The position numbers and the translations under genes were made by a program. From Paenibacillus sp. G2S3 (GTDB taxonomy: Bacteria; Bacillota; Bacilli; Paenibacillales; Paenibacillaceae), in NCBI RefSeq assembly GCF_030123105.1, contig NZ_CP126095.1, positions 2,914,001 to 2,978,000 of the forward strand: a DNA stretch of 64,000 nucleotides. Reading direction: 5' to 3'. This document shows, piece by piece, positions 1-64,000 of this stretch (position 1 is its first letter; each line of letters starts with the position of its first letter). The notes under the pieces are model-generated. The model made no database searches and was not told the DNA's origin. It worked only from the letters and a program-made list of their open reading frames with translations.

Positions 1-621
1 TGGATGTTTAATAGCTTTATTATTGCTTTTGCAGAAATGGCTGCGATCTGTATTGTCTCCTCTTGCGCCGGATATGTTCTCGCAAAGAAATCATTTCCCG
101 GACGAGGAATTATCTTCACGATGTTTGTTGCCGCCATGGCATTGCCTAAGCAAGTTATTCTCGTTCCGCTGTTTACGATGTTAGCAGACTTTGGTTGGGT
201 CAATACGTATAAAGGGCTTATTTTACCGGCGATTGGCTGGCCATTTGGCGTGTTTCTGATGAAGCAGTTCGCTCAGACAATTCCGGGAGAACTGATTGAA
301 GCGGCAAAAATTGACGGTAGCTCAGAAATTCGATTGTTTGGAACGATCATTTTACCGTTATTGAAACCAGCGGTTGGTGCATTGGCTATATTCACCTTCA
401 TCACTTCATGGAACGATTATTTCAGTCAGCTTATCATGACGCGATCCACTTCGATGATGACATTACCACTTGGGGTAGCGACACTTCGAGGCGAATTTAC
501 AACAAACTATGGATTGCTTATGGCGGGTGCTGCATTAGCCTCAATTCCTATGATTGCGATTTTCCTAATGTTTCAAAAGGCATTTACACAAGGGATTACG
601 ATGGGTGCTGTTAAGGGTTAA
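1..621 (+). CDS. Carbohydrate ABC transporter permease, MalG type (5' end outside window)
   Basis: Inner-membrane permease half of a binding-protein-dependent sugar importer. The reading frame is open from base 1. About 206 residues are visible against 270-290 for the family, so the N-terminus and first membrane segment lie upstream of the window; the ATG at position 4 is internal. The cytoplasmic EAA loop that docks the ATPase is clear (EAAKIDG, then ILPLLKPA), and the tail GITMGAVKG is typical of the MalG branch. It lies 59 bases upstream of nanA on the same strand, so it is probably part of a sialic acid or amino-sugar importer. The substrate is inferred from context only. Confidence 0.9.
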   Translation, partial: WMFNSFIIAFAEMAAICIVSSCAGYVLAKKSFPGRGIIFTMFVAAMALPKQVILVPLFTMLADFGWVNTYKGLILPAIGWPFGVFLMKQFAQTIPGELIEAAKIDGSSEIRLFGTIILPLLKPAVGALAIFTFITSWNDYFSQLIMTRSTSMMTLPLGVATLRGEFTTNYGLLMAGAALASIPMIAIFLMFQKAFTQGITMGAVKG

Positions 622-680
622 ATATTCTTATAACAACGTAAATTAATGAGCTGTGACTTAAACGACGGAGGCTGTTATTT

Positions 681-1598
681 ATGAAATCAACTGATCTTGA
701 AGCTTTTAAAGGCATTATTATCGCTTTGTACTCCAGTTATGATGCCGAGGGGAACATAGATAAAGAAGCGGCGCGGAATTTAGCTCGGCATTATGCTTCT
801 ACTGGTGTGAAAGGACTTTATGTTGGCGGAAGCTCGGGCGAAGGCATGCTGCAATCGGTAGAAGAGCGTAAACAAATGCTCGAAGCAGTTATAGCGGAAG
901 TAGGAGATGAGCTTACGATCATTGCTCATGTAGGTGCTCCATCTACAAGAGATAGTGTTGAGCTAGCTGAACATGCTGAATTAGTAGGCGCACATGCGGT
1001 ATCGGCTGTTCCGGCAATTTATTACCGGTTGTCTCCGGACAGTGTTGAAAGCCATTGGCAGGCGATCATCGATAGTACTTCACTTCCATTTATTATCTAC
1101 CACATCCCGCAAACGACAGGCTTTCATTTATCGAAAAGCTTGTTAATGAAGATGGCTACGCAGGATAAAGTGATTGGCGTGAAGATTTCAGCAGAAAGTA
1201 CATTTGAGCTTCAGCAGTTTAAGGCAGCAGGTGGAAATGATTTTCTTGTATTGAATGGACCGGATGAGCAGTACTTAGCTGGTCGCAGCATTGGAGCAGA
1301 TGGTGGGATTGGTGGAACCTACGGGGTTATGCCCGAGCTATTTTTAAAAGTTGAACAATGTTATGTGCAAGGGGATATGGCTGAGGCGCAGAAATGGCAG
1401 TTCATCATCAATGATCTCATTGTAGAATTATTATCCTTTCCATCTTTATATGGAGCATGTAAAGCGATTCTCAGTTTGCGGGGATTTGAAACGGGCCAAC
1501 CAAGAAAGCCTCTTCTACCCATAAAGGCTTCGGATCAGGAGCGAATGGAAGCTTTGAACAATAGAATATTAGATTATATTCTTGAAGCGAAGGGATAG
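681..1598 (+). CDS. nanA: N-acetylneuraminate lyase
   Basis: Class I aldolase of the DHDPS/NAL family that splits sialic acid into N-acetylmannosamine and pyruvate in the cytosol. The 305 residues match the family length. The GGSSGEG pyruvate-binding loop is at residues 49-55, the catalytic Tyr in FIIYHIP is Tyr140, and the Schiff-base Lys in IGVKIS is Lys168. The start has a GGAGG site nine to ten bases upstream. DHDPS-family members overlap in sequence, but adjacency to nanE and nanK makes the sialic acid lyase assignment strong. It is the first enzyme of a nanA-nanE-nanK run behind the transporter permease. Confidence 0.92.
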   Translation: MKSTDLEAFKGIIIALYSSYDAEGNIDKEAARNLARHYASTGVKGLYVGGSSGEGMLQSVEERKQMLEAVIAEVGDELTIIAHVGAPSTRDSVELAEHAELVGAHAVSAVPAIYYRLSPDSVESHWQAIIDSTSLPFIIYHIPQTTGFHLSKSLLMKMATQDKVIGVKISAESTFELQQFKAAGGNDFLVLNGPDEQYLAGRSIGADGGIGGTYGVMPELFLKVEQCYVQGDMAEAQKWQFIINDLIVELLSFPSLYGACKAILSLRGFETGQPRKPLLPIKASDQERMEALNNRILDYILEAKG

Positions 1599-1603
1599 GG
1601 TTA

Positions 1604-2287
1604 ATGATGACTCGAATGAGCGATATCTTTCCGATGAAAGGTCTGATCGTATCATGCCAGGCACTTGAGCATGAGCCGCTTCATGGTGGGGATACAATGG
1701 CAAAAATGGCAAGAGCAGCGGTTCAATCAGGAGCTATTGGTATCCGGACGAATGGGGTTCCAGATATTGTAGCGATTAAAGAAGAGGTAAATGTACCGGT
1801 TATTGGACTTATAAAACGGGATATTCCCGGATCTGCCATATTTATTACGCCAACCCTGGATGAAGTGAAAGCGATTGTCTCCGCAAAAGCGGATATTGTT
1901 GCATTAGATGTTACGAATCGGGAGGGTCGCTTAGCGTCGGTTAAGCCTTTAATCGCATATGCCCATCAAATGGGTGTGCTTGTAATGGCGGATATATCGA
2001 CTTTGGAGGAAGGATTGGCAGCGGAAGAATTGGGTGTAGATTTCATTGGTACAACACTTTCAGGCTATACACCATACAGTACTCAACAAGAAGGACCAGA
2101 TCTTGTCCTGCTTCAGCAATTATGCGAGTTCGTGAATATTCCCGTAGTTGCGGAGGGACGTATATGGACTCCGGAAGATGCGGTGAGAGCTAAGAATGCT
2201 GGAGCATCTTATGTCGTGGTAGGAAGTGCGATTACAAGGCCACAATTAATCACATCACGTTATGTCAAAGCCGTGAGCGATTGTTGA
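1604..2287 (+). CDS. nanE: N-acetylmannosamine-6-phosphate 2-epimerase
   Basis: Converts ManNAc-6-phosphate to GlcNAc-6-phosphate, joining sialic acid breakdown to amino-sugar metabolism. It is a 227-residue TIM barrel of normal family length. The N-terminal KGLIVSCQALEHEPLH, the catalytic Lys in IGLIKRD (Lys71) and the acid in VVAEGRI (Glu184) are all in place. Two in-frame ATGs occur at 1604 and 1607. It begins five bases after the nanA stop and ends 19 bases before the nanK start, so the three are very likely cotranscribed. Confidence 0.93.
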   Translation: MMTRMSDIFPMKGLIVSCQALEHEPLHGGDTMAKMARAAVQSGAIGIRTNGVPDIVAIKEEVNVPVIGLIKRDIPGSAIFITPTLDEVKAIVSAKADIVALDVTNREGRLASVKPLIAYAHQMGVLVMADISTLEEGLAAEELGVDFIGTTLSGYTPYSTQQEGPDLVLLQQLCEFVNIPVVAEGRIWTPEDAVRAKNAGASYVVVGSAITRPQLITSRYVKAVSDC

Positions 2288-2306
2288 GATAGAAGGAGGC
2301 GAGTCC

Positions 2307-3302
2307 GTGTTAGAAGGATATGATCCTCTAATGGAATATGCTGTCGGAGTGGATATCGGTGGAACGAAAATTAATGCTGGACTCGTTACACCACATGGGG
2401 ACGTAGTACATACTGTAAGTCTGAGTACAAAGGCTGGGTTCACGAAGACCGTGGACCGAGCTTTTCAGGCTATTCAAAGGTTAATAGATGAAGCTACAGC
2501 CATGCATGCAGGCGTTCAGATTAAAGGGATTGGTGTAGGAACGGCAGGACAAATCGATTGGGAGGCAGGGAGTATTCGCTCGGCCTCAGAGCTTATTCCT
2601 GGATATGCTGGGACAGCCTTGAAAGCGTTGCTTCAGACTCAATTCCAGCTTCCAGTAATCGTAGATAACGACGTGAATGTACTAGCATTAACAGAGAAAT
2701 ATCTAGGTTCTTGTATAGGTGTAGAAGATTTTATCTGTCTTGCACTTGGCACGGGTGTAGGTGGAGCCATTGTTGTAGAGGGTCGTCTTGTCCATGGTTC
2801 TTGGGGTGGGGCTGGAGAGTTAGGGCATATGTCTGTAGATTTCAAAGGGCCTCCATGCGTTTGTGGCGGGAAAGGCTGCTTGGAACATTATGCTTCAGGC
2901 ACAAGTATTGCTCGTCGCATGCGTGAAAAACTAACTTTAAACAACGAGCCACTTAATAACTTAGAATCACGAGACGTGATCGCGAAATGGAGGGAAGGAG
3001 ACCGTCTAGCTACAGAAATAATGGAAGAAACAATCGCTGCACTTGGAGCTGCTATCGCTTCTTTTATTCATATCTTTAACCCAAAGGTTATTGTTATTGG
3101 TGGTGGAGTGGCTGAAGCAGGTGAGCTATTATTCGAAGGAATAAGAAGAGAAGTGGCTACGAGAACGATGCCATCGATGCTGGAAGGGATCCGCATTGAA
3201 GCAGCCTATCGTGGCAATTCCTGTGGAATGATTGGTGCGGCATTACAGATCTGGGAGTACGGAGTCCCATCCCTTTCATCTAGTAATGGAGGCTTTATCT
3301 AA
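2307..3302 (+). CDS. nanK: N-acetylmannosamine kinase, ROK family
   Basis: ROK-family sugar kinase expected to phosphorylate ManNAc to the NanE substrate. The GTG start is preceded by AGAAGGAGG at 2291-2299. The ATP-binding DIGGTK sits near residue 18, the sugar-binding EHYASG segment follows, and the ROK zinc signature CVCGGKGCLEH is complete. Length (331) is normal for the family, with about ten extra residues ahead of the first strand; an internal ATG at 2331 is possible but lacks as good a ribosome site. ROK kinases are hard to separate by substrate from sequence; NanK rests on operon context. Confidence 0.88.
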   Translation: MLEGYDPLMEYAVGVDIGGTKINAGLVTPHGDVVHTVSLSTKAGFTKTVDRAFQAIQRLIDEATAMHAGVQIKGIGVGTAGQIDWEAGSIRSASELIPGYAGTALKALLQTQFQLPVIVDNDVNVLALTEKYLGSCIGVEDFICLALGTGVGGAIVVEGRLVHGSWGGAGELGHMSVDFKGPPCVCGGKGCLEHYASGTSIARRMREKLTLNNEPLNNLESRDVIAKWREGDRLATEIMEETIAALGAAIASFIHIFNPKVIVIGGGVAEAGELLFEGIRREVATRTMPSMLEGIRIEAAYRGNSCGMIGAALQIWEYGVPSLSSSNGGFI

Positions 3303-3307
3303 ATCTC

Positions 3308-3336
3308 TTGATTAAATAGAATAATTTACCGATAAT
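3308..3336 (+). promoter_or_regulatory. Sigma-A-like promoter ahead of the APH-GNAT gene
   Basis: TTGATT at 3308-3313 and GATAAT at 3331-3336 are separated by 17 bases. It gives an untranslated leader of roughly 155 bases before the main start at 3500. That leader contains a small reading frame and a hairpin. Confidence 0.5.
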
Positions 3337-3402
3337 GTTAAAGGGGATGAGAGTAAAGGTCAAATCTTTCTGGGGTCCCTAATCCGTTTATAAGGAGTGA
3401 TG

Positions 3403-3579
3403 ATGTTTGATTACCAACAACACCACAATGAAGTCCGAGAGAGGTCAGTATTCGTAAGGGAAGAACACCTCTCAATGACTACGGGAGGCACTATCGGAAA
3501 TGATGAATTTAATGAACATGGTACGGGGAACAGAGAACGATCTACCCGCCAAAGAGATGATCAAGTACTGGAATCATGA
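3403..3579 (+). CDS. Possible leader peptide upstream of the APH-GNAT gene
   Basis: A 58-codon frame starting at ATG 3403 (alternative ATG 3400), with TAAGGAG at 3391-3397 right before it. This is a better ribosome site than that of the main gene. The frame runs out of phase into the first 80 bases of the main coding region. The peptide is hydrophilic, with no domain recognised. Inside it, GAGAGGT (3439-3445) can pair with ACCTCTC (3467-3473), just ahead of the GGGAGG site (3483-3488) of the downstream gene. It may be a translated leader or a chance frame; I cannot tell which. Confidence 0.3.
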   Translation: MFDYQQHHNEVRERSVFVREEHLSMTTGGTIGNDEFNEHGTGNRERSTRQRDDQVLES

Positions 3580-4903
3580 GCCTGGAACTTTGAAGCTTGT
3601 GAGAGCAAGTAGCAATTTTATTTATACGTTTCAATGGAATAATAAGCACTATTATTTAAGGTTTACTCATGAAGAGGATAATACCGCAGAGAATATTCAG
3701 GCTGAACTAGATTTTATGATGTACTTATTGGAACAGGGCTATGAGACCGTAGCGCCAGTACGCTCCAAGCAAGGAAAGTGGATTGAGACCCTTTCAACTG
3801 GAAATGGCAAATATCACGGGGTTGTTTTTGAACAAGCCCAAGGGGAATACGTTCCACTTGAAGAGATGTCGGAGCTGCAGTTCCAACATTGGGGTCAAAC
3901 GCTCGCGAGATTGCATAATTTATCAGAAACTTATGCTCCGAGCACACCCGCTCGTAAAAGCTGGGTCGATTCACTTCAATTTATTTTATCCGTATTAAGA
4001 AGACACCCCGAGGAGAAGGCGCTTAAGGAATATGAGCGAATTGAGGCGTGGCTAAGTGAGCTCTCTTTTGGCGTAGGACATACGGGGCTGATCCATTTTG
4101 ATTTTGAGACAGACAATATCTTTTATATGAAAGATAAATCTCGTTTTTGTGCGATCGATTTTGATGACTCAATGTATCATTGGTTTGCGATGGATATCAC
4201 ATCAGCGTTAAGAGATTTATCCAAGCAGAATGATGAGGAGAGCAAGAAGAACATCGATCTCTTTATTAGTGGATATAGATCAATAAAGCGGCTGGATGAT
4301 GAATATATCAAGCTATTGCCAGAATTCCAAAGATTCTCTGACTTATATGGATTCGTCAGGTTGCTTCGAAGTTTAGAGAATTTGGACGCTTCTATTTGTC
4401 CTGAATGGGCACTACAGCTTAAAGCTAAATTAGATAGCATCTGTGATCGTATTCGGGATGGCTTTCATCCTCATATGGTGCTGAAGACAATCAATGAGAC
4501 TAACTGGTATGCGTGTACTCAGTTAGAGGTATCCAATGAGCAAAAGGCAGTTTTTCCTGTGCCCGTTGTTTATTGGTTGGCGGAATCGGCTTATTGTGGG
4601 ATGACTCCATTGGCTTTGTACGCAGATGATGAGTTGGTAGGGTTCTCTGTATATGCCGTAGATCCTGAGGATGGTAGTTATTGGATTATGGCTTATATGA
4701 TTGATCAGAAATATCAGAATAGAGGATTCGGTAGAACCGGAATGGATGCCTTGATTCGAACTATAAAAGCCGAACATCACTGCGATAAAATCGTTATTGG
4801 GCATCGAATAGAGAACGATCGTGCTTCGAACTTATATACATCCCTTGGATTCGTTGAAGTAAGCAGGGATGAGGTTGAAGTTATACGTGAGTTGATAGTG
4901 TAA
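3500..4903 (+). CDS. Fusion of an APH-type phosphotransferase and a GNAT acetyltransferase
   Basis: 467 residues in two parts. Residues about 1-310 are an aminoglycoside phosphotransferase/choline kinase-like fold. The catalytic loop HFDFETDN spans 199-206 (catalytic Asp201, Asn206), and the metal-binding DFD is at 220-222. Residues about 320-467 are a GNAT N-acetyltransferase, with the acetyl-CoA loop QKYQNRGFGRTG (Arg408) and the late SLGF strand. The start at 3500 is weakly supported: GGGAGG lies 11 bases upstream, and later ATGs occur at 3503, 3512 and 3518. Known bifunctional resistance enzymes have the order AAC then APH; here the order is reversed. The substrate is not evident; a small amine, antibiotic or spermidine-like molecule is possible. 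Confidence 0.82.
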   Translation: MMNLMNMVRGTENDLPAKEMIKYWNHEPGTLKLVRASSNFIYTFQWNNKHYYLRFTHEEDNTAENIQAELDFMMYLLEQGYETVAPVRSKQGKWIETLSTGNGKYHGVVFEQAQGEYVPLEEMSELQFQHWGQTLARLHNLSETYAPSTPARKSWVDSLQFILSVLRRHPEEKALKEYERIEAWLSELSFGVGHTGLIHFDFETDNIFYMKDKSRFCAIDFDDSMYHWFAMDITSALRDLSKQNDEESKKNIDLFISGYRSIKRLDDEYIKLLPEFQRFSDLYGFVRLLRSLENLDASICPEWALQLKAKLDSICDRIRDGFHPHMVLKTINETNWYACTQLEVSNEQKAVFPVPVVYWLAESAYCGMTPLALYADDELVGFSVYAVDPEDGSYWIMAYMIDQKYQNRGFGRTGMDALIRTIKAEHHCDKIVIGHRIENDRASNLYTSLGFVEVSRDEVEVIRELIV

Positions 4904-4907
4904 AGAG

Positions 4908-4962
4908 AAAAGAAGCCGTTCCAAAAGTAGTTTTTAACTACTCGGGAGCGGCCTCTTCTTGT
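4908..4962 (+). terminator. Hairpin after the APH-GNAT gene
   Basis: AAGAAG-CCGTTCC at 4909-4922 pairs with GGAGCGG-CC-TCTTCTT at 4945-4960, with an inner AGTAGTT/AACTACT stem. It is AT-rich on both sides and lies 5 bases after the stop, so it is probably an intrinsic terminator, though its U-tract is poor. Confidence 0.5.
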
Positions 4963-5028
4963 TATCATGTAAAGGATGTTCCAAATGATGATCCAAGTGA
5001 AGCTCGAACTTGAAGGGCTAATTGCACA

Positions 5029-5213
5029 ATTAGGGAATTTCTCCCTCTATTTCTGAGATTATTGGTTGCCAGACATATAATTAGGGAAAACCTCCCCTAA
5101 ATTCGTCTGATTTGATGAAAATCAAAGGGTTTAGCCTGATTTATTGGGAGAAATCCCCTGATTTCATTCATTATTAGCGAATATCGACTTTTTATAGGGA
5201 GTTTTTCCCTAAT
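5029..5213. repeat. Cluster of four AGGGA/TCCCT palindromes spaced about 51-62 bases
   Basis: The 323-base gap between two converging genes holds four related palindromes at about 5029-5047, 5081-5100, 5143-5162 and 5193-5213. Each has the form TTAGGGA-N4-7-TCCCTAA, with similar CTGATTT-containing linkers. I see no coding frame here. The spacing of roughly 51 bases recalls the 52-base period of the two larger arrays in this window, though the sequence is different. Confidence 0.65.
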
Positions 5214-5226
5214 CAGTTTTAAACCA

Positions 5227-5763
5227 TCAAATATAAGTCCACTCCTGCTCTAAAGAGGAATAGATGATCTCATTGCACCATTGCTGATTACAGAATCTAG
5301 TCTCCCTAAGAACCCCGTCTTTTAACATTCCTGCTCTAATCATTACTTTCTCAGATTGCACATTCTCAGCGTTGGCATAAGCAACAACCCTATGTGCATT
5401 AAGAGAGCTAAAGGCATAACCTATCAGGGACTTCACGGCTTCAGTTGCATATCCCATTTTCCAATAGTCCGGGAGTAGGGCCCAACCAATTTCCCATTCT
5501 CTGATTTCTTTCCAATTTAACTTAATGCTGACATTACCTATGGGCTTCATATCCAGCTTCGTACATATAGCAAGATCATAATATTCCCGTGGATCGCTTG
5601 TTGCTTGAGATAAAATCGAAAGGAAGTCATCTTTAATTCGTTTTGCATCAGGTGCGGAGTTCTCATATTTGTAGGATAAAGGATTTTGCTCTAGTTCTTC
5701 ATAAAAAGAAGAATCACTGCTTGTATAATCTCTTAATATTAATCTGTCGGTTACTATTTCCAC
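5227..5763 (-). CDS. GNAT family N-acetyltransferase, RimJ/RimL type
   Basis: 178 residues, full length for the Acetyltransf_3 group, which acetylates protein N-termini or small amines with acetyl-CoA. It opens with the characteristic TDRLILRDYT strand. The IGWALLPDYWKMGYATEA segment carries the acetyl-CoA loop (K-M-G-Y-A variant of Q/RxxGxA), followed by AYANAENVQSEKVMIRAGM. It is monocistronic and converges on the APH-GNAT gene. The specific substrate cannot be read from sequence. Confidence 0.88.
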   Translation of the reverse strand: MEIVTDRLILRDYTSSDSSFYEELEQNPLSYKYENSAPDAKRIKDDFLSILSQATSDPREYYDLAICTKLDMKPIGNVSIKLNWKEIREWEIGWALLPDYWKMGYATEAVKSLIGYAFSSLNAHRVVAYANAENVQSEKVMIRAGMLKDGVLRETRFCNQQWCNEIIYSSLEQEWTYI

Positions 5764-6005
5764 GAATGTTACACTCCTAGTCTAAGACTTTAATTGTTCT
5801 TCAGTTGCTACCGCCAAATACGATTACATAGACTCTGTAGTGCCTATTTTGTAACTTCTTGTAGACCCATGTGTTTCCCTTTATTTTTCTTAATATTTAC
5901 ACATTATAAAAATATAAGCTTAACCACCTTCCATTTTTATCTACTAAAATAGTGGAATTGTGATACAGTAATAGTGGTTTATTTACTAGAGGGGGATTTT
6001 GGAAA

Positions 6006-7202
6006 ATGAAAGCTATTAAATGGAGTATTGCAGCAGTACTAGCAGTATCTATGTATGGTCCAATTCATACAGCGAAGGCAGCAGATGCGAATAGCACAAA
6101 TGTAGTGAACGAACAGTCGATTTCCAGCACGGATGATTTGATTTTTCAAATGGATTATACGGAAATGACCGTTGGGGATAAGGTTCCAGTGCAGATTTTT
6201 GCAAAAGGACCTGATGGCTCATCGGAACGTATTCCACTGTCTCAAGCAGATATGGTAATTGAGAAGCCGTATTTATTGCAAAAGCTGCCTGATGGTTCAA
6301 TAAAAGCATTAGCCGTTGGCGAAACAAATGTAACCGTACGTTCAGGAGCTAATTCCAAAACGTTAAAGTTATCTATCAGTGCTGATAAGGACATCGAAAC
6401 AGGTGTATTAATCAATGGCACGATGTATTTGCCTGTACAAACTACCTTTAAGAGTTTAGGTGCAACTATTCAGACGAATACAGCCACTAAGACTTTTAGT
6501 ATTCGTGTAGGGGATTTGCCTATTCAGCTTCAACTGGGCAGCGATATTGCTATGGTGAATGGGAATAAGGTGAAAATGAGTGGTAAAGTGCAAACCGTGG
6601 ATGGAGGAGCAGTATTCCCTGCTACCCTCTTAAAAACAGCATTGGGAGCAGTATTGGACTTTGGTGCTCATTATGAGTCTTTGAACATCAATTTCGGTAA
6701 AGCTGAGTTATTTGCGTACACAAAAAATACGTTAAAAATATCCAAAAGAGAATCTCAAGGGGATCTCGCCAAGCTAATCGGAAAGACTTATTGGTTCAAC
6801 CAGTATGATTCCGACTATAAATTCCAAAAAGCAACGATTGTTGATATTCTTGTGAACGACGATAATGAGTTTTCGATTTCTTTTCAATTGGCATCAGGTA
6901 AAATTGTGAATTCTTATGATATGGAATACGATCAGGTCACTCGCGATCTGGCAAACAAAGAGTATTTCTTTACGTCTGATCCTACCAAAATCTATAAATG
7001 GTCAAATGCGATTTGGGCCAAGATCAAGGCAGGTACAATTTCGACAGGGATGACGAAGCAGCAAGTAGAGCTGAGCTGGGGCACTCCAATTGATAAATCA
7101 AGTCTATCCGGCAGTGGAATTACAGTTGAGACTTGGCAATATAGAAATTATAATTACGTAACCTTTACAAATGGTGTTGTCTCTATGATTTACACAAATT
7201 AA
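6006..7202 (+). CDS. Exported stalk-domain protein (copper amine oxidase N-terminal-like) with BamE-like C-terminus
   Basis: 398 residues. Residues 1-25 form a Sec signal peptide ending AKA-AD. An Ig-like beta domain (about 40-125) follows, built around MTVGDKVPVQIFAKG and ALAVGETNVTV. Residues 130-215 are a copper-amine-oxidase-N-like stalk domain (VLINGTMYLPVQTTFKSLGA). The last 60 residues (GMTKQQVELSWGTP ... YVTFTNGVV) resemble the small SmpA/BamE-type fold common in Gram-positive envelope proteins. It is probably anchored or secreted in the cell wall; the function is unknown. The ribosome site GAGGGGG lies at 5989-5995. Confidence 0.8.
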   Translation: MKAIKWSIAAVLAVSMYGPIHTAKAADANSTNVVNEQSISSTDDLIFQMDYTEMTVGDKVPVQIFAKGPDGSSERIPLSQADMVIEKPYLLQKLPDGSIKALAVGETNVTVRSGANSKTLKLSISADKDIETGVLINGTMYLPVQTTFKSLGATIQTNTATKTFSIRVGDLPIQLQLGSDIAMVNGNKVKMSGKVQTVDGGAVFPATLLKTALGAVLDFGAHYESLNINFGKAELFAYTKNTLKISKRESQGDLAKLIGKTYWFNQYDSDYKFQKATIVDILVNDDNEFSISFQLASGKIVNSYDMEYDQVTRDLANKEYFFTSDPTKIYKWSNAIWAKIKAGTISTGMTKQQVELSWGTPIDKSSLSGSGITVETWQYRNYNYVTFTNGVVSMIYTN

Positions 7203-7232
7203 TGTAAGGGAACTATAACTTCATTTTAAATC

Positions 7233-7269
7233 AAAGGACGCCTTAAGGTTCATCATCGGGCGTCCTTTT
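7233..7269 (+). terminator. Intrinsic terminator of the stalk-domain gene
   Basis: AAAGGACGCC (7233-7242) pairs with GGGCGTCCTTT (7258-7268), followed by T residues. Confidence 0.85.
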
Positions 7270-7392
7270 CATATATTCGAACGCCTCATCATTGATTTAG
7301 TCATAGAGCCTGTCTCTAAAGCATATCTTTTGAAAGAAGCACTTTCAGAATGAAATGTTGACTATTTATTGACCGAAATGAGGGGTTTATTC

Positions 7393-7581
7393 ATGGCAAA
7401 GTCAAAACGTGGACATGCACTGTGGAGTTTACCATCCAGGGGTAGGGGGACTTGTCCGGTCTGTCAGAGCACACGGATCAAACTGCTTTATCCAAAAAGA
7501 AAAACGGACGGATCAGTCGTTAAGGTTTGTAAGCGTTGTGACAAGGCGCCTCAGACGAAAGTGGATGCAGTGTTGGTGTAA
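7393..7581 (+). CDS. Small zinc-ribbon protein
   Basis: A 62-residue basic protein with two CxxC knuckles (CPVC near residue 21 and CKRC near 44) about 20 residues apart, as in a rubredoxin-like zinc ribbon. The ATG at 7393 follows AGGGG at 7381-7385; the frame can be extended to 7369 (TTG), but that lacks a ribosome site. A perfect terminator follows. The rich Arg/Lys content suggests nucleic acid or ribosome contact, which is inference. I do not recognise a named family. Confidence 0.7.
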   Translation: MAKSKRGHALWSLPSRGRGTCPVCQSTRIKLLYPKRKTDGSVVKVCKRCDKAPQTKVDAVLV

Positions 7582-7592
7582 AAGATTAACGC

Positions 7593-7655
7593 AAGGATGC
7601 CTAGTTGCAGCTATATGCATATTGCATGTAGGTACAACTAGGCATCCTTATTTTG
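7593..7655 (+). terminator. Long intrinsic terminator after the zinc-ribbon gene
   Basis: AAGGATGCCTAGTTG (7593-7607) is perfectly complementary to CAACTAGGCATCCTT (7635-7649), followed by ATTTTG. The loop itself holds a TATGCATA-like palindrome. Confidence 0.9.
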
Positions 7656-7663
7656 TATTTCTC

Positions 7664-7709
7664 GCATAAACACTTACCGTCCTTATAAGGACGCCGAAGG
7701 CGTTTATGC
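7664..7709. repeat. Three-stem palindromic repeat element, copy 1
   Basis: The outer stem GCATAAAC (7664-7671)/GTTTATGC (7702-7709) encloses the perfect palindrome GTCCTTATAAGGAC (7679-7692) and the hairpin GCCGAAGGC (7693-7701). A diverged copy of the reverse complement sits at 23001-23040. There is no T-run, so it is not an ordinary terminator although it lies 14 bases past the purA stop. Confidence 0.7.
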
Positions 7710-7723
7710 TTGACATGAAATTA

Positions 7724-9010
7724 TTACAGCGTACGATGAATGACCTGATCACGTCTAGGTCCCACAGAAACAGTAGAAATACGTATTCCAATAGACGTTT
7801 CGATAAAATCTACATAACTTTTAGCTTGCTCTGGCAGATCGTCAAAGTTGGTGATATGCGAGATATCATAGTTCCAGCCAGATAAATGCGTTATTATCGG
7901 TTTTGCTTTGTTCAGCTTACTTGTTGCTGGAAACTTGTCGGTGATTTCCCCATTTTCAAGTTCATAGGCAACGCAAACCGGAATCTCATTTAAATAACCA
8001 AGAACATCCAGATTGGTCAGCACAACCTCCGTTGCACCTTGCATCAGGCAACCATAACGTGTAGCTACTGCATCAAACCAACCCATACGTCTAGGACGAC
8101 CTGTTGTCGCTCCAAATTCCCCAGCATCGCCACCTCGTGTGCGAAGTTCATCCGCTACAGGGCCTTCTAATTCAGATACAAAAGGTCCGGCACCAACACA
8201 ACTGGAATATGCCTTCGTTACAGCGATAACATTCGTGATGGCAGCCGCTGGAAGACCCGCGCCGACAGGTGCGTATCCGGCAAGTGTCGATGAGGAGGTA
8301 GAGTAAGGATATATACCGTGATCAGGATCACGCAGAGCGCCTAATTGCCCTTCAAGCAGAATTGTTTCTCCTTTTCCATAAGCCTCTTGCAGTATTTCTG
8401 TTGTGTTGGCTACGTATGGTGCCAATTGTGCAGCTTCTTTTTGTAACTGAGCCATTAATTCCGAAACTTGGATAGGGGCTTTCTTATATAAATGCTCCAG
8501 TAATACATTTTTTGAAGCAAGTAATTGTTCGAGACGTTTCTCAAGTCGGGCAGGATCAAACAAATCCGCTACTTGTATCCCGAGCTTCGCATATTTATCC
8601 GCGTAGAATGGCGCTATCCCCCGTTTGGTTGAACCGAACCCTTGTGACCCAAGTCGTTCCTCTTCCAGCTCATCAAACAAACGATGGATCGAGAGTACGA
8701 TTTGAGCGCGCTCCGATACGAACAACTTCGGCTTTGGAACCCCTCTATCTGCTAACGCTTGTAATTCCTTTACTAATACTTCTGTATCAAGAGCTGTTCC
8801 TGGTCCAATAATGTTTGTAACTGATGGGTAAAATACACCAGAAGGCAGCATATGAAGTGAGAATTTTCCATACTGGTTAATGATGGTATGACCAGCGTTA
8901 CTTCCACCTTGAAAACGAACTACATAAGAGGCTTGAGCGGCTAGTACATCTGTCATTTTTCCTTTGCCTTCGTCTCCCCAGTTAGCTCCTACAATTGCGA
9001 TTACGGTCAC
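7724..9010 (-). CDS. purA: Adenylosuccinate synthetase paralogue, divergent type
   Basis: GTP-dependent ligase joining IMP and aspartate in AMP synthesis. The 428 residues carry the P-loop GANWGDEGKGK, NAGHTI, TTGRPRRMGWFD and the C-terminal VGPRRDQ. Several normally conserved stretches differ: QGFGSTKRGIAPFYADKY where classical PurA has GTTKKGIGPAYMDK, and EGQLGALRDPDHGIYPY where EGAQG is usual. I chose GTG 9010 because GGGAGG lies just upstream of it; the TTG at 9025 would put that site inside the gene. It stands alone rather than in a pur operon and faces a LysR gene, so it may be a regulated second copy. Confidence 0.85.
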   Translation of the reverse strand: MTVIAIVGANWGDEGKGKMTDVLAAQASYVVRFQGGSNAGHTIINQYGKFSLHMLPSGVFYPSVTNIIGPGTALDTEVLVKELQALADRGVPKPKLFVSERAQIVLSIHRLFDELEEERLGSQGFGSTKRGIAPFYADKYAKLGIQVADLFDPARLEKRLEQLLASKNVLLEHLYKKAPIQVSELMAQLQKEAAQLAPYVANTTEILQEAYGKGETILLEGQLGALRDPDHGIYPYSTSSSTLAGYAPVGAGLPAAAITNVIAVTKAYSSCVGAGPFVSELEGPVADELRTRGGDAGEFGATTGRPRRMGWFDAVATRYGCLMQGATEVVLTNLDVLGYLNEIPVCVAYELENGEITDKFPATSKLNKAKPIITHLSGWNYDISHITNFDDLPEQAKSYVDFIETSIGIRISTVSVGPRRDQVIHRTL

Positions 9011-9052
9011 GCGATTACCTCCCAAGCTTGTGATTGGCTACAGGTCTAAGTA

Positions 9053-9072
9053 TAATGCTAGATAGAGCATTA
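9053..9072. promoter_or_regulatory. Inverted repeat in the purA-like/lysR intergenic region
   Basis: TAATGCT (9053-9059) and AGCATTA (9066-9072) form a perfect dyad with a 6-base centre. It contains the T-N11-A pattern favoured by LysR-type regulators and lies between the two divergent starts. A binding site for the adjacent LysR protein is a reasonable inference. Confidence 0.55.
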
Positions 9073-9117
9073 GAAAAATTGATATACGTAATATCTATTA
9101 TAAGGTGAGGTAATGAC

Positions 9118-10002
9118 GTGGGGATGGACATCAACTTGGAATGGTATCGCTCTTTTTATTGGGTAGCGCAAACAGGCAGCTTAACTGCGGCAGCAGAACG
9201 ACTGAATATAACACAACCGGCAGTGAGTCATACGATTAAGCAATTGGAAGAAAAGATGGGCGGACCCTTATTTTTTCGTACCTCTAGAGGGGTGGATCTA
9301 ACGACAGAAGGCAAAGTACTGCTGCGGTTCATTGAGCAAGCCTTTCAGAATGTGGAGATGGGTGAACGAGCGATTGCCGAAATGAACAATTTAAATAGCG
9401 GGGAGATTCATATTGGTGCTAGTGATACTCTCTGCAAATATTACTTGTTGTCTTATCTCGAACAATATCATGAGCAATTCCCCAATGTCCGTATTCATAT
9501 TACGAATCGAACAACACCAGAGACACTTGCGCTTCTAAAAGAAGGGAAAATTGATTTCGGTATCGTTAGCTTACCGGCATCTGACAAACAGATTGAATTT
9601 CGTAAGAGTACAAGGCTTCAAGATTGTCTTGTCGGTGGCAAGGGCTTCCGTCATTTGGCGGACAAGACAATGCCGCTTTCAGACATCAAGCAGTACCCCT
9701 TGTTGTTTCTAGAGCAAGGAGGCAGCACAAGAAAGTATATAGATGGGTTTCTTGCCTCCAATCATGTGACGATAACACCAGAGTTTGAATTAGGCAGTGT
9801 AGATCTTCTTGTTCAGTTCGCTTTGCGTGGCTTTGGTCTTGCTTTTGTTATTCGTGATTATGTTACGGAAGAATTAAAGAGTGGAGAACTTGTAGAAATC
9901 CCTTTAGATCCGCCGTTTCCAGAGCGTAACATTGGAATTGCGACTCTTCGAGGAGTTCCACTCTCTGCTGCTTCAAAGTCCTTTCTAACCTTATTGGACT
10001 AA
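9118..10002 (+). CDS. LysR family transcriptional regulator
   Basis: 294 residues. The N-terminal winged helix-turn-helix spans about residues 5-65 (FYWVAQTGSLTAAAERLNITQPAVSHTI), and the effector-binding domain with GEIHIGASDT begins near 95. GTG 9118 has AAGGTGAGG (9102-9110) seven bases upstream; ATG 9124 is an alternative. It is divergent from the purA-like gene with a dyad between them, so autoregulation and control of that gene are likely. It could also act on the oxidoreductase 45 bases downstream. The effector is unknown. Confidence 0.9.
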   Translation: MGMDINLEWYRSFYWVAQTGSLTAAAERLNITQPAVSHTIKQLEEKMGGPLFFRTSRGVDLTTEGKVLLRFIEQAFQNVEMGERAIAEMNNLNSGEIHIGASDTLCKYYLLSYLEQYHEQFPNVRIHITNRTTPETLALLKEGKIDFGIVSLPASDKQIEFRKSTRLQDCLVGGKGFRHLADKTMPLSDIKQYPLLFLEQGGSTRKYIDGFLASNHVTITPEFELGSVDLLVQFALRGFGLAFVIRDYVTEELKSGELVEIPLDPPFPERNIGIATLRGVPLSAASKSFLTLLD

Positions 10003-10047
10003 ATTAAATCGGGTGAAGGATCATTCACATAAGGAGGAGGCTAGGCT

Positions 10048-11289
10048 ATGAGCGGTATGCTTGGTCGGCTACGCAAGGGATACGGGAAAAAACTGCGGAC
10101 ACTACATACCTGGAACGGCTGGATCGTCGTGATATTGGCCTTGACGGGGCTAGTGCTAGTAGGTGGTTTTTGGCGAGGTTTCCTTGGTGAAGGCAGGGTA
10201 TGGATTAAAGGTCTGCATATTGTGGTAGGAATCGCATCTATCCTTCCAGTGATCTATTATCTTCTATTGGCAAGTAAACATTGGAAACAGCTAAAGGAGA
10301 AGCCTTGGCAGCGGTTCAATGTACTTGTCGTGCTTTTCCTCTTACTTGGCTGGTTCATTTCGGGCGTGTTGTTATGGCAGTTCCGTAGAGTTGGACCGCA
10401 AGTATCTAATCTTGCTTTGGTCGTTCATGATGTCCTGACATGGGCTGGTCTGCCTTACATTATCTATCACTCACTGACTCGTGTGAAGTGGCTGAAGGAG
10501 CCGAATCGTCGGACTATCAAGAGCGGGAGTGAGTTGAGTAGCAATTCAACATATCAAGATACACCTCAGCCAGTCTATACACGTAGAGCTTTCATTCGAG
10601 GGACGATCGGTGTAGGGCTTGCCCTTACAATCGGACCCTCATTTGTAAAATGGCTAGGCAGCTCGATTGGAAACATCGGTGGCAGCGAAACGATCGATAA
10701 ATTAATCGAGAATGACCGCAATCAGCTGTTGCCAGCACCGCAGCCACTGGCGGCATCGTCACCGCCTCTTGGAGGTGGGTCGCAGGGTCAATTCCGTGTT
10801 TATACTGTAACCCCTATTCCTGAGTTCACGAACGATAATTGGTCCTTTAAGTTGGATGGTCTTGTTGATCAGAGCTTTACATGGAATTGGGAGCAATTCG
10901 TTCAATTGCAACGGACGGTTCAAGTGAGTGATTTTCACTGCGTGACAGGTTGGTCTGTCTACAAGAATACCTGGGAAGGCATCAAGCTGAAGGATCTTCT
11001 ACAACAGGCTGGTGTGAAGTCCACAGCAAAAACGGTGAAGTTCTACTCTGGGGATGGAGTATATACAGATACTCTTACGCTGGAGCAGGCGGATATGGAC
11101 GATGTTATGGTCGCGGTGATGCATGATGGGAAACCGATTCCGAGCGATCTCGGTGGACCGGTTCGGCTAATTGTCCCCAAAATGTTCGCTTACAAGTCAG
11201 TAAAGTGGCTGAACCGGATTGAACTGATCGAGGGAGAGCATACAGGATATTGGGAGCAGCGTGGCTATTCGAATGATGCTTGGGTATAA
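10048..11289 (+). CDS. Membrane-anchored molybdopterin oxidoreductase (cytochrome b-like domain fused to a sulfite oxidase-type domain)
   Basis: 413 residues. The first 155 hold four membrane helices with paired His positions (RTLHTWNG, GLHIVVG, VVHDVLTW, IYHSLTR), like a di-haem cytochrome b. An RRAFIRGTIGVG segment follows, resembling a Tat-type twin-arginine helix. Residues about 245-413 are an Oxidored_molyb domain with the Moco-ligating Cys298 in FHCVTGWS and the end WEQRGYSNDAW. This joins in one chain what MsrP and MsrQ do as two proteins. It probably moves electrons between the membrane pool and an extracytoplasmic substrate, which is unknown. The start has AAGGAGGAGG upstream. Confidence 0.82.
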   Translation: MSGMLGRLRKGYGKKLRTLHTWNGWIVVILALTGLVLVGGFWRGFLGEGRVWIKGLHIVVGIASILPVIYYLLLASKHWKQLKEKPWQRFNVLVVLFLLLGWFISGVLLWQFRRVGPQVSNLALVVHDVLTWAGLPYIIYHSLTRVKWLKEPNRRTIKSGSELSSNSTYQDTPQPVYTRRAFIRGTIGVGLALTIGPSFVKWLGSSIGNIGGSETIDKLIENDRNQLLPAPQPLAASSPPLGGGSQGQFRVYTVTPIPEFTNDNWSFKLDGLVDQSFTWNWEQFVQLQRTVQVSDFHCVTGWSVYKNTWEGIKLKDLLQQAGVKSTAKTVKFYSGDGVYTDTLTLEQADMDDVMVAVMHDGKPIPSDLGGPVRLIVPKMFAYKSVKWLNRIELIEGEHTGYWEQRGYSNDAWV

Positions 11290-11301
11290 ATGAGTTTACT
11301 T

Positions 11302-11337
11302 AACCTTAATGGGCTTGGGGCCTGTTAAGGTTTTTTT
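11302..11337 (+). terminator. Intrinsic terminator after the oxidoreductase
   Basis: AACCTTAA-GGGC near 11302-11314 pairs with GGCC-TTAAGGTT, followed by a T7 tract. Confidence 0.88.
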
Positions 11338-11515
11338 GCGATTACGGACGTAATCACAGAAATACTTCCATATATATAGAAGTGAATCAACGAGAGGTCA
11401 GAGATCTTCTGCGGAAAATTAGTTTTTTTGTAAATAAAAGGAGTATAGCGTATGGGTTTCTGATAAAATAAAGCAAATGAAGGAAAAAGTTACCGGATCG
11501 GTTAAGGAGGTGTGT

Positions 11516-12262
11516 ATGTTGAACGGTGCGAGATCCGTAAAGCTATTAGGGCTTATCGTTGGCGTGGTGTTAGTGAATATTATGGTTTTGTCACCAGGGT
11601 TACTAGGGGTCGAAATTGGGGGAGTAAGCGTTCTAGAGACTTCCTTTGGTGTGACATTAGTAGTGATCAGTCTTCTTGTTGTTCTTTATGGAAGTTATAG
11701 TTTGCTGTTTAAAGCTTCGGTGGTTCCACCTGTAAAAGAGATAAAGACGCATGAGGATTATATAGCAGCGCTCACGCAATACAGAAATATAAAGGTGCTG
11801 AAGAAGGACATTACGCTGGCTTTGGATCAGATCACTCGGATGGAGAAGAAGAAAAATACGTTAGTGGATGTCCTAAGTCAGCGATTCGAGCAATCAGAGC
11901 TAAGCTTCAAGAAATTTGCTGCGGTCAGTTATGAAGTAGAGAAGCTTTTCTATCTGAATATCAGAGGAATACTTAGTAAGTTAAGTGTTTTTGACGCTTC
12001 GGAATTCTCCCTTTTTGCCAGTCAGCAGAGACCTGCGCAGTTCTCGGATAAATTGGTGCAGAAAAAAACAGCGCTATACAATGAATACTTGGCTTATGTA
12101 ACAGGTTATCTCGGTGCAAATGAAGAGATTTTGCTGAAGTTAGATCAATTGCTACTCGAAATATCGTTACTAGACAGCACGAATTATAAAGATGTTGAAG
12201 ATATGCCTTGTATGAAGGAGATCGATGATTTGATCAAACAGACGAAATTCTATAAGCAATGA
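11516..12262 (+). CDS. Membrane protein of a TelA operon (XpaC-like)
   Basis: 248 residues, with two N-terminal membrane helices (about 8-26 and 38-62), then a long mainly helical cytoplasmic part. The ATG at 11516 has a near-perfect TTAAGGAGGTG just upstream. Upstream there is another strong start: AAAAGGAG then ATG at 11452, which stops after three codons (MGF-stop). Skipping one base there joins the frame of this gene and would give an N-terminus continuing DKIKQMKEKVTGS. This may be a frameshifted older start. Position beside a TelA homologue recalls B. subtilis xpaC-yaaN; the sequence resemblance to XpaC is only suggestive. Confidence 0.65.
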   Translation: MLNGARSVKLLGLIVGVVLVNIMVLSPGLLGVEIGGVSVLETSFGVTLVVISLLVVLYGSYSLLFKASVVPPVKEIKTHEDYIAALTQYRNIKVLKKDITLALDQITRMEKKKNTLVDVLSQRFEQSELSFKKFAAVSYEVEKLFYLNIRGILSKLSVFDASEFSLFASQQRPAQFSDKLVQKKTALYNEYLAYVTGYLGANEEILLKLDQLLLEISLLDSTNYKDVEDMPCMKEIDDLIKQTKFYKQ

Positions 12263-12275
12263 AAGGAAGATGCGA

Positions 12276-13964
12276 ATGGCTAGGAAAGGGAGAACATTTT
12301 TAGTCCTCGGGATTATAACAGTGATCGTTTTTGCACTCGTATACTTTGGGATCAGCTTAACATCTAATTTAGGTAAAACCACTACTGAGGTTTCATCAGA
12401 AGATGCAGGAAAGCGGCTGGAAAAACTTTATAAAAAAATTAACGTAAATATCGCGGAGCAAGTTAAAGGACAAATCGACCTTGATCCTGTTGCGATTGGC
12501 GACTCCTTGCCGGATATTTCAAAATTTCCTATATCAGTGACCAATACAACGGATAGCTTTGTCGAAATCTTCTCATCTACAGAGAAATCTGGAACGGGGA
12601 ATGATGGATGGCTCAATGAAGTGGCGACAGATTTTAATAATTCCAATATAGAGGTTAATGGAGTTCCCGTTTCAGTTAAAATCCGTAATATTGCTTCAGG
12701 TACAGCGACGGATTACATAAGGTCTGGAAAGTATATACCAGATGCGTTTACACCATCCAATGAGTTATGGGGCGAGATGGTAAAAGCGAACGGCATCAGC
12801 ACGCAGCTTATAACCAATCGTCTTATAGGTAATGTAGCCGGTATTGTTACGAATAAAACGAAATATGATGAGTTAGTAGAGAAATATGGTTCTTTAAACG
12901 TGAAGACGATTACAGATGCGATAGCGAATAATGAATTATCTATGGGTTACACAGATCCTTTTGCCAGCTCAACAGGTTTGAACTTTCTTGTGACTGCACT
13001 TGGGACGTTTGACAGCTCTGATTTGCTGGGAGAACAAGCGGTTCAGGGCTTTGAGAAATTCCAAGCGAATGTACCTTTTATCGCCTCGACGACTTTACAA
13101 ATGCGTGATGCGGCTAAAACTGGGAAGCTGGATGCTTTTGTTTTAGAGTACCAAATTTACGCAAATGCCCCAGAGCTAAAGGGGAGCTATGTATTTACTC
13201 CTTTTGGTGTAAGGCATGACAGCCCCCTTTACGCATTAGGTGATCTACCACAAGAGAAGCTGGACATTATTAAGAAATTCGCGGAGTTTGTTGAACAGGA
13301 TAAATATCAGCGTTTGGGTGAAGAAAAAGGTTTTAACGGACTGAATGATTATCATTCGGAGGTTAATCCAGTGGATGGTAGTCTTTTAACCTCGGCACAA
13401 AAGCTGTGGAAGGAGAAGAAAAACGGAAATAAACCCATTGCGGCAGTATTTGTAGCCGATGTCTCAGGTAGCATGAACGGGGAGCCTTTAAATCGCTTAA
13501 AGCAATCATTATTAACAGGACAGAAGTACTTGGGCAAAGATAATAGTATTGGTTTTGTTTCCTACTCCGACAACGTTACGATAAACCTTCCTATTGGTAA
13601 ATATGACACGAATCAGCAGTCAATGTTTGTTGGGGCGATAGATAGTCTTCAGGCGAATGGGGGTACAGCTACTTTTGATGGCATTGTAGTTGCACTTAAA
13701 ATGCTTCAAGACGAAATGAAGATTAACCCGGAGCTTAAGCCATTGATCTTTGTGTTAAGTGATGGAGAGACGAATGAAGGTCATTCACTTAATGATATCA
13801 GGGGCTTAATTGAAACCTACAAAATTCCGATTTACACCATTGGGTATAACGCGAATATTAAAGCACTGGAGAGCATTTCAAGTATTAATGAAGCGGCTAA
13901 CATCAACGCGGATACAGACGACGTAGTCTATAAAATCGGAAACCTGCTTAATGTTCAAATGTAA
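12276..13964 (+). CDS. Membrane-anchored substrate-binding and von Willebrand A domain protein
   Basis: 562 residues from ATG 12276, chosen over 12270 because GAAAGGA then sits eight bases away. The N-terminus has one membrane helix (about 8-28). Residues about 80-365 resemble a periplasmic solute-binding fold (VEIFSSTEKSGTG, VNGVPVSVKIRNI). Residues about 388-560 are a VWA domain with a complete metal site: DVSGSMN (Asp395), GGTAT and LSDGETNEG. It most likely displays the VWA domain outside the membrane. In TelA operons such proteins are thought to support envelope or stress complexes; the exact role is unknown. Confidence 0.85.
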   Translation: MARKGRTFLVLGIITVIVFALVYFGISLTSNLGKTTTEVSSEDAGKRLEKLYKKINVNIAEQVKGQIDLDPVAIGDSLPDISKFPISVTNTTDSFVEIFSSTEKSGTGNDGWLNEVATDFNNSNIEVNGVPVSVKIRNIASGTATDYIRSGKYIPDAFTPSNELWGEMVKANGISTQLITNRLIGNVAGIVTNKTKYDELVEKYGSLNVKTITDAIANNELSMGYTDPFASSTGLNFLVTALGTFDSSDLLGEQAVQGFEKFQANVPFIASTTLQMRDAAKTGKLDAFVLEYQIYANAPELKGSYVFTPFGVRHDSPLYALGDLPQEKLDIIKKFAEFVEQDKYQRLGEEKGFNGLNDYHSEVNPVDGSLLTSAQKLWKEKKNGNKPIAAVFVADVSGSMNGEPLNRLKQSLLTGQKYLGKDNSIGFVSYSDNVTINLPIGKYDTNQQSMFVGAIDSLQANGGTATFDGIVVALKMLQDEMKINPELKPLIFVLSDGETNEGHSLNDIRGLIETYKIPIYTIGYNANIKALESISSINEAANINADTDDVVYKIGNLLNVQM

Positions 13965-13988
13965 GTTACAACTTTTAGGAGGGGTTCT

Positions 13989-15128
13989 ATGTCTTTTACG
14001 ATGGAAGTGGTAAGTCCGGAGAAATTGAAATCAGCGATTGAAGAACAGGTTAAACCTGAGCCACAGGAAGTAACGCAACTGAAGGAAATGGCGATAAGCA
14101 ATGTCTCGACGATTTTGGAGCTGGATTTAGAATCCTTGGAGAAGCGAAAAGAAGTGCTGCAATCCATAGACAGCTTCGGAATGAGCACCATGAGATCGTC
14201 TTCAGACAAGAACTCTCTTTTGCAAGTTTCTGTAGGGAATTTATCAAAAACAGGGGATGAAGGCGGGCAAGTAGCTAAAGGATTAACGGAACTAAACCTC
14301 CAGTTGAAAGATTTAGACCCAAGCGCAGTGGATTTTGCTAAAAGTGGTCTTCTAGGGAAGTTCTTTAACCCATTGCGGAGTTATTTTGCGAAGTATCAAA
14401 AAGCGGATGCTGTGATCTCAGATATTATTATTTCTTTAGATAAAGGTAAAACCGTATTGAAAAACGATAACACTACATTAGAGTTTGAGCAGCAATCGCT
14501 TAGAGAGCTGACTAAAAAGCTGCAGAAAGAGATTCAGCTAGGAATGCTGATGGATCAGGAGATTGAAGCTCAACTAGATGCAGCCAAGCTACGTAATGAG
14601 TCCGAAGAAAGGGTAAAGTTCATAACAGAGGAGGTATTGTTTCCTCTGCGCCAGCGTGTGATGGATCTGCAACAGATGCTGGTAGTGAATCAGCAGGGAA
14701 TTATGGCGATTGAAGTGGTTATACGAAATAATAAAGAGCTAATCAGAGGGGTGGACAGAGCTAGAAATGTTACGGTTTCTGCCCTGAAAATATCCGTTAC
14801 GGTAGCCAGTGCACTCTACAATCAACGAATCGTTCTGAAAAAGATTGAACTCCTAAATCAAACGACCAACACGCTAATAAGCGGCACCTCAAAAATGTTG
14901 AAAGATCAGGGGGCGGCGATCCATAAGCAATCCCTAGAATCTAGCATTTCAGTAGATACATTAAAACAGGCATTCACCGATGTGCTATCCGCTTTAGATT
15001 CAATAAGTACGTATAAGCAGGAAGCTCTTCCTAAGATGCGTGAAACCATTAACCAGTTCAGAGAGCTGGCAGATAGCGGAGAACAGCAGATCGTGCGGCT
15101 CGAGAAGGGAAATAAGCTGGGCTTGTAG
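13989..15128 (+). CDS. Toxic anion resistance protein, TelA family
   Basis: 379 residues, the usual TelA length, almost entirely helical and acidic-basic with no membrane segment. Recognisable features are the early ISNVSTILELDLESLEKRKEVLQSIDSFG, the GLLGKFFNPLRSYFAKYQKA turn and the long C-terminal coiled region. TelA proteins were named for tellurite resistance and are stress proteins associated with the envelope; the mechanism is not settled. It follows the VWA gene by 24 bases with an AGGAGGGG site, completing a three-gene operon. Confidence 0.9.
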   Translation: MSFTMEVVSPEKLKSAIEEQVKPEPQEVTQLKEMAISNVSTILELDLESLEKRKEVLQSIDSFGMSTMRSSSDKNSLLQVSVGNLSKTGDEGGQVAKGLTELNLQLKDLDPSAVDFAKSGLLGKFFNPLRSYFAKYQKADAVISDIIISLDKGKTVLKNDNTTLEFEQQSLRELTKKLQKEIQLGMLMDQEIEAQLDAAKLRNESEERVKFITEEVLFPLRQRVMDLQQMLVVNQQGIMAIEVVIRNNKELIRGVDRARNVTVSALKISVTVASALYNQRIVLKKIELLNQTTNTLISGTSKMLKDQGAAIHKQSLESSISVDTLKQAFTDVLSALDSISTYKQEALPKMRETINQFRELADSGEQQIVRLEKGNKLGL

Positions 15129-15189
15129 CTGTTGTGAGTCTAAACCCATCCTAGCCTTTAGTCTGGTAAGACTCCGGTCCTAAGACTGT

Positions 15190-15238
15190 TTTGAGCCTTC
15201 TCTTTCTCACGTATAATGAGATTAATTGATAACGTGAG
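15190..15238 (+). promoter_or_regulatory. Promoter with a dyad for the sensor-domain gene
   Basis: TTTGAG (15190) and TATAAT (15212-15217) are 16 bases apart. CTCACGT (15206-15212) and ACGTGAG (15232-15238) form an inverted repeat spanning the -10 and the expected transcription start, consistent with a repressor site or a leader hairpin. Confidence 0.55.
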
Positions 15239-15254
15239 AGGAAGGACATAAGAA

Positions 15255-15977
15255 ATGAACGATAAGTTGTATACAATGCCAATCGGAGCGGTAGATTCCA
15301 TGCAGATTCCCTTAGAATCGAAATCACAATCTAAACCCGGCAAACGTCGATCAAGTCCCAAGACCTATCGGAGTATGTTGTATTTTATAATCTCTTTGCC
15401 GATTACGATAGTATATTTCGTGTTTATGGTGACAGGATTAGCATTATCGATTGCTTTAACACCCATTTTCATCGGTATACCCTTGTTTTTCGCAGTAGCT
15501 AAAGGGCTAGATTACATTGTGAAATTTGAGCAAGAGTTAGTAAGATCACTGCTGGATATCCCTAGACCGAGTGAAGAGCGTAGAACGGATATGAAGCAAG
15601 AGGGAGCAGGCTTCCTGCAACGAATGAAGTTAGGTTTTGATGGTGCAAAGTTCGCACGTAACATCATGCTGATTATGGGACGATTCGTATCCAGCATTAT
15701 CTTCTTTTCACTAACGATAACTGTGGTAGCAGCTGCGTTAGGTCTGATTACACTACCTGTGCTTCATCAGATTTTCCTGCAAACGATGGATTTGAACATT
15801 TTGGAGAATAGTGTTTTTGCCTTATTTAATATCGACTGGACTTTATCTCAGCAATACATTTCTTATGTTGTAGCGGGACTCGTCGTTGCTGTGATCGCAA
15901 CATGGGTGATTAAGTCGTTGATGGATGTACAGCGTAGAATGTTGTTTGTATCCTACGAGGAAGAACGTCAGTATTAA
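15255..15977 (+). CDS. Membrane protein with a Sensor-like (PF13796-type) domain
   Basis: 240 residues with a charged cytoplasmic start (about 1-35) and four hydrophobic segments at about 38-60, 65-85, 138-165 and 200-222. The layout of paired helices flanking a short extracytoplasmic loop is that of the putative sensor domain found N-terminal to some histidine kinases. Here it stands alone with no kinase nearby. It has its own promoter and a strong terminator, so it is monocistronic. Function unknown. Confidence 0.65.
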   Translation: MNDKLYTMPIGAVDSMQIPLESKSQSKPGKRRSSPKTYRSMLYFIISLPITIVYFVFMVTGLALSIALTPIFIGIPLFFAVAKGLDYIVKFEQELVRSLLDIPRPSEERRTDMKQEGAGFLQRMKLGFDGAKFARNIMLIMGRFVSSIIFFSLTITVVAAALGLITLPVLHQIFLQTMDLNILENSVFALFNIDWTLSQQYISYVVAGLVVAVIATWVIKSLMDVQRRMLFVSYEEERQY

Positions 15978-16024
15978 ATAGAAAGAAGCGTAGCTCTTGG
16001 AGAGTTACGCTTCTTTCTATTTTT
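15978..16024 (+). terminator. Intrinsic terminator, likely used by both converging genes
   Basis: ATAGAAAGAAGCGTA-CTCT pairs with AGAG-TACGCTTCTTTCTAT around a TGG loop, and ATTTTTATTT follows. It sits directly after the stop of the sensor-domain gene. Confidence 0.9.
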
Positions 16025-16064
16025 ATTTCTATCTTAATGAATTAGTCCATCGCTCAATAGGTTA

Positions 16065-16853
16065 TTAAGCTTCTAAACAGTAGGCTTGTAGCTGCTTGCG
16101 CTTGTCAGCAGTCATTCCGAATTCCTGTTCGAGGAAAGCATCCACACTTTTATAGCGCTCGTCGATGGCAGAGAAAATGGCTTCCATAAATTCTCTGCGC
16201 AATATAAGCGCAGCCATAACAGTATCCACTTCCGTAGGGGATAGATGTTGTGAGGCTTGCTTTTTTATTTGTTCATTCATAGGACCGAGTGTCTGATTGG
16301 AGAGCAGGTAGTCTTCTATAATTGTCTCTCTCGGAACCCCGAGTGCGAGGAAGATAAACGCTGATCCAACGCCAGTGCGATCTCTTCCACCGGCACAATG
16401 ATGCAGGATACTGAATGCCTCTGGAAGCATAATGGTTGCCATAAGTCGCTTAAAGGAAGGGTTATTAAAGGCCATATCCAAATACATATTAACCAAGAAA
16501 TCTGTCGTGAAATGTTCAAGGAATCCAGAACGAACCACATCTCTCATGTCTCCAGGAACCTCTTGTTTTAAAGCAGGTACACAAATGTTATTGACCCCTG
16601 GAATGACCGGATCTGGTTTTAAACGAACTTCTTCTATCCCTCGATAATCAAATATGGTCTTAATTCCAAGTGATTTAAAGAGTTTTATATCATGATCGGT
16701 CATTCCTGTTAATTCAGCTGATCGAAAAAATAAACCGTATTTGACTTTACGGCCATCTGAGGTGGTGTATCCGCCCATATCTCGGAAATTGAGGACGCCT
16801 TTAAAGGGGAGAACACGACGCTTAGAATCTGTTGTTTCTAGTTTCTGGTTCAT
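16065..16853 (-). CDS. Tyrosine-protein phosphatase (Y_phosphatase3 type)
   Basis: 262 residues of the family that includes MptpB and Listeria LipA. Visible are NFRDMGGY (residues 22-29), RSAELTG, and the phosphate loop HHCAGGRDRTG with nucleophile Cys153 and Arg159. The extra acidic Asp158 in the loop is typical of this group, which can also act on phosphoinositides. No signal peptide is seen, so it appears cytosolic. It is monocistronic; a TACTATATATAGTA dyad lies 85 bases upstream. Confidence 0.9.
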   Translation of the reverse strand: MNQKLETTDSKRRVLPFKGVLNFRDMGGYTTSDGRKVKYGLFFRSAELTGMTDHDIKLFKSLGIKTIFDYRGIEEVRLKPDPVIPGVNNICVPALKQEVPGDMRDVVRSGFLEHFTTDFLVNMYLDMAFNNPSFKRLMATIMLPEAFSILHHCAGGRDRTGVGSAFIFLALGVPRETIIEDYLLSNQTLGPMNEQIKKQASQHLSPTEVDTVMAALILRREFMEAIFSAIDERYKSVDAFLEQEFGMTADKRKQLQAYCLEA

Positions 16854-16937
16854 TTTCGTACCACCTTTGGTTGGTTATTGAATAGGCTATTCTAAAATGT
16901 AGAAAGGGTGTCGCTTAACATTAAAGTTTGCACTTAA

Positions 16938-16951
16938 TACTATATATAGTA
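16938..16951. promoter_or_regulatory. Palindrome upstream of the phosphatase gene
   Basis: TACTATATATAGTA is a perfect 14-base dyad in the gap between divergent genes at 16853 and 17071. It could be an operator, or AT-rich promoter sequence that happens to be symmetric. Confidence 0.3.
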
Positions 16952-17070
16952 CCATGATAAATGCCAACAAAAAAACATAGCAAAAAGGTCACCTTTTCTG
17001 TAAAATCGTTTGCAATATCATGTCGCGCTATTGCGCTGCATACGGAAAATTTCTAGTAGGAGTGTGTAAA

Positions 17071-17892
17071 ATGAATTTAAAAGAAAAGTTGATAGTAATA
17101 AAAGAAAATGGCTACCAAGCACCTCCCGATACATTCCAGTTGATCCAAGAAATGATACATAACATCGGTTCTGTGGATGCCGAGCTGCGTGATGACCTAA
17201 TTTATACAACCTTATCACATTGGATACCTACTCATTCTCTAACTGTAAACGAACTAGAACAACTTCTACCCGTTATTTTGGATAATAACCATTTGCTTTT
17301 TAAGCTTGGTGAAACAAATACAGACTCTGTCTTTACTCGATCTTTCTCAATGCTAGTCATACCACTCGTCTTAGTGAGACATAGAGAAGCACCGTTTCTC
17401 TCAAGAGAGCAAATACATCAGATAAAAGAGAAAGTATTTTACAATGTACAAGAAGAGCGAGATTACCGTGGGTATGACGAAGAAAAAGGCTGGGCTCATG
17501 CCATAGCCCATGCAGCAGATGCTTTAGACGATTTAGCTCAATGTTCCGAACTGGATAACAATGACCTCATAACGATTCTCAATTTGGTTTACGAAAAGAT
17601 GACCATAACAGATCGAATTTACTCCGATGGGGAAGATGAGAGAATGGTAAGACCCATAATTAGTGTTTTAAATAGAAAAATACTTAGTCAGACTTATGTA
17701 GAGCAATGGATTCAAAGTTTTGGTGATGTGGAGAAAAATCCCGAATTTCTTCCCGCCTTTAGGCAAAAAAATAATATAAAGAACTTTTTGAAAAGCTTAT
17801 ACTTTCGAGTTAAGTTTTATAAAGTAGATGCCGATCTCTGCCCAACTATTGAGCACACATTATATAAAGTAGAAAAAGTATACTATTCCTAA
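17071..17892 (+). CDS. DUF2785-like helical protein
   Basis: 273 residues from ATG 17071, which has TAGGAGTG upstream; the frame extends to 17020 without a start signal. It is a soluble, all-helical protein. The central GYDEEKGWAHAIAHAADALDDLAQ and the late HTLYKVEKVYYS match my memory of the DUF2785 family, which has a HEAT-like helical fold. No enzyme motif is visible. It is monocistronic, ending in a bidirectional terminator. Confidence 0.7.
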   Translation: MNLKEKLIVIKENGYQAPPDTFQLIQEMIHNIGSVDAELRDDLIYTTLSHWIPTHSLTVNELEQLLPVILDNNHLLFKLGETNTDSVFTRSFSMLVIPLVLVRHREAPFLSREQIHQIKEKVFYNVQEERDYRGYDEEKGWAHAIAHAADALDDLAQCSELDNNDLITILNLVYEKMTITDRIYSDGEDERMVRPIISVLNRKILSQTYVEQWIQSFGDVEKNPEFLPAFRQKNNIKNFLKSLYFRVKFYKVDADLCPTIEHTLYKVEKVYYS

Positions 17893-17947
17893 TTAAGAAA
17901 CAAGAGAGGAACGGATTCTGGTGCATACATAGGATCAAGTTTATTAA

Positions 17948-17975
17948 AAAAAGCCCACAAATATATGGGCTTTTT
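17948..17975. terminator. Bidirectional terminator between converging genes
   Basis: AAAAAGCCCA (17948-17957) pairs with TGGGCTTTTT (17966-17975). A-rich and T-rich flanks allow use on either strand. Confidence 0.9.
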
Positions 17976-17982
17976 AATTTTT

Positions 17983-18711
17983 TTATCGCAAAATATAACC
18001 CCCATCCGGAAACAAAGTGCTTCCTGTTGTATAGTTATTAGTCATCAAATAAATGGTTGTATGTGCTGCTTCGTCCGCATGGCCGACCCTCCCAAGAATA
18101 TTTATATTCGTATATTCGTCGTAAGCTTTGTCTCTAGTTTCCTGTTCTGCACCTTCCCAATTAAAGTTGGTATGAATGGTGCCTGGGGAGATGACATTTA
18201 CCCGAATCGGAGCTAATTCTACAGCCAATGCTTTTCCCAGACTCTCAATTGCACCGTTACAAGCCGCGTAGGAGGCACCGTCTGCAAGGGGTCGTTGGCC
18301 GAATGCGCCAGACATCAGAACAATAGAGCCAGTTGGACTTATATATGGGATCGCGTATTTCACAGCATTATATTGAGGCCAGAACTTTGCATTAAAGCAG
18401 CTATGCGCAATCTCTAAGCTTGAAGTAATCGGTCCTCTAACATAAGAGGCGCCGGGAGTGAACAAATGATCGAAGCTGCCGATTTTTTCAAAAAAAGACT
18501 TTAAGTCTTCTTCATTTTGATTATCAAGCGAATGAGTTTCGGTAGATTCGGACCCTAGAATTTGTTGAGCTTTTTCTAATTTATCTTGTGAACGCCCAGC
18601 GATTATGACATATGCGCCTTGTTCAACAGCTTGTTTGGCAGTCGCGAGCCCTATTCCGGAGCTTCCTCCTATAATGACGATTCGCTGGTTTTTTAATGAA
18701 ATACTGGACAT
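17983..18711 (-). CDS. SDR family oxidoreductase lacking the catalytic lysine
   Basis: 242 residues with a normal Rossmann cofactor loop GGSSGIG (residues 15-21) and an Arg at 40 suggesting NADP(H). The catalytic Ser134 and Tyr148 are present, but the YxxxK lysine is Asn152 (SYAACNGAIE). The usual NNAG segment is TPGAS. PG-x-IHT and the C-terminal PDGGY are normal. It may be a weak or specialised enzyme. It is divergent from an HxlR regulator, with paired operators between them, a common arrangement for stress-inducible SDR genes. Confidence 0.88.
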   Translation of the reverse strand: MSSISLKNQRIVIIGGSSGIGLATAKQAVEQGAYVIIAGRSQDKLEKAQQILGSESTETHSLDNQNEEDLKSFFEKIGSFDHLFTPGASYVRGPITSSLEIAHSCFNAKFWPQYNAVKYAIPYISPTGSIVLMSGAFGQRPLADGASYAACNGAIESLGKALAVELAPIRVNVISPGTIHTNFNWEGAEQETRDKAYDEYTNINILGRVGHADEAAHTTIYLMTNNYTTGSTLFPDGGYILR

Positions 18712-18801
18712 TTTTATCTACTCCGTTCATAGTTAAATGGACTTTTAAGTTCTGTTTTTTATTATTAGGTATAAAAGAAATTCTGCACAGTACGCACTTT
18801 T

Positions 18802-18830
18802 TTCGTACTAGGTACGATTGTTCGTACTAG
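18802..18830. promoter_or_regulatory. HxlR-type operator repeats
   Basis: TTCGTACTAG occurs at 18802-18811 and again at 18821-18830 (19-base period, about two helical turns). The first overlaps the perfect dyad CGTACTAGGTACG (18804-18816). A further GTACG is at 18790. The site lies between the divergent SDR and hxlR-type genes. Confidence 0.7.
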
Positions 18831-18866
18831 CTGTGAAATAGATTAACTATCGAAAGAGATGATCAC

Positions 18867-19205
18867 ATGGATTTACTGGAGCCGAGATTGGCCGGAGTGC
18901 TTACAACGCTTGATAAGATCGGTGGAAAGTGGAAGCCGCTCATTTTATTTATTTTATTGATAGATGGTACCAAACGATTTGGCGAACTTCGACGGATTAT
19001 TCCAGATGTCTCTCAAGGGACATTAACTAAGCAACTACGGGAGCTTGAAGAGGATCAACTTATCGATCGTGTGATTTTTCATGAGCTTCCATTGAGGGTG
19101 GAATATAGTATTTCAGAACATGGCAAATCACTAATTACTGTTTTGGATAGCATGTGTGGCTGGGGAAGGATGCATCAGGAGTATTTAAATAATACAAACA
19201 AGTAA
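18867..19205 (+). CDS. HxlR family transcriptional regulator
   Basis: 112-residue winged helix protein of the HxlR/DUF24 family. Visible are [18 protein letters not shown] (residues 14-31), the recognition helix region [23 protein letters not shown] and the wing VEYSISEHG. The family cysteine usually near residue 5-15, used for electrophile or disulfide stress sensing, is missing; the only cysteine is near residue 95 (SMCGWG). Divergent from the SDR gene, with TTCGTACTAG repeats between, so it probably controls that gene and itself. Confidence 0.9.
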
Positions 19206-19232
19206 GGGGCGGACATTATTATAAATACTATT

Positions 19233-19679
19233 TTGCAGGACCCAACGGGTCAGGCCTATAAGACGCTGATACAGGTAGCTATGGAAGTGTGTGATGAATT
19301 TATTTTGGTCAAACGGGATCAGATGGAGTTAGAGCCAGAAGGATATGAACTATTGGAACGGTTACAGCCTTTTCTCAAAGAGATCGTCAAAGATGATTAT
19401 TGGCCGGGAACTCGGCTTATGGGACATTATGCAGATGTTTATTATTTTAGATGTTCACCGGATGCGGTCGATATCCTACTATCCTATTCTACGAGCTTGT
19501 ACTCATGGGTGCAGACTAGAGTGCCCGATGATCTTTGTTTTTTAAGACAGGGGCGACCGTGGTTAATCAATACAGCCCATGAAAGAGAAGGCCATATTGT
19601 AACGGATGTAGAAGAGGAGCTTAACAGACTGGAAGAGAGCGGATTATTGTTCCGTGACTTATCTGTGTTTTACCCTTAA
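19233..19679 (+). CDS. Conserved-looking protein of unknown function
   Basis: A soluble 148-residue protein, acidic, with no signal peptide or membrane segment. I do not recognise a family. The TTG at 19233 has no ribosome site, whereas AAGGGG lies at 19204-19209 just past the previous stop and the frame is open from 19206. The codons five to eight bases behind that site are ATT (19215, 19218), giving an N-terminus like (M)INTILQDPTG. Translation may begin at a rare ATT, or a start codon has been lost by mutation. It directly follows the hxlR-type gene, so it is probably coexpressed with it. Confidence 0.6.
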   Translation: MQDPTGQAYKTLIQVAMEVCDEFILVKRDQMELEPEGYELLERLQPFLKEIVKDDYWPGTRLMGHYADVYYFRCSPDAVDILLSYSTSLYSWVQTRVPDDLCFLRQGRPWLINTAHEREGHIVTDVEEELNRLEESGLLFRDLSVFYP

Positions 19680-19739
19680 TAAAGATAACAATGAGGCGAT
19701 GTTTGCAAAGACATAGTCTCTTTTTGTGCTGGAAATTTT

Positions 19740-19805
19740 TTGTAGACAAAATGGTCTACAAGTTGTAAACTCTAACTCAAATGGAAGGTCTAGGATTTGT
19801 AGACC
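19740..19805 (+). promoter_or_regulatory. Two BlaI-type operators ahead of blaI/blaR1-like genes
   Basis: Dyad 1 is TTGTAGAC (19740-19747)/GTCTACAA (19754-19761). Dyad 2 is GGTCTA (19787-19792)/TAGACC (19800-19805). Both contain the TGTAGAC half-site and lie 17-82 bases before the regulator start, as expected for autoregulation by a BlaI/MecI-type repressor. Confidence 0.8.
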
Positions 19806-19821
19806 AACGGGAGGTGCAGAC

Positions 19822-20184
19822 ATGAAGGATCTCAGATTGACCGAAATGGAAGGGAAATTTGCAGAGTTAATATGGGAACATGAACCGATCCCGTCTGGGA
19901 ATCTGGTGAAGTTGTGTGAATCCGAGCTGAACTGGAAGAAATCAACGACGTATACGATGTTAAAACGACTTGAAGCTAAAGAGATTTTTATCAATGATAA
20001 TGGTGTGGTAGGTTCTCTTATCAAAAAGGATGACTTTTATGCGGAGCAGAGCAAGGCTTTTGTGAAGGAAACCTTCGGCGGTTCGTTACCCAAATTTTTG
20101 GCTGCTTTCACAAAGAGCCGGAAATTAAGCGACAGCGAAATTGATGATGTTCTAAGACTAATCCATGAGCATAAGGAGGAGTAA
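19822..20184 (+). CDS. BlaI/MecI/CopY family repressor
   Basis: 120 residues from ATG 19822, which has GGGAGGTG upstream; the longer frame from 19726 would run through the operators. The winged helix is plain (LTEMEGKFAELIWEHEPIPSGNLVKLCE, then KKSTTYTMLKRLEAKEIF), with a C-terminal dimer domain. Known members repress until cleaved after signalling by a BlaR1-type metalloprotease. The partner gene starts three bases after this one. There is no beta-lactamase gene near, so the regulated response is something else. Confidence 0.92.
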   Translation: MKDLRLTEMEGKFAELIWEHEPIPSGNLVKLCESELNWKKSTTYTMLKRLEAKEIFINDNGVVGSLIKKDDFYAEQSKAFVKETFGGSLPKFLAAFTKSRKLSDSEIDDVLRLIHEHKEE

Positions 20185-20186
20185 CG

Positions 20187-22250
20187 GTGGATCAGCTGTT
20201 TGAACAACTTTTAAACATGAGCATTACGGGAAGTTATGTGATTGTGTTTATCATCATGGCACGGCTGTTCTTAAGAAAAGTTCCCAAAATCTTCTCCTAT
20301 GCCTTATGGTCTGTGGTTTTGTTCCGACTCCTGTGTCCGTTCTCTATTGAGAGTATATTTAGTTTTATTCCATCTGAAGTACAGAACTCACCTCTGAATA
20401 AGCAATTTACACAAATACCCCAAATCCAAAATGTAATCAACTCATCCGACATTATATCAACCGTACCTATCCCCGTACCCGCTGACCCCGCCACCTCTGT
20501 TAGTATTACTCCTGCAAATTCAACAGACGCATGGATTAACATTGGCCAATATATATGGCTGGTCGGAATTGCACTGCTGCTCATCTACAGCATTGTTGCC
20601 ACTGTTCAGCTTTCAGGAAACTTAAGAACGGCAACCCCTCTTTTCGAAAATGTATATGAGCATAACGGCATTTCCACACCTTTTGTATTCGGCTTACTTA
20701 AGCCTAGAATATACCTACCAAACGGTCTTTCTAATCATGAAAAAGCTTATATTATCAAACACGAGCAAGTGCATATTCACAGGTACGATCACATCATAAA
20801 ACCTCTCGGGTTTGCTGTTCTGTGTATACATTGGTTTAATCCAGTGGTGTGGCTTGCTTTTTATCTGATGAGTGATGATATGGAGAAGTCCTGTGATGAA
20901 AGCGTCATAAGACAGATGGGCAGCGGAATCAAAAAAGAATACTCGACCTCACTTTTGAACTTATCTACCGGAAAACGATTTATGAGCGGTTCACCACTTG
21001 CCTTTGGCGAGAGCAATACAAAAGGGCGAATTAAGAACATTTTAAATTACAAAAAACCTGCCTTTTGGGTTGTTCTAGTCGCAATTATTGTCGTGGGAGC
21101 GCTGTGTGTCGGACTCATAAGTAATCCGAAAAATGATCCATTAACCGTAAAGGATTATGCTCAGCAATTTATGGAGCAGAACATTACGAGCTATGAGAAC
21201 AATTCAGATATTAAAGTGATTGACAGTAAAATTACTAAGCTTGAAAAAATAGCATCGTTCGACGATATGATTGCCACACCTTTGGAAATTTGGAGTTTAG
21301 AATATCGCTTAAAACCGGATGATCCAAATAAGCTGACGATGGCGGAAAATATGGTCGATGGATTTATTACCGAAGAAGGAAGCATGGGAAAGCCGATACT
21401 TATTTTTTCCATTATGAATTCAACACTACAGTATCTTGGCATCATCAGGAGTGGAGAAAATGATATGTCTACACCAGCCGGTCAAGAAATGGCAGTGCGT
21501 GTGTTTCTTGAAGCAAACCATCAGCTTCCGCATGAAACTTATAGTGGGAAGCACATTTTAGTGAAATTCCCCTTAACGACAGGCGAAACAAGCCAATTGT
21601 TGTTATCTCAGCCAGCTGTTCAAGGAAAGACAGGAATTTGGAGTGTAGAACGCTGGAAGGATTCGAATGGAAATGAATATTACAATACACCTCAAACCGA
21701 TGTTACGATAGCTGAATATTATACCCGTCTGCAGACATTAGCTGATCAGGGGGAGGAACGAGCACTACTTGATCCATTACAGGTCGCCATAAATTATATA
21801 AGCAATGATATTGGAATGGGACAGCATATTAAGCTGGATCAGCTAGTGGTGAACTATAAGGCTACAGCTGATGATTATGCGATCACGCCCGAGAGTGCAT
21901 TAATGGGCTATGTTTTAAATCTTAAGTTAGAGAGTAACTCCTTTGATTTTGATAACATTGAATGGCTAACGATGGAGGATTCTGCTCGTTTTAAGGGGTT
22001 AAATATTAATCCAGACGAGGATATGCCCAATGGATTTTATATTCTCAACAAATATACGTATACCGACCCGTTAGAGGTTACAGATCAGACGAGATATTCC
22101 ATAGTGGACGCTAATATGGGTGCTCTAAAAGAGGTAAGCAAACAGGAGTTTATTGAATATTTTAAGCAATATACTGATATTGTACCCCCGTGTGTGATTA
22201 CTAAAAAAGACGGATATGTTACCAGCATTGCTGAGAAATATATGCCGTGA
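20187..22250 (+). CDS. BlaR1/MecR1-type M56 membrane metallopeptidase with a novel sensor tail
   Basis: 687 residues. Four membrane helices lie within about 1-310. The zinc peptidase motif HEQVH is at residues 192-196, with a downstream Glu in SDDMEKSCDE. After the last helix (about 290-310), about 375 residues face outward. That part is not the penicillin-binding domain of BlaR1; it starts NPKNDPLTVKDYAQQFME and includes repeated alpha/beta units. It probably senses an envelope signal and inactivates the BlaI partner; the ligand is unknown. A terminator follows. Confidence 0.88.
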   Translation: MDQLFEQLLNMSITGSYVIVFIIMARLFLRKVPKIFSYALWSVVLFRLLCPFSIESIFSFIPSEVQNSPLNKQFTQIPQIQNVINSSDIISTVPIPVPADPATSVSITPANSTDAWINIGQYIWLVGIALLLIYSIVATVQLSGNLRTATPLFENVYEHNGISTPFVFGLLKPRIYLPNGLSNHEKAYIIKHEQVHIHRYDHIIKPLGFAVLCIHWFNPVVWLAFYLMSDDMEKSCDESVIRQMGSGIKKEYSTSLLNLSTGKRFMSGSPLAFGESNTKGRIKNILNYKKPAFWVVLVAIIVVGALCVGLISNPKNDPLTVKDYAQQFMEQNITSYENNSDIKVIDSKITKLEKIASFDDMIATPLEIWSLEYRLKPDDPNKLTMAENMVDGFITEEGSMGKPILIFSIMNSTLQYLGIIRSGENDMSTPAGQEMAVRVFLEANHQLPHETYSGKHILVKFPLTTGETSQLLLSQPAVQGKTGIWSVERWKDSNGNEYYNTPQTDVTIAEYYTRLQTLADQGEERALLDPLQVAINYISNDIGMGQHIKLDQLVVNYKATADDYAITPESALMGYVLNLKLESNSFDFDNIEWLTMEDSARFKGLNINPDEDMPNGFYILNKYTYTDPLEVTDQTRYSIVDANMGALKEVSKQEFIEYFKQYTDIVPPCVITKKDGYVTSIAEKYMP

Positions 22251-22298
22251 TATATTCGTTGATGAAAAAAAGTTGAACCTGTATTTATAGCATAAAAG

Positions 22299-22323
22299 AA
22301 CCCGCATTTGGTGCGGGTTTTTC
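22299..22323 (+). terminator. Terminator of the first BlaI/M56 operon
   Basis: AACCCGCA (22299-22306) pairs with TGCGGGTT (22312-22319), followed by TTTTCT. Confidence 0.88.
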
Positions 22324-22352
22324 TGCATGTTCTTCAGCGTGTGTATCGGCGC

Positions 22353-22822
22353 TGGCTCGTTTACGTTACCTTCGGCAAATTGAATTCGGTTTTTCACATA
22401 CATTTGGCTTATTACGTTACCTTTGGCAAATAGTATTCGGTTTTTCGCATACATTTGGCTTATTTACGTTAGCTTCGGCAAATAGTATTCGGTTTTTCGC
22501 ATACATTTGGCTTATTTACGTTAGCTCGGGTTAATTGTATTCGATTTTTCACATACATTTGGCTTATTACGTTACCTACGGCAAATTGTATTCGGTTTTT
22601 CGCATACATTTGGCTTATTTACGTTAGCTCGGGTTAATTGTATTCGATTTTTCACATACATTTGGCTTATTTACGTTACCTACGGCAAATTGTATTCGAT
22701 TTTTCACATACATTTGGCTATTTACGTTACCTTTGGCACATTGTATTCGGTTTTTCGCATAGATTTGGCTCGTTTACGTTACCTACGGCAAATAGTATTC
22801 GGTTTTTCGCATACATTTGTCC
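22353..22822. repeat. Tandem repeat array 1 (about nine units of 51-52 bp)
   Basis: The landmark CATTTGGCT recurs at 22401, 22452, 22504, 22556, 22607, 22659, 22711, 22762 (GATTTGGCT) and 22814, so the period is strictly 51 or 52. Each unit reads roughly TTTACGTTACCT, CGGCAAATTGTATTCGG, TTTTTCGCATACATTTGGCT. The reverse complement is the unit of the larger array at 57571-58548. CGCATACA and TGTATTCG can pair across a T-rich loop, so every unit can form a hairpin. No gene is seen here. It starts 30 bases after the terminator of the M56 gene. Confidence 0.92.
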
Positions 22823-23000
22823 GTAAGCTCGACTAAAACATGTATTCTAAGGATTTAAGGTCCGCTCGGTCCGTCATCCCAAAGAGGCGTGTGCTTAATT
22901 AAAAACAGGGCCCCCATGGCCAATAGTTGAATATAGGCCCATCCCTTGAGTTCATTTCACATTTCTCCGCAATCTAGGAATTTTAAAAATTCTATTATAG

Positions 23001-23040
23001 CAAGCATAAACGCCTTTGGTGTTCTTAATAGGACGGTAGA
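23001..23040. repeat. Three-stem palindromic repeat element, diverged copy 2
   Basis: CAAGCATAAACGCCTT is identical to the reverse complement of the element at 7664-7715. The following TGGTGTTCTTAATAGGACGG matches it with a few changes, and the last arm has decayed. It lies immediately 3' of a broken gene on the minus strand. The rest of 22823-23000 shows nothing I can identify. Confidence 0.6.
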
Positions 23041-23042
23041 GT

Positions 23043-23285
23043 CTAGGCCATTGGCAGACCCAACTGTTTACGAAACTTATTCCGAACTACGACAGAAAGT
23101 GCATCTAGCTTGACAAGCTCTGCCTGAGCGTACGCCTCTTGAAGACCAATCTGCATAAGATGCAGTACATGTGATACGGATGCACCGCCAGCTCCATTTT
23201 CTTTTTTAACAATTACGTTACCTGCGAAATTTCTCCCCTTTATACTGATCTGACAATTTACAAAATTTGATATATTTAAAGAAAT
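23043..23285 (-). pseudogene. 5'-truncated gene remnant
   Basis: Reading minus, an 80-codon open frame runs from a TAG at 23286-23288 to the stop at 23043-23045. Its last 55 codons look like real protein: a glycine turn (ENGAGGASVSH), then an amphipathic helix HVLHLMQIGLQEAYAQAELV and RNKFRKQLGLP. No ATG, GTG or TTG occurs before the Met inside that helix, and the region where a start would lie is now the Fur promoter of the next operon. It is probably the tail of a gene whose front was lost. I do not recognise the family. Confidence 0.5.
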
Positions 23286-23288
23286 CTA

Positions 23289-23336
23289 TTGATAATTATT
23301 CTCATATGATTTAATATGATAACGATTCTCATTATC
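23289..23336 (+). promoter_or_regulatory. Fur-controlled promoter of the siderophore uptake operon
   Basis: TTGATA (23289-23294) and TAATAT (23312-23317) are 17 bases apart. A Fur box, GATAACGATTCTCATTATC (23318-23336), matches 16 of 19 consensus positions and covers the expected start of transcription. A second half-site, GATAATTATTCTCAT (23291-23305), overlaps the -35 spacer. Iron repression is expected. Confidence 0.88.
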
Positions 23337-23387
23337 ATTACTTTGCTATAAAGAATGATAAATAAAATAGAGACAGGGAGAGAGAAA

Positions 23388-24401
23388 ATGAATCAGAAAA
23401 AAGTTCTATTAGCAGGGGTATCAGCGGTCTTAGCTTTGAGTTTGGCGGCTTGCGGTAACAATGAAAAGGATAACGCAGCTTCAAAAAGTGCAAATAATTC
23501 CGCCGTAGCAGCAGAGGGAAATGCAAACAACAAAGAAAATGCGGCTCAGGAGGCAGTTGCCACTGAACAAACCATTACATATCTAGGTAAGGATTATGTA
23601 GTACCTGCAGAGATTCACAATATCGTAGCTGCAAGTCTGGAATCTATGGAAGATGCAGCAATCCTAGGAGTGAAACCTGTAGGCGTGCTAGCAATAGCAA
23701 ATGCTATTCCAGGTTATCTATCATCTGAATTAGCGGGTGCATCTTTAGTGGGGGATAAATTTGCTCCAAGTAATGAGGCGATCCTGCAGCTAGATCCAGA
23801 TGTTATTTTAGGGTCTTCCAAGTTTGGTGAAGATGTGTCAGGTGCGCTTAATAAAATTCAAACAATGATTCCTTATTCACATATCTCAACGAATTGGAAA
23901 GATAACTTGCTCTTATTGGGTCAATTATCTGGTAAGACTGCAGATGCAGAAAAGATTATTAGCGAATATGAAGCTAAAGCCGCAAGTGCAAAGGCTGAAG
24001 TAGGAGAAAAACTGAAAGATCAATCTATTTTAGTTATTCGTATTCGTGAGGGTAGTATGTGTGTGTATCCTGCGGGCGTATATCTGAATCCGGTTATTTA
24101 CGAAGATTTAGGTGCTACTATTCCTGAAGTTATAACAAATACTAAAGCTCAAGCTGAGCTTTCGCTAGAAGCTTTAGCGGAAATTAATCCGGACTATATT
24201 TTCTTGCAGTTTGAAACCAGTGAAAATACTGATAATGCAACAGCACTTGATGATTTAATTAAGAATCCGATCTTCAAAAGTGTAAATGCAGCCAAAAACA
24301 ATCATGTCTTTGTAAATGCTGTTGATCCGTTGGCGCAAGGTGGTACGGCTTGGTCTAAAGTAAGATTCCTGGATGCTGCAATTGAAAACCTGTTGAAGTA
24401 A
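23388..24401 (+). CDS. Iron-siderophore ABC transporter substrate-binding lipoprotein
   Basis: 337 residues from ATG 23388 (GGGAGAGAG upstream; the frame extends to 23355). A lipoprotein signal peptide ends LSLAAC, with the lipidated Cys near residue 22, followed by an Asn/Ala-rich linker. The rest is a FecB/TroA-like binding domain (IVAASLESMEDAAILGVKPVGV, LQLDPDVILGS, EINPDYIFLQFE). The context of two FecCD permeases and two trilactone-hydrolase-like esterases points to a catecholate siderophore such as bacillibactin (FeuA-like), which is inference. Confidence 0.92.
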   Translation: MNQKKVLLAGVSAVLALSLAACGNNEKDNAASKSANNSAVAAEGNANNKENAAQEAVATEQTITYLGKDYVVPAEIHNIVAASLESMEDAAILGVKPVGVLAIANAIPGYLSSELAGASLVGDKFAPSNEAILQLDPDVILGSSKFGEDVSGALNKIQTMIPYSHISTNWKDNLLLLGQLSGKTADAEKIISEYEAKAASAKAEVGEKLKDQSILVIRIREGSMCVYPAGVYLNPVIYEDLGATIPEVITNTKAQAELSLEALAEINPDYIFLQFETSENTDNATALDDLIKNPIFKSVNAAKNNHVFVNAVDPLAQGGTAWSKVRFLDAAIENLLK

Positions 24402-24414
24402 ATCCGAAGGTGCG

Positions 24415-25431
24415 ATGAATAAGATGAATACAAAAAATTGGAAAGTTATTTTGATCCTATCAACTTCTCCATTATTCATCGTCTTAGCAATGGTTGTATC
24501 CGTCTTATATGGTGTTAAGGATATTGGAATAGTAACAATCTGGCAGGCGATTACACACTTCGATGCGAATAATGTGGACCACAACATTATTATGACATCA
24601 AGATTATCGCGTGTAATCGCCGCTTTATTGGTTGGAGCGGCCCTGGCTGTTTCAGGGGCGTTGATGCAAGGCGTTACACGTAATTATCTTGCATCACCAT
24701 CGATTATGGGAGTAAATGACGGATCGGCATTTGTTATTACGTTGGCTATGGTGTTTTATCCTGGATTATCGAATGTGCATATGATTCTTTTATCTATGGT
24801 GGGTTCTGCTATCGGAGCGGGATTGGTTTTCGGATTTGGCTCATTGGTCAAAAACGGCTTATCTCCACTCAGATTGGCCATTATTGGTACAGTAATTGGT
24901 ACATTTTTAAGTAGTATTGCCTCTGCAATAGCGATGTTTTTTCAAGTTTCACAAAATGTTAGCGTGTGGTATAGCTCAAAAATACATACCGTGAATCCAG
25001 ATATGCTAATATTGTCCATTCCTTTTATAATCGTGGGTCTGCTCTTGGCGGTTAGTATTTCTAAATCTGTAATGGTTGCTTCCTTAGGGGATGAAACGGC
25101 AATTAGCTTGGGTCAACGGACAAAATGGGTGAAAATCGTCAGCATTTTATCTGTTGTATGTCTAACCGGAACAGCAGTAGCTTTAGTCGGTAAGATAGCC
25201 TTTGTGGGTCTAATTATCCCTCATATTACACGTTTTATCGTTGGTATCGACTATCGTTTCATCATTCCTTGCTCAGCAGTCATTGGGGCTGTTTTTTTAG
25301 CATTTTGTGATGTCTTAAGCCGGTATATTAATTTTCCGTTTGAGACGCCAATAGGCGTTGTGACAGCCTTTATTGGAATCCCGTTCTTCCTTTATTTAAT
25401 TCGGGTTAAGGGGGGAGAGCAACGTGGATAG
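24415..25431 (+). CDS. FecCD-type siderophore ABC permease, subunit 1
   Basis: 338 residues with about nine to ten membrane helices. FecCD signatures are SRLSRVIAALLVGAALAVSGALMQGVTRN near residues 60-90 and the ATPase-contact region ETAISLGQRTKWVK near 225. GKIAFVGLIIPHITRF is the conserved late segment. ATG 24415 and ATG 24424 are both possible; GAAGG favours the latter. The downstream permease overlaps by eight bases, showing translational coupling. It should pair with the next protein as a heterodimer. Confidence 0.92.
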   Translation: MNKMNTKNWKVILILSTSPLFIVLAMVVSVLYGVKDIGIVTIWQAITHFDANNVDHNIIMTSRLSRVIAALLVGAALAVSGALMQGVTRNYLASPSIMGVNDGSAFVITLAMVFYPGLSNVHMILLSMVGSAIGAGLVFGFGSLVKNGLSPLRLAIIGTVIGTFLSSIASAIAMFFQVSQNVSVWYSSKIHTVNPDMLILSIPFIIVGLLLAVSISKSVMVASLGDETAISLGQRTKWVKIVSILSVVCLTGTAVALVGKIAFVGLIIPHITRFIVGIDYRFIIPCSAVIGAVFLAFCDVLSRYINFPFETPIGVVTAFIGIPFFLYLIRVKGGEQRG

Positions 25432-26461
25432 AGGCAAAATACAGTTTAGTCGCTATATATTGACGCTATTAGCTTTTATCCTGCTAACACTTGTGGCGGG
25501 GTATTTTCATCTTACGAATGGCGCTTTTGATATGTCTGTCATGGATGTGATAAAAACGCTGCTGCGAATAGATCCCAATCCTAAATTTGACCTGGTTATT
25601 TTTCAATTTCGACTACCACGGATCATTATTGCGTCATTAGTAGGCATAGGTCTGGGGATGGCTGGAACGGTCATTCAAGGCATTACCCGAAACGGGCTGG
25701 CTGATCCAGGTATCCTTGGGATTAATGCCGGTGCCGGAGATGCCATCGTTGCATTTATGTTTTTCTTTCAGATGTCAGGGGTTACTTTTTTTAAAGAAAG
25801 CTGGTTTTCGATACTAGCCATGCCACTCTTTGGTTTTGTGGGGGGGCTTGCCGCAGTTGTGGTGATCTTTATTTTCTCTTGGCGGAATGGTGCACTTGAT
25901 ATGCAACGTTTGATATTGACAGGGATCGCGATAAGCAGTGGTTTTGGGGCGTTGTCGTTGTATCTTTCTCTAAAAATGAATGCAAGTGATTATGAAATGG
26001 CTGCGGTATGGAGTGTCGGAAGTATTTACAGCGCGAATTGGACTTATATCATAATGATCACGCCTTGGGTGCTGATTTTAGGATTTGTGATGTATCGAAA
26101 AAGCTATTTGCTTAATTATTTTCAATTGGAGGATTCCAGTACAAAAAGCTTGGGGATCTCCGTAGAAAAAGAAAAACTGATCTTTCTGTTATGCAGTGTG
26201 GGGATTGTAAGTGTCTGTGTATCTGTATCTGGTTCTATAGGTTTTATAGGATTGATGGCTCCTCACATCGCCAGAAGATTAGTAGGGATTAATCACCGCT
26301 ATATTATGTTATCCAGTGCAGTGGTTGGGATGTTTTTGCTTGTGATCTCAGATTATTTTGCCAAAACATTATTTCAGCCAGCAGAGTTACCCGTGGGTAT
26401 AGTCGTTTCGATTATTGGGATTCCTTATTTCTTATATTTATTAGCCAAGTCAAGAGTGTAG
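25424..26461 (+). CDS. FecCD-type siderophore ABC permease, subunit 2
   Basis: 345 residues, polytopic, with RLPRIIIASLVGIGLGMAGTVIQGITRNGLADPG and SIGFIGLMAPHIARRLVG as family landmarks. The GTG start at 25424 overlaps the end of subunit 1, with GGGGGGAG just upstream. No ATPase gene follows; the operon continues with esterases. In Bacillus the FeuBC permeases use a shared ATPase (YusV) encoded elsewhere, and the same is likely here. Confidence 0.92.
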   Translation: MDRGKIQFSRYILTLLAFILLTLVAGYFHLTNGAFDMSVMDVIKTLLRIDPNPKFDLVIFQFRLPRIIIASLVGIGLGMAGTVIQGITRNGLADPGILGINAGAGDAIVAFMFFFQMSGVTFFKESWFSILAMPLFGFVGGLAAVVVIFIFSWRNGALDMQRLILTGIAISSGFGALSLYLSLKMNASDYEMAAVWSVGSIYSANWTYIIMITPWVLILGFVMYRKSYLLNYFQLEDSSTKSLGISVEKEKLIFLLCSVGIVSVCVSVSGSIGFIGLMAPHIARRLVGINHRYIMLSSAVVGMFLLVISDYFAKTLFQPAELPVGIVVSIIGIPYFLYLLAKSRV

Positions 26462-26480
26462 GGGAGAGTGAGCAGCACAA

Positions 26481-27281
26481 ATGTCAACACAAGTAGAGCT
26501 CGAACACACAGAATCATGGAAGCTAGAATCTCACTATATGGGATACACGTATGATATAAAGGTTTCTCTACCAAGAGAAGAAGCACCCGAAAATGGGTTT
26601 CCCGTCTATTACATGCTCGATGGTAATTCCTACTTTCAATTGGGTCGGGATGTCGTGAAGTTGCAGTCAAGAAATGCGCCGAAAACATGGATTGCACCAG
26701 CCATCGTGATTGGTATTGGACATTATGGTTCAGATGAAGAGTTCTCTAAAAGAAGGTTTTATGATTTCACGCCTCCTGCAGAGCACTATGTATATCCGGA
26801 TCGATTGAAAAATGCTGATATAGGCCCACATGGTGGTGCTGAAAAGCTCCTATCTTTTTTAGAGTTAGAATTAATGCCGCTGGTTTCTGAAAAATATAAT
26901 GTCGATCAGCATAAGCAAGTTTTGTTTGGTCACTCATTAAGCGGGTTATTTGTTCTCTGGACGCTATTCACGCGTGCGGAGCTATTCCAGTATTATTTGG
27001 CCTCTAGCCCTTCGATTTGGTGGAATGACCATGAAATCCTGACGTATGCGGAGCAGTTCTATAACAAGGCTCAAACGATAAGACTAGAGAAACGAAAGCT
27101 ATTGATCACCGTGGGCAGTGAAGAGGCGTTTATGGTCGATGATGCTAAAGGATTATTTTCAAAATTGCATGAGTATTCATTGCCTGATTTACAGGTTGAG
27201 CATTATGTAGCGCCAGATGAAAATCATGCGTCAGTAGTGCCGACCATCATGAGTAGAGCGTTCCGTATGTTGAACCGTTAG
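26481..27281 (+). CDS. Siderophore trilactone esterase, BesA-like
   Basis: 266-residue alpha/beta hydrolase of the enterochelin esterase/YbbA group. The nucleophile elbow GHSLSG (Ser near 153) is followed by WTLF and the late SPSIWW segment. The catalytic His is probably in DENHAS near residue 250. No signal peptide is present, so it acts in the cytosol to open the imported ferric siderophore and release iron. It follows the permease by 19 bases in the Fur-controlled operon. Confidence 0.85.
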   Translation: MSTQVELEHTESWKLESHYMGYTYDIKVSLPREEAPENGFPVYYMLDGNSYFQLGRDVVKLQSRNAPKTWIAPAIVIGIGHYGSDEEFSKRRFYDFTPPAEHYVYPDRLKNADIGPHGGAEKLLSFLELELMPLVSEKYNVDQHKQVLFGHSLSGLFVLWTLFTRAELFQYYLASSPSIWWNDHEILTYAEQFYNKAQTIRLEKRKLLITVGSEEAFMVDDAKGLFSKLHEYSLPDLQVEHYVAPDENHASVVPTIMSRAFRMLNR

Positions 27282-27300
27282 GGAAGGGGAAGTGACGAGG

Positions 27301-28044
27301 ATGATGGTAGGAGAACTTACTGCTTTCGAACATATGGAGCGACAAATTACTGTGTATCTCCCTAAAGAATATCATTTCTTTACGGATAGGAAGTTCCCAG
27401 CGGTTTTCTTGCAGGATGGTGATTTCTTGTTCAAAGAGTCGATTGCAGCTATAGAGAACGACGTGGAAGAGGGAATAACAGAGCCGGTTATTTTTATCGG
27501 GATTGACTCTCAGCTGCGGAATGATGAATATACACCTTGGGAAATGCCTGCTCTTTTTAAGGATTGGTCCTTTGGGGGCAAGGGGGATGACTATTTGGAT
27601 TACGTCTATAAGGAGCTGGTTCCGTATATGACTCGTTCCTTTCGCATCTCTCATGAGTCTAGCAAATTGGCATTAGGTGGTGTTTCACTAGGTGGATTAA
27701 TAAGTCTATACGCGATGTACAAAACGGAGTCTATTTTTGATAACTTTATACTCATATCTGCGTCTGTGTGGTTTAAAGATTTTATACAGTACATGGAGAC
27801 TTCAAAGTTAGATAGGGAATGCAGAGTTTATATGTATGTAGGTGAACAGGAAGGTATCCACAAGACGAATGCACAGAAGGACATGGTGCCTAACAGCAAG
27901 CGCGTTTATGATATTTTAAAAGATAAGATAGACGCTGCTGATCAGCGTTTGAAGTTTGAGACAGATCCACTGGGCACGCATAATGACACGTTTTTCCTGC
28001 AATATTTTCCAAATAGCATCAGGTTCTTATTTCCCGCAAAATAA
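27301..28044 (+). CDS. Second esterase of the siderophore operon
   Basis: 247 residues from ATG 27301, preceded by AAGGGGA; GTG 27292 is possible but sits on top of that site. It is an alpha/beta hydrolase with nucleophile elbow GGVSLGG (Ser near 125) and a His in GTHNDTFF near the end. It resembles the Esterase_D group and is only distantly like its neighbour, so the pair is not a recent duplication. It may hydrolyse the same or a second siderophore, or partly opened product. Last gene of the operon. Confidence 0.82.
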   Translation: MMVGELTAFEHMERQITVYLPKEYHFFTDRKFPAVFLQDGDFLFKESIAAIENDVEEGITEPVIFIGIDSQLRNDEYTPWEMPALFKDWSFGGKGDDYLDYVYKELVPYMTRSFRISHESSKLALGGVSLGGLISLYAMYKTESIFDNFILISASVWFKDFIQYMETSKLDRECRVYMYVGEQEGIHKTNAQKDMVPNSKRVYDILKDKIDAADQRLKFETDPLGTHNDTFFLQYFPNSIRFLFPAK

Positions 28045-28049
28045 ATAAA

Positions 28050-28090
28050 AGGACGAGCAGGAGAGAGTATCCTTGCATCGTCCTATTTAT
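28050..28090. terminator. Terminator between converging genes
   Basis: AGGACGA (28050-28056) pairs with TCGTCCT (28078-28084), flanked by AATAAA and ATTTAT. Usable on both strands. Confidence 0.8.
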
Positions 28091-28101
28091 CTTATCTTCT
28101 T

Positions 28102-28635
28102 TTAGCTATGTTTCTGTAAATTCTCAAGATGTACGTCCAAATTATCAAAGGTTTGTGAAATACCCGGTAGCATACCCATATCAATTACTTGTTGTACCGC
28201 TTCTGGTGATGCGTATTTCCCGGTGTTAACCAGCTTCGTTTGACCATCCAGCTCGATAAAATCTAGTTGGACAAGCGTTTCAGGCAGATCTTCTGAAATA
28301 TTACCCTCTGCATCAGAGAACCAGTCCGTGTAAATAATTTGCTCCGGAATCGTAATTTCCCGATAAAGCGCCTTGCCCCAAGACTCCATGCCATAGAAAT
28401 CGCCTTGATTCTTATCCTCACATTTCATGCAATAATGCCAAGTGCCCCCTGGACGAAAATCGACATGGCACACGGGAAGTGTCCAACCTTTTGGCCCCCA
28501 CCAGTGCTTCAAATGCTCAGCCTCAGAAAAAGCTCTAAAAACTAGCTCACGTGGAGCTTTAAAAATACGCTCTAATATTAGAGTACTGCCTTCAACTTTG
28601 GATACTAGCTGGTTGGTTTGGTTAGAATTTGTCAT
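28102..28635 (-). CDS. SRPBCC/AHSA1-domain protein
   Basis: 177 residues, a single START-like (AHSA1) domain: LERIFKAPRELVFRAFSEAEHLKHWWGPKGW, then FRPGGTWHYCM, and a C-terminal long helix (QTFDNLDVHLENL). This fold binds small hydrophobic ligands; members next to ArsR genes are common, and their ligands are unknown. It is encoded 18 bases after the ArsR-type gene and surely cotranscribed. Confidence 0.9.
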   Translation of the reverse strand: MTNSNQTNQLVSKVEGSTLILERIFKAPRELVFRAFSEAEHLKHWWGPKGWTLPVCHVDFRPGGTWHYCMKCEDKNQGDFYGMESWGKALYREITIPEQIIYTDWFSDAEGNISEDLPETLVQLDFIELDGQTKLVNTGKYASPEAVQQVIDMGMLPGISQTFDNLDVHLENLQKHS

Positions 28636-28653
28636 TGGATAAATCCTCCTCGT

Positions 28654-28986
28654 TTACTTTTCCTTATCTAATTCCTCGCTCTGTAGCTTCTGCAAATAAT
28701 CATCCAGCCGATCGTATCGTTCCTCCCACATATGGCGGTAGGATTCTAACCAAACGTCTAATTCCTTAAATGGATCAGGGCGGAGCTTGCAAATGCGCCG
28801 GTTAGCAATAGCTTGAACTTCAATAAGTCCCGCTTCACTGAGGACACGCAAATGCTTGGACGCTTGAGGCTGCCGCAGCTGAAGACTATCCGCGATCTCT
28901 CCAACAGTTAAGGGATTCTCGCGTAATAGCTCGACGATCTGCATACGATTAGGCTCAGCTAAAGCACTCATTACGTTAGTATTCAT
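28654..28986 (-). CDS. ArsR family transcriptional regulator
   Basis: 110 residues from ATG 28986. The winged helix is complete: EPNRMQIVELLRENPLTVGEIADSLQ, then QPQASKHLRVLSEAGLIEV. The metal-binding ELCVCDL-type cysteines of metal sensors are absent (only one Cys, in RICKLRP), so it is unlikely to sense metals. Paired with an SRPBCC protein, a frequent arrangement in Firmicutes and Actinobacteria. It is the first gene of the pair. Confidence 0.92.
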   Translation of the reverse strand: MNTNVMSALAEPNRMQIVELLRENPLTVGEIADSLQLRQPQASKHLRVLSEAGLIEVQAIANRRICKLRPDPFKELDVWLESYRHMWEERYDRLDDYLQKLQSEELDKEK

Positions 28987-29214
28987 AAACAAACATCACT
29001 TCGATTCATTGAATTCATTCGTATTTCATATGACGAGGCGAGATAGAACGACTCAACAGCGCCTACTTCCTTGTATTTCCTATTCGTATTTACAATATAC
29101 CACGGAGTGAATATTCCTGTAAAGGGATATATAGAGTATTCATTGTATGATAACTTCAAAAGTAGGGCATAGTACAAGCATTACGTAGAAATATGTTCCA
29201 TGATAACCAGTAAA

Positions 29215-29310
29215 CTTTACAAAAAACATAGGAATAGATATAATTAAGCATAACTTATCGGTTTTAGATGTACGCAAGGGGCCTAACGCCAGTAGGCTCC
29301 TTTTGTATTT
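29215..29310 (+). promoter_or_regulatory. Promoter and early terminator-like hairpin ahead of the Usp-mrp operon
   Basis: TTTACA (29215-29220) and TATAAT (29239-29244) are 18 bases apart. About 25 bases past the expected start, AAGGGGCCTA (29276-29285) can pair fully (one G-U) with TAGGCTCCTT (29293-29302), followed by TTTTGTATTT. There is no plus-strand gene upstream to terminate, so this looks like an attenuator in the leader. The remaining 28993-29214 region holds only the ArsR promoter area. Confidence 0.6.
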
Positions 29311-29339
29311 CTTGGCCATGTTACAGGAGGGTGAAGGTC

Positions 29340-29969
29340 ATACACAATGAAAAGATTATGGTTTGTGTTCATTATGGTCCGCATGGGGAGCGTTTAATCC
29401 GGCGTGGTGTGCAACTGTCTGAAATAATAGGGGCCCCATTGTTTGTATTAAATGTCGATAGTTCGGACAATGATGAATATAATCAGAGCAAAGAAATGTA
29501 TATGACGGTTTGGAAACGTCTTGCCGATGAAGCTGGCGCAGAATTTATCATTCGGAAACGTGAAGGCCGAAAAACAACTGATATTATTGTAGAAGTAGCT
29601 GAAAAGAATGAGGTTACACAGATCGTCATTGGACAATCTGCTCAGACTCGATGGCAGGAGCTTACCAAGCGCAATTTCATCAATGAACTCATTGGTAAAA
29701 TGAAAATGATGGATCTGCATGTCGTGGCTGTTCAGCGGATGCGTGCCGGACTGGAAGAGACCCATGAGGAAGGCGTAATCGCCTACCTGGTCAAAATCGG
29801 GGATGAGTATCAGCTCAGTGATGAACCTAAGGGAGAGTATTCGCTTAAAGGAAAGTTCTTTCACGAACTACACACAGAATTTGAGAACGGTTTATTCAGA
29901 ATTGAGCAAGAAGATGGAAAGGCTAGATATTTGCATATTTGTGATGGCACATTGACCGATTCTTTATAA
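29340..29969 (+). CDS. Universal stress protein-like (KdpD Usp-type) protein
   Basis: About 210 residues. Residues 1-125 fit the Usp fold seen in KdpD: KIMVCVHYGPHGERLIRRG, then a late QIVIGQSAQTRW segment. The C-terminal 80 residues are an extra beta-rich part with no match I know. The first ATG (29358) lies inside the first strand and is 27 bases from the strong AGGAGGGTGAAGG site at 29324-29337. The codon correctly spaced behind that site is ATA at 29340; GTG at 29331 abuts it. The true start is unclear. It precedes the mrp genes and may respond to the same ionic stress. Confidence 0.7.
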   Translation: MHNEKIMVCVHYGPHGERLIRRGVQLSEIIGAPLFVLNVDSSDNDEYNQSKEMYMTVWKRLADEAGAEFIIRKREGRKTTDIIVEVAEKNEVTQIVIGQSAQTRWQELTKRNFINELIGKMKMMDLHVVAVQRMRAGLEETHEEGVIAYLVKIGDEYQLSDEPKGEYSLKGKFFHELHTEFENGLFRIEQEDGKARYLHICDGTLTDSL

Positions 29970-30102
29970 TCGGGCGTGCCCTTATCTTCATGAGGGCCTA
30001 TTATTTAGGGCCCTTCCAATCATATGATCTTTGGCTTTTGGTAAAAAAGTAAGTACTAAAGTTCACAACTTGATAAGCTCAAGTGGAAAAGGAGGACTGC
30101 CT

Positions 30103-32961
30103 TTGCTGCATGTAATCATACTTGTTCCGTTTCTAATGGCCTTAGTAATCGCACTTTTGACCAAGAGAGCATCCAACCTTCATAGAGGATGGCTTGTTTT
30201 CCCCGGTTCGCTCGCATTGTTTGTATATTTTTTAACCCGGATTCCCGTTATTAAGGGTGGGGATTTGGGATATGAAACTATTTCATGGATTCCTTCCCTA
30301 GGCATTGATTTGGTTTTCCATCTGGATGGATTAAGTTTACTGTTCGCTTTGTTAATCACTGGAATGGGTAGTCTTGTAATTATCTATTCGATTTATTATC
30401 TAGACAAGCGAAAAGAAGCGTTGACCCCTTTTTATATTTATTTAATGTTGTTTATGGGAGCGATGCTTGGCGTTGTGCTCTCGGATAACTTGATGGTGCT
30501 ATACGGTTTTTGGGAATTAACAAGTGTCTCGTCATTTCTGTTGATTGCTTTTTGGCATCGGCGGCAAAAATCGCGGTATGGTGCACTGAAATCTATGTTG
30601 ATTACCGTATTCGGTGGTTTAGCGATGTTTGCCGGCTTTTTAATGCTGTATGTGATGACAGGCACCTTTAGTATTCGGGAAATTTGGAGCGAAGTTGGCG
30701 ATATTAGTGGTCATGCTTTGTTTATTCCAGCAATGCTACTAATACTGTTAGGCGCATTCACCAAATCAGCTCAGTTCCCGTTTCATATCTGGCTGCCGGA
30801 TGCCATGGAGGCACCGACACCCGTCAGCGCTTATCTTCACTCGGCAACGATGGTTAAAGCTGGATTGTACCTTGTCGCCCGTTTCAGCCCTATTTTTGCG
30901 GGGCAATATGAGTGGTTCTGGATTGTGTCAGGCGTCGGTTTGATCACCTTGATCTATGGTTCGATCCAGGCGATGAAGCAGACGGATCTGAAGGCTCTAT
31001 TAGCCTATTCAACAATTAGTCAACTTGGACTGATTATGGGATTGCTAGGAATGGGATCGGCAGCGGCATTTTATATAGGGGAAGAAGCTGTCTTTTTTAC
31101 TGCTGCAACAACAGCGGCTATCTTTCATCTTATTAACCATGCCATCTTTAAAGGCTCGTTATTTATGATGGTCGGTATAGTTGACCATGAGACGGGTACC
31201 CGCGACCTGCGAAAGCTGGGCGGACTGATTTCCATTATGCCGGTTACCTTTACGGTAGCGATGATCGGCAGTTTCTCTATGGCTGGTTTGCCGCCATTTT
31301 CGGGATTTTTAAGTAAAGAGATGTTTTTTACAGCTGTCCTGAATATCCGAAACTTGGATATATTTTCTATTCCCTCGTTGTTTACGCTCTTCCCGGTTTT
31401 GGCCTGGATTGCCAGCGTGTTTACTTTTGCATACAGTATGATTTTGGTATTCCACACCTTTTTCGGAAAATATCAGCCTGAGAAGCTGGACAAAAAACCG
31501 CATGAAGCCCCATTTGGACTTCTGCTTGCCCCGTGCCTGCTAGCAGTGCTGTCTATAGTTATCGGGTTTTTCCCGAATATATTATCTAATACACTTATAA
31601 TCCCTGCAATGAATGCTATTCACCCTATCTTGCAGACCGGGGAACCTTTTGTTGTGAATATCCATTTCTGGCACGGCTGGACACCAGAAGTATGGATGAC
31701 ACTTGGTGTTGTGATTCTTGGTATTACTGTATACCGAATCTATGGCCGCTTAAGTCTGGTCGATAAAGAATGGGGCAGTGGCTACACTTTAAATCAAGTC
31801 TATGACGGAGTAATCCGGCTGGTTGAGAAATTGTCTAGATGGGTGACTGGTTCTTATATGACTGGTTCCATGAGACATTATTTAATGTATATTTTTTCCT
31901 TCTTGATCGTAACGATTTGCGGTGTCGTCTGGTATTCAGATGGAATTACACTTGGTACGACTGAGTATACTCCGTTTTCTTTGTTTGAAGTTATTGCTGT
32001 AATGGTTTTGCTTCTAGGTGCTTTAGCTATTCCGTTTGTGCGTTCCAGAATAACAGCCATTTTGTTAACAGGAATGGTTGGTTATATGGTTACTTTGCTG
32101 TTTGTTCTGTTCAGAGCGCCTGATCTGGCGCTTACGCAAATGATTGTTGAAGTGGTATCTGTTACATTGTTCCTATTATGTTTCCGGCATTTGCCTAGGC
32201 TGGAAAAAGAGAAGCTCAAACCTCGTGCGCATTTCCTGAAACTAATTATTTCCATCGGGATGGGCGTAACGATGACATTGGTTGCACTTGCTGCTCTAGG
32301 CAGTAGTCCGTTCGAATCCATCTCGAAATATTATGTGGAGAATAGCTATACTTTGGGTGGCGGTAAAAATATTGTCAATGTTCTGCTCGTTGATTTCCGC
32401 GGCTTTGATACCATGTTTGAAATAACAGTACTAGGCCTCGCCTCACTTGCTATTTATTCCATGATCAAGCTGCAGTTGGATGGAGAGGGTACAGCAGCCC
32501 AACTGAAGAGGGTTGTTCCCTATAATAAGCCTCGTTATTCCCGAAGTGATGATGTGTTACTGCAAGCGGTAGCTAAAGTAGCATTCGTTATCATTCTGAT
32601 ATTTTCGTTGTTTTTGTTTTTTGCCGGTCATAATAATCCGGGAGGCGGATTTATTGGGGCTTTGATGGCTTCTGCAGGTTTGGTGCTACTTGCTATTACT
32701 TTTGGGATGGATATGGTTGAGAAGGTGCTGCCTATTAATTATCGTAAGTTAATTGCGATCGGGATTTCAATTGCTTTTCTTACCGGGGTTGGCTCATTTA
32801 TATTCGACGTACCCTTCCTGAGCCAAACGTTTGGATATTTCCAATTGCCGCTTATGGGCAAAACAGAATTAACCACTGCAATGTTCTTTGATCTTGGTGT
32901 TTATCTAGCTGTTATTGGTGTCACTATGAATATCATACTTACGATCGGGAGGGATAACTAA
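30103..32961 (+). CDS. mrpA: Mrp Na+/H+ antiporter, fused subunits A and B
   Basis: 952 residues from TTG 30103 (GGAGG at 30091-30095; the frame opens at 30031). The first about 800 are MrpA, homologous to NuoL, with the proton-channel regions DNLMVLYGFWELTSVSSFLLI, FPFHIWLPDAMEAPTPVSA and HLINHAIFKGSLFM. The last about 140 are a complete MrpB/MnhB domain (FAGHNNPGGGFIGAL). Bacillus Mrp has A and B as two genes; fusion is the arrangement of the PhaAB-type systems. It is the largest membrane subunit of the multi-protein antiporter. Confidence 0.93.
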   Translation: MLHVIILVPFLMALVIALLTKRASNLHRGWLVFPGSLALFVYFLTRIPVIKGGDLGYETISWIPSLGIDLVFHLDGLSLLFALLITGMGSLVIIYSIYYLDKRKEALTPFYIYLMLFMGAMLGVVLSDNLMVLYGFWELTSVSSFLLIAFWHRRQKSRYGALKSMLITVFGGLAMFAGFLMLYVMTGTFSIREIWSEVGDISGHALFIPAMLLILLGAFTKSAQFPFHIWLPDAMEAPTPVSAYLHSATMVKAGLYLVARFSPIFAGQYEWFWIVSGVGLITLIYGSIQAMKQTDLKALLAYSTISQLGLIMGLLGMGSAAAFYIGEEAVFFTAATTAAIFHLINHAIFKGSLFMMVGIVDHETGTRDLRKLGGLISIMPVTFTVAMIGSFSMAGLPPFSGFLSKEMFFTAVLNIRNLDIFSIPSLFTLFPVLAWIASVFTFAYSMILVFHTFFGKYQPEKLDKKPHEAPFGLLLAPCLLAVLSIVIGFFPNILSNTLIIPAMNAIHPILQTGEPFVVNIHFWHGWTPEVWMTLGVVILGITVYRIYGRLSLVDKEWGSGYTLNQVYDGVIRLVEKLSRWVTGSYMTGSMRHYLMYIFSFLIVTICGVVWYSDGITLGTTEYTPFSLFEVIAVMVLLLGALAIPFVRSRITAILLTGMVGYMVTLLFVLFRAPDLALTQMIVEVVSVTLFLLCFRHLPRLEKEKLKPRAHFLKLIISIGMGVTMTLVALAALGSSPFESISKYYVENSYTLGGGKNIVNVLLVDFRGFDTMFEITVLGLASLAIYSMIKLQLDGEGTAAQLKRVVPYNKPRYSRSDDVLLQAVAKVAFVIILIFSLFLFFAGHNNPGGGFIGALMASAGLVLLAITFGMDMVEKVLPINYRKLIAIGISIAFLTGVGSFIFDVPFLSQTFGYFQLPLMGKTELTTAMFFDLGVYLAVIGVTMNIILTIGRDN

Positions 32962-33296
32962 TGGAGCTTGTTGTTGCCTTGGCGATCGGCGTATTGTTTT
33001 CCGTAGGGGTTTATCTAGTCCTTTCCAAAAGCTTGCTACGTATCCTACTGGGTACTAATTTAATTACCCATGGTGTTCATTTACTGCTACTGACGATGTC
33101 GGGTCTCAAGACAGGTGCTCCACCATTGCTAGGTGAAAAAGCGGAGGCGTACGTAGATCCGTTACCGCAGGCGCTCATTTTGACCTCTATTGTAATTAGT
33201 TTTGGAGTAACAGCATTCTTCATTGTTTTGGCATACCGGACTTACCGTTCGACGGGCACGGATGATGTGGAAGGAACCAAGGAGGAGAGACAATGA
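32961..33296 (+). CDS. mrpC: Mrp antiporter subunit C
   Basis: 111 residues, three membrane helices, NuoK-like. LLGTNLITHGVHLLLLTMSG and DPLPQALILTSIVISFG are the characteristic segments. Its ATG overlaps the TAA of the mrpAB gene by one base, so translation is coupled. Confidence 0.93.
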   Translation: MELVVALAIGVLFSVGVYLVLSKSLLRILLGTNLITHGVHLLLLTMSGLKTGAPPLLGEKAEAYVDPLPQALILTSIVISFGVTAFFIVLAYRTYRSTGTDDVEGTKEERQ

Positions 33297-34771
33297 ACAA
33301 CTTGCTAGTGCTGCCTCTGCTGATTCCGGCCTTTACGGCAGTTATACTGATTTTTCTAAAAGAACGAGTGGATCTGCAACGTATTATCAGTGCCGTCAGT
33401 GTGTTTTTAAATATCTTGGTTGCTGGAATCATTGTGTACCAGGTAAGTACAAAGGGCATCCAGACCCTATATATGGGTGGATGGCTTCCACCTTATGGCA
33501 TTGTGTTTGTTGCCGATATGTTTGCGGCCTTACTTGTGCTAGTCGGTGCTATTGTTGGTGCGGCATGTCTATTTTTTTCCTTCGCCAGCATTGGGGAAGA
33601 AAGAGAAAGGTTTTATTACTATCCGTTTTTCCATTTTCTATTAACTGGGGTATTTGGCTCCTTTCTCACCGGAGATTTGTTTAACTTGTTCGTCTGCTTT
33701 GAGGTCCTGTTAGTTGCCTCGTACGCTTTAATTGTACTTGGTGGCTCCAAAGGTCAACTGAGAGAGACGTTAAAATATGTATTAGTTAACGTGATTTCCT
33801 CTTCCTTGTTCGTAGCGACGCTTGCTTATTTATATGCCGCGACAGGAACGCTGAATATGGCACATCTATCTATGCGCGTGGCAGAGGCTGGACAAGGTGG
33901 TGTAATGAACGTCATTGCGGTCCTACTGCTGATCGTATTTTCGATAAAGGCAGGTTTGCTGCTCTTTTTCTGGCTTCCGGATTCATATAGCGCACCACCT
34001 GTGGCTGTTAGAGCACTGTTTGGGGCATTGTTAACGAAAGTGGGATTGTATGCAATTACGCGTACCTTTACATTGATTTTTATTCAAGAACCGGGACTCA
34101 CCCATTCACTGATTGCCTGGATGGCGGGAGCGACGATGATCCTTGGTGCAATCGGTGCACTGGCTTATAACGATTTGGGCCGAATATTTAACTATAATAT
34201 AATCATCAGCGTTGGATTTATCGCTTTTGGGATTTCTGTCGCGACTCAGGATTCGTTAAATGGTGTAGTGTTTTATTTAATGCATGACATGGTTGCCAAA
34301 GCATTATTATATTTCCTGGGCGGGATGATTATCTCAGCATCGGGCACTGACCGCTTAAAAGAAATGGGTGGTTTAATCCGACGCTATCCGTGGACCGGCT
34401 GGATGTTCTTCGTACTGACTTTGGCGTTGGTTGGTGTTCCGCCTCTTAGTGGTTTCGCTGGAAAAGTGATGATGGTACGTAGCGGATTTGGACAGAATCA
34501 TGTGGCTCTGGCACTAATTGCACTTGCATCAAGCTTCATAGTGTTATATTCCTTAATCAAGGTATTCCAGCAGGTATTCTGGGGTGGCGAGAAAAGGGAA
34601 GAACAAGTCAAACCGCTTCATTATAAAGCTATGATGGCACCGGCAGCTGTTCTGTTCGCGATTGTAATTCTGATGGGTGTAGGTGCTGAGACGGTAAACG
34701 GATATGTCAGCCAAGCCGGAGCCGTACTGGCCGATCCAGCACTATACATTAACGCTGTCATGAAGGAGTAG
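33293..34771 (+). CDS. mrpD: Mrp antiporter subunit D
   Basis: 492 residues with about 14 membrane helices, NuoN/NuoM-like. FLTGDLFNLFVCFEVLLVASYALI carries the functional Glu of the fifth helix, and KAGLLLFFWLPDSYSAPPVAVRAL the Lys of the next. Its ATG overlaps the mrpC stop by four bases. With subunit A it forms the proton- and Na+-moving core. Confidence 0.94.
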   Translation: MNNLLVLPLLIPAFTAVILIFLKERVDLQRIISAVSVFLNILVAGIIVYQVSTKGIQTLYMGGWLPPYGIVFVADMFAALLVLVGAIVGAACLFFSFASIGEERERFYYYPFFHFLLTGVFGSFLTGDLFNLFVCFEVLLVASYALIVLGGSKGQLRETLKYVLVNVISSSLFVATLAYLYAATGTLNMAHLSMRVAEAGQGGVMNVIAVLLLIVFSIKAGLLLFFWLPDSYSAPPVAVRALFGALLTKVGLYAITRTFTLIFIQEPGLTHSLIAWMAGATMILGAIGALAYNDLGRIFNYNIIISVGFIAFGISVATQDSLNGVVFYLMHDMVAKALLYFLGGMIISASGTDRLKEMGGLIRRYPWTGWMFFVLTLALVGVPPLSGFAGKVMMVRSGFGQNHVALALIALASSFIVLYSLIKVFQQVFWGGEKREEQVKPLHYKAMMAPAAVLFAIVILMGVGAETVNGYVSQAGAVLADPALYINAVMKE

Positions 34772-34776
34772 ATACT

Positions 34777-35250
34777 ATGGCTTTTCAACTATTATTGAAT
34801 TTCATGATAGCATTCCTGTGGATGTTTCTGCACAATGATTGGACTGGGCCACGTTTCGTCATTGGTTTCCTGCTCGGTATACTCATTCTGCTCGGAATGC
34901 GACGCTTTTGGCCCAGGTTATATCTTGGAAAAGTGTGGGCGATCATTAAGCTAATCCTGTTGCTGCTGCGGGAGCTGGTCGTTTCTAGTTATGTAGTGGT
35001 AAAAGCCGTTTTAAGACCGGAGCTTAATATACGTCCAGCTATCCTCAAATATACTACAGAGCTGAAATCGGATTGGGAAGTGGCAACGTTAATCACGATG
35101 CTCTGCCTCACTCCTGGATCGGTAGTGCTTGAAGTGTCGGATGATAATCGGACATTGTATATTCATGCTATGGATGTTGATGACCCTGCACAGTTCAGAG
35201 CAAATATACGTGATACCTTTGAGCGAGCGATACTGGAGGTGACCCGCTAA
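34777..35250 (+). CDS. mrpE: Mrp antiporter subunit E
   Basis: 157 residues. Two N-terminal helices are followed by a soluble domain with SYVVVKAVLRPELNIRPAI and TLITMLCLTPGSVVLEVSDD, both standard for MrpE/MnhE. It begins five bases after mrpD and overlaps mrpF by one base. Confidence 0.93.
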   Translation: MAFQLLLNFMIAFLWMFLHNDWTGPRFVIGFLLGILILLGMRRFWPRLYLGKVWAIIKLILLLLRELVVSSYVVVKAVLRPELNIRPAILKYTTELKSDWEVATLITMLCLTPGSVVLEVSDDNRTLYIHAMDVDDPAQFRANIRDTFERAILEVTR

Positions 35251-35543
35251 TGATTCATTTTATTCTTATGCTATCCATTACGATCATGGCTTTAGCTATA
35301 GGCGTATGTGCTTGGCGTTTGGTGAAAGGACCTTCTTTACCTGACCGAGTCGCTGCACTAGATACGATTGGAATTAATCTGCTAGCAATGGTGGCCGTGT
35401 TATCTGTCTTTCTACAAACGCAGGCTTTTATAGAAATTATTTTGTTGATTGGAATACTTTCCTTTATTGGAACGACAGCCTTTGCCAGATATATCGAAAA
35501 GGGAGTGGTGCTAGAAAATGGAAATGATCAAGACTACAGGTGA
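35250..35543 (+). CDS. mrpF: Mrp antiporter subunit F
   Basis: 97 residues, three helices, with the conserved RLVKGPSLPDRVAALDTIGIN and FIGTTAFARYIEKG. Overlaps mrpG by 26 bases in another frame. Confidence 0.93.
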   Translation: MIHFILMLSITIMALAIGVCAWRLVKGPSLPDRVAALDTIGINLLAMVAVLSVFLQTQAFIEIILLIGILSFIGTTAFARYIEKGVVLENGNDQDYR

Positions 35544-35922
35544 GTTGCTGTTTGCCTTGTTAATTCTTATAGGGGCATTGCTTAGCGCTGTAAGTGCTAT
35601 TGGTTTGATACGGCTACCTGATGTTTATCTAAGATCTCATGCTGCCGCTAAAAGTGCCACTCTTGGTGTTTTATGTGTCTTGGTTGGGGCATTTCTATAT
35701 TTTGCATTTTTTCAGGATCATATTAGTGCAAAGCTATTACTAGGGATTGTCTTCGTATTTATAACTGCACCTTTATCCGCCCACCTAACAGGTAGATCGG
35801 CGTATCGCTCCGGTGTTCCTCATTGGGATCGAAGAATTCAGGATGATTTAAAAGAGGTGCTGGAGAAAGAGCAAGTTATACCAGTAACCCCTGAACGAGA
35901 TGTACCTCAAGAACAAAGTTAG
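35518..35922 (+). CDS. mrpG: Mrp antiporter subunit G
   Basis: 134 residues, three helices, with IGLIRLPDVYLRSHAAAKSATLGV and the late PLSAHLTGRSAYR that mark MrpG/MnhG. The C-terminal 30 residues are a charged tail. It completes the operon (AB, C, D, E, F, G all present), so a functional Na+/H+ antiporter for alkaline pH and salt tolerance is expected. Confidence 0.93.
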   Translation: MEMIKTTGELLFALLILIGALLSAVSAIGLIRLPDVYLRSHAAAKSATLGVLCVLVGAFLYFAFFQDHISAKLLLGIVFVFITAPLSAHLTGRSAYRSGVPHWDRRIQDDLKEVLEKEQVIPVTPERDVPQEQS

Positions 35923-35967
35923 AACTGGGAATTAATTCTAATTTTCAATAACAGCAGCAAAAACTGT

Positions 35968-36003
35968 AACAAACCCGCGTCTACACGCGGGTTTGTTTTT
36001 TTT
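35968..36003 (+). terminator. Intrinsic terminator of the mrp operon and target of the intron
   Basis: AACAAACCCGCGT (35968-35980) and ACGCGGGTTTGTT (35985-35997) form a perfect 13-bp stem with a T8 tract. The group II intron begins within two bases of its end. Confidence 0.95.
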
Positions 36004-36569
36004 AGTGCGCCCAGCATGGGCGCTATCTATAGGGTTGAAGTCCCGAATGGCGAAGGCAGTAGTAGCCATTAGTCTAAGGCAAGGGTGTCCACCGTGAGGT
36101 GGAATCTGAAGGAAGCCGGCGGCAAATCTCCGGTCTGAGGAACACGAACTTCATATAAGGCTAGCGTACGTTGGGTGAGGTTGCTAAACAAACTAAAACC
36201 CTTACTGCCAAAGGTGTGCGAGAGTAAATGAAGCAGATAGATGGAGAGGAAGATAGCGTTCTTACCTGGGGAGATCTGTACGGAACGCGGAACAACTTCC
36301 GTAACCTTACCTGTGAAGGTAAGCTGAACGTACAGAAGTCAGCAGATGCCATAGTACGCCCCGTGGTGCAACACGGGCGGAAGGGCTGAACATGAAATAG
36401 GTATTTGTATATCCAGGCGTTCGAGATGAGTGATGAAAGCAGAAAAAAAAAATCCGTAAGGACCTAACTGAAGAAGGAAGCGGTGAATCCCGTGGGGGAC
36501 TTCAGCAGGGCTGAATTCATCTTTGGCACAAGAGGAAGATGCAAATCACGTAAAGAGAGGTAAAAAAAA

Positions 36570-37832
36570 ATGTTGGAGCAGTTGCTGTCACGGGAAAATC
36601 TTCTGCAAGCCTTAAAGCGTGTTGAAGCCAATAAAGGAAGCCATGGCGTAGATGGCATGTCCGTAAAATCCTTACGAAAACACATCGTACAAAACTGGCA
36701 AACCCTACGGCATGCGATAGAAGAAGGAACCTATGAACCGAGCCCCGTACGACGGGTCGAAATCCCGAAACCGAACGGCGGAGGTGTCCGGATGTTAGGG
36801 ATACCTACCGTGACAGACCGAATGCTTCAGCAAGCCATTTCGCAGGTGGTAACCCCATTGTTCGATCCACAGTTTTCCGAGCACAGTTATGGATTTCGTC
36901 CCAAAAGGCGGGGACATGATGCGGTGAGGAAAGCTAGAGAATTCATGAAAGAAGGATATCGATTCGTAGTCGACCTAGACTTGGAGAAATTCTTTGACCG
37001 CGTCCACCATGACCGTCTTATGTTGAAGATTGCGGAGAAAGTGAAGGACAAGAAGGTCCTCTTACTTATTCGTAAATATCTTCAATCGGGCGTGATGGAG
37101 AATGGATTAGTAAAGCCGACATTAGAAGGAACGCCGCAAGGGGGGCCCTTGAGTCCGTTATTAACTAATATTGTACTGGACGAACTGGATAAGGAACTGG
37201 AGAAACGTGGACACCGATTTGTGCGCTATGCGGACGACTGTAATATCTACGTGAAAACTCCGAGAGCAGGTGAACGAGTCAAAGCATCCGTCACTGGGTT
37301 CATTGAGGGAAAGCTAAAACTCAAGGTAAACCAAGGCAAGAGTGCGGTAGACCGCCCCTGGAAACGGAAGTTTCTGGGTTTTATTTTTAGTGTGGACCAA
37401 GTGCCAAAGGTGAGGATAGCACAGCAATCCTTGCAGAAAGCGAAGGTTAGAATTCGAGAGATAACCTCTCGAAAGAAGCCGATGAAGATGGAAGAGCAAA
37501 TCCAGAAACTAAACCAATATCTTATGGGATGGTGTGGGTACTTCTCGCTAGCGGATACACCAAGTAGCTTTCGAGACATGGATAAGTGGATACGAAGAAG
37601 GCTAAGAATGTGCCTATGGAAGCAATGGAAGAACCCGAGAACCAAAGTCAAAAGACTAATATCCTTAGGCGTACGCAAGGATAAAGCGGATGAGTGGGGA
37701 AATACCCGAAAAGGGTACTGGCGAATTGCAGGGAGTCCAATTTTGTCACGAGCATTGAATAACCGATACTGGGAAACCAATGGACTTAAGAGCTTAATGG
37801 ACAGATACAACTTACTACGGAATATTTCATGA
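36570..37832 (+). CDS. ltrA: Group II intron reverse transcriptase/maturase
   Basis: 420 residues. RT motifs are all present: GVDGM, RMLGIPTVTDRMLQQAI, YGFRPKRRGHDAV, VVDLDLEKFFDRVHHDRLM, GTPQGGPLSPLL, and the active site YADD at 220-223. The maturase (X) region follows, ending near residue 410 with NTRKGYWRIAGSPILSRALNN. There is no HNH endonuclease domain, as expected for class C introns. AGAGAGG precedes the ATG. The protein helps splicing and carries out target-primed insertion. Confidence 0.95.
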   Translation: MLEQLLSRENLLQALKRVEANKGSHGVDGMSVKSLRKHIVQNWQTLRHAIEEGTYEPSPVRRVEIPKPNGGGVRMLGIPTVTDRMLQQAISQVVTPLFDPQFSEHSYGFRPKRRGHDAVRKAREFMKEGYRFVVDLDLEKFFDRVHHDRLMLKIAEKVKDKKVLLLIRKYLQSGVMENGLVKPTLEGTPQGGPLSPLLTNIVLDELDKELEKRGHRFVRYADDCNIYVKTPRAGERVKASVTGFIEGKLKLKVNQGKSAVDRPWKRKFLGFIFSVDQVPKVRIAQQSLQKAKVRIREITSRKKPMKMEEQIQKLNQYLMGWCGYFSLADTPSSFRDMDKWIRRRLRMCLWKQWKNPRTKVKRLISLGVRKDKADEWGNTRKGYWRIAGSPILSRALNNRYWETNGLKSLMDRYNLLRNIS

Positions 37833-37868
37833 ACCGCCGTATACCGAACGGTACGTACGGTGGTGTGA
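37831..37868 (+). ncRNA. Domain V of the group II intron
   Basis: GAACCGCCGTATACC, a GAAC tetraloop-like turn, and GGTACGTACGGTGGTGTG form the catalytic hairpin. It contains the CGC form of the triad, which is typical of class C introns. It starts one base inside the reverse transcriptase stop codon. Confidence 0.85.
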
Positions 37869-37931
37869 GAGGTCGGGGGCTCACCGCCCCCTCCTACTCG
37901 ATTTCATGGAGTTTTATTTTTTGTTAACATC

Positions 37932-38309
37932 TCAACGAACCAATATTTTACCTTCTCCAGCGAGCCTGCGTAGCACCCTTGGAAGACACTCAATGTCTGC
38001 TTCAGGAATGTCTAATTGAATACCGTAATGGAAACAGTCCTGCTGTTCTCTATTCCATTTCAGGGTTCCTTCTAAGTAAATAGATTCATCCGTAAGATTC
38101 ATTTCCATACCAATCCGTACTAGGTTATTTTCTGGATTAATGTTGAGGGGTAACGATAAGTGGCAGCCTGTTCGACTGATGTTGAACAACACAGCTCTTA
38201 CAGGCTTAGAAGGCACCTGGATTCCGTTAATGCTAAGAATATGAAGATCAAGGGTTACAGGCTCTTTAAGGGTGTATCGAAAAGGTTCAGTTCTGCGATT
38301 AGTGTTCAT
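37932..38309 (-). CDS. PilZ domain protein
   Basis: 125 residues from ATG 38309, which has GGAGGAG upstream; an ATG at 38321 would include that site. The c-di-GMP binding elements are recognisable: TNRRTEPFRY near the N-terminus (RRxxxR-like) and NISRTGCHLSLP (D/NxSxxG) near residue 45, then a beta-barrel. It is a standalone PilZ protein; output partner unknown. The intron lies between its stop and the mrp terminator. Confidence 0.8.
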   Translation of the reverse strand: MNTNRRTEPFRYTLKEPVTLDLHILSINGIQVPSKPVRAVLFNISRTGCHLSLPLNINPENNLVRIGMEMNLTDESIYLEGTLKWNREQQDCFHYGIQLDIPEADIECLPRVLRRLAGEGKILVR

Positions 38310-38427
38310 ATGCTCCTCCATACTTTTCCATCTACTATAAATTATCGACAGGAAAAGAGGATTAGTTAAGAGTTATTTAACATAATAACTCTTCAAAGTT
38401 ATTAAGCTGCATAACTGGTTTTTGATT

Positions 38428-39009
38428 TTATCGCAACAATGTAAGTATTTCTTTTACAGAATTATCTACAAAGGATCTTTCAGGACGAGATTTCATGAAC
38501 ACGGTAAGTCCAATTAATGATATGACTAGTGTCTGCGCTAAACTTTTTGCGTTAATAGCGGGATCAAGCTCACCTGAGCGCAAACCTCGATCAATCGTTT
38601 CTTGAAAGATTACGGAGAGATACATCTGATGTTCTCTAGTTAGGATCTCAAATTTCTCATCGTGGGGTGAAAGCTCAACCATCGAATTGATGCAAAAGCA
38701 TCCCCAGTTAGGATGTTGTCCATATTCTTTTACAACCATATTTTCGAAAAAGGCACGGAAAGCCTCTTTAACAGAAGAACTGTTTTGGAGCTTGTTACGA
38801 ACATTGGCAGCATGAGAACTCGTATATTTCCGCAACGCAGCTTCAAATAGACCTTTTTTGTCTCCGAAGGTTGAGTAGATGCTAGGCCGCTGAATACCCA
38901 TTCTTGATGTCAGGTCGCTTAAAGAGGTAGCCTCGAACCCTTTTTCCCAAAATACTTGCATTGCTGCATCCAATGCTTTTTCCTCATCAAACTCGCGTGG
39001 TCGAGCCAT
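38428..39009 (-). CDS. TetR family transcriptional regulator
   Basis: 193 residues. The N-terminal helix-turn-helix spans residues 9-55 (ALDAAMQVFWEKGFEATSLSDLTSRMGIQRPSIYSTFGDKKGLF). The C-terminal domain has the TetR_C_16-like NWGCFCINSMVELSPHDE segment with a CxC pair, as in electrophile-sensing relatives. It is divergent from an MFS pump, with two matching operators between them, so it most likely represses that pump and itself. Confidence 0.92.
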   Translation of the reverse strand: MARPREFDEEKALDAAMQVFWEKGFEATSLSDLTSRMGIQRPSIYSTFGDKKGLFEAALRKYTSSHAANVRNKLQNSSSVKEAFRAFFENMVVKEYGQHPNWGCFCINSMVELSPHDEKFEILTREHQMYLSVIFQETIDRGLRSGELDPAINAKSLAQTLVISLIGLTVFMKSRPERSFVDNSVKEILTLLR

Positions 39010-39027
39010 AGTAATTCCCTCTTTTCG

Positions 39028-39194
39028 TATCGAACGGTATGATACTATTTTATTGTGTACAGATTATTATGTCAAATACGAAAGGGATCTCTAAGTAGTT
39101 AGTTTCTACTTAAGCTTGTCCTATAAAGTAATCTGTTGACAGTTATCTTTTTTTGGAGTTATATTTGTCAAACATAATTAAGTACCGATTGGTA
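39028..39194. promoter_or_regulatory. TetR operators and MFS promoter
   Basis: TACCGATTGGTA is a near-perfect dyad at 39183-39194, and TATCGAACGGTA (39028-39039) is a related site just upstream of the tetR start. The MFS promoter TTGACA (39136-39141)/TTATAT (39159-39164) with 17-base spacing lies between them. The downstream operator falls about 12 bases after the expected transcript start. Confidence 0.75.
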
Positions 39195-39240
39195 TGTAAT
39201 TTATGAATTTGATAAAAGTTAATCTTAGGGGGCGTTATCT

Positions 39241-40500
39241 TTGGGGGAATCTGTTAAGGAATCGAAAGCTATTATAGCGGATCAAACAGACAAAAAAGCT
39301 GAAAAGGTACAAGGAGGGGTTAGAGCATCGGAATCCGTGCCCATATCATTAATTTCTCGTAATGTGGCACTCTTATTTTCCATCGCCTGCGGAATAGTAG
39401 TGGCTAACATATATTATGCGCAACCTTTGCTGGACGCTATTTCGAACGAGTTTGGTATTTCTCATTCATTCGTCGGAGTTGTTATTACAATCACTCAAAT
39501 TTTTTATGCACTTGGACTGTTATTGCTAGTGCCTTTGGGCGATTTATTAAATCGACGTTGGCTGATTGCAGGACAGATGCTGCTATCCGTATTGGCCTTG
39601 ATTGTTGTTGGTACTGCCACCAGCAGTATGGTGTTATTCATAGGAATAGCAGTGGTTGGGTTTCTTGCTGTAGTGACACAGACGCTCGTTGCGTTCGCGG
39701 CAACTTTAGCTGCTCCAGTCGAACGTGGACGTGTCGTTGGTGTTGTGACAAGTGGAATCGTAATTGGTATTCTACTGGCACGAACATTCGCTGGCTTATT
39801 AATGGATTTAGCAGGCTGGCGTTCTGTCTACCTTGTTTCTGCGGTATTAACACTAATCATGGCATGTGTATTGTTTCGGGTGCTGCCACATTATGAGCAC
39901 AAAAGAGAGTCATTATCTTACCTACAGTTGATTCGTTCAATGTTCACATTGTTTGCTCAGGAACGAACCCTTAGAATCCGCGCTGCATTAGCCATGATGA
40001 TTTTTACTGCTTTCAGTATATTATGGACTTCTCTGGTATTACCGCTCAGCGCCCCACCGTTTTCTCTTTCACATACTGCGATTGGAGCATTTGGTCTCGC
40101 AGGTGTTGCAGGGGCGCTAGCGGCAGCGCGAGCAGGTCGCCTCGCCGATCGAGGTTTAGGACAGAAGACCACCGGAGTGGCCTTGATTCTTTTGCTCATA
40201 TCATGGTTGCCAATAAGTTATGTTCAAAATTCGCTTCTTGCATTAATCGTTGGTATTATCCTTCTTGATCTTGCAGTGCAAGCCGTACATGTCACCAATC
40301 AGAGCATGATCCTTACTTTGCGACCAGAGGCACGTAGTAGGCTTACTGCCGGTTACATGATTTTCTATTCCATTGGCAGCGCCACTGGGTCGATCGCATC
40401 TACCAGCATCTATGCTTACTTCGGCTGGAACGGAGTGAGTTTGTTAGGTGCAATAGTAAGTGCTCTGGCTCTTCTTTTTTGGTCATTAACAAAGGAGTAA
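39241..40500 (+). CDS. MFS efflux transporter, DHA1-like
   Basis: 419 residues with about 12 membrane helices after a 40-residue charged N-terminus. GIVVANIYYAQPLLDAISNEFG and LLLVPLGDLLNRRWLI (the helix 2-3 loop motif A) are visible, and ALAAARAGRLADRG repeats motif A in the second half. The TTG start has TTAGGGGGC upstream. It is paired with the TetR gene, suggesting drug or electrophile export. The actual substrate is unknown. Confidence 0.9.
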   Translation: MGESVKESKAIIADQTDKKAEKVQGGVRASESVPISLISRNVALLFSIACGIVVANIYYAQPLLDAISNEFGISHSFVGVVITITQIFYALGLLLLVPLGDLLNRRWLIAGQMLLSVLALIVVGTATSSMVLFIGIAVVGFLAVVTQTLVAFAATLAAPVERGRVVGVVTSGIVIGILLARTFAGLLMDLAGWRSVYLVSAVLTLIMACVLFRVLPHYEHKRESLSYLQLIRSMFTLFAQERTLRIRAALAMMIFTAFSILWTSLVLPLSAPPFSLSHTAIGAFGLAGVAGALAAARAGRLADRGLGQKTTGVALILLLISWLPISYVQNSLLALIVGIILLDLAVQAVHVTNQSMILTLRPEARSRLTAGYMIFYSIGSATGSIASTSIYAYFGWNGVSLLGAIVSALALLFWSLTKE

Positions 40501-40578
40501 CCCGAAGGGATGAGATATTCGTACGAAAAAATTATAGCGCTGATCTCGTATAATTAGATGCAATTTCTAAGTCTTAAC

Positions 40579-40624
40579 GCTCCTGCCAGGGTTATAGTGT
40601 TTCATCTCACCTGGCCGTGGGAGC
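40579..40624. other. Long GC-rich hairpin between converging genes
   Basis: GCTCCTGCCAGG (40579-40590) pairs with CCTGGC-GTGGGAGC (40610-40624) around a 19-base loop. It has no T-tract on either strand, so it is only a possible terminator for the two converging genes. Confidence 0.5.
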
Positions 40625-40666
40625 AATTCGAAAAGGTTAATTCCACATGAAGAATAAACAAAAAGC

Positions 40667-42232
40667 TCAATTAGAAACTACATCTGTTGTTGAATTAGGG
40701 AGGGGGTCTTCTGGTGAAATGAATTCGTGAATGATTTGACGGAAGTAATCGTGATTATCGTAGCTATTGTACATACGCCAGGCCATTGTTTCTGAATTCC
40801 CAAAAAATAACCGCTCAAATTGGGTTTGGCGGCCACCGAATGCACCCGCTCCTAGTTCCCATGCGACCCGGAATAAGGCATTTCGGTACCGAGCATCCGA
40901 GACATTACCCTTCAAATACTGATGGAGGTATGAACCGGCACTTGAACTGAAGTCCGATTCAGAGGTGATCATGATAAGCCCGCTTGAACTGAGATTTTGA
41001 ACCATTTCAACCATCTTCGGATAAAACTCTGAAAAGTGAATGGTTGAAGCTAGAAGGGGGCCTTTATCGGGAACAAGAAATCCAAATTTATCATGGGATG
41101 CCCCTAATTCAGAAGCCAGTCTTAACGCCCTGAATGTTTCTAGAAACGTTAGTATTCTTGAAATAGGCAGAATAGTGAAGGGCTCAAGGACGACATTTTG
41201 TTCTTCCGCTAAAGACTCTAGTACACCAAGAAAGAACTCAGTCTTTGCAATATAGCGGGTGATGATTTGGTGACCAATATGGGTATGAAAGTGACTCTCA
41301 CCGAACAATCGGGCACAGTAGATCTCATCTCCGTAATAAAATATACGATCATGAGGGATGAGTACGCGGTCAAATATAACAAGCGTATCCATTTCCTCAT
41401 ATCTAGAACTTAAGGGATGATCGTAAGATGATGGGTCGGAGTAACTTTCACGGCAAAAAAAAGTCATCCCAGGCAGATCATTAGGCACTGCAAAGGCAAA
41501 TGCGAAGGGATTATCATCATCTACAAGGGATGGTGAAGGAGTAGGAAATACTAGCATTTCATCGCATGTAGCCCCTTGTGTTGCCATCATAAAAGCACCG
41601 GTTACAATCATCCCTTCGTCCTTGATTTCTACAACTTTAGCAGCGATAGAATCCTCTGTAGCATCAACCTGACCGGATATTTTACTTGCTTGAGGCTGGA
41701 TGAATGCATGGGATAAAGTAATGTCATGATCTCGGCAGTAGGCATAGTATTTCCTGAGGTTCTCAGCATATTTAGGATGAAGGTCCTCAAGGATATCGGC
41801 AGCAGTAAACAGAGACATGATCGCCGTATTCATATAATCTGGGGAGCGTCCTAAAAAACCGTGATGTCTGTTTGACCAAAGTTCAATCATTTTTCTTCGA
41901 CGTTCTAAATCTTCAACACTTTTGGGTGGGAGAAAAGATAGACCAACAAGCTCTCCAGTATCAGGCGAAGGGTAGGTCATCTGCGCTAAATAACGTTCAT
42001 CACACTGCATGCTGTACATTTCGGCTTGTGTTTGTATGAGGCCTTGAAATGCAGGATGCTTGGATAAGGGGCCTTCGATACGCGTTCCTTTGTACCAGAT
42101 ATTGATATTTTGCCGGTCGATTCGTTCGATGTATTGATCACCTGTTTTAATAGGCACACGTTCCACCTCTTTGGAAAGCTGTATTATTGTTTTTAATGTA
42201 CGTAATGATATTTCTTCTTGTACATTGTCCAT
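40667..42232 (-). CDS. HpaB/PvcC-type FADH2-dependent monooxygenase
   Basis: About 521 residues of the 4-hydroxyphenylacetate 3-hydroxylase large-component family, with an acyl-CoA dehydrogenase-like fold. Landmarks are HPAFQGLIQTQAEMY, the AAKVVEIKDEGMIVTGAFMMAT strand, and YLKGNVSDARYRNALFRVAWELGAGAFGGRQ near the end. No reductase partner (HpaC) is adjacent. Likely hydroxylates a phenolic or isonitrile compound with reduced flavin supplied elsewhere. ATG 42232 and ATG 42241 are both possible starts. Monocistronic. Confidence 0.85.
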   Translation of the reverse strand: MDNVQEEISLRTLKTIIQLSKEVERVPIKTGDQYIERIDRQNINIWYKGTRIEGPLSKHPAFQGLIQTQAEMYSMQCDERYLAQMTYPSPDTGELVGLSFLPPKSVEDLERRRKMIELWSNRHHGFLGRSPDYMNTAIMSLFTAADILEDLHPKYAENLRKYYAYCRDHDITLSHAFIQPQASKISGQVDATEDSIAAKVVEIKDEGMIVTGAFMMATQGATCDEMLVFPTPSPSLVDDDNPFAFAFAVPNDLPGMTFFCRESYSDPSSYDHPLSSRYEEMDTLVIFDRVLIPHDRIFYYGDEIYCARLFGESHFHTHIGHQIITRYIAKTEFFLGVLESLAEEQNVVLEPFTILPISRILTFLETFRALRLASELGASHDKFGFLVPDKGPLLASTIHFSEFYPKMVEMVQNLSSSGLIMITSESDFSSSAGSYLHQYLKGNVSDARYRNALFRVAWELGAGAFGGRQTQFERLFFGNSETMAWRMYNSYDNHDYFRQIIHEFISPEDPLPNSTTDVVSN

Positions 42233-42363
42233 ACACCTCATCTGCGTTCATTGTTAATAGTGGTTCGTATTGTTACGTTCACACGGCTTACATTCAATTG
42301 AACTTGGATCAAGTGAATCGCAGCTGCCCGAATGGGAAGTGTTCCTCTTGTGACTTTTTAAGG

Positions 42364-42415
42364 TTGACATAAACGAGACTTACTTGTATATTTTTGGCAT
42401 TGGATTACAAATGTA
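42364..42415 (+). promoter_or_regulatory. Promoter and operator of the second BlaI/M56 operon
   Basis: TTGACA (42364-42369) and TATATT (42387-42392) are exactly 17 bases apart. TACAAATGTA (42406-42415) is a perfect dyad of the TACA/TGTA type bound by BlaI/MecI proteins, placed just past the transcript start. Confidence 0.8.
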
Positions 42416-42447
42416 GTCATACGGTGGATAGAAAGGCGGATAGGATT

Positions 42448-42825
42448 ATGTCTACGGAAATTCCAAAAATCTCGGATGCCGAGTGGGAAGTAATGAAGGT
42501 GCTGTGGACTGGAGCTCCGCGCACGGCAGGAGAGATTGTTGAAGCTCTGGAGGGCAGCCGGGATTGGAACCCTAAGACGGTACGGACGCTGATTAAGCGC
42601 CTGACAGAGAAAGGGGCCGTCGGTTACAACCAGACAGGAAGGGTGTATACGTATTACCCACTGGTGCGGGAAGAGGAATGCGTCCAAACAGAGACACAAT
42701 CTTTTCTTAAGCGGATCTACGGTGGAACGCTACGCCCGATGCTGGTCAACTTTTTACAGGATGAGAAGTTGTCCCGAGAAGATATTGAAGAATTGAAGAG
42801 AATTTTGGATGAGCGAAAGGACTGA
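42448..42825 (+). CDS. BlaI/MecI/CopY family repressor (second copy)
   Basis: 125 residues from ATG 42448 (AAGGCGGATAGGA upstream). The helix-turn-helix is classical: ISDAEWEVMKVLWTGAPRTAGEIVEAL, then WNPKTVRTLIKRLTEKGAV. It is closer to true BlaI/MecI than the copy at 19822. Its partner M56 gene starts six bases after the stop. Cleavage by that partner would lift repression at the TACAAATGTA site. Confidence 0.94.
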   Translation: MSTEIPKISDAEWEVMKVLWTGAPRTAGEIVEALEGSRDWNPKTVRTLIKRLTEKGAVGYNQTGRVYTYYPLVREEECVQTETQSFLKRIYGGTLRPMLVNFLQDEKLSREDIEELKRILDERKD

Positions 42826-42830
42826 GCCGC

Positions 42831-45068
42831 TTGCTGGAAGCTGCATACAATCTGTTCGTTAAGATATTGTCACTATCCGCTATGGCGAGCGTGCTGGCTT
42901 TGCTGATCCTGGCGACCCGGTGTTTATTTAAGAATCATTTGAAACCGACCTGGACGTATCTTCTGTGGATGCCGCTGATCGTAAGGTTAGCCATACCTTG
43001 GACACCAGAAAGTACGTTCAGTATTTTTAATTTGTTGTCGCTGGAGAAAGAAGCAGCTCAGACTACCTATATTCCTTCTGCGCAGACGTATGTAGGTGGT
43101 TTGCCTGTGCCCGGGATGAACATTCAAGAGCTGGACTCGACCACGGTCGCTGAAAAAACAGGAACAGGAACTTTAAAGCAAGCTGCGGCATCAGAGAGTA
43201 TGACACAGGTGACTCCGAAAATATCCGATCCTTCTGAGACGTCAAATGCAGGTTGGACGCCGATGCATTTGCTGGTTCTGGTGTGGCTTAGCGGAGTAGT
43301 GGCGGTGCTGGGACTGTCCGTTCGTGAGCAATTGAGATTCGCGGCACGGGTTCGTTGGGAACCGGAGATTCATTCCGCAGATATCCTGCTGCTGTTCGAA
43401 AGCTGCCAGCGGGAGATGCAGATGTGGCTCCCGGTGAAGCTGATCGAGACGAAGCAGATTGCTGTTCCAACATTGCTTGGCGTTATGCGCCCCAAGCTGC
43501 TGCTGCCGATAACCATGTTGCACACGCTGGAGGCAAACGAACTGCGCCATATATTTCTGCATGAGCTGGCGCATGTGAAACGTCGTGATATTTCACTGAA
43601 TCTGTTGACAGCTCTGCTGCTGGCCTTACATTGGTTCAACCCGTTTCTTTGGTATGCCGTTACCCAAATGAAACGGGATCAAGAGGTTGCCTGTGATGCG
43701 CTGGCTTTAAAGCATCTTGCATCGGAGCACCACAAAGACTACGCACGGACTCTTCTTAAACTATTGGAAACATTGACTGGTCCAATCCGAGTGGCTGGTG
43801 CAGCCGGCATTTCAAGCAGCAAAAAGGAAATGGAAAGAAGGATAGCCATGATCACCAGGCATAAAAAAAACACAACAAAAAACACGTTGTTAGGCCTAGC
43901 TGTAATTATGGTTTTAAGTGGCTGTACCTTGACAGGGGCAAAGCTGAGTTCTACATCAGCGCCTGAGAAGAGTGTTGTTATCCCGTCATCTTCTCAGGCT
44001 AAAGATACACCTGCAATCGATTCTAAAGGAACCCTATTAGCGGAGAAGAACGGAATTACTGTAACTGCAAAGCCCACGGCTGAGCATGCACTTTTGCATG
44101 AAGTCACGATAGATGTACGTGGTGAAGTTAGCAGAACGTTTTTGTGGGATGCCGCTGAAGATGAAACGCGGCCTCCCTCCATTGAAGAAGCGGATCTTAA
44201 TGGGGATGGTACTAAAGAAATCTTTATTCGTATTACTACCGGCACTGGAACAGGGCTCTCAATGAGTGAGATTCATGTGCTCAAGCCTGTCACTCTGGAA
44301 GAGCTTGTGGTAGAGGATCCGGTCGAGGCGCTAAATCGGAGGCTGAAATCCTCCATTACACACCGGAATAACCACACCTACGTATCCGCTGAACTAGACG
44401 GTAAGCATTTGACTAAAGTATATGATTACACTGAAGGAGCTTGGGGCGAGAAGATTGGTTTTGGCGCCGTAGTTTCGTATGAACTGGTAGGAGATCGTAT
44501 TGTAGCCCGTTTGGCAGGTGCAGCATCCATCTCTGAGTTTCCGCTTGAAGTTATTGTCGTTTACGGCAAGGAACTGACCATTGAGAGCGCACAGATGTAC
44601 TATGGCTCGTTTATTTCTCCTCCGCTTAGTGAACAGGATATTAAGTCCTTACTGGAAAAAAAGCTCCCTGCTAGCGGCTGGACTTTTGCTAAAGAAGGCG
44701 ATCAATACAGGATTGATTTTATGGATCCACCGGATGGCGTAGGGGAAGGCCTTAGCTATAAAATTAATCCGCTTACCGGAACGGTTCATGATGTAACTTC
44801 TGGCAGTCCAGTAAGAAGCCTTGTGAATCGAGAAGCAATAGATCTGTGGGACATATCTAACGGTACGGAATACCAGAAGGAGCTGTATAAGTTACTTCAG
44901 CCAATCTTTGATACAGAAGGCTTCGAGTCAACAGATGTGGATTGGATTTCCGGCTTTATTGGAGATGGTTATTTGTTCAGTAATGTTAGGCAAGGCGGCA
45001 GGGAGTTCACGATAAAAGTGGATGTCTTCACCGGTCAATGGGAAGAGATTGCAGACCCGTATAAATAG
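42831..45068 (+). CDS. BlaR1/MecR1-type M56 membrane metallopeptidase (second copy)
   Basis: 745 residues from TTG 42831. Membrane helices lie at about 8-30, 38-55, 140-160 and 345-365. The peptidase site HELAH is at 244-248, with the distal Glu in KRDQEVACDALAL. The fourth helix is followed by a LSGC-type sequence and an about 380-residue outer part containing FG-GAP-like DLNGDGTKEIFIRI and PepSY-like ending. There is no penicillin-binding transpeptidase domain. The outer region differs from that of the copy at 20187, so the two systems probably sense different things. Confidence 0.88.
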   Translation: MLEAAYNLFVKILSLSAMASVLALLILATRCLFKNHLKPTWTYLLWMPLIVRLAIPWTPESTFSIFNLLSLEKEAAQTTYIPSAQTYVGGLPVPGMNIQELDSTTVAEKTGTGTLKQAAASESMTQVTPKISDPSETSNAGWTPMHLLVLVWLSGVVAVLGLSVREQLRFAARVRWEPEIHSADILLLFESCQREMQMWLPVKLIETKQIAVPTLLGVMRPKLLLPITMLHTLEANELRHIFLHELAHVKRRDISLNLLTALLLALHWFNPFLWYAVTQMKRDQEVACDALALKHLASEHHKDYARTLLKLLETLTGPIRVAGAAGISSSKKEMERRIAMITRHKKNTTKNTLLGLAVIMVLSGCTLTGAKLSSTSAPEKSVVIPSSSQAKDTPAIDSKGTLLAEKNGITVTAKPTAEHALLHEVTIDVRGEVSRTFLWDAAEDETRPPSIEEADLNGDGTKEIFIRITTGTGTGLSMSEIHVLKPVTLEELVVEDPVEALNRRLKSSITHRNNHTYVSAELDGKHLTKVYDYTEGAWGEKIGFGAVVSYELVGDRIVARLAGAASISEFPLEVIVVYGKELTIESAQMYYGSFISPPLSEQDIKSLLEKKLPASGWTFAKEGDQYRIDFMDPPDGVGEGLSYKINPLTGTVHDVTSGSPVRSLVNREAIDLWDISNGTEYQKELYKLLQPIFDTEGFESTDVDWISGFIGDGYLFSNVRQGGREFTIKVDVFTGQWEEIADPYK

Positions 45069-45100
45069 TTATGTCGATGTTGAAGAACCTCGTAGCAATA

Positions 45101-45134
45101 AGAAAGCCCGCGCCCAGCGCGGGCTTTCTTTATT
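45101..45134 (+). terminator. Terminator of the second BlaI/M56 operon
   Basis: AGAAAGCCCGCGC (45101-45113) and GCGCGGGCTTTCT (45117-45129) form a perfect stem followed by TTATT. Confidence 0.92.
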
Positions 45135-45247
45135 ATTACTGACCTAAAGCAATTGCTTTCCCATCGCACAAAAATCAATCCCTGCAACTGTCGTATTTAT
45201 TTTCAGCAATCCCTTTTCCTCCTATTTACAATTTAGCTACTCGGTGA

Positions 45248-45262
45248 TACTATATAGTGGTA
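45248..45262 (+). promoter_or_regulatory. Possible PadR operator
   Basis: TACTATATAGTGGTA holds the dyad ACTATATAGT about 35 bases ahead of the PadR start, in the position of the core promoter. PadR-type autoregulators usually bind AT-rich dyads of this kind. Confidence 0.45.
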
Positions 45263-45295
45263 CTAAGCAATACAGAGTAGCATTGGAGGATTTAA

Positions 45296-45625
45296 ATGGA
45301 TAACCTAACAGAAATGCTGAAAGGAGTTTTGGAAGGCTGCGTACTTGAAATCATCAGCCGGAAAGAAACCTATGGGTATGAAATCGTAAAAACGCTAAAT
45401 GCGCTCGGTTTCGAAGATGTTGTTGAAGGTACGGTATACACCATCTTGATACGGCTAGAAAAAAATAAACTCGTCGATATCGAGAAGAAACCATCCGAAA
45501 TAGGACCGCCAAGGAAATTTTATAGTCTAAATGAAGAGGGATGGCGGGAACTGTCCATATTTTGGGAGAAATGGGGATATGTTTCGTCAAGACTTACTCA
45601 ACTGAAGGAGGACAGCCGTGTATAA
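45296..45625 (+). CDS. PadR family transcriptional regulator
   Basis: 109 residues. The PadR wing-helix fold is evident: EGCVLEIISRKETYGYEIVKTLNALGF, then EGTVYTILIRLEKNKLVDIEKKP and PPRKFYSLNEEGWREL. It begins with an AGGAG-type site and overlaps the next gene by eight bases. It probably represses the four-gene operon it heads until a drug or peptide ligand binds. Confidence 0.93.
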   Translation: MDNLTEMLKGVLEGCVLEIISRKETYGYEIVKTLNALGFEDVVEGTVYTILIRLEKNKLVDIEKKPSEIGPPRKFYSLNEEGWRELSIFWEKWGYVSSRLTQLKEDSRV

Positions 45626-45971
45626 GAACATGCTTGCTAAATTTAAAGATTTACGTGAACAAAAAAAGGCTTATAAAGAGTGCGTAAAACGTTCCAAAGC
45701 GCTCCCGAACGATTACCGAGAAGTTTACAATATCGCATCGCGCTACATGCTGAATTTCTCAACTAACGATTCTAGCGTCATCAACCTGTTTCCCGAAATG
45801 CTTGACATGTTTGAGATGGGAGCTGCTGAAGGTCGAGATGTTCTGGAGATCGTAGGGAATGACGTAATGGCGTTCTGTGACGGGCTGCTCGAGGACGTTT
45901 CCGCTCAGACTTGGACAGGGAAAATGCGAGCCAAAATGAACGAGTCCATTCACAAAAAACTTGGAAGATAG
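45618..45971 (+). CDS. DUF1048 family protein
   Basis: 117 residues, helical and soluble (MLAKFKDLREQKKAYKECVKRSKALPNDY, VIEGND-like VGNDVMAFCDGLLED). DUF1048 proteins are nearly always encoded between a PadR regulator and an ABC exporter, and this is that arrangement. The GTG start overlaps padR. Its biochemical role is unknown. Confidence 0.85.
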   Translation: MYKNMLAKFKDLREQKKAYKECVKRSKALPNDYREVYNIASRYMLNFSTNDSSVINLFPEMLDMFEMGAAEGRDVLEIVGNDVMAFCDGLLEDVSAQTWTGKMRAKMNESIHKKLGR

Positions 45972-45982
45972 GGGGGATTAGG

Positions 45983-46927
45983 ATGACATCGAACAATTGG
46001 GCGATTGAAGTAATAGGCCTCAAAAAATCCTATAAGAACGTTGAAGTGTTGCGGGGGGTGGACTTCACTGTTCAGAAGGGTTCAACCTTTGCTCTTCTAG
46101 GGTCCAACGGTGCGGGTAAAACCACTATGATCAAAATTCTTGCCACCCTGCTCCAGCCCGACAACGGAAGCGCAAAGATTAATGGAGACGACGTAACTAA
46201 GCAATCCGAGCAAGTACGTAAGGAGATCAGCCTGACAGGACAAAGCGTCACCGCTGACTATATCCTGACCGGACGCGAGAATCTGCGAATGATGGCCAAA
46301 CTCCGCCATTTGCCCGATCCTGACAAACAAGCCGAGGAGTTATTACGTCGTTTTGACTTGCTCGATGCCGCCGATCGCCGAATATCCACGTATTCCGGAG
46401 GGATGTGTCGGCGCTTGGATTTGGCCATGAGCTTATTGGGTAACCCCTCGGTCATTTTTCTCGATGAGCCGACCACCGGACTTGACCCGCAAGCGCGTCT
46501 TGCTATGTGGGATATGATCAAGGATTTAGCGAGTTCAGGTGTCACTGTTTTTTTAACTACGCAGTATTTAGAGGAAGCTGACCATCTAGCCGATCAAATC
46601 GCGATCTTACATGAAGGTCATATCGTGGCAAGCGGCAGTCCCGCGGAGCTAAAAAATAGATTGCCTAAGGGTCATATCGAGCTTCGATTCGACAATGAAA
46701 CAACGCTAAATCAAGCACAAGATCTGTTAAAGGAATTTAACGCGACTGCAGATTCGAACAATCTCACGCTCTCCGTCATTACAGACGGAAGTACGAGACA
46801 GATGATGCGACTGCTAACGAAAGCAGCGGAAGCTGACATAGAAATTGCCGAGTATGCGCAGAAACTGCCCTCGCTTGAGGATGTTTTTCTCGCGATCGTC
46901 ACTAGCAAAAAGGAGGACTCCCGATGA
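45983..46927 (+). CDS. ABC transporter ATP-binding protein, DrrA type
   Basis: 314 residues from ATG 45983 (GGGGGGATTAGG upstream). Walker A GSNGAGKTT (near residue 37), the Q-loop TGQS, signature YSGGMCRRLD, Walker B VIFLDEPTTGLD and the switch region TTQYLEEAD are complete. The switch carries Gln in place of the usual His, as in daunorubicin-type exporters. A C-terminal about 90-residue DUF4162-like domain follows. It energises the permease encoded next. Confidence 0.94.
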   Translation: MTSNNWAIEVIGLKKSYKNVEVLRGVDFTVQKGSTFALLGSNGAGKTTMIKILATLLQPDNGSAKINGDDVTKQSEQVRKEISLTGQSVTADYILTGRENLRMMAKLRHLPDPDKQAEELLRRFDLLDAADRRISTYSGGMCRRLDLAMSLLGNPSVIFLDEPTTGLDPQARLAMWDMIKDLASSGVTVFLTTQYLEEADHLADQIAILHEGHIVASGSPAELKNRLPKGHIELRFDNETTLNQAQDLLKEFNATADSNNLTLSVITDGSTRQMMRLLTKAAEADIEIAEYAQKLPSLEDVFLAIVTSKKEDSR

Positions 46928-47688
46928 AATTCATTCATTTTCTAGGCGATACCGCCGTCATGAGTGGGCGTGTCATTCGCCATTCCACACGTAGCATCGA
47001 CACGATTATTACCGTCATCGCCATGCCGATCATGATCATGCTGCTCTTTGTTTACATCTTTGGCGGAGCGATGAACACCGGTGATGTAAGCTATATCAAT
47101 TATATTGTGCCCGGAATATTGCTCTTTTGCATTGCTAGTGGCGTGGCTTATTCTTCTCTTCGTATCAATAACGATCTCACGAAAGGCATATTCGAGCGTT
47201 TCCACTCCATGCCGATCGCAAAAGCCTCTATTCTAGGCGGTCATGTGGTTGCTTCATTAGTTTTTAACGTCATTTCATTGCTTGCTATTTTCCTTGTTGC
47301 CTTCGGCATGGGATTTCGGCCGAAAGCGGATGTGCTCGGTTGGGTGTTAGCCATTGGTATTTTGTTGCTTAGCGTACTTGCGTTCACTTGGATTGCTGTC
47401 ACCTTCGGCTTGCTTGCTAAATCATTCGAGGGAGCCGGAGTATTTTCTTACATTTTGATGTTGCTTTTATTCGTTAGTTCAGCTTTTGCCCCGACCGACA
47501 GCATGCCCGCGGCGATCCGCGTATTCGCGGAGTATCAACCCATGACACCGCTTATCGAGAGTATTCGTTCTCTTTTACTCGGAGGAACAGCGGATAAAAC
47601 TACGCTTGTGGCGGTATTATGGAGTTTAGCAATACTTGCGTTCTTCTGGGCTTCCGCCATGCGGGTGTATAAACGGAGGATGAAATAA
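46924..47688 (+). CDS. ABC-2 type permease, DrrB-like
   Basis: 254 residues with six membrane helices; the ABC-2 signature LFVSSAFAPTDSMPAAIRVFAEYQPMTPLIESIR is present. ATGA overlap with the ATPase gene. Together they form a drug- or lipid-type exporter under PadR control. The substrate is unknown. Confidence 0.93.
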   Translation: MKFIHFLGDTAVMSGRVIRHSTRSIDTIITVIAMPIMIMLLFVYIFGGAMNTGDVSYINYIVPGILLFCIASGVAYSSLRINNDLTKGIFERFHSMPIAKASILGGHVVASLVFNVISLLAIFLVAFGMGFRPKADVLGWVLAIGILLLSVLAFTWIAVTFGLLAKSFEGAGVFSYILMLLLFVSSAFAPTDSMPAAIRVFAEYQPMTPLIESIRSLLLGGTADKTTLVAVLWSLAILAFFWASAMRVYKRRMK

Positions 47689-47700
47689 ACGTAAATAAAA

Positions 47701-47840
47701 TACCGGCAAACAGCTTGTAGACTTCTAATGGAGTATGGTCCATTTGTCTGCATAAATAGGAGAGATAATGGTGAGAAATGAATTAGTGTTACACAAAGGC
47801 CGGTAGCCTCTCGAAAGAGGGCATACCGGATTTTTTTTTG
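47701..47840 (+). promoter_or_regulatory. Attenuator-like leader with a short peptide frame and terminator
   Basis: A strong terminator, CCGGTA-CCTCT/AGAGG-TACCGG (47800-47829) with a T9 tract, closes this stretch. TACCGGC at 47701-47707 can instead pair with GCCGGTA (47799-47805), the terminator's left arm. A 12-codon frame (47768-47806) ends inside that arm. This may be only the terminator of the ABC operon, but the parts match a ribosome-controlled attenuator. The rest of the gap to 48092 holds a TACAAAATTTTTGTA dyad at 47984-47998 and no gene. Confidence 0.6.
47768..47806 (+). CDS. Possible leader peptide overlapping the terminator
   Basis: ATG 47768 follows AGGAGAG (47758-47764), a good ribosome site. 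It encodes MVRNELVLHKGR and stops within the left arm of the terminator hairpin. A ribosome paused in the last codons would cover that arm. Too short to judge by composition. Confidence 0.35.
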   Translation: MVRNELVLHKGR

Positions 47841-48092
47841 TGCACAGACTTACAAGCGTATGCTTAATTCCACACTTCGTGTAGATATCCACGGTATATG
47901 GAGAAGAGACAATATTTTTGGATTGGTAAATGAAAAGGTCTAATTTTAAAATATTTCTATGCTATTCTAGAAACGTGGATTTATACAAAATTTTTGTACA
48001 TAGAATTAGAGATGCCCGGACTTGGTAATTAATTTTAATAAGCGAATAGGAAGAATAATATTATTTTTTTAGAAATGGGGGAGTAAGTTATA

Positions 48093-49346
48093 GTGGAATC
48101 AACTGAAGCACAAAACAAAAAACATTGGAAACGGGATATAATTATCTTTCTAAGTAGTCAAACATTTTCGTTATTCGGCTCTGCATTAGTTCAATATGCA
48201 ATTATGTGGTACGTTACACTCACAACAAAATCGGGTATGATGATGACGTTATTTATTATTTGTGGATTCATTCCTACCTTTCTATTATCTCCATTTGCAG
48301 GTGTATGGGCGGACCGCTTCAACCGGAAATATCTAATTATCATAGCAGATGCCATGATTGCCTTTGTCACACTGATTTTAGCCATTACATTTTTGTTAGG
48401 TTATGATGAGATATGGTTGTTATTCGCCATTGCTGCAGTTCGCGCCCTCGGAGCTGGGGTTCAATCACCTGCGGTTGGGGCAATATTACCTCAAATCGTA
48501 CCAGAGGATAAGCTGACGAAAGTAAATGGGATTAACGGAAGTCTTCAAGCACTAATGATGTTTGTTGCACCTATCGTTAGCGCGTCATTGCTTTCATTGG
48601 CAACAATTGAGGTCATTTTCTTTATTGATGTTGTCACAGCGGCGATAGCGATCTTTACATTATCTTTCTTTTTGAAAATATCTTTGCATAAAAAAGCGAC
48701 TGATAAGCAAACGACTAGTTATTTGGAAGATTTTAAACAGGGTTTAAGCTATATTAAAAACCACAGCTTTCTCAAAACCTTTTTCATTTTTTTCGCCTTT
48801 TTCTTTGTATTGATGGCGCCGGCGGCATTTTTAACACCGCTACAAGTGACGCGCAGCTTCGGAGATGATTATTGGCGATTAACAGCCATTGAAATTGCTT
48901 TCTCTATCGGTATGATGGCTGGTGGAGCAATTATTGCCTCATGGGGCGGCTTCCGCAACAAGGTATATACGATGACTTTCGCTAGCTTAATTATGGGTGT
49001 ATGTACGTTAGCTTTGGGTGTTGTACCTGTATTTTGGATTTATTTAGCTATGATGGCTATATTCGGCGTAGCTATACCCGTCTTTAATACACCGACAACC
49101 GTAATGCTACAAGAGAAGGTAGATCCTGATTACTTGGGACGTATATTTGGAGTATTCGGTATGATATCGACTTCCATGATGCCAATCGGAATGTTGATAT
49201 TCGGTCCGCTCGCGGATGTAATTAAGATTGAATGGCTCCTTGTTGGAACAGGGTTACTCACTGTAGTGCTGTCTATTTTCTTCATTCGTAACAAACGTTT
49301 GGTTGAAGCTGGGATGCCGTTAATAAAGGAAGCATCACAAGAGTAG
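48093..49346 (+). CDS. MFS transporter, MefA/macrolide-efflux-like
   Basis: 417 residues, about 12 helices. Family landmarks are FLSSQTFSLFGSALVQYAIMWYVTLTT, motif A region AGVWADRFNRKYLI, and AAVRALGAGVQSPAVGAILPQIVP. This pattern is shared with MefA and NreB-like exporters. The GTG start has GGGGGAG upstream. It lies 250 bases past an attenuator-like leader, which would suit antibiotic-induced expression; that link is inference. A hairpin terminator follows. Confidence 0.85.
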   Translation: MESTEAQNKKHWKRDIIIFLSSQTFSLFGSALVQYAIMWYVTLTTKSGMMMTLFIICGFIPTFLLSPFAGVWADRFNRKYLIIIADAMIAFVTLILAITFLLGYDEIWLLFAIAAVRALGAGVQSPAVGAILPQIVPEDKLTKVNGINGSLQALMMFVAPIVSASLLSLATIEVIFFIDVVTAAIAIFTLSFFLKISLHKKATDKQTTSYLEDFKQGLSYIKNHSFLKTFFIFFAFFFVLMAPAAFLTPLQVTRSFGDDYWRLTAIEIAFSIGMMAGGAIIASWGGFRNKVYTMTFASLIMGVCTLALGVVPVFWIYLAMMAIFGVAIPVFNTPTTVMLQEKVDPDYLGRIFGVFGMISTSMMPIGMLIFGPLADVIKIEWLLVGTGLLTVVLSIFFIRNKRLVEAGMPLIKEASQE

Positions 49347-49348
49347 AA

Positions 49349-49398
49349 AAAAAGAAGCTCTCCTGAAGTTCAATTGAACTTTGTGGAGGCTTTTCTTA
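49349..49398 (+). terminator. Terminator of the MFS gene
   Basis: AAAAGAAGC-CTCC near 49350-49364 pairs with GGAG-GCTTTTCTT (49384-49396), with an inner AGTTCAATTGAACT palindrome. Confidence 0.8.
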
Positions 49399-49420
49399 AT
49401 TAGAAAAAAGGAGACCGACA

Positions 49421-49606
49421 ATGACTTATTCACAGATCTGGAACAACTCAGGAAATGAAGCTGAAATTCTCTATTTGGAACAGCAGATTGAAGCCGTTAA
49501 AAAAGAAATAAAACGAGCAAAAGCCGCAAAACAACAGGAGATATTGGATCAAGCGAATCGTAAGCTGGCTGAACTGGAAGCGAAGCTGGATGAGCTAGAG
49601 GAGTAG
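49421..49606 (+). CDS. Small coiled-coil protein
   Basis: 61 residues. After a 12-residue start, the protein is one long charged helix with heptad-like Leu/Ile/Ala spacing (ILYLEQQIEAVKKEIKRAK onward, ending LAELEAKLDELEE). AAAAGGAGA lies eight bases before the ATG, so it looks genuinely translated. No cysteine and no membrane segment. Function unknown; it converges on the SecA2 gene. Confidence 0.7.
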   Translation: MTYSQIWNNSGNEAEILYLEQQIEAVKKEIKRAKAAKQQEILDQANRKLAELEAKLDELEE

Positions 49607-49629
49607 AGGCTAGCAGTCCCTACGTTGCA

Positions 49630-51903
49630 TCAATATTTTGACAGCTTGAATATCGGTTTTGCAATCATACGAAGCCAATAAGCAAATACGGTCGTTCCGG
49701 TCCATGAGGTTCGCTTATTCTGTAGGTATTGATCGTTGATAATATAAGTCCGGGTGGAAGCAGGGCTTTTCAGACCGAACTTTTCCCATTCTGCCGGATC
49801 ATTCGAACCTTCGAGCCTTTCAAGCATATCCTCCGACGCGCTATTTATTTTAGAAGGAATTTGCTCGTAGGCTTCGGTGATTTGCGAATGAAATTCGTCG
49901 ATCGGATTGCGGCTGGCAAGGCTCTCCAAGTGAATGCCTTCGCGAAGGTAAGAAACGTATGCAAGATGGTCAGCCCAGAGCTCGTCGATATAAAAAAGCC
50001 GTACCCGCTGCTCCGCTGGGCTCAACGGCTGCTCGCCTTTTAAAATTCGGAGCCGCTCCGCGTATAGAATTCGCCTCTGATCCTCCACCATATCCGAATA
50101 ACCGTTCAGTTCCTTGTGGATATCGAAGTTTTGGCCCATAACAATACGCTGAATACTTGTGATCTTGCTGCTGAGCACCTCTTCAAGAGCCTCATCCTGC
50201 TTGGGAGCGCGAACCGTTTTATGGATGCCGAAGCGAAGCATCAACTCGTCCTCCAAGCTTACATAAAAAACAGAAGCTCCCGGGTCGCCTTGGCGGCCGG
50301 AACGCCCGCGCAGCTGGTCGTCGATACGCACGCTTTCGTTCACATGGGTGCCAATCACGTACAACCCGCCCAGCTTGGCGACTACCTCTGCTTGCGCGGG
50401 ATCACCGCCGCCGAGCCGGATGTCGACGCCGCGTCCCGCCATATTTGTAGACACCGTCACTGCGCTGATTTCTCCCGCCTTAGCGATGATGCCAGCTTCT
50501 TCCGCATCGTTTTTCGCATTCAGGACATGGCAAGATACGCCGGCAGCCGCTAGCGCCTCTGCCAGCATATCTGATTCCTCGACGCTTGACGTACCAATGA
50601 GAATTGGACGTCCCGTCCTATGGACGGCCGAGATTTCTTGTACGAGTGCCTTAAGCTTGGCTTCTTTATGGGTATAAATCCGGTGCGGATGGTCGATTCG
50701 AATGTTTGACCGATTCGGCGGAATTTGTACGACCTGCAGCGCATAAATATCTTCGAAGTCCATTGCGGAAGCATGCGCGGTAGCCGTCATTCCGCAAATC
50801 TGCGGATACAGGCTGATGAAGTGTTGAATGGTGATCGTCCCGAGAATTTTTCCGCCGGCTATAGATTGCAGCCCTTCTTTGGCCGTAAGCGCGGCTTGCA
50901 GCCCGTCCGGCAAATATCGGTTCTCCGCCACGCGGCCGGTATATTCTTCGATCAGCTCGATTTTGCCGTCCCGGACAATGTAGTCGATGTCTTTTTTTAG
51001 TAATGATTCCACATGCAGCGCGCAATTTAATGCCGTTAACAAATGACTATTATGGCTATCGTACAAATTGCCGCATCCCAGCAGCGATTCCGCTTTCGCA
51101 GCGCCTGCTTCATTTAAATAAACGTTCCGCTGGAACTCGTCGAAGTCGTAATGCTCAGCTTGCTTGAGCTGCCGAGCCACTTCTGCGAAACGAAAGCTGT
51201 CGCTCCTGGAAGAGGGCGAATCACCGCTGATGACTAGCGGCACCCGCGCTTCGTCGAGAAGCAGCGAATCCGCTTCGTCGACGATGACGTAATGGAAAGG
51301 GCGATGCACGGTATCGGCTTCGCTTAGTGCGATTGTGTCGCGCAAGTAATCGAATCCCGCTTCTTTGGCCGTAACATAGGTTATATCCTTGGCGTATGCT
51401 TCCCGTTTCTCGGACAGGCTCATGCCCGCTTGAGCCGAGTTTACCGTTAACCCGAGGAAACGATAGATCGGGCCCATCCACTCCGCATCCCGTTTGGCCA
51501 AGTAATCGTTAAAAGTCAGAACATGAACACCTTTGCCGGTCAGTGCATTTAGATATGCAGGCATAACAGCAGAAAGTGTTTTTCCTTCACCGGTATGCTG
51601 CTCAATCAAGAATCTCTCGTGCAGAGCGATGGCAGCCATGATCTGGACATCGTAAGGCTGTAATCCGAGCTTTCTCTTGGCTGCCTCGCAGACTAACGCA
51701 TAAGCATCGATAAGCAGCTCATCTAAAGGGGTGCCCGATTTTGCTTCTTCTTGCAGCCGGAGGGATTCCGCTTGAAGCTGTCTATCGTCCCATGCTTCCA
51801 AATCCCGTTTCCTGATGAGCTCCACTTTGTCCTGATAAACTTTCAGCTTATTCTGGGTATCGCGGTCTTTGAACTTTTGCATCAATTTGACGGCTATATT
51901 CAT
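49630..51903 (-). CDS. secA2: Accessory protein-export ATPase SecA2
   Basis: 757 residues, shorter than the 835-900 of housekeeping SecA and missing the C-terminal zinc-binding tail. Both helicase halves are present: QPYDVQIMAAIALHERFLIEQHTGEGKTL (Walker A), VDEADSLLLDEARVPLVISG, and NMAGRGVDIRLGGGDP with DDQLRGRSGRQGDPGAS. SecA2 proteins export a limited set of substrates through SecYEG or SecY2. There is no secY2 or obvious substrate operon beside it. The gene is visibly more G+C-rich than its neighbours, hinting at transfer. Confidence 0.85.
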   Translation of the reverse strand: MNIAVKLMQKFKDRDTQNKLKVYQDKVELIRKRDLEAWDDRQLQAESLRLQEEAKSGTPLDELLIDAYALVCEAAKRKLGLQPYDVQIMAAIALHERFLIEQHTGEGKTLSAVMPAYLNALTGKGVHVLTFNDYLAKRDAEWMGPIYRFLGLTVNSAQAGMSLSEKREAYAKDITYVTAKEAGFDYLRDTIALSEADTVHRPFHYVIVDEADSLLLDEARVPLVISGDSPSSRSDSFRFAEVARQLKQAEHYDFDEFQRNVYLNEAGAAKAESLLGCGNLYDSHNSHLLTALNCALHVESLLKKDIDYIVRDGKIELIEEYTGRVAENRYLPDGLQAALTAKEGLQSIAGGKILGTITIQHFISLYPQICGMTATAHASAMDFEDIYALQVVQIPPNRSNIRIDHPHRIYTHKEAKLKALVQEISAVHRTGRPILIGTSSVEESDMLAEALAAAGVSCHVLNAKNDAEEAGIIAKAGEISAVTVSTNMAGRGVDIRLGGGDPAQAEVVAKLGGLYVIGTHVNESVRIDDQLRGRSGRQGDPGASVFYVSLEDELMLRFGIHKTVRAPKQDEALEEVLSSKITSIQRIVMGQNFDIHKELNGYSDMVEDQRRILYAERLRILKGEQPLSPAEQRVRLFYIDELWADHLAYVSYLREGIHLESLASRNPIDEFHSQITEAYEQIPSKINSASEDMLERLEGSNDPAEWEKFGLKSPASTRTYIINDQYLQNKRTSWTGTTVFAYWLRMIAKPIFKLSKY

Positions 51904-52118
51904 AGAAAGTTGATCTCCCCTCGATAGAAATACGCTTAGTTTTGAGCAATACTTGCGCTGATCAGTCGCTTAACGCGTCCTTGATTCAATCTACCAAAAT
52001 ATTCTATTAAATGCAATTTGGCCAAATGATAGAGACTATTAAAACGTGGATGCTTCTAGGTACTCTGCAAGTATTATCATCTTCGAGTTCTTGTTTGTAG
52101 ATTGTTTTGCAAAAGAAC

Positions 52119-52164
52119 GCAAAAAGGACTGAACCGGGATCTTACTAATGACCCAGTTCAGTCC
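52119..52164 (-). terminator. Terminator of the exported-protein gene (minus strand)
   Basis: In the 311-base gap 51904-52214, GGACTGAAC-GGG (52126-52138) pairs with CCC-GTTCAGTCC (52151-52163). On the minus strand the stem is followed by TTTTTGCG. The rest of the gap holds the SecA2 promoter region and nothing else I can identify. Confidence 0.88.
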
Positions 52165-52214
52165 ACAAAACTACTTATCCAAATTCCTCTATGAGATGAA
52201 CCGCTAGAATAATC

Positions 52215-53297
52215 CTATTTGCCAGCTTCTGCTTCTTCATAGATAAGGCATCGAAGAGTCTGATCTGGGTAGCGTAGCTCTGCAGTATAACTGCTGCCAT
52301 CTTCGAGCAACATTTTGACCGCTACCATGCCGCGTTTATTATTTACGTCAGTGTCTGTCAGGGAAGCCATGACGATTTTTCGGGTTTCTCCTTGTCTGTC
52401 TGTAACTATTTTTGTAGCCTCGTTAATCCAGGTTGCATCCTTTTGGACAGCGATGGCAGCTTCAGCATTGATCGGGGTTCTTGTGAGTGAAAAATTAGCT
52501 GCGGTCGTATCTACTACCGTCCGGGTGGAGGGATCAATAATTACGGTATATTGCCAAAATTCCTTACCTTGTCCTCTTAAGGTGTTGGTTTTATAAGGGG
52601 TGAAGATTACCATCCAGGTCTTTTTCTTTGATAGCATGGATTCTCCTTGGCTTGCTTTTACTTCAAGCTTGGAGACGTCAGCTCCGAATATTTTACGCAC
52701 GCTTGAAGCAGCCATGGCGACGGCGTCGGTCTGGCTCAAATTCCCTGTGTCCGGAGGGGTTACAATCTTCCGCTTGGACAAGGCATAAGCCTCCCGGTAG
52801 AACCAGTCAATATATTGTAACAGTTCCTCGTCAGTCAATGTCCGATTCGGATACTTGAGCGTGTTTTTCTCCAAGTCTAAATAAAACTCCGCTTGTCCCG
52901 ATTTTAACGGGAACAGCTGCTTGGGACGAAGGCCGTCATACACATACTGGTCTTCCAATATCAGCCTCCGGTTTATTTCATCCTCGGTCATCTCCCTTCC
53001 GATGGTGATAATTTCGTTATTGGGCTTGTCCGCAAAATCGTAAATTTGCTGCATTTCTTCTTGGGTCATCAGCTGCTCTAGATCTCTGTTCACAGTAGAT
53101 ACCGGAGCTTCTGCTTCTACTTTTAATACGGGTGCCTTGCTGCTGGTCAAGGCTAGATTGCCCGAGTTTTGTACTGCAGGAATGCTCTTGGCGGCGGTGG
53201 TATTCACAAATCCTGGGACAATCATTGCGCTCACCGCTAGCACGCTTCCAGAGAACAAGAGTACAGTGAGTGTAGCGGAAATCTTGCTGTTCTTCAT
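52215..53297 (-). CDS. Exported protein of a two-component operon, unknown function
   Basis: 360 residues. A signal peptide or membrane anchor spans residues 8-30. The mature part has two similar alpha/beta units around residues 175-350 (SQTDAVAMAASSVRKIFGADVSKLEVKAS and later NAEAAIAVQKDATWINEATKIV), suggestive of PepSY-like repeats; I cannot assign it firmly. GGAGGTTAAG precedes the ATG. It follows the histidine kinase by 61 bases and ends at a strong terminator, so it is probably the third gene of that operon and may be a sensor accessory or target. Confidence 0.7.
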   Translation of the reverse strand: MKNSKISATLTVLLFSGSVLAVSAMIVPGFVNTTAAKSIPAVQNSGNLALTSSKAPVLKVEAEAPVSTVNRDLEQLMTQEEMQQIYDFADKPNNEIITIGREMTEDEINRRLILEDQYVYDGLRPKQLFPLKSGQAEFYLDLEKNTLKYPNRTLTDEELLQYIDWFYREAYALSKRKIVTPPDTGNLSQTDAVAMAASSVRKIFGADVSKLEVKASQGESMLSKKKTWMVIFTPYKTNTLRGQGKEFWQYTVIIDPSTRTVVDTTAANFSLTRTPINAEAAIAVQKDATWINEATKIVTDRQGETRKIVMASLTDTDVNNKRGMVAVKMLLEDGSSYTAELRYPDQTLRCLIYEEAEAGK

Positions 53298-53358
53298 TTA
53301 ACTTAACCTCCATTGGGATCGGATGATGATGAATCTTCCTAACCTTAATCTAAAGATG

Positions 53359-54762
53359 TTATAGAGTAGGAGGGCAGTTGTTATAGAGTTGTAAAAAGAG
53401 TTTGATGCTAGTTCCCTCGCCGAGGACAGAGTTTAAGATCAGCCTGGCCTTATGCGCTTCAGCAATTTGCCGACATAGGGATAATCCTAGTCCTGCGCCG
53501 CCGTATTCACGTGAACGAGCCTGGTCTCCCCGGTAGAACGGTTCAAACACACGTTTAGCCATCTCTGTGGTGATTCCGGTTCCCGTATCACGGATTTCTA
53601 GCACGGCTTCTCCATCCAGCTCATAGGCCAGCATGTGGATTTCGCTGCCTTGCTTGGAGGCGTGAATTGCATTCTCAACCAGATTTACCAATAATGAAGC
53701 TAGTAAATCGGGATCTGCCCAGACATTTAGAATCGTATGGTGGACATGAAATCTTATGCCAGCATCCGTCAATTTTGGACGCTCCGTCTCTTGGATAGCT
53801 TGAAATAGTTCCGAAATATCCACCTGCTGAAGATCCAACGGCTGATGCCGGAGGACAGACAAATCCAGCAGCTTGAAGGCCAGATTCTTGAGACGAAGGG
53901 TTTCACTAAGAATATAGCCGCCCGCAGTTTGCTGTTCTTCCTGTCCAATATTGGCCGTGGTCAGAAACTCGGCGAATCCCTGCATGCTGGTCAAAGGCGT
54001 GCGTAACTCGTGGGCCAAATTATCCACCATCCTCTGTTTCTCTTCCGCCATGTCCGAGAGTTCGGTAACCCGCTGCTCCACGGCCTCCGCCATCCGGTTG
54101 AAGTTCAGGGCCAGTTCGCCAAATTCATCTTTGCTGCGCAGCTGCACCCGTTTCGTATAGTCGCCTCCGGCGATCGTTTTGCTGGTCTCTGACAGGAGCT
54201 TTAGCGGTTTGCTAAGATGCCGGATTAGCAGATAAAGAAGTAGTAGGAGAACGGGTCCCACGATCCAGTTAATCATTACAAAAAAGCGGTTTAGTTCCTG
54301 TTGCTTATTGAAGAGCTCACTGATATCACGCTGATAGACAAGCAGCACATGCTGGTAAGGAGCAGGAAGCTGAGTAGAGAGCTGAATAGAGCGTTCGTCT
54401 GAGGATTCAGGCTGACTGCCTTTTCCAAAATCTGATTTCCCGAATTGACCTTTTTGGGGAGGGTAAATCATTCGGTCGTTCTCCCATAGCTGTAAATAGA
54501 TTCCCTGCTTACGGTAGTAATCTCCATAGGACTCAGAGACGCTGGCCAGTAGAATAGGGGTCAATGCCGTTCCCCGCGCTTGAATAGAATTAAGGTTCTC
54601 ATAAATATTGTTGGCGATTAACAATTGCTCACTGGATGCTCTCTGCATTTCACTATCCATGTTTAGCTGCCAGCTTTTTTTCATCACCATAATGACACTT
54701 ACATCCAGAGCGGCAATAAAGAGAGCGAGTACCGACAGTAGAATCTTATGCCAGAATCTCAT
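53359..54762 (-). CDS. Membrane sensor histidine kinase
   Basis: 467 residues. Membrane helices at about 5-27 and 160-182 enclose a 130-residue outer sensor region. HAMP (about 183-235), HisKA with phospho-accepting His251 in LAHELRTPLTS, and an HATPase_c domain (N-box NLVENAIHAS, G1 DTGTGI, G2 GGAGLGLSLC) follow. Its start lies two bases after the response-regulator stop. It phosphorylates the neighbouring OmpR-type regulator. The signal is unknown. Confidence 0.94.
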   Translation of the reverse strand: MRFWHKILLSVLALFIAALDVSVIMVMKKSWQLNMDSEMQRASSEQLLIANNIYENLNSIQARGTALTPILLASVSESYGDYYRKQGIYLQLWENDRMIYPPQKGQFGKSDFGKGSQPESSDERSIQLSTQLPAPYQHVLLVYQRDISELFNKQQELNRFFVMINWIVGPVLLLLLYLLIRHLSKPLKLLSETSKTIAGGDYTKRVQLRSKDEFGELALNFNRMAEAVEQRVTELSDMAEEKQRMVDNLAHELRTPLTSMQGFAEFLTTANIGQEEQQTAGGYILSETLRLKNLAFKLLDLSVLRHQPLDLQQVDISELFQAIQETERPKLTDAGIRFHVHHTILNVWADPDLLASLLVNLVENAIHASKQGSEIHMLAYELDGEAVLEIRDTGTGITTEMAKRVFEPFYRGDQARSREYGGAGLGLSLCRQIAEAHKARLILNSVLGEGTSIKLFLQLYNNCPPTL

Positions 54763-54764
54763 GA

Positions 54765-55424
54765 TTAGCTCTGAACTTCCAGGCGGTAGCCTAGCTTGAA
54801 AATGGTTTTGATCCGTTCTTCCCAGCCCAGCTTTTTACGTAGCTGCCGGATGTGAACATCCACGGTGCGGGTGTCGCCCTCAAAATCATAGCCCCACGCC
54901 AATTCCAGCAGCTTTTCCCTCGACAATGCAATATTCCGGTTCCGAATTAACACCTCAAGCAGCTCGAATTCCCTAACGGTCAAATCAACCGGTGTCTGAT
55001 CTACTAAAACTTGCCGTTCCAGGTAACGCACCTCAACATTATCGCAAATGAAGCTGGAGGTACCTTTTTCACACCTGCGCAGGACTACATTGATTCTTGC
55101 CAGCAATTCGAGGATTTCAAATGGTTTAATGATATAATCATCCGCGCCCAGCTCGAAGCCTTTAATGCGGTCAGCCAAAGAATTCTTGGCGGTGATCAAA
55201 ATCACTGGAACCTGCAAATGTGCAATCTGTTGCATCACCTCAAAACCATCCAATTCCGGAAGCATAACATCCAGCAGAATCAAATCAGTTTTTTCACGCT
55301 CCAGAATTTCGAAAACCTCCGGTCCACGGTAAGCCTTGCTATATGTATGTCCAACCAGCTTGAGATTCATTGTAATTAAATCACTGATCGCTCGTTCATC
55401 TTCTACTACCAATATATTTGCCAT
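54765..55424 (-). CDS. OmpR family response regulator
   Basis: 219 residues. The receiver domain has the acid pocket EDE (8-10), phospho-acceptor Asp52 in ILLDVMLPELDGF, Thr near 78 and Lys100 in YIIKPFEI. The C-terminal winged helix includes LTVREFELLEVLIRNRNIALSREKLLE and VDVHIRQLRKKLG. AGGAGGAG precedes the ATG. First gene of the regulator-kinase-exported protein operon. Confidence 0.95.
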   Translation of the reverse strand: MANILVVEDERAISDLITMNLKLVGHTYSKAYRGPEVFEILEREKTDLILLDVMLPELDGFEVMQQIAHLQVPVILITAKNSLADRIKGFELGADDYIIKPFEILELLARINVVLRRCEKGTSSFICDNVEVRYLERQVLVDQTPVDLTVREFELLEVLIRNRNIALSREKLLELAWGYDFEGDTRTVDVHIRQLRKKLGWEERIKTIFKLGYRLEVQS

Positions 55425-55698
55425 TCCTAATTTCTCCTCCTAGTACCTTACTTACTATATGCCACTTCCGCTATACACTATATACAACTAGAGGAAGGAT
55501 TGTCCAGAAGGTTGATAGTTTCATCAGGCGATAATACCTACTAGAATAGAAAGTATGTGCTGAACTGTTACCTTAACAGTACAAACTGTTATATTGGTCT
55601 TCCATCTATCATGAAAATATTTACAAATATAAACTGTTGATATCGAATACATCTGAGAAACTCCAGTATGAGGTATACGGGCCACCTGCAGCACCGCC

Positions 55699-55735
55699 AG
55701 CACATTCGGGCAGTCGTGACGCACAGGAGCTAGCT
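55699..55735 (-). pseudogene. Short rhodanese gene remnant
   Basis: AGCACATTCGGGCAG here is identical to 58711-58725 of the intact rhodanese gene, and the flank shows weaker similarity. On the minus strand it still reads CPNVLA, as in the rhodanese active-site region. No full gene is left. The rest of 55425-55866 has no gene I can support. Confidence 0.4.
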
Positions 55736-55866
55736 CTGTACTCTAATGGTTTACTTGGCACAGACAAGGTTAGCGTCATAGAGTGATATCCTCAGGTTGC
55801 TGGATAATACGAACGTTTGGATTTTAGAGCGTTTGCTTCAGATGTTGGCGACGAATTGATTGTACG

Positions 55867-55897
55867 TAAAAAGCTGCCCAAACTTCCCGGGCAGCCT
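55867..55897 (-). terminator. Terminator of the small minus-strand gene
   Basis: On the minus strand GGCTGCCC (55889-55896) pairs with GGGCAGC, then TTTTTACG. It supports a real transcript from the gene at 55928-56185. Confidence 0.85.
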
Positions 55898-55927
55898 CTC
55901 ATATTCTTACGCGTACGTCTTCTGAGA

Positions 55928-56185
55928 TCAAGCCGTTTGCGCCTCATGTTTGCGAGCTGTTACAGTGTCTTCTTTTTCCGTGGATCCGTTGTCCTGACGC
56001 TTAACTGCTTCCTCGTCTCGTACCCCATTCAATTCATGCTCGTTCTGATGAAATTCCTTGAGTATATTCTGGTAAATATGAGCCTCTTGAAGGTTCAGTC
56101 CGTCGCGATTTTCTTTCAAAACCCAGTTCTCGACCGTTTTCTTCAAGATTTCGCTCTTCCGTTCCAGCAGTTCCGTATAACTCAA
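55928..56185 (-). CDS. Small hydrophilic protein
   Basis: 85 residues, helical, very charged, no cysteine or membrane segment (starts MSYTELLERKSEILKKTVEN; the tail is rich in Glu, Lys and Thr). The TTG start at 56185 has AAAGGATG upstream. A promoter-like ATTATA/ACCCAA pair (56285-56313 on plus) and a terminator frame it. The 227-codon frame on the other strand is a shadow. I recognise no family; sequence and signals together argue that it is real. Confidence 0.6.
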   Translation of the reverse strand: MSYTELLERKSEILKKTVENWVLKENRDGLNLQEAHIYQNILKEFHQNEHELNGVRDEEAVKRQDNGSTEKEDTVTARKHEAQTA

Positions 56186-56284
56186 TTTACTTCATCCTTT
56201 CCGGTTCATGGTTTCAAACGCCGGATGGACTTTGTTTACTTGTCAGTTCGTGCGTTTAACATCACATCCGACGTAACGTTTACC

Positions 56285-56313
56285 ATTATACAGAAAATCC
56301 TGGTCGAACCCAA
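56285..56313 (-). promoter_or_regulatory. Promoter of the small minus-strand gene
   Basis: On the minus strand TTGGGT (56313-56308), 17 bases, then TATAAT (56290-56285). The -10 is perfect and the -35 weak. It gives a leader of about 90 bases. Confidence 0.5.
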
Positions 56314-56505
56314 CGCGGACCAACCGTCCTCAGATAGGGTGAGCGCTACTCAGAATGGAACGGGAGTCCTCAGCGGACCGTTTCGCAGAAGTGCGGCCGG
56401 ATACTCCGGTATGCTGACAGTTGCTTCTCTTTCATATAATCGTTTAATCAGATATAAAGCACGCGCTTTTAACTCTAATCTCCCTCAAGAGCAACCGTAA
56501 TTCCC

Positions 56506-56600
56506 ATACGAATCCCAATCACTCTAACTTACTGCATACAGTTGTATATTCGTATATCCTGCCTTCTCCAGCCTTCTCCAGCGATAATACCCCCGGGCGG
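56506..56600 (-). pseudogene. Rhodanese gene 3'-end remnant
   Basis: Positions 56506-56569 align base by base with 58641-58703, the 3' end of the intact rhodanese gene, with roughly three quarters identity and shared runs such as CAATCACT and GCATACAG. A one-base deletion breaks the frame. It is a decayed duplicate. The remainder of the gap 56186-56860 contains the small gene's promoter, the hairpin at 56779 and no other gene. Confidence 0.7.
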
Positions 56601-56778
56601 CCAGTTGATGAAAATGGAAAGTAAACTCTGAAATTGGAAATGATGATGTATGCCATATGAAAATGTATTAATAGTGAAAATATTAATTGTTTTGAATGAT
56701 CCTGCCGATTTCCTATTGTGCATTCTAATGATAATGTGGCACACTATGTATAGATAAAACCAAACGAGGCAAAGAATG

Positions 56779-56817
56779 CCCCGTCTCCTTTCCTTTTGGA
56801 ATAGAGGCGGGGTTTTG
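56779..56817 (+). terminator. Terminator-like hairpin upstream of the nuclease-like gene
   Basis: CCCCG-CTC (56779-56787) pairs with GAG-CGGGG (56804-56812), then TTTTG. No plus-strand gene precedes it, so it may be a leader attenuator for the gene at 56861 or a leftover of a lost gene. Confidence 0.6.
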
Positions 56818-56860
56818 TATGATTAAAAACATATTTCGTTGCAGAGCGAGGGGATAGGTA

Positions 56861-57544
56861 ATGGGTTTCGAGAGGGAGCATAATGAATGGTTATGTAATC
56901 ATCTTAAACAAAGGAAGGGAGAACGGCTCGATGCACTTAAACGCGGTCATGGTTACGGAAACCGCTTGTTTGTCGAGCGGGTGTGGTGGCCTCTAGCCGG
57001 ACATTTTCACGGATTACACCCAGAATATGAAGTTAAGGACTGGCGCGGCAGATCCTATTTTGTGGATGTATTGTGGGAGATCGGAGCCTCGCGTATTGCA
57101 TTTGAGATCATGGACTATGGCTCACATGGAACGGATCGTAGCAAATACCGGATGGACTTGAACCGCGGGCTTTTTCTACAGTCTCAAGACTGCACGGTGC
57201 TCTATATCTCGCTGGATGAGCTAAAAGAAAATCCATCCTTCATTCTCTCCGCGCTGCAGAACATTCTCTTTTCTTATTTGTTAGCAGAAAAGTCTCCGAA
57301 GATAACCGCTGAGAGAGCCTATTCCAGAATCGAGCGTGATCTGATGCGGGCAGCCATTCGGCACCATCGTGTCCTTCGCCCGGCTGATGCCGCGAGAGAG
57401 CTGGAATTGCACACGATGACGATCATTAAATACTGCCGTCAGCTGGTGGATAAAGGTAAATTTCGCCCGGTGGCAAGAGGTTCATCTCAGCGGATCATTT
57501 ACTATGAATATATTGGCACACTACAAAGTCCAGATTTGGTTTGA
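56861..57544 (+). CDS. Putative nuclease-like protein with C-terminal helix-turn-helix
   Basis: 227 residues. Residues about 60-125 (YFVDVLWEIGASRIAFEI, then YGSHG and a Lys/Asp/Arg helix KYRMDLNRGLFL, ending VLYIS) recall the D-ExK core of the DUF559/VSR-like restriction endonuclease fold: Asp in FVDVLW, Glu in AFEI. The C-terminal 75 residues form a predicted helix-turn-helix (RPADAARELELHTMTIIKYCRQL). AGGGGAT precedes the ATG. Its stop lies 27 bases before the large tandem array. The nuclease assignment is by motif only. Confidence 0.55.
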   Translation: MGFEREHNEWLCNHLKQRKGERLDALKRGHGYGNRLFVERVWWPLAGHFHGLHPEYEVKDWRGRSYFVDVLWEIGASRIAFEIMDYGSHGTDRSKYRMDLNRGLFLQSQDCTVLYISLDELKENPSFILSALQNILFSYLLAEKSPKITAERAYSRIERDLMRAAIRHHRVLRPADAARELELHTMTIIKYCRQLVDKGKFRPVARGSSQRIIYYEYIGTLQSPDLV

Positions 57545-57570
57545 AGATGAAGTCCGTCGTGAGAATGTGA

Positions 57571-58548
57571 ATGGAAAATCGAATACAATATGCCGATGGT
57601 AGGTAAACGAGCCAAATGTATGCGAAAAATCGAACACAATGTGCCGCCGGCAAGTTGAACGAGCCAAATGTATGCGAAAAATCGAATACAATGTGCCGAT
57701 GGTAGGTAAACGAGCCAAATGTATGCGAAAAATCGAATATAATGCGCCGCCGGCAAGCTGAACGAGCCAAATATATGCGAAAAACCGAACACAATGTGCC
57801 GCCGGTAGGTAAACGAGCCAAATGTATGCGAAAAACCGAATACAATGTGCCGGCGGGAAGTTGAAGGAGGCATGTGTATGCGAAAAACCGAATACAATGT
57901 GCCACCGGCAAGCCGAACGAGCCAAATGTATGCGAAAAACCGAATACAATGTGCCACCGGTACCATAAACGAGCCAAATGTATGCGAAAAATCGCATACA
58001 ATGTGTCGCCGGTAACGTAAACGAGCCAAATGTATGCGTAAAATCGAATACAATGTACCACCGGTACCATAAACGAGCCAAATGTATGCGAAAAATCGAA
58101 TACAATGTGCCGACGGTAGATAAACGAGCCAAAATAAACGAGCCAAATGTATGCGAAAAACCGAATACAATGAGCCAACGGTTGGTAAACGAGCCAAATG
58201 TATGCGAAAAACCGAATACAATGAGCCACCGGTACCATAAACGAGCCAAATGTATGCGAAAAATCGCATACAATGTGTCGCCGGTAACGTAAACGAGCCA
58301 AATATATGCGGAAAATCGCATACAATGTGCCCCCGGTACCATAAACGAGCCAAATGTATGCGAAAAATCGAATACAATGTGCCGCCGGTAACGTAAACGA
58401 GCCAAATGTATGCGGAAAATCGAATACAATGTGCCACCGGTACCATAAACGAGCCAAATGTATGCGAAAAACCGAACACAATGTGCCACCAGCAAGCCGA
58501 ACGAGTCAAATATACGTGAAAAACCGAATACAATATTTTTCCAGTATG
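57571..58548. repeat. Tandem repeat array 2 (about 19 units of 51-52 bp)
   Basis: AACGAG(CCAAATGTATGCG) recurs at 57606, 57658, 57709, 57761, 57812, 57864, 57916, 57968, 58020, 58072, 58123, 58137 (a truncated 14-base unit), 58188, 58240, 58292, 58344, 58396, 58448 and 58500. Each unit continues AAAAATCGAATACAATG, TGCC and a variable 8-9-base link (GGTAACGTA, GGTACCATA, GGTAGGTA, GGCAAGTTG or GGCAAGCCG). TGTATGCG and CGCATACA (or CGAATACA) pair around an A-rich loop. It is the reverse complement of array 1 and fills the gap between convergent genes. It shows no variable spacers of CRISPR type. Confidence 0.95.
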
Positions 58549-58607
58549 GTAAATCGGGCCTCTGATTTCCAGGGAATCACAAGAATCCGCGCCGCGGGTT
58601 CTTTATT

Positions 58608-59444
58608 CTATTCTTTTCCTATCGCCACCGGATTCTCCTCATACGAAATCCAATCACTCCAACTACCCGCATACAGCTTCACATTCCTATACCCAGCTTT
58701 TCCGAGCGCGAGCACATTCGGGCAGGCGCTTACACCTGAACCGCAGTACACGATAATCTCTTGCTGAGGATCAATTCCCTCATAATGCTCTTTCAGCACC
58801 TCAGTTGATTTCCAGCGCCCTTGCTCATCCAGCACTTCTTTCCAGAACTTATTGATCGCCCCAGGAATATGACCTGCTTTCGGATCAATCGGTTCTTCCA
58901 GCCCTTCATAGCGACGGGGCTCGCGGGAGTCAATCAATAGTGCGCCACCGTCGTTAACTACGTTTTGCACATCTTCCATGCTAGCAAGCATGTCTTGTTG
59001 CACATCTGCTTCATAATGACTCGGAATCCGCACCGCTTGGTGATCACTGACAGGGAAGGAGCCATTTTTCCATGCAGAGTAGCCTTCATCCATTACAAAC
59101 ACACGTTCATGCCCCAAATATTTAAGCATCCACCACAGACGGGAAGCGTAGGCACCACCTTGATCATCATAAGCAACGACAATACTATTTCTGTTGATGC
59201 CAACCTTGCTAAGAACGGTGGTTAGCTTCGAGATCTCAGGTAGTGGATGACGACCACCATGTTCGCTTACTGGAGCGGAGAGTTGTTCTTCCAAATGAAA
59301 ATAGATTGCACCGGGAATATGGTCCTCCGTATAGGCTTTACGTCCAGCTTCCGGATCCGTGAGTAAAAAACGACAATCGACTATAACTAATTCAGGCTCG
59401 TATAACCGAGCAAGCAGCCATCGAGTAGAAACGATTGGTTCCAT
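58608..59444 (-). CDS. Rhodanese-type sulfurtransferase (two domains)
   Basis: 278 residues, the usual tandem rhodanese. The inactive N-terminal domain spans about 5-135, with the CDC25-like AYDDQGG loop. The catalytic domain spans about 155-275, with Cys234 in the loop CGSGVSAC. The CGSGV(T/S)A form is typical of 3-mercaptopyruvate/thiosulfate sulfurtransferases. AGAAGGTAAC precedes the ATG. Its 3' end abuts the tandem array, and two decayed copies of its 3' part lie 2-3 kb upstream. Confidence 0.93.
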   Translation of the reverse strand: MEPIVSTRWLLARLYEPELVIVDCRFLLTDPEAGRKAYTEDHIPGAIYFHLEEQLSAPVSEHGGRHPLPEISKLTTVLSKVGINRNSIVVAYDDQGGAYASRLWWMLKYLGHERVFVMDEGYSAWKNGSFPVSDHQAVRIPSHYEADVQQDMLASMEDVQNVVNDGGALLIDSREPRRYEGLEEPIDPKAGHIPGAINKFWKEVLDEQGRWKSTEVLKEHYEGIDPQQEIIVYCGSGVSACPNVLALGKAGYRNVKLYAGSWSDWISYEENPVAIGKE

Positions 59445-59492
59445 AAAGTTACCTTCTTTCTATTGATATGTATGGAGTCATTATAGCGGAAA

Positions 59493-59538
59493 ATAAAAGA
59501 GGACGCACCTTAAGCTTATAGCTTAAACTGTGTCCTCA
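59493..59538 (-). terminator. Terminator of the first crystallin-like gene
   Basis: On the minus strand GAGGACACAGTTTAAGCT pairs with AGCTTAAG-TGCGTCCTC, followed by TTTTA. Confidence 0.85.
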
Positions 59539-59543
59539 AGTGA

Positions 59544-59915
59544 TTAGATCAAACGATATCCCGAAGGCAAGCTACCAGTGCGCTGAATGGCGCGAACCTG
59601 CGCCGGAGTCAGCCGCTGATTGCTTGAAATGAGCGATTCGACATCTCCTCTTCGGAGAAAGTCATCCAGTTCGCGCATGCTGCGGTTGCCTCGCAGAATT
59701 ACGAAATTGTCACGGAAGCGTGAGCGATCGAACAACACAAGCGTAGCGTTCGGATTCGTGGAGAAGAAGCGTAAGCTTTCTATTCCTGTAAGGACTGAAT
59801 CAATATCTGCAATACCCAGGTTACCGCGATAGGTTCTGCGCAGTCCACGAAAGTTCTCCTCACTATATACTCTTAGTCGGGGATAGATTACTGACGCTGC
59901 TTTTATTGTTACCAT
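59544..59915 (-). CDS. Beta/gamma-crystallin-like protein, paralogue 1
   Basis: 123 residues. Two Greek-key-like halves are visible: VYSEENFRGLRRTYRGNLG with the IESLRFFS strand, then VLFDRSRFRDNFVILRGNRSMRELDDF with VESLISS. The (Y/F)xxxNFxG and D/N-x-(S) pattern resembles beta/gamma-crystallins, some of which bind calcium. The C-terminal TPAQVRAIQRTGSLPSGYRLI is an added tail. No signal peptide. It is about 60 percent identical to the gene at 60046; likely a tandem duplication. Possible spore or desiccation-stress role is inference. Confidence 0.75.
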   Translation of the reverse strand: MVTIKAASVIYPRLRVYSEENFRGLRRTYRGNLGIADIDSVLTGIESLRFFSTNPNATLVLFDRSRFRDNFVILRGNRSMRELDDFLRRGDVESLISSNQRLTPAQVRAIQRTGSLPSGYRLI

Positions 59916-59984
59916 AGTTTATCTCTCCTTATTGGATTGACTTGGCAGGTTAATCTACTAACTACTTGACCTCAGAATATAACT

Positions 59985-60031
59985 AGGAAAAAGGAGTAAC
60001 CTGGGCGCTAGCTCCAGATTGCTCCTTTCTT
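59985..60031 (-). terminator. Terminator of the second crystallin-like gene
   Basis: On the minus strand AAAGGAGCAATCTGG pairs with CCAGGTTACTCCTTT, then TTCC. It separates the two paralogues into independent transcripts. Confidence 0.85.
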
Positions 60032-60045
60032 GTTGTATGAAGATG

Positions 60046-60417
60046 TTAGATCAAGCGATATCCCGCAGGCAAAGTGCCGCTGCTGCGGATATTGCGGATC
60101 TGCTCAAGAGTTAATCTCTGATTGGTTGAAATAATGGATTCTACGTCATGGCCGGAAATGAAGTCATCCAAATCACGGATGCTGTGGTTTCCACGGAGCA
60201 CTCGGAAGTTCCCTCTAAACCGAGTTCTTGTGAACAAAACTAGAGTTGCATTGCTGCTAGTAGAGAAGAATCGAAGACTCTCGATACCATCTAAAATGGT
60301 ATCCGTATTACGAATGCCAAGGTTGCCGGTAAAGATTCTACTTCTGCCCCTAAAGTTTTCTTCATTGTAAACGGTCAAGCGTGGGTTAGTCTGAGATACA
60401 TGAACTTCTTTTTTCAT
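60046..60417 (-). CDS. Beta/gamma-crystallin-like protein, paralogue 2
   Basis: 123 residues with the same layout as paralogue 1: VYNEENFRGRSRIFTGNLG, IESLRFFSTSSNATLVLF, RFRGNFRVLRGNHSIRDLDDF and the tail LTLEQIRNIRSSGTLPAGYRLI. Retention of the NxxxL and NFRG positions in both copies suggests both are under selection. The start ATG has AAAGGAGGGATGAC upstream. Each gene has its own terminator, so they may be expressed at different times. Confidence 0.75.
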   Translation of the reverse strand: MKKEVHVSQTNPRLTVYNEENFRGRSRIFTGNLGIRNTDTILDGIESLRFFSTSSNATLVLFTRTRFRGNFRVLRGNHSIRDLDDFISGHDVESIISTNQRLTLEQIRNIRSSGTLPAGYRLI

Positions 60418-60520
60418 TTGTCATCCCTCCTTTGCTATCTAATCTATGTTCATTTCAATTTTTGGTTTGGCAGATAGTCTAATAGAAAGCCCTTATTTTG
60501 CGTAATCCATAATTTCGGGC

Positions 60521-60562
60521 TTTACATCAATATTATATTAGTGTACTATTCAACTATAACAC
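60521..60562 (+). promoter_or_regulatory. Promoter and possible GntR operator of the ABC operon
   Basis: TTTACA (60521-60526) and TACTAT (60544-60549) are 17 bases apart. GTGTACTAT and TATAACAC (60541-60562) form an imperfect inverted repeat over the -10, a likely place for the YtrA-type GntR repressor encoded in the same operon. Confidence 0.5.
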
Positions 60563-60615
60563 CGACACAATAAAATGAACTCATCAATAATAACAAGATG
60601 GCAGGGAGGATTATC

Positions 60616-61572
60616 ATGAATCAGGGAAGTGACGAACGCATGCAAGATTCAATCGTGCTGCAAATGAATGGGGTAAGCAAGATCATTAAAGGGAAATCCA
60701 TTGTGGATAAACTGACATTTGATATTCGTAAGGGAGAAATTGTTGGGCTATTGGGACCAAATGGTGCTGGGAAGACAACAACGATCCGGATGATGACGGG
60801 GCTAATACGGATGAGTGAAGGCGATGTGATTGTTCAAGGTCACAGTGTTAAGAATGATTTTAATAAAGCTATTGGACATATTGGTGCGATTATTGAAAAT
60901 CCAGAGTTCTATCCGTATATGACAGGGCTTGATAATCTAAAGCAATATCAGAGAATGACAGATAATATTGAGGCCGGTAGAATTGAAGAGGTTGTGGAAT
61001 TGGTAGGGCTTCAGGAAGCAATGAATAAGAAAGTGAAGGCCTATTCGCTGGGTATGCGTCAACGTCTTGGGATTGCTCAGGCATTATTGAACCGACCAAA
61101 GTTATTGATTCTAGATGAACCTACGAACGGTCTTGACCCAGCAGGAATACGAGAAATGCGTGATTATATGCGTAGGATTGCAGAATTTGAAGGGATTTCT
61201 ATTCTAATCTCCAGCCACTTACTGACTGAAATTGAGCAAATATGCCATCGCGCCATCGTGATTCAGAACGGTAAGCTGGTGACCGTTACAGCGATTGGTG
61301 GGGAGCAGGAAGCAACTTCAGAAGTGAAGCTGACGATTCGTGTAGGCTCAGTAGAATCAGCAATTAACCTCTTGGAAGGGTTAGAATACGCAGAGTTATT
61401 GTCTATGGATAGTGCTCGTTCTGAGGTGACGGTAAGTCTGCATGACAGTAGAGTGCCGGAGCTAGTGGCGACATTTAGTAATAAAGGGGTAGGTATTTTC
61501 CGGATTGCAGAGAATAAACAAAGCCTAGAGGAAGATTTCTTGAAATGGACAGGAGGTAATCGCATTGCGTAG
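60616..61572 (+). CDS. ABC transporter ATP-binding protein, BcrA-like
   Basis: 318 residues from ATG 60616 (GGGAGGATTATC upstream; the frame opens at 60598). Walker A GPNGAGKTTT, Q-loop IIENPE, signature YSLGMRQRLG, Walker B LLILDEPTNGLD and the SSHLLTE switch are complete. The SLGMRQRLGIAQAL form is that of bacitracin/lantibiotic self-protection exporters. The last 80 residues form a small extra domain. It pairs with the next permease. Confidence 0.94.
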   Translation: MNQGSDERMQDSIVLQMNGVSKIIKGKSIVDKLTFDIRKGEIVGLLGPNGAGKTTTIRMMTGLIRMSEGDVIVQGHSVKNDFNKAIGHIGAIIENPEFYPYMTGLDNLKQYQRMTDNIEAGRIEEVVELVGLQEAMNKKVKAYSLGMRQRLGIAQALLNRPKLLILDEPTNGLDPAGIREMRDYMRRIAEFEGISILISSHLLTEIEQICHRAIVIQNGKLVTVTAIGGEQEATSEVKLTIRVGSVESAINLLEGLEYAELLSMDSARSEVTVSLHDSRVPELVATFSNKGVGIFRIAENKQSLEEDFLKWTGGNRIA

Positions 61573-62311
61573 CTTTAATAATTTGGTGGTTAATGAATGG
61601 CTCAAGCTCTCGAAGAAACGTACGTTTTTCGTACCCTATTTAATTTTAATCTTGTTATCCCTACTGATAGGGTACATTGTGCATTCCGTGTCTCCAGACA
61701 TGTTTGGATCAGCATATGAGTTCTCATCGGTAATGTTGCTTTCTCAAGGGATTGGTCAAGTTATTACTATTCTTGCAATTATCGGAACAGCGGGTATTGT
61801 CTCAAAAGAATATAGTCAGGGCACCATCAAATTCCTTCTAATCCGTGCGAGAAGCCGTACAGCAATACTTGCGTCCAAATATGCTGTTGTGTTGATTTAT
61901 GCATTCTCAGTGGCAGTTGTCGGCATGTTGGCGGTTTTTGCATCAGGAGCTGTATGGTTTGGCTTGAGTGGTGGTGAGGCTGGTGTTCGTGAGATGTTAA
62001 CCAGTATAATGTATAACTCTGTTAGTACAGTTGTATATTCAACACTTGCTTTTATGATTGGAATATTGACGACTTCAACGGGCGTAACCATAGGGGTTAC
62101 TATGTTTATGCTGATGATAGACAAATTGGTTATTTTTCGTGAATTTTATAAATATGTATTATTCCCAAACCTAAATTTAGCTGCTTATGAAGGTGGAGGA
62201 GCACCTATGCCTGGAATGACGCTCACCTTTTCCATTGTAATGCTAGTCTTATACTCAGTTGTCTTTCTACTTATAGGCTTTTCCGTCTTTAGACGAAGGG
62301 ATGTTGCTTAA
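61565..62311 (+). CDS. ABC-2 type permease, BcrB-like
   Basis: 248 residues, six membrane helices; VVNEWLKLSKKRTFFVPYLILILLS at the start and GIVSKEYSQGTIKFLLIRARSRT (ABC-2 contact region) are typical of peptide-antibiotic exporters. TTG start overlaps the ATPase gene by eight bases, with GGAGGTAATC upstream. Confidence 0.93.
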   Translation: MRSFNNLVVNEWLKLSKKRTFFVPYLILILLSLLIGYIVHSVSPDMFGSAYEFSSVMLLSQGIGQVITILAIIGTAGIVSKEYSQGTIKFLLIRARSRTAILASKYAVVLIYAFSVAVVGMLAVFASGAVWFGLSGGEAGVREMLTSIMYNSVSTVVYSTLAFMIGILTTSTGVTIGVTMFMLMIDKLVIFREFYKYVLFPNLNLAAYEGGGAPMPGMTLTFSIVMLVLYSVVFLLIGFSVFRRRDVA

Positions 62312-62313
62312 TC

Positions 62314-62688
62314 ATGACAATCGAATTCGATAACAACCTGCCGATTTATATTCAGATTATGAACTACATCAAAGGAGAAATCGTCACAGGTAAGCTAAAA
62401 CCAGGAGATAAAATCCTCTCGGTGCGAGAGCTTGCCAGTGAACTGCAGATTAATCCGAATACGGTACAAAGAACCTTTCAAGAACTGGAGCGTGAAGAAA
62501 TCGTGGAGACCCGGCGTGGAATGGGAAGATACGTTACTAGTAATGAAGATACTATTTTGACCATTAAAAAAGAAATGGCAAAAGATGTGCTGGATCGTTT
62601 CATTCGTGGTATGCAGGATCTTGGTTTTCAAGGTGAAGATATTTTAGCGGCAGTAGCAGAGAATATCCGAAACAAGGATGGAGAATAG
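62314..62688 (+). CDS. GntR family regulator, YtrA type
   Basis: 124 residues. The GntR winged helix (YIQIMNYIKGEIVTGKLKPGDKILSVRELASELQINPNTVQRTFQELEREEIV) is followed by only a short helical tail, as in the YtrA subfamily. Such proteins repress neighbouring ABC transporter genes and are released under cell-wall antibiotic stress. It lies two bases after the permease and overlaps the next frame. Its position in the middle rather than at the head of the operon is less usual. Confidence 0.92.
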   Translation: MTIEFDNNLPIYIQIMNYIKGEIVTGKLKPGDKILSVRELASELQINPNTVQRTFQELEREEIVETRRGMGRYVTSNEDTILTIKKEMAKDVLDRFIRGMQDLGFQGEDILAAVAENIRNKDGE

Positions 62689-62701
62689 GGGGATAAGCAA
62701 G

Positions 62702-63403
62702 TTGGAAAATATACTTGAGATTCATGACGTTACAAAAAAATATAGATCCAAGCACGCCCTCCGTGGAGTATCCTTTAATCTGAGTGCGGGTAAAATCACG
62801 GGACTGCTGGGCAGTAATGGCAGCGGTAAAAGTACACTTATGAAAATCATCGCCGGTCTGACACAGCCTACTTCCGGTCGTGTATCCATTATTGGAGGGT
62901 CCGTAGGTATAGATAGTAAAGCGGTGGTGTCATTTATGCCGGATAAGCCGCTTACAGAATCCTGGATGAATGTTACCGATGCTCTAAAGTTCCAAAGTGA
63001 TTTCTATCCGGATTTTGATCAGACTAAGGCCTCGCGAATGTTGGAGTTTATGAAGCTAAGATCGCAAGATAAGGTAAAGGATCTATCCAAAGGGATGAAT
63101 GAACGTTTACAGCTTACACTTGCCTTATCACGCCGAGCTAGCCTTTATTTGCTTGATGAACCCATCGGTGGTGTAGATCCAGTAGCTAGAACCAAAATTC
63201 TTAACGCGTTAGTAGAGTTTTATGAAGAGGACAGCACCATTCTCTTATCGACCCATTTAGTATCGGATATTGAGCGGATCTTTGATGATGTGATTTTTAT
63301 AAAAGAGGGAGAAATTGTGATGCATACGGCGGTAGAGGATATCCGGCTGCGCCATGGCAAAAGCATAGACGAAATGTTCAGAGAGGTGTACGCAGAATGC
63401 TAA
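62702..63403 (+). CDS. ABC transporter ATP-binding protein
   Basis: 233 residues from TTG 62702 (AGGGGGAT upstream; the frame opens at 62678). Walker A GSNGSGKST, signature LSKGMNERLQ, Walker B LYLLDEPIGGVDP, switch STHLVSD. The GGVDP and short length match YtrB/YhcH-type ATPases that accompany GntR regulators. Its stop overlaps the next permease start by seven bases. Confidence 0.93.
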   Translation: MENILEIHDVTKKYRSKHALRGVSFNLSAGKITGLLGSNGSGKSTLMKIIAGLTQPTSGRVSIIGGSVGIDSKAVVSFMPDKPLTESWMNVTDALKFQSDFYPDFDQTKASRMLEFMKLRSQDKVKDLSKGMNERLQLTLALSRRASLYLLDEPIGGVDPVARTKILNALVEFYEEDSTILLSTHLVSDIERIFDDVIFIKEGEIVMHTAVEDIRLRHGKSIDEMFREVYAEC

Positions 63404-64000
63404 AGCTAGTGAAATATGATTTTAGACGAGATAGGGATAAGTTTCTCGCTGTTTTTGTAATCACCATTCTTGTGCAGTTTGTGATAGGATTTACTGTTCA
63501 TTCAGATCAAGACATGTTCATGATGAACATCACTTCCTATGCCGTAGCAGGTGTAGTGCTTCTCTTTTTTAGTCTGCGCACCTTCGGTCAGAACCTGAGA
63601 TTATTCAATCGGAGGCTTGTGCCAGTACCAGTCCTGTATACCGTTCTCTCACCGGTAATGCTGTTTTTAGGGTCGTTACTCGGTTTATTTCTAGTCGCTT
63701 ATATTCATTTAGCAGTCGATATTATGATGTTTTCAACTTCGTTTTTACCGGAAAAATTTTGGCTGATTTCTGCATATACAGTGCTAATAGTCTTTTGGGC
63801 TTCCGCCTACTCTATGTTGCTCGTGATGTTCTCCATGACTGTTGCAATGAGTGTGAGAGTGAAAGGAAGAGTATGGATTGGAATAGCCGTTTTTTTTGTA
63901 ATACAGTATATAATTTCTTTATTAGAAACATCGATGTTCGATCATAAAAATGTCACTTTGGAAAGAGCTTTTCGATTTGAAGTGACGGATGAGGCCGCTA
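63397..64000 (+). CDS. ABC permease-like membrane protein (3' end outside window)
   Basis: The frame from ATG 63397 stays open to the last base (201 codons). It begins MLKLVKYDFRRDRDKF and shows about six hydrophobic segments, with a basic loop SLRTFGQNLRLFNRRLVPVP. This is the pattern of permeases paired with YtrB-type ATPases. It overlaps the ATPase stop and is the fifth gene of the operon. Confidence 0.85.
   Translation, partial: MLKLVKYDFRRDRDKFLAVFVITILVQFVIGFTVHSDQDMFMMNITSYAVAGVVLLFFSLRTFGQNLRLFNRRLVPVPVLYTVLSPVMLFLGSLLGLFLVAYIHLAVDIMMFSTSFLPEKFWLISAYTVLIVFWASAYSMLLVMFSMTVAMSVRVKGRVWIGIAVFFVIQYIISLLETSMFDHKNVTLERAFRFEVTDEAA

Follow-up and report, generated by a model that had tools for sequence, protein, structure and literature searches.

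A 51/52-bp tandem repeat element of Paenibacillus whose orientation follows replication

The usual explanations for repeats between bacterial genes are that their mobility is tolerated or that they influence genes close by. MIRU, STAR and bcr are, like the element described here, intergenic repeat units of variable number, and we know of no replication polarity of its strength among them. The pneumococcal BOX element (boxA-boxB(n)-boxC) is also similar, being dispersed and intergenic, with end modules, a variable tandem module and a varying copy number; in the part of PMC3049150 drawn on here, 60.8% of BOX copies lie on the leading strand, which mirrors coding bias, and no fixed 51/52-bp phase is mentioned. 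In Pseudomonas fluorescens SBW25, REP sequences form tandem arrays of palindrome-like units oriented by genome side, five forward near 2 Mb and six reverse near 4 Mb; they are RAYT-linked and spaced at 112 and 72 bp (PMC3116915). For group IIC introns, insertion is reported immediately downstream of intrinsic terminators and into the lagging-strand template (PMC8919778). Our literature search recognised no publication as describing the 51/52-bp element reported here.

The window analysed, a stretch of 64,000 nucleotides from Paenibacillus sp. G2S3 (genome G000), contained two arrays of one unit that are reverse complements of each other (Table 1), in agreement with a sequence-only reading of the same DNA and borne out by both TRF and core matches. 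By TRF, array 1 spans 22353-22819 with 9.0 copies at period 52, and array 2 spans 57575-58534 at period 51/52. Nine cores accounted for the nine or so units that had been proposed for array 1; of the roughly 19 proposed for array 2, 18 carried a core, whereas the first was partial and lacked its left arm. Each unit comprised a conserved core of ~34 nt and a linker that drifts. Steps measured 51 or 52 bp throughout both arrays, apart from one 65-bp step in array 2, and in 304 of 311 steps of arrays chosen from five genomes, in line with the strict phase noted earlier. Both arrays do lie 3' of genes, but that is only part of the description, since array 1 runs antisense to each of the genes adjoining it and array 2 is placed between two convergent ones. 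One minus-strand open frame spans array 2 and had no Pfam match; a protein-coding repeat was rejected because the 52-bp steps, 165 of the 311, put successive units out of frame. Nor is this a CRISPR array, as linkers are largely common to the units of one array and are not unique spacers.

Table 1. Positions of the arrays and surrounding features in the window
Feature	Position	Strand	Remarks
M56/BlaR1-type gene	20187..22250	+	Neighbour of array 1, outside the element
Hairpin and T-run	22298..22323	+	Between the M56/BlaR1-type gene and array 1; read by eye
Array 1	22353..22822	-	Nine 51/52-bp units; runs against replication
Array-1 leader	22823..22999	-	Conserved, ~180 nt; begins TATAATAGAA
Terminator-like dispersed repeat	23000..23043	-	Directly 5' of the array-1 leader; boundaries read by eye
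Group II intron and reverse transcriptase	36005..37902	+	With replication; outside the element; start of the intron placed by eye
Gene with DUF559-named relatives	56861..57544	+	Directly 5' of array 2; C-terminal AbiEi_4 weak, below the Pfam cut-off
Array 2	57571..58548	+	18 cores and one partial unit; with replication; no leader seen
Rhodanese/sulfurtransferase gene	58608..59444	-	Convergent on array 2

The further copies whose absence the sequence-only reading had set against itself were found by the genome-wide and genus-wide search that it had proposed. The 6.7-Mb genome held five arrays with 74 core matches (zero for a control pattern read backwards), and 30 of 100 Paenibacillus genomes had between 1 and 427 matches each. 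Mapping of copy number, also proposed, showed that matching loci differ in their number of units (16/11/10, 23/10/10 and 9/9/7/6). Some arrays occupied orthologous loci of distant species beside the same genes, and retention may therefore outweigh insertion. The arrays belong to a dispersed Paenibacillus element that is repetitive and non-coding.

Orientation relative to replication, which had likewise been suggested for mapping, was non-random: among the matches listed for nine genomes, 115 of 124 arrays (~93%) ran with replication. Matches within 3 kb were merged in this count, which drew on 100 of 627 matches in G111, on exact matches only in G087, G095, G113 and G115, and on leader matches (E < 1e-10, units checked in part of them) in G007. 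It includes one locus in G028 near 6.354 Mb (L099), a single near-match that has no unit by a later rule and without which the figure is 114 of 123. G063, complete for its pattern, had all 27 arrays with replication. No dif site was found in 10 genomes at up to three mismatches from the B. subtilis consensus, and the terminus was therefore taken as the point opposite dnaA; of the nine exceptions, two (G111) lie less than 36 kb and one (G007) less than 160 kb from this assumed terminus. Array 1 is the only one of the five arrays in its genome to run against replication, and the opposite orientation of arrays 1 and 2 is consequently not a paired design. Its orthologue in G007 also runs against replication, and its counterparts in G093 and G094, whose origins were not located, are on the same strand in a similar place. 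A second tandem family, of other sequence, had a 51-bp period and the same polarity (G063 positions from 100 of 108 matches), with one exception in G095 that is a single match.

Neighbouring genes do not account for this polarity. For 64 arrays chosen from five genomes, which are not a census, two flagged as weak were dropped, and genes were called as longest open frames, not from annotation, with the arrays masked. Genes ran with replication in 259 of 382 open frames, compared to 58 of 62 arrays; tested against the gene fraction of 0.678 this gave p = 1e-6, a value that is too small, as is the one below, because orthologous arrays were counted separately. Arrays followed replication whether they lay in convergent (18/19), tandem-anti (4/4), divergent (5/5) or tandem-co (31/34) gene contexts, and in convergent gaps without masking of open frames inside arrays the count was 19/20 (p = 2e-5). 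Orientation follows replication, not the neighbouring genes. A very unlikely alternative is that the polarity is a by-product, with arrays tolerated after terminators, genes mostly co-replicational and purine-rich strands suited to the leading strand. The gene bias itself agrees with this, as do the purine richness of the array strand in all 64 arrays and the rarity of divergent gaps (2/48 and 5/62 in two counts), but neither the convergent nor the tandem-anti result can be derived from gene direction, and the excess over 0.678, even with a p-value that is too small, speaks against it. The polarity suggests that whatever plants or preserves the arrays can sense the replication fork.

Folding of the unit was less regular than the sequence-only reading had proposed. 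Every unit was said to fold as TGTATGCG...CGCATACA, yet only two of 27 cores in the window had perfect arms. Both are in array 2, for which perfectly complementary units had been correctly noted: two of its 18 cores had perfect 8-bp arms and 11 had one mismatch, whereas none of the nine cores of array 1 was perfect and one had a single mismatch. The customary right arm is CGAATACA, which places a G·A mismatch within the stem. Across 375 units of the chosen arrays, pair 5/16 was G·A in 322 and pair 3/18 was A·C in 134, with few compensated cases at the latter (eight G-T, one G-C). The compensatory stem changes that had been anticipated are accordingly few, and a perfect hairpin with compensatory stems was rejected on these pair counts. 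Within arrays the core changed at 0.30 (0.24-0.37) of the rate of the linker and was steadier in 40 of 43 arrays. Against mononucleotide shuffles scored with RNA energies, the core folded better than the shuffle mean in 36 of 43 arrays and the linker in 32; of the two strands, the array strand was the better-folding one in 59 of the 64 arrays, all of which share one core by descent.

A structured RNA like BOX, in which a transcribed leader, units and tail act on neighbouring genes, might explain the better-than-shuffled folding of the core, and a leader, variable units and tail are indeed present. That layout occurs in copies from G000, G093, G094 and G007 only, and in one group of genomes the tail ends in a terminator-like hairpin; a 226-base leader query matched at 97% in G093, 95% in G007 and 93% in G094. 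We regard such an RNA as distinctly unlikely, since orientation tracks replication and not genes, terminators lie upstream of many arrays, and pairing is not kept by compensation. The likeness to BOX is one of organisation, and the BOX polarity of 60.8% (PMC3049150) contrasts with ~93% here. No Rfam family matched the element loci at the gathering threshold, and at E <= 1 there was one weak sRNA match only, just before a leader.

Upstream sequence was enriched in terminators. A terminator on the same strand lay within 160 nt upstream of 29 of 64 arrays, compared to 8, 7 and 9 of 64 at three control positions and a background rate of 56/1160, and its distance to the first core was 6-120 nt. The detector used found none at the other 35 arrays, and G000, G007 and G028 together had one at 2 of 14; where the ~180-nt leader is present, a 160-nt window cannot reach the terminator. 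The terminator-like repeat 5' of the array-1 leader had further genomic copies, with matches confined to approximately query bases 2-54. At one orthologous place G000 lacked the element, which in G093 and G094 followed a terminator-like stretch; in G007 the same locus held units without an aligned leader. The group II intron in the window, probably of class C to judge from its placement and size, has a hairpin and T-run (~35971-36003) directly before it, a placement in keeping with that of most arrays.

The best reading of these data, to which we assign a probability of roughly 0.4, is terminator-targeted entry on the lagging-strand template followed by tandem expansion. The element would enter single-stranded DNA of that template near terminator hairpins, as reported for group IIC introns, after which slippage or unequal exchange would increase the number of units in place; the core may be kept since the machinery that spreads or maintains the element recognises it. 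Counted for it were the polarity and its independence of genes, the upstream terminator excess, the empty site in G000, the differences in unit number and the steadier core, and also the window's own intron, lying after a terminator and with replication. Arrays and group IIC introns are alike in having the sense strand on the lagging-strand template (115/124) and may be alike in post-terminator placement (29/64 arrays), but differ in that the introns comprise an intron RNA and a reverse transcriptase whereas the element consists of tandem arrays, whose leader and tail are too short to encode such an enzyme. Intron RNA was not matched by Rfam in loci L061, L063 and L078 (gathering threshold) or L127, L129 and L145 (E <= 1), and blastn gave zero similarity between the element and the window's intron. 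This lack of intron or Rfam similarity was counted against terminator-targeted entry, together with the 35 of 64 arrays without a terminator, the G007 units without an aligned leader and the arrays at orthologous loci of distant species. The G093 locus has a terminator-like stretch at both ends, which is unlike a simple intron-like insertion, and the flanks of G111 arrays have little in common (8 matches among 23 arrays), which leaves a common mobile unit unsupported there. Among neighbour-gene clusters, which carried no annotation, no mobility gene was identified beside the arrays.

Neighbouring genes did not supply a partner either. Homologues of the protein encoded directly 5' of array 2, which is 97% identical to a P. 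odorifer protein, occur in array loci of G028, G063 and P. tengchongensis, and a homologue of the rhodanese/sulfurtransferase also adjoins a G063 array. The former are widespread in Paenibacillaceae, Cohnella included, so this looks like a conserved position and not a cognate pair.

Movement by a Y1 transposase (RAYT or IS200/IS605) acting on the lagging-strand template, as for REP/REPIN elements, would fit the polarity and the core, an imperfect palindrome whose stem often carries a G·A mismatch, and in SBW25 tandem REP arrays are reported to face opposite ways on either side of the genome (PMC3116915). Unlike RAYT-linked REPs, however, arrays do not go with such an enzyme: PF01797 was absent from 10 of the 22 genomes with 10 or more units (G000, G063, G064, G093, G094, G109, G110, G111, G116 and G119) and present in the remaining 12, compared to absence from 34 of 78 other genomes (Fisher p = 1.0). 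This route is therefore disfavoured and extremely unlikely as the explanation, though a past, since-lost transposase may have acted.

A possible, if somewhat unlikely, alternative to terminator-targeted entry is a selected polar chromosomal element, its core at 51/52-bp phase bound by a protein, or folded as a single strand, on the lagging-strand template and lost in the other orientation; roles may include priming, fork restart, nucleoid organisation or segregation. The sequence-only reading had put forward a topoisomerase or nucleoid protein, or a structured transcript, as candidates. Conservation of the core between species, its greater cleanness than the linker within arrays, the better folding of the array strand (again, one core by descent), the fact that several species have arrays next to the same genes and the two families of different sequence with a common 51-bp period and polarity are all consistent with it. 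No binding protein was identified, and five arrays in 6.7 Mb with matches in 30 of 100 genomes imply that the element is not essential to the genus. Guide motifs of the polar translocases SpoIIIE/FtsK are GAGAAGGG and GGGNAGGG; in 19,506 nt of arrays the former occurred 0 times, and the latter six times on the array strand and never on the other, and a reading of the arrays as carriers of such motifs was rejected. It is also conceivable, albeit unlikely, that maintenance acts on phase and polarity and not on sequence, in which case 51/52-bp arrays would form a class of at least two families of replication-directed elements that act in a single orientation on the lagging-strand template.

Array orientation follows the fork even against both neighbouring genes, and does so in two families with a common 51-bp period. 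Soil bacteria that carry the arrays thus form a natural system for testing what control the lagging-strand template exerts over the entry, growth and survival of short repeats, and the arrays are a case against which to weigh the earlier report (PMC3116915) that tandem REP arrays face opposite ways on the two sides of a Pseudomonas genome.

The repeat is an intergenic interspersed element with tandem modules, a kind already known. Both arrays of 51-52-bp period described in the sequence-only reading were recovered by Tandem Repeats Finder (see table). The core, the conserved part of the unit, matched 74 times in the Paenibacillus sp. G2S3 genome (one contig of 6,698,229 bp), every match lying inside one of five arrays, and a control pattern, the core read backwards, had no match there. 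The further copies that the earlier reading had proposed to seek also occur in related genomes: the core was present in 30 of 100 genomes of the genus, with 1 to 427 units each and at least 10 units in 22, and the control gave 0 matches in all 100. Among 23 genomes from other genera of the same order, a single one-mismatch match was found in three, which is chance level. When named genomes were scanned for one exact pattern, seven stretches came back, each belonging to Paenibacillus phytohabitans or P. tengchongensis; the genus named in the earlier reading, Paenibacillus, is therefore very probably correct.

Features of the window and repeat arrays of the Paenibacillus sp. G2S3 genome
Feature	Window position	Contig position (approximate)	Strand	Detail
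Array 1	22353-22819	2.936 Mb	minus	period 51/52; 9 core matches
Array 2	57575-58534	2.972 Mb	plus	period 51/52; 18 core matches
Array		near 1.739 Mb	plus	16 core matches
Array		4.823 Mb	minus	8 core matches
Array		5.772 Mb	minus	23 core matches
Leader of array 1	22823-22999
Terminator-like dispersed repeat	23000-23043; near 7675-7712			short
Group II intron	~36005-37902		plus	with reverse transcriptase; directly 3' of hairpin and T-run at ~35971-36003
Gene pair	19726-22250			Penicillinase_R-type and M56/BlaR1-type; just before array 1
Protein gene	56861-57544			DUF559-related; weak C-terminal AbiEi_4 match

Unit statistics were taken from 64 arrays picked from five genomes. Neighbouring units were spaced by 51 or 52 bp in 304 of 311 steps, and about 34 nt of the unit, GCC[A/G]AATGTATGCGAAAAACCGAATACAATGTGC, was conserved between species; the linker varied in sequence from array to array at constant length. 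Per-site deviation from the array consensus was 0.036 in a 22-nt core versus 0.119 in the linker (ratio 0.30, bootstrap 0.24-0.37; core lower in 40 of 43 arrays); picking units by at most 4 mismatches to the core biases this towards conserved cores, yet a unit was skipped in only 2 of 312 steps. The proposal that every unit folds as a hairpin did not hold, since perfect arms were found in only 2 of 27 window cores and stem pair 5/16 was G·A in 322 of 375 units. Nor did the stems show the compensatory changes for which they were checked: pair 3/18 was A·C in 134 of 375 units, and few cases were compensated. Three loop As were identical in all 64 array consensus sequences, save one position in one or two. 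Folding was better than the mononucleotide-shuffle mean for the core in 36 of 43 arrays and for the linker in 32 of 43, and DNA folding of those single first-family units that were tried, on either strand, gave z-scores of -1.86 to +0.25. The core thus resembles a conserved RNA helix less than an imperfect dyad that a protein, or an enzyme working on folded single strands, would recognise. Some arrays of genome G111 (loci L116, L117 and L118) carry a variant core, TGTAATCG...CGATTACA, closer to a perfect palindrome.

Many arrays of the window's own genome (G000) and of G093, G094 and G007 belong to a larger element. Its conserved leader, about 180 nt if complete, starts a little beyond the T-run at a terminator-like stretch, and its tail closes with a terminator-like hairpin. 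Array 2 has no leader, and flanks of G111 arrays have little in common. The short dispersed repeat of the window has more copies in the same four genomes, away from arrays. Matching arrays differ in unit number, showing local change: the array-1 element has 9 units in G000, 9 in G093, 7 in G094 and 6 in G007, and of two further arrays, one has 16, 11 and 10 units and the other 23, 10 and 10 units in G000, G093 and G094, respectively. Slippage may drive this change. A G093 element near 4.44 Mb is also in G094, and the matching place in G000 is empty; by eye, the empty place holds one terminator-like hairpin and the filled G093 site is flanked by terminator-like sequence on both sides. The matching place in G007 has units and no aligned leader.

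The position of dnaA, determined in ten genomes, served as the origin, and the point opposite it as the terminus. On this basis 115 of 124 arrays, from nine genomes, ran with replication, or 114 of 123 without one doubtful G028 entry: G063 27/27, G087 8/8, G113 5/5, G115 3/3, G095 11/12, G000 4/5, G028 4/5, G007 21/23 (by leader) and, among the matches listed, G111 32/36. GC skew was positive in 7 of 8 window blocks, which makes the plus strand the leading one there; the exception in G000 is array 1, and the matching G007 element is likewise an exception. Gene direction does not account for this polarity, because at the loci retrieved from five genomes 58 of 62 arrays (other tandem arrays masked; 59 of 63 without masking) versus 259 of 382 open frames ran with replication, including arrays in convergent (18/19) and tandem-anti (4/4) contexts; counts were 5/5 for divergent and 31/34 for tandem-co.

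Few arrays lay between divergent genes: 2 of the 48 whose neighbours were clear, and 5 of 62 in the masked recount. A same-strand terminator lay within 160 nt upstream of 29 of 64 arrays, versus 8, 7 and 9 of 64 at three control positions and 56 of 1160 windows drawn at random, with 6-120 nt (median 64) from T-run to first core; the signal came mainly from G111 (15/23) and G063 (12/27). The window's group II intron is oriented with replication, and placement after terminators and fork-directed orientation are both stated as rules for class C introns in PMC8919778. A single event would most simply explain both the terminator placement and the orientation: entry at hairpins into the single-stranded lagging-strand template. 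Group IIC-type machinery would be a candidate for this on behavioural grounds only. A resident Y1 transposase (PF01797), the kind of enzyme that would move a REP/REPIN-type element, is not required, because 10 of the 22 genomes with at least 10 units have none. The DUF559-related protein is widespread in Paenibacillaceae, and G028, G063 and P. tengchongensis have homologues of it at array loci. Related genes beside arrays in G000 and G063 (L062/L095 and L065/L093) suggest that some array positions may be old.

At G063 loci a second tandem family of 51-bp period, unlike the first in sequence, directly adjoins it at two loci in equal orientation; L068, L073, L081, L085 and L089 carry it adjoining or near the first. 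One pattern matched 85 times forward and 23 reverse in G063, 43 and 7 in G095, and nowhere in G000 (control: none); among the matches listed, 28 of 28 G063 arrays and 14 of 15 G095 arrays ran with replication. Selective retention of a polar element is a serious alternative to directed entry, and the period shared by the two families and the cleaner core favour some function of the element. Its unusual traits are its polarity relative to replication, a phase that stays fixed although the linkers diverge in sequence, and a second family with like properties.
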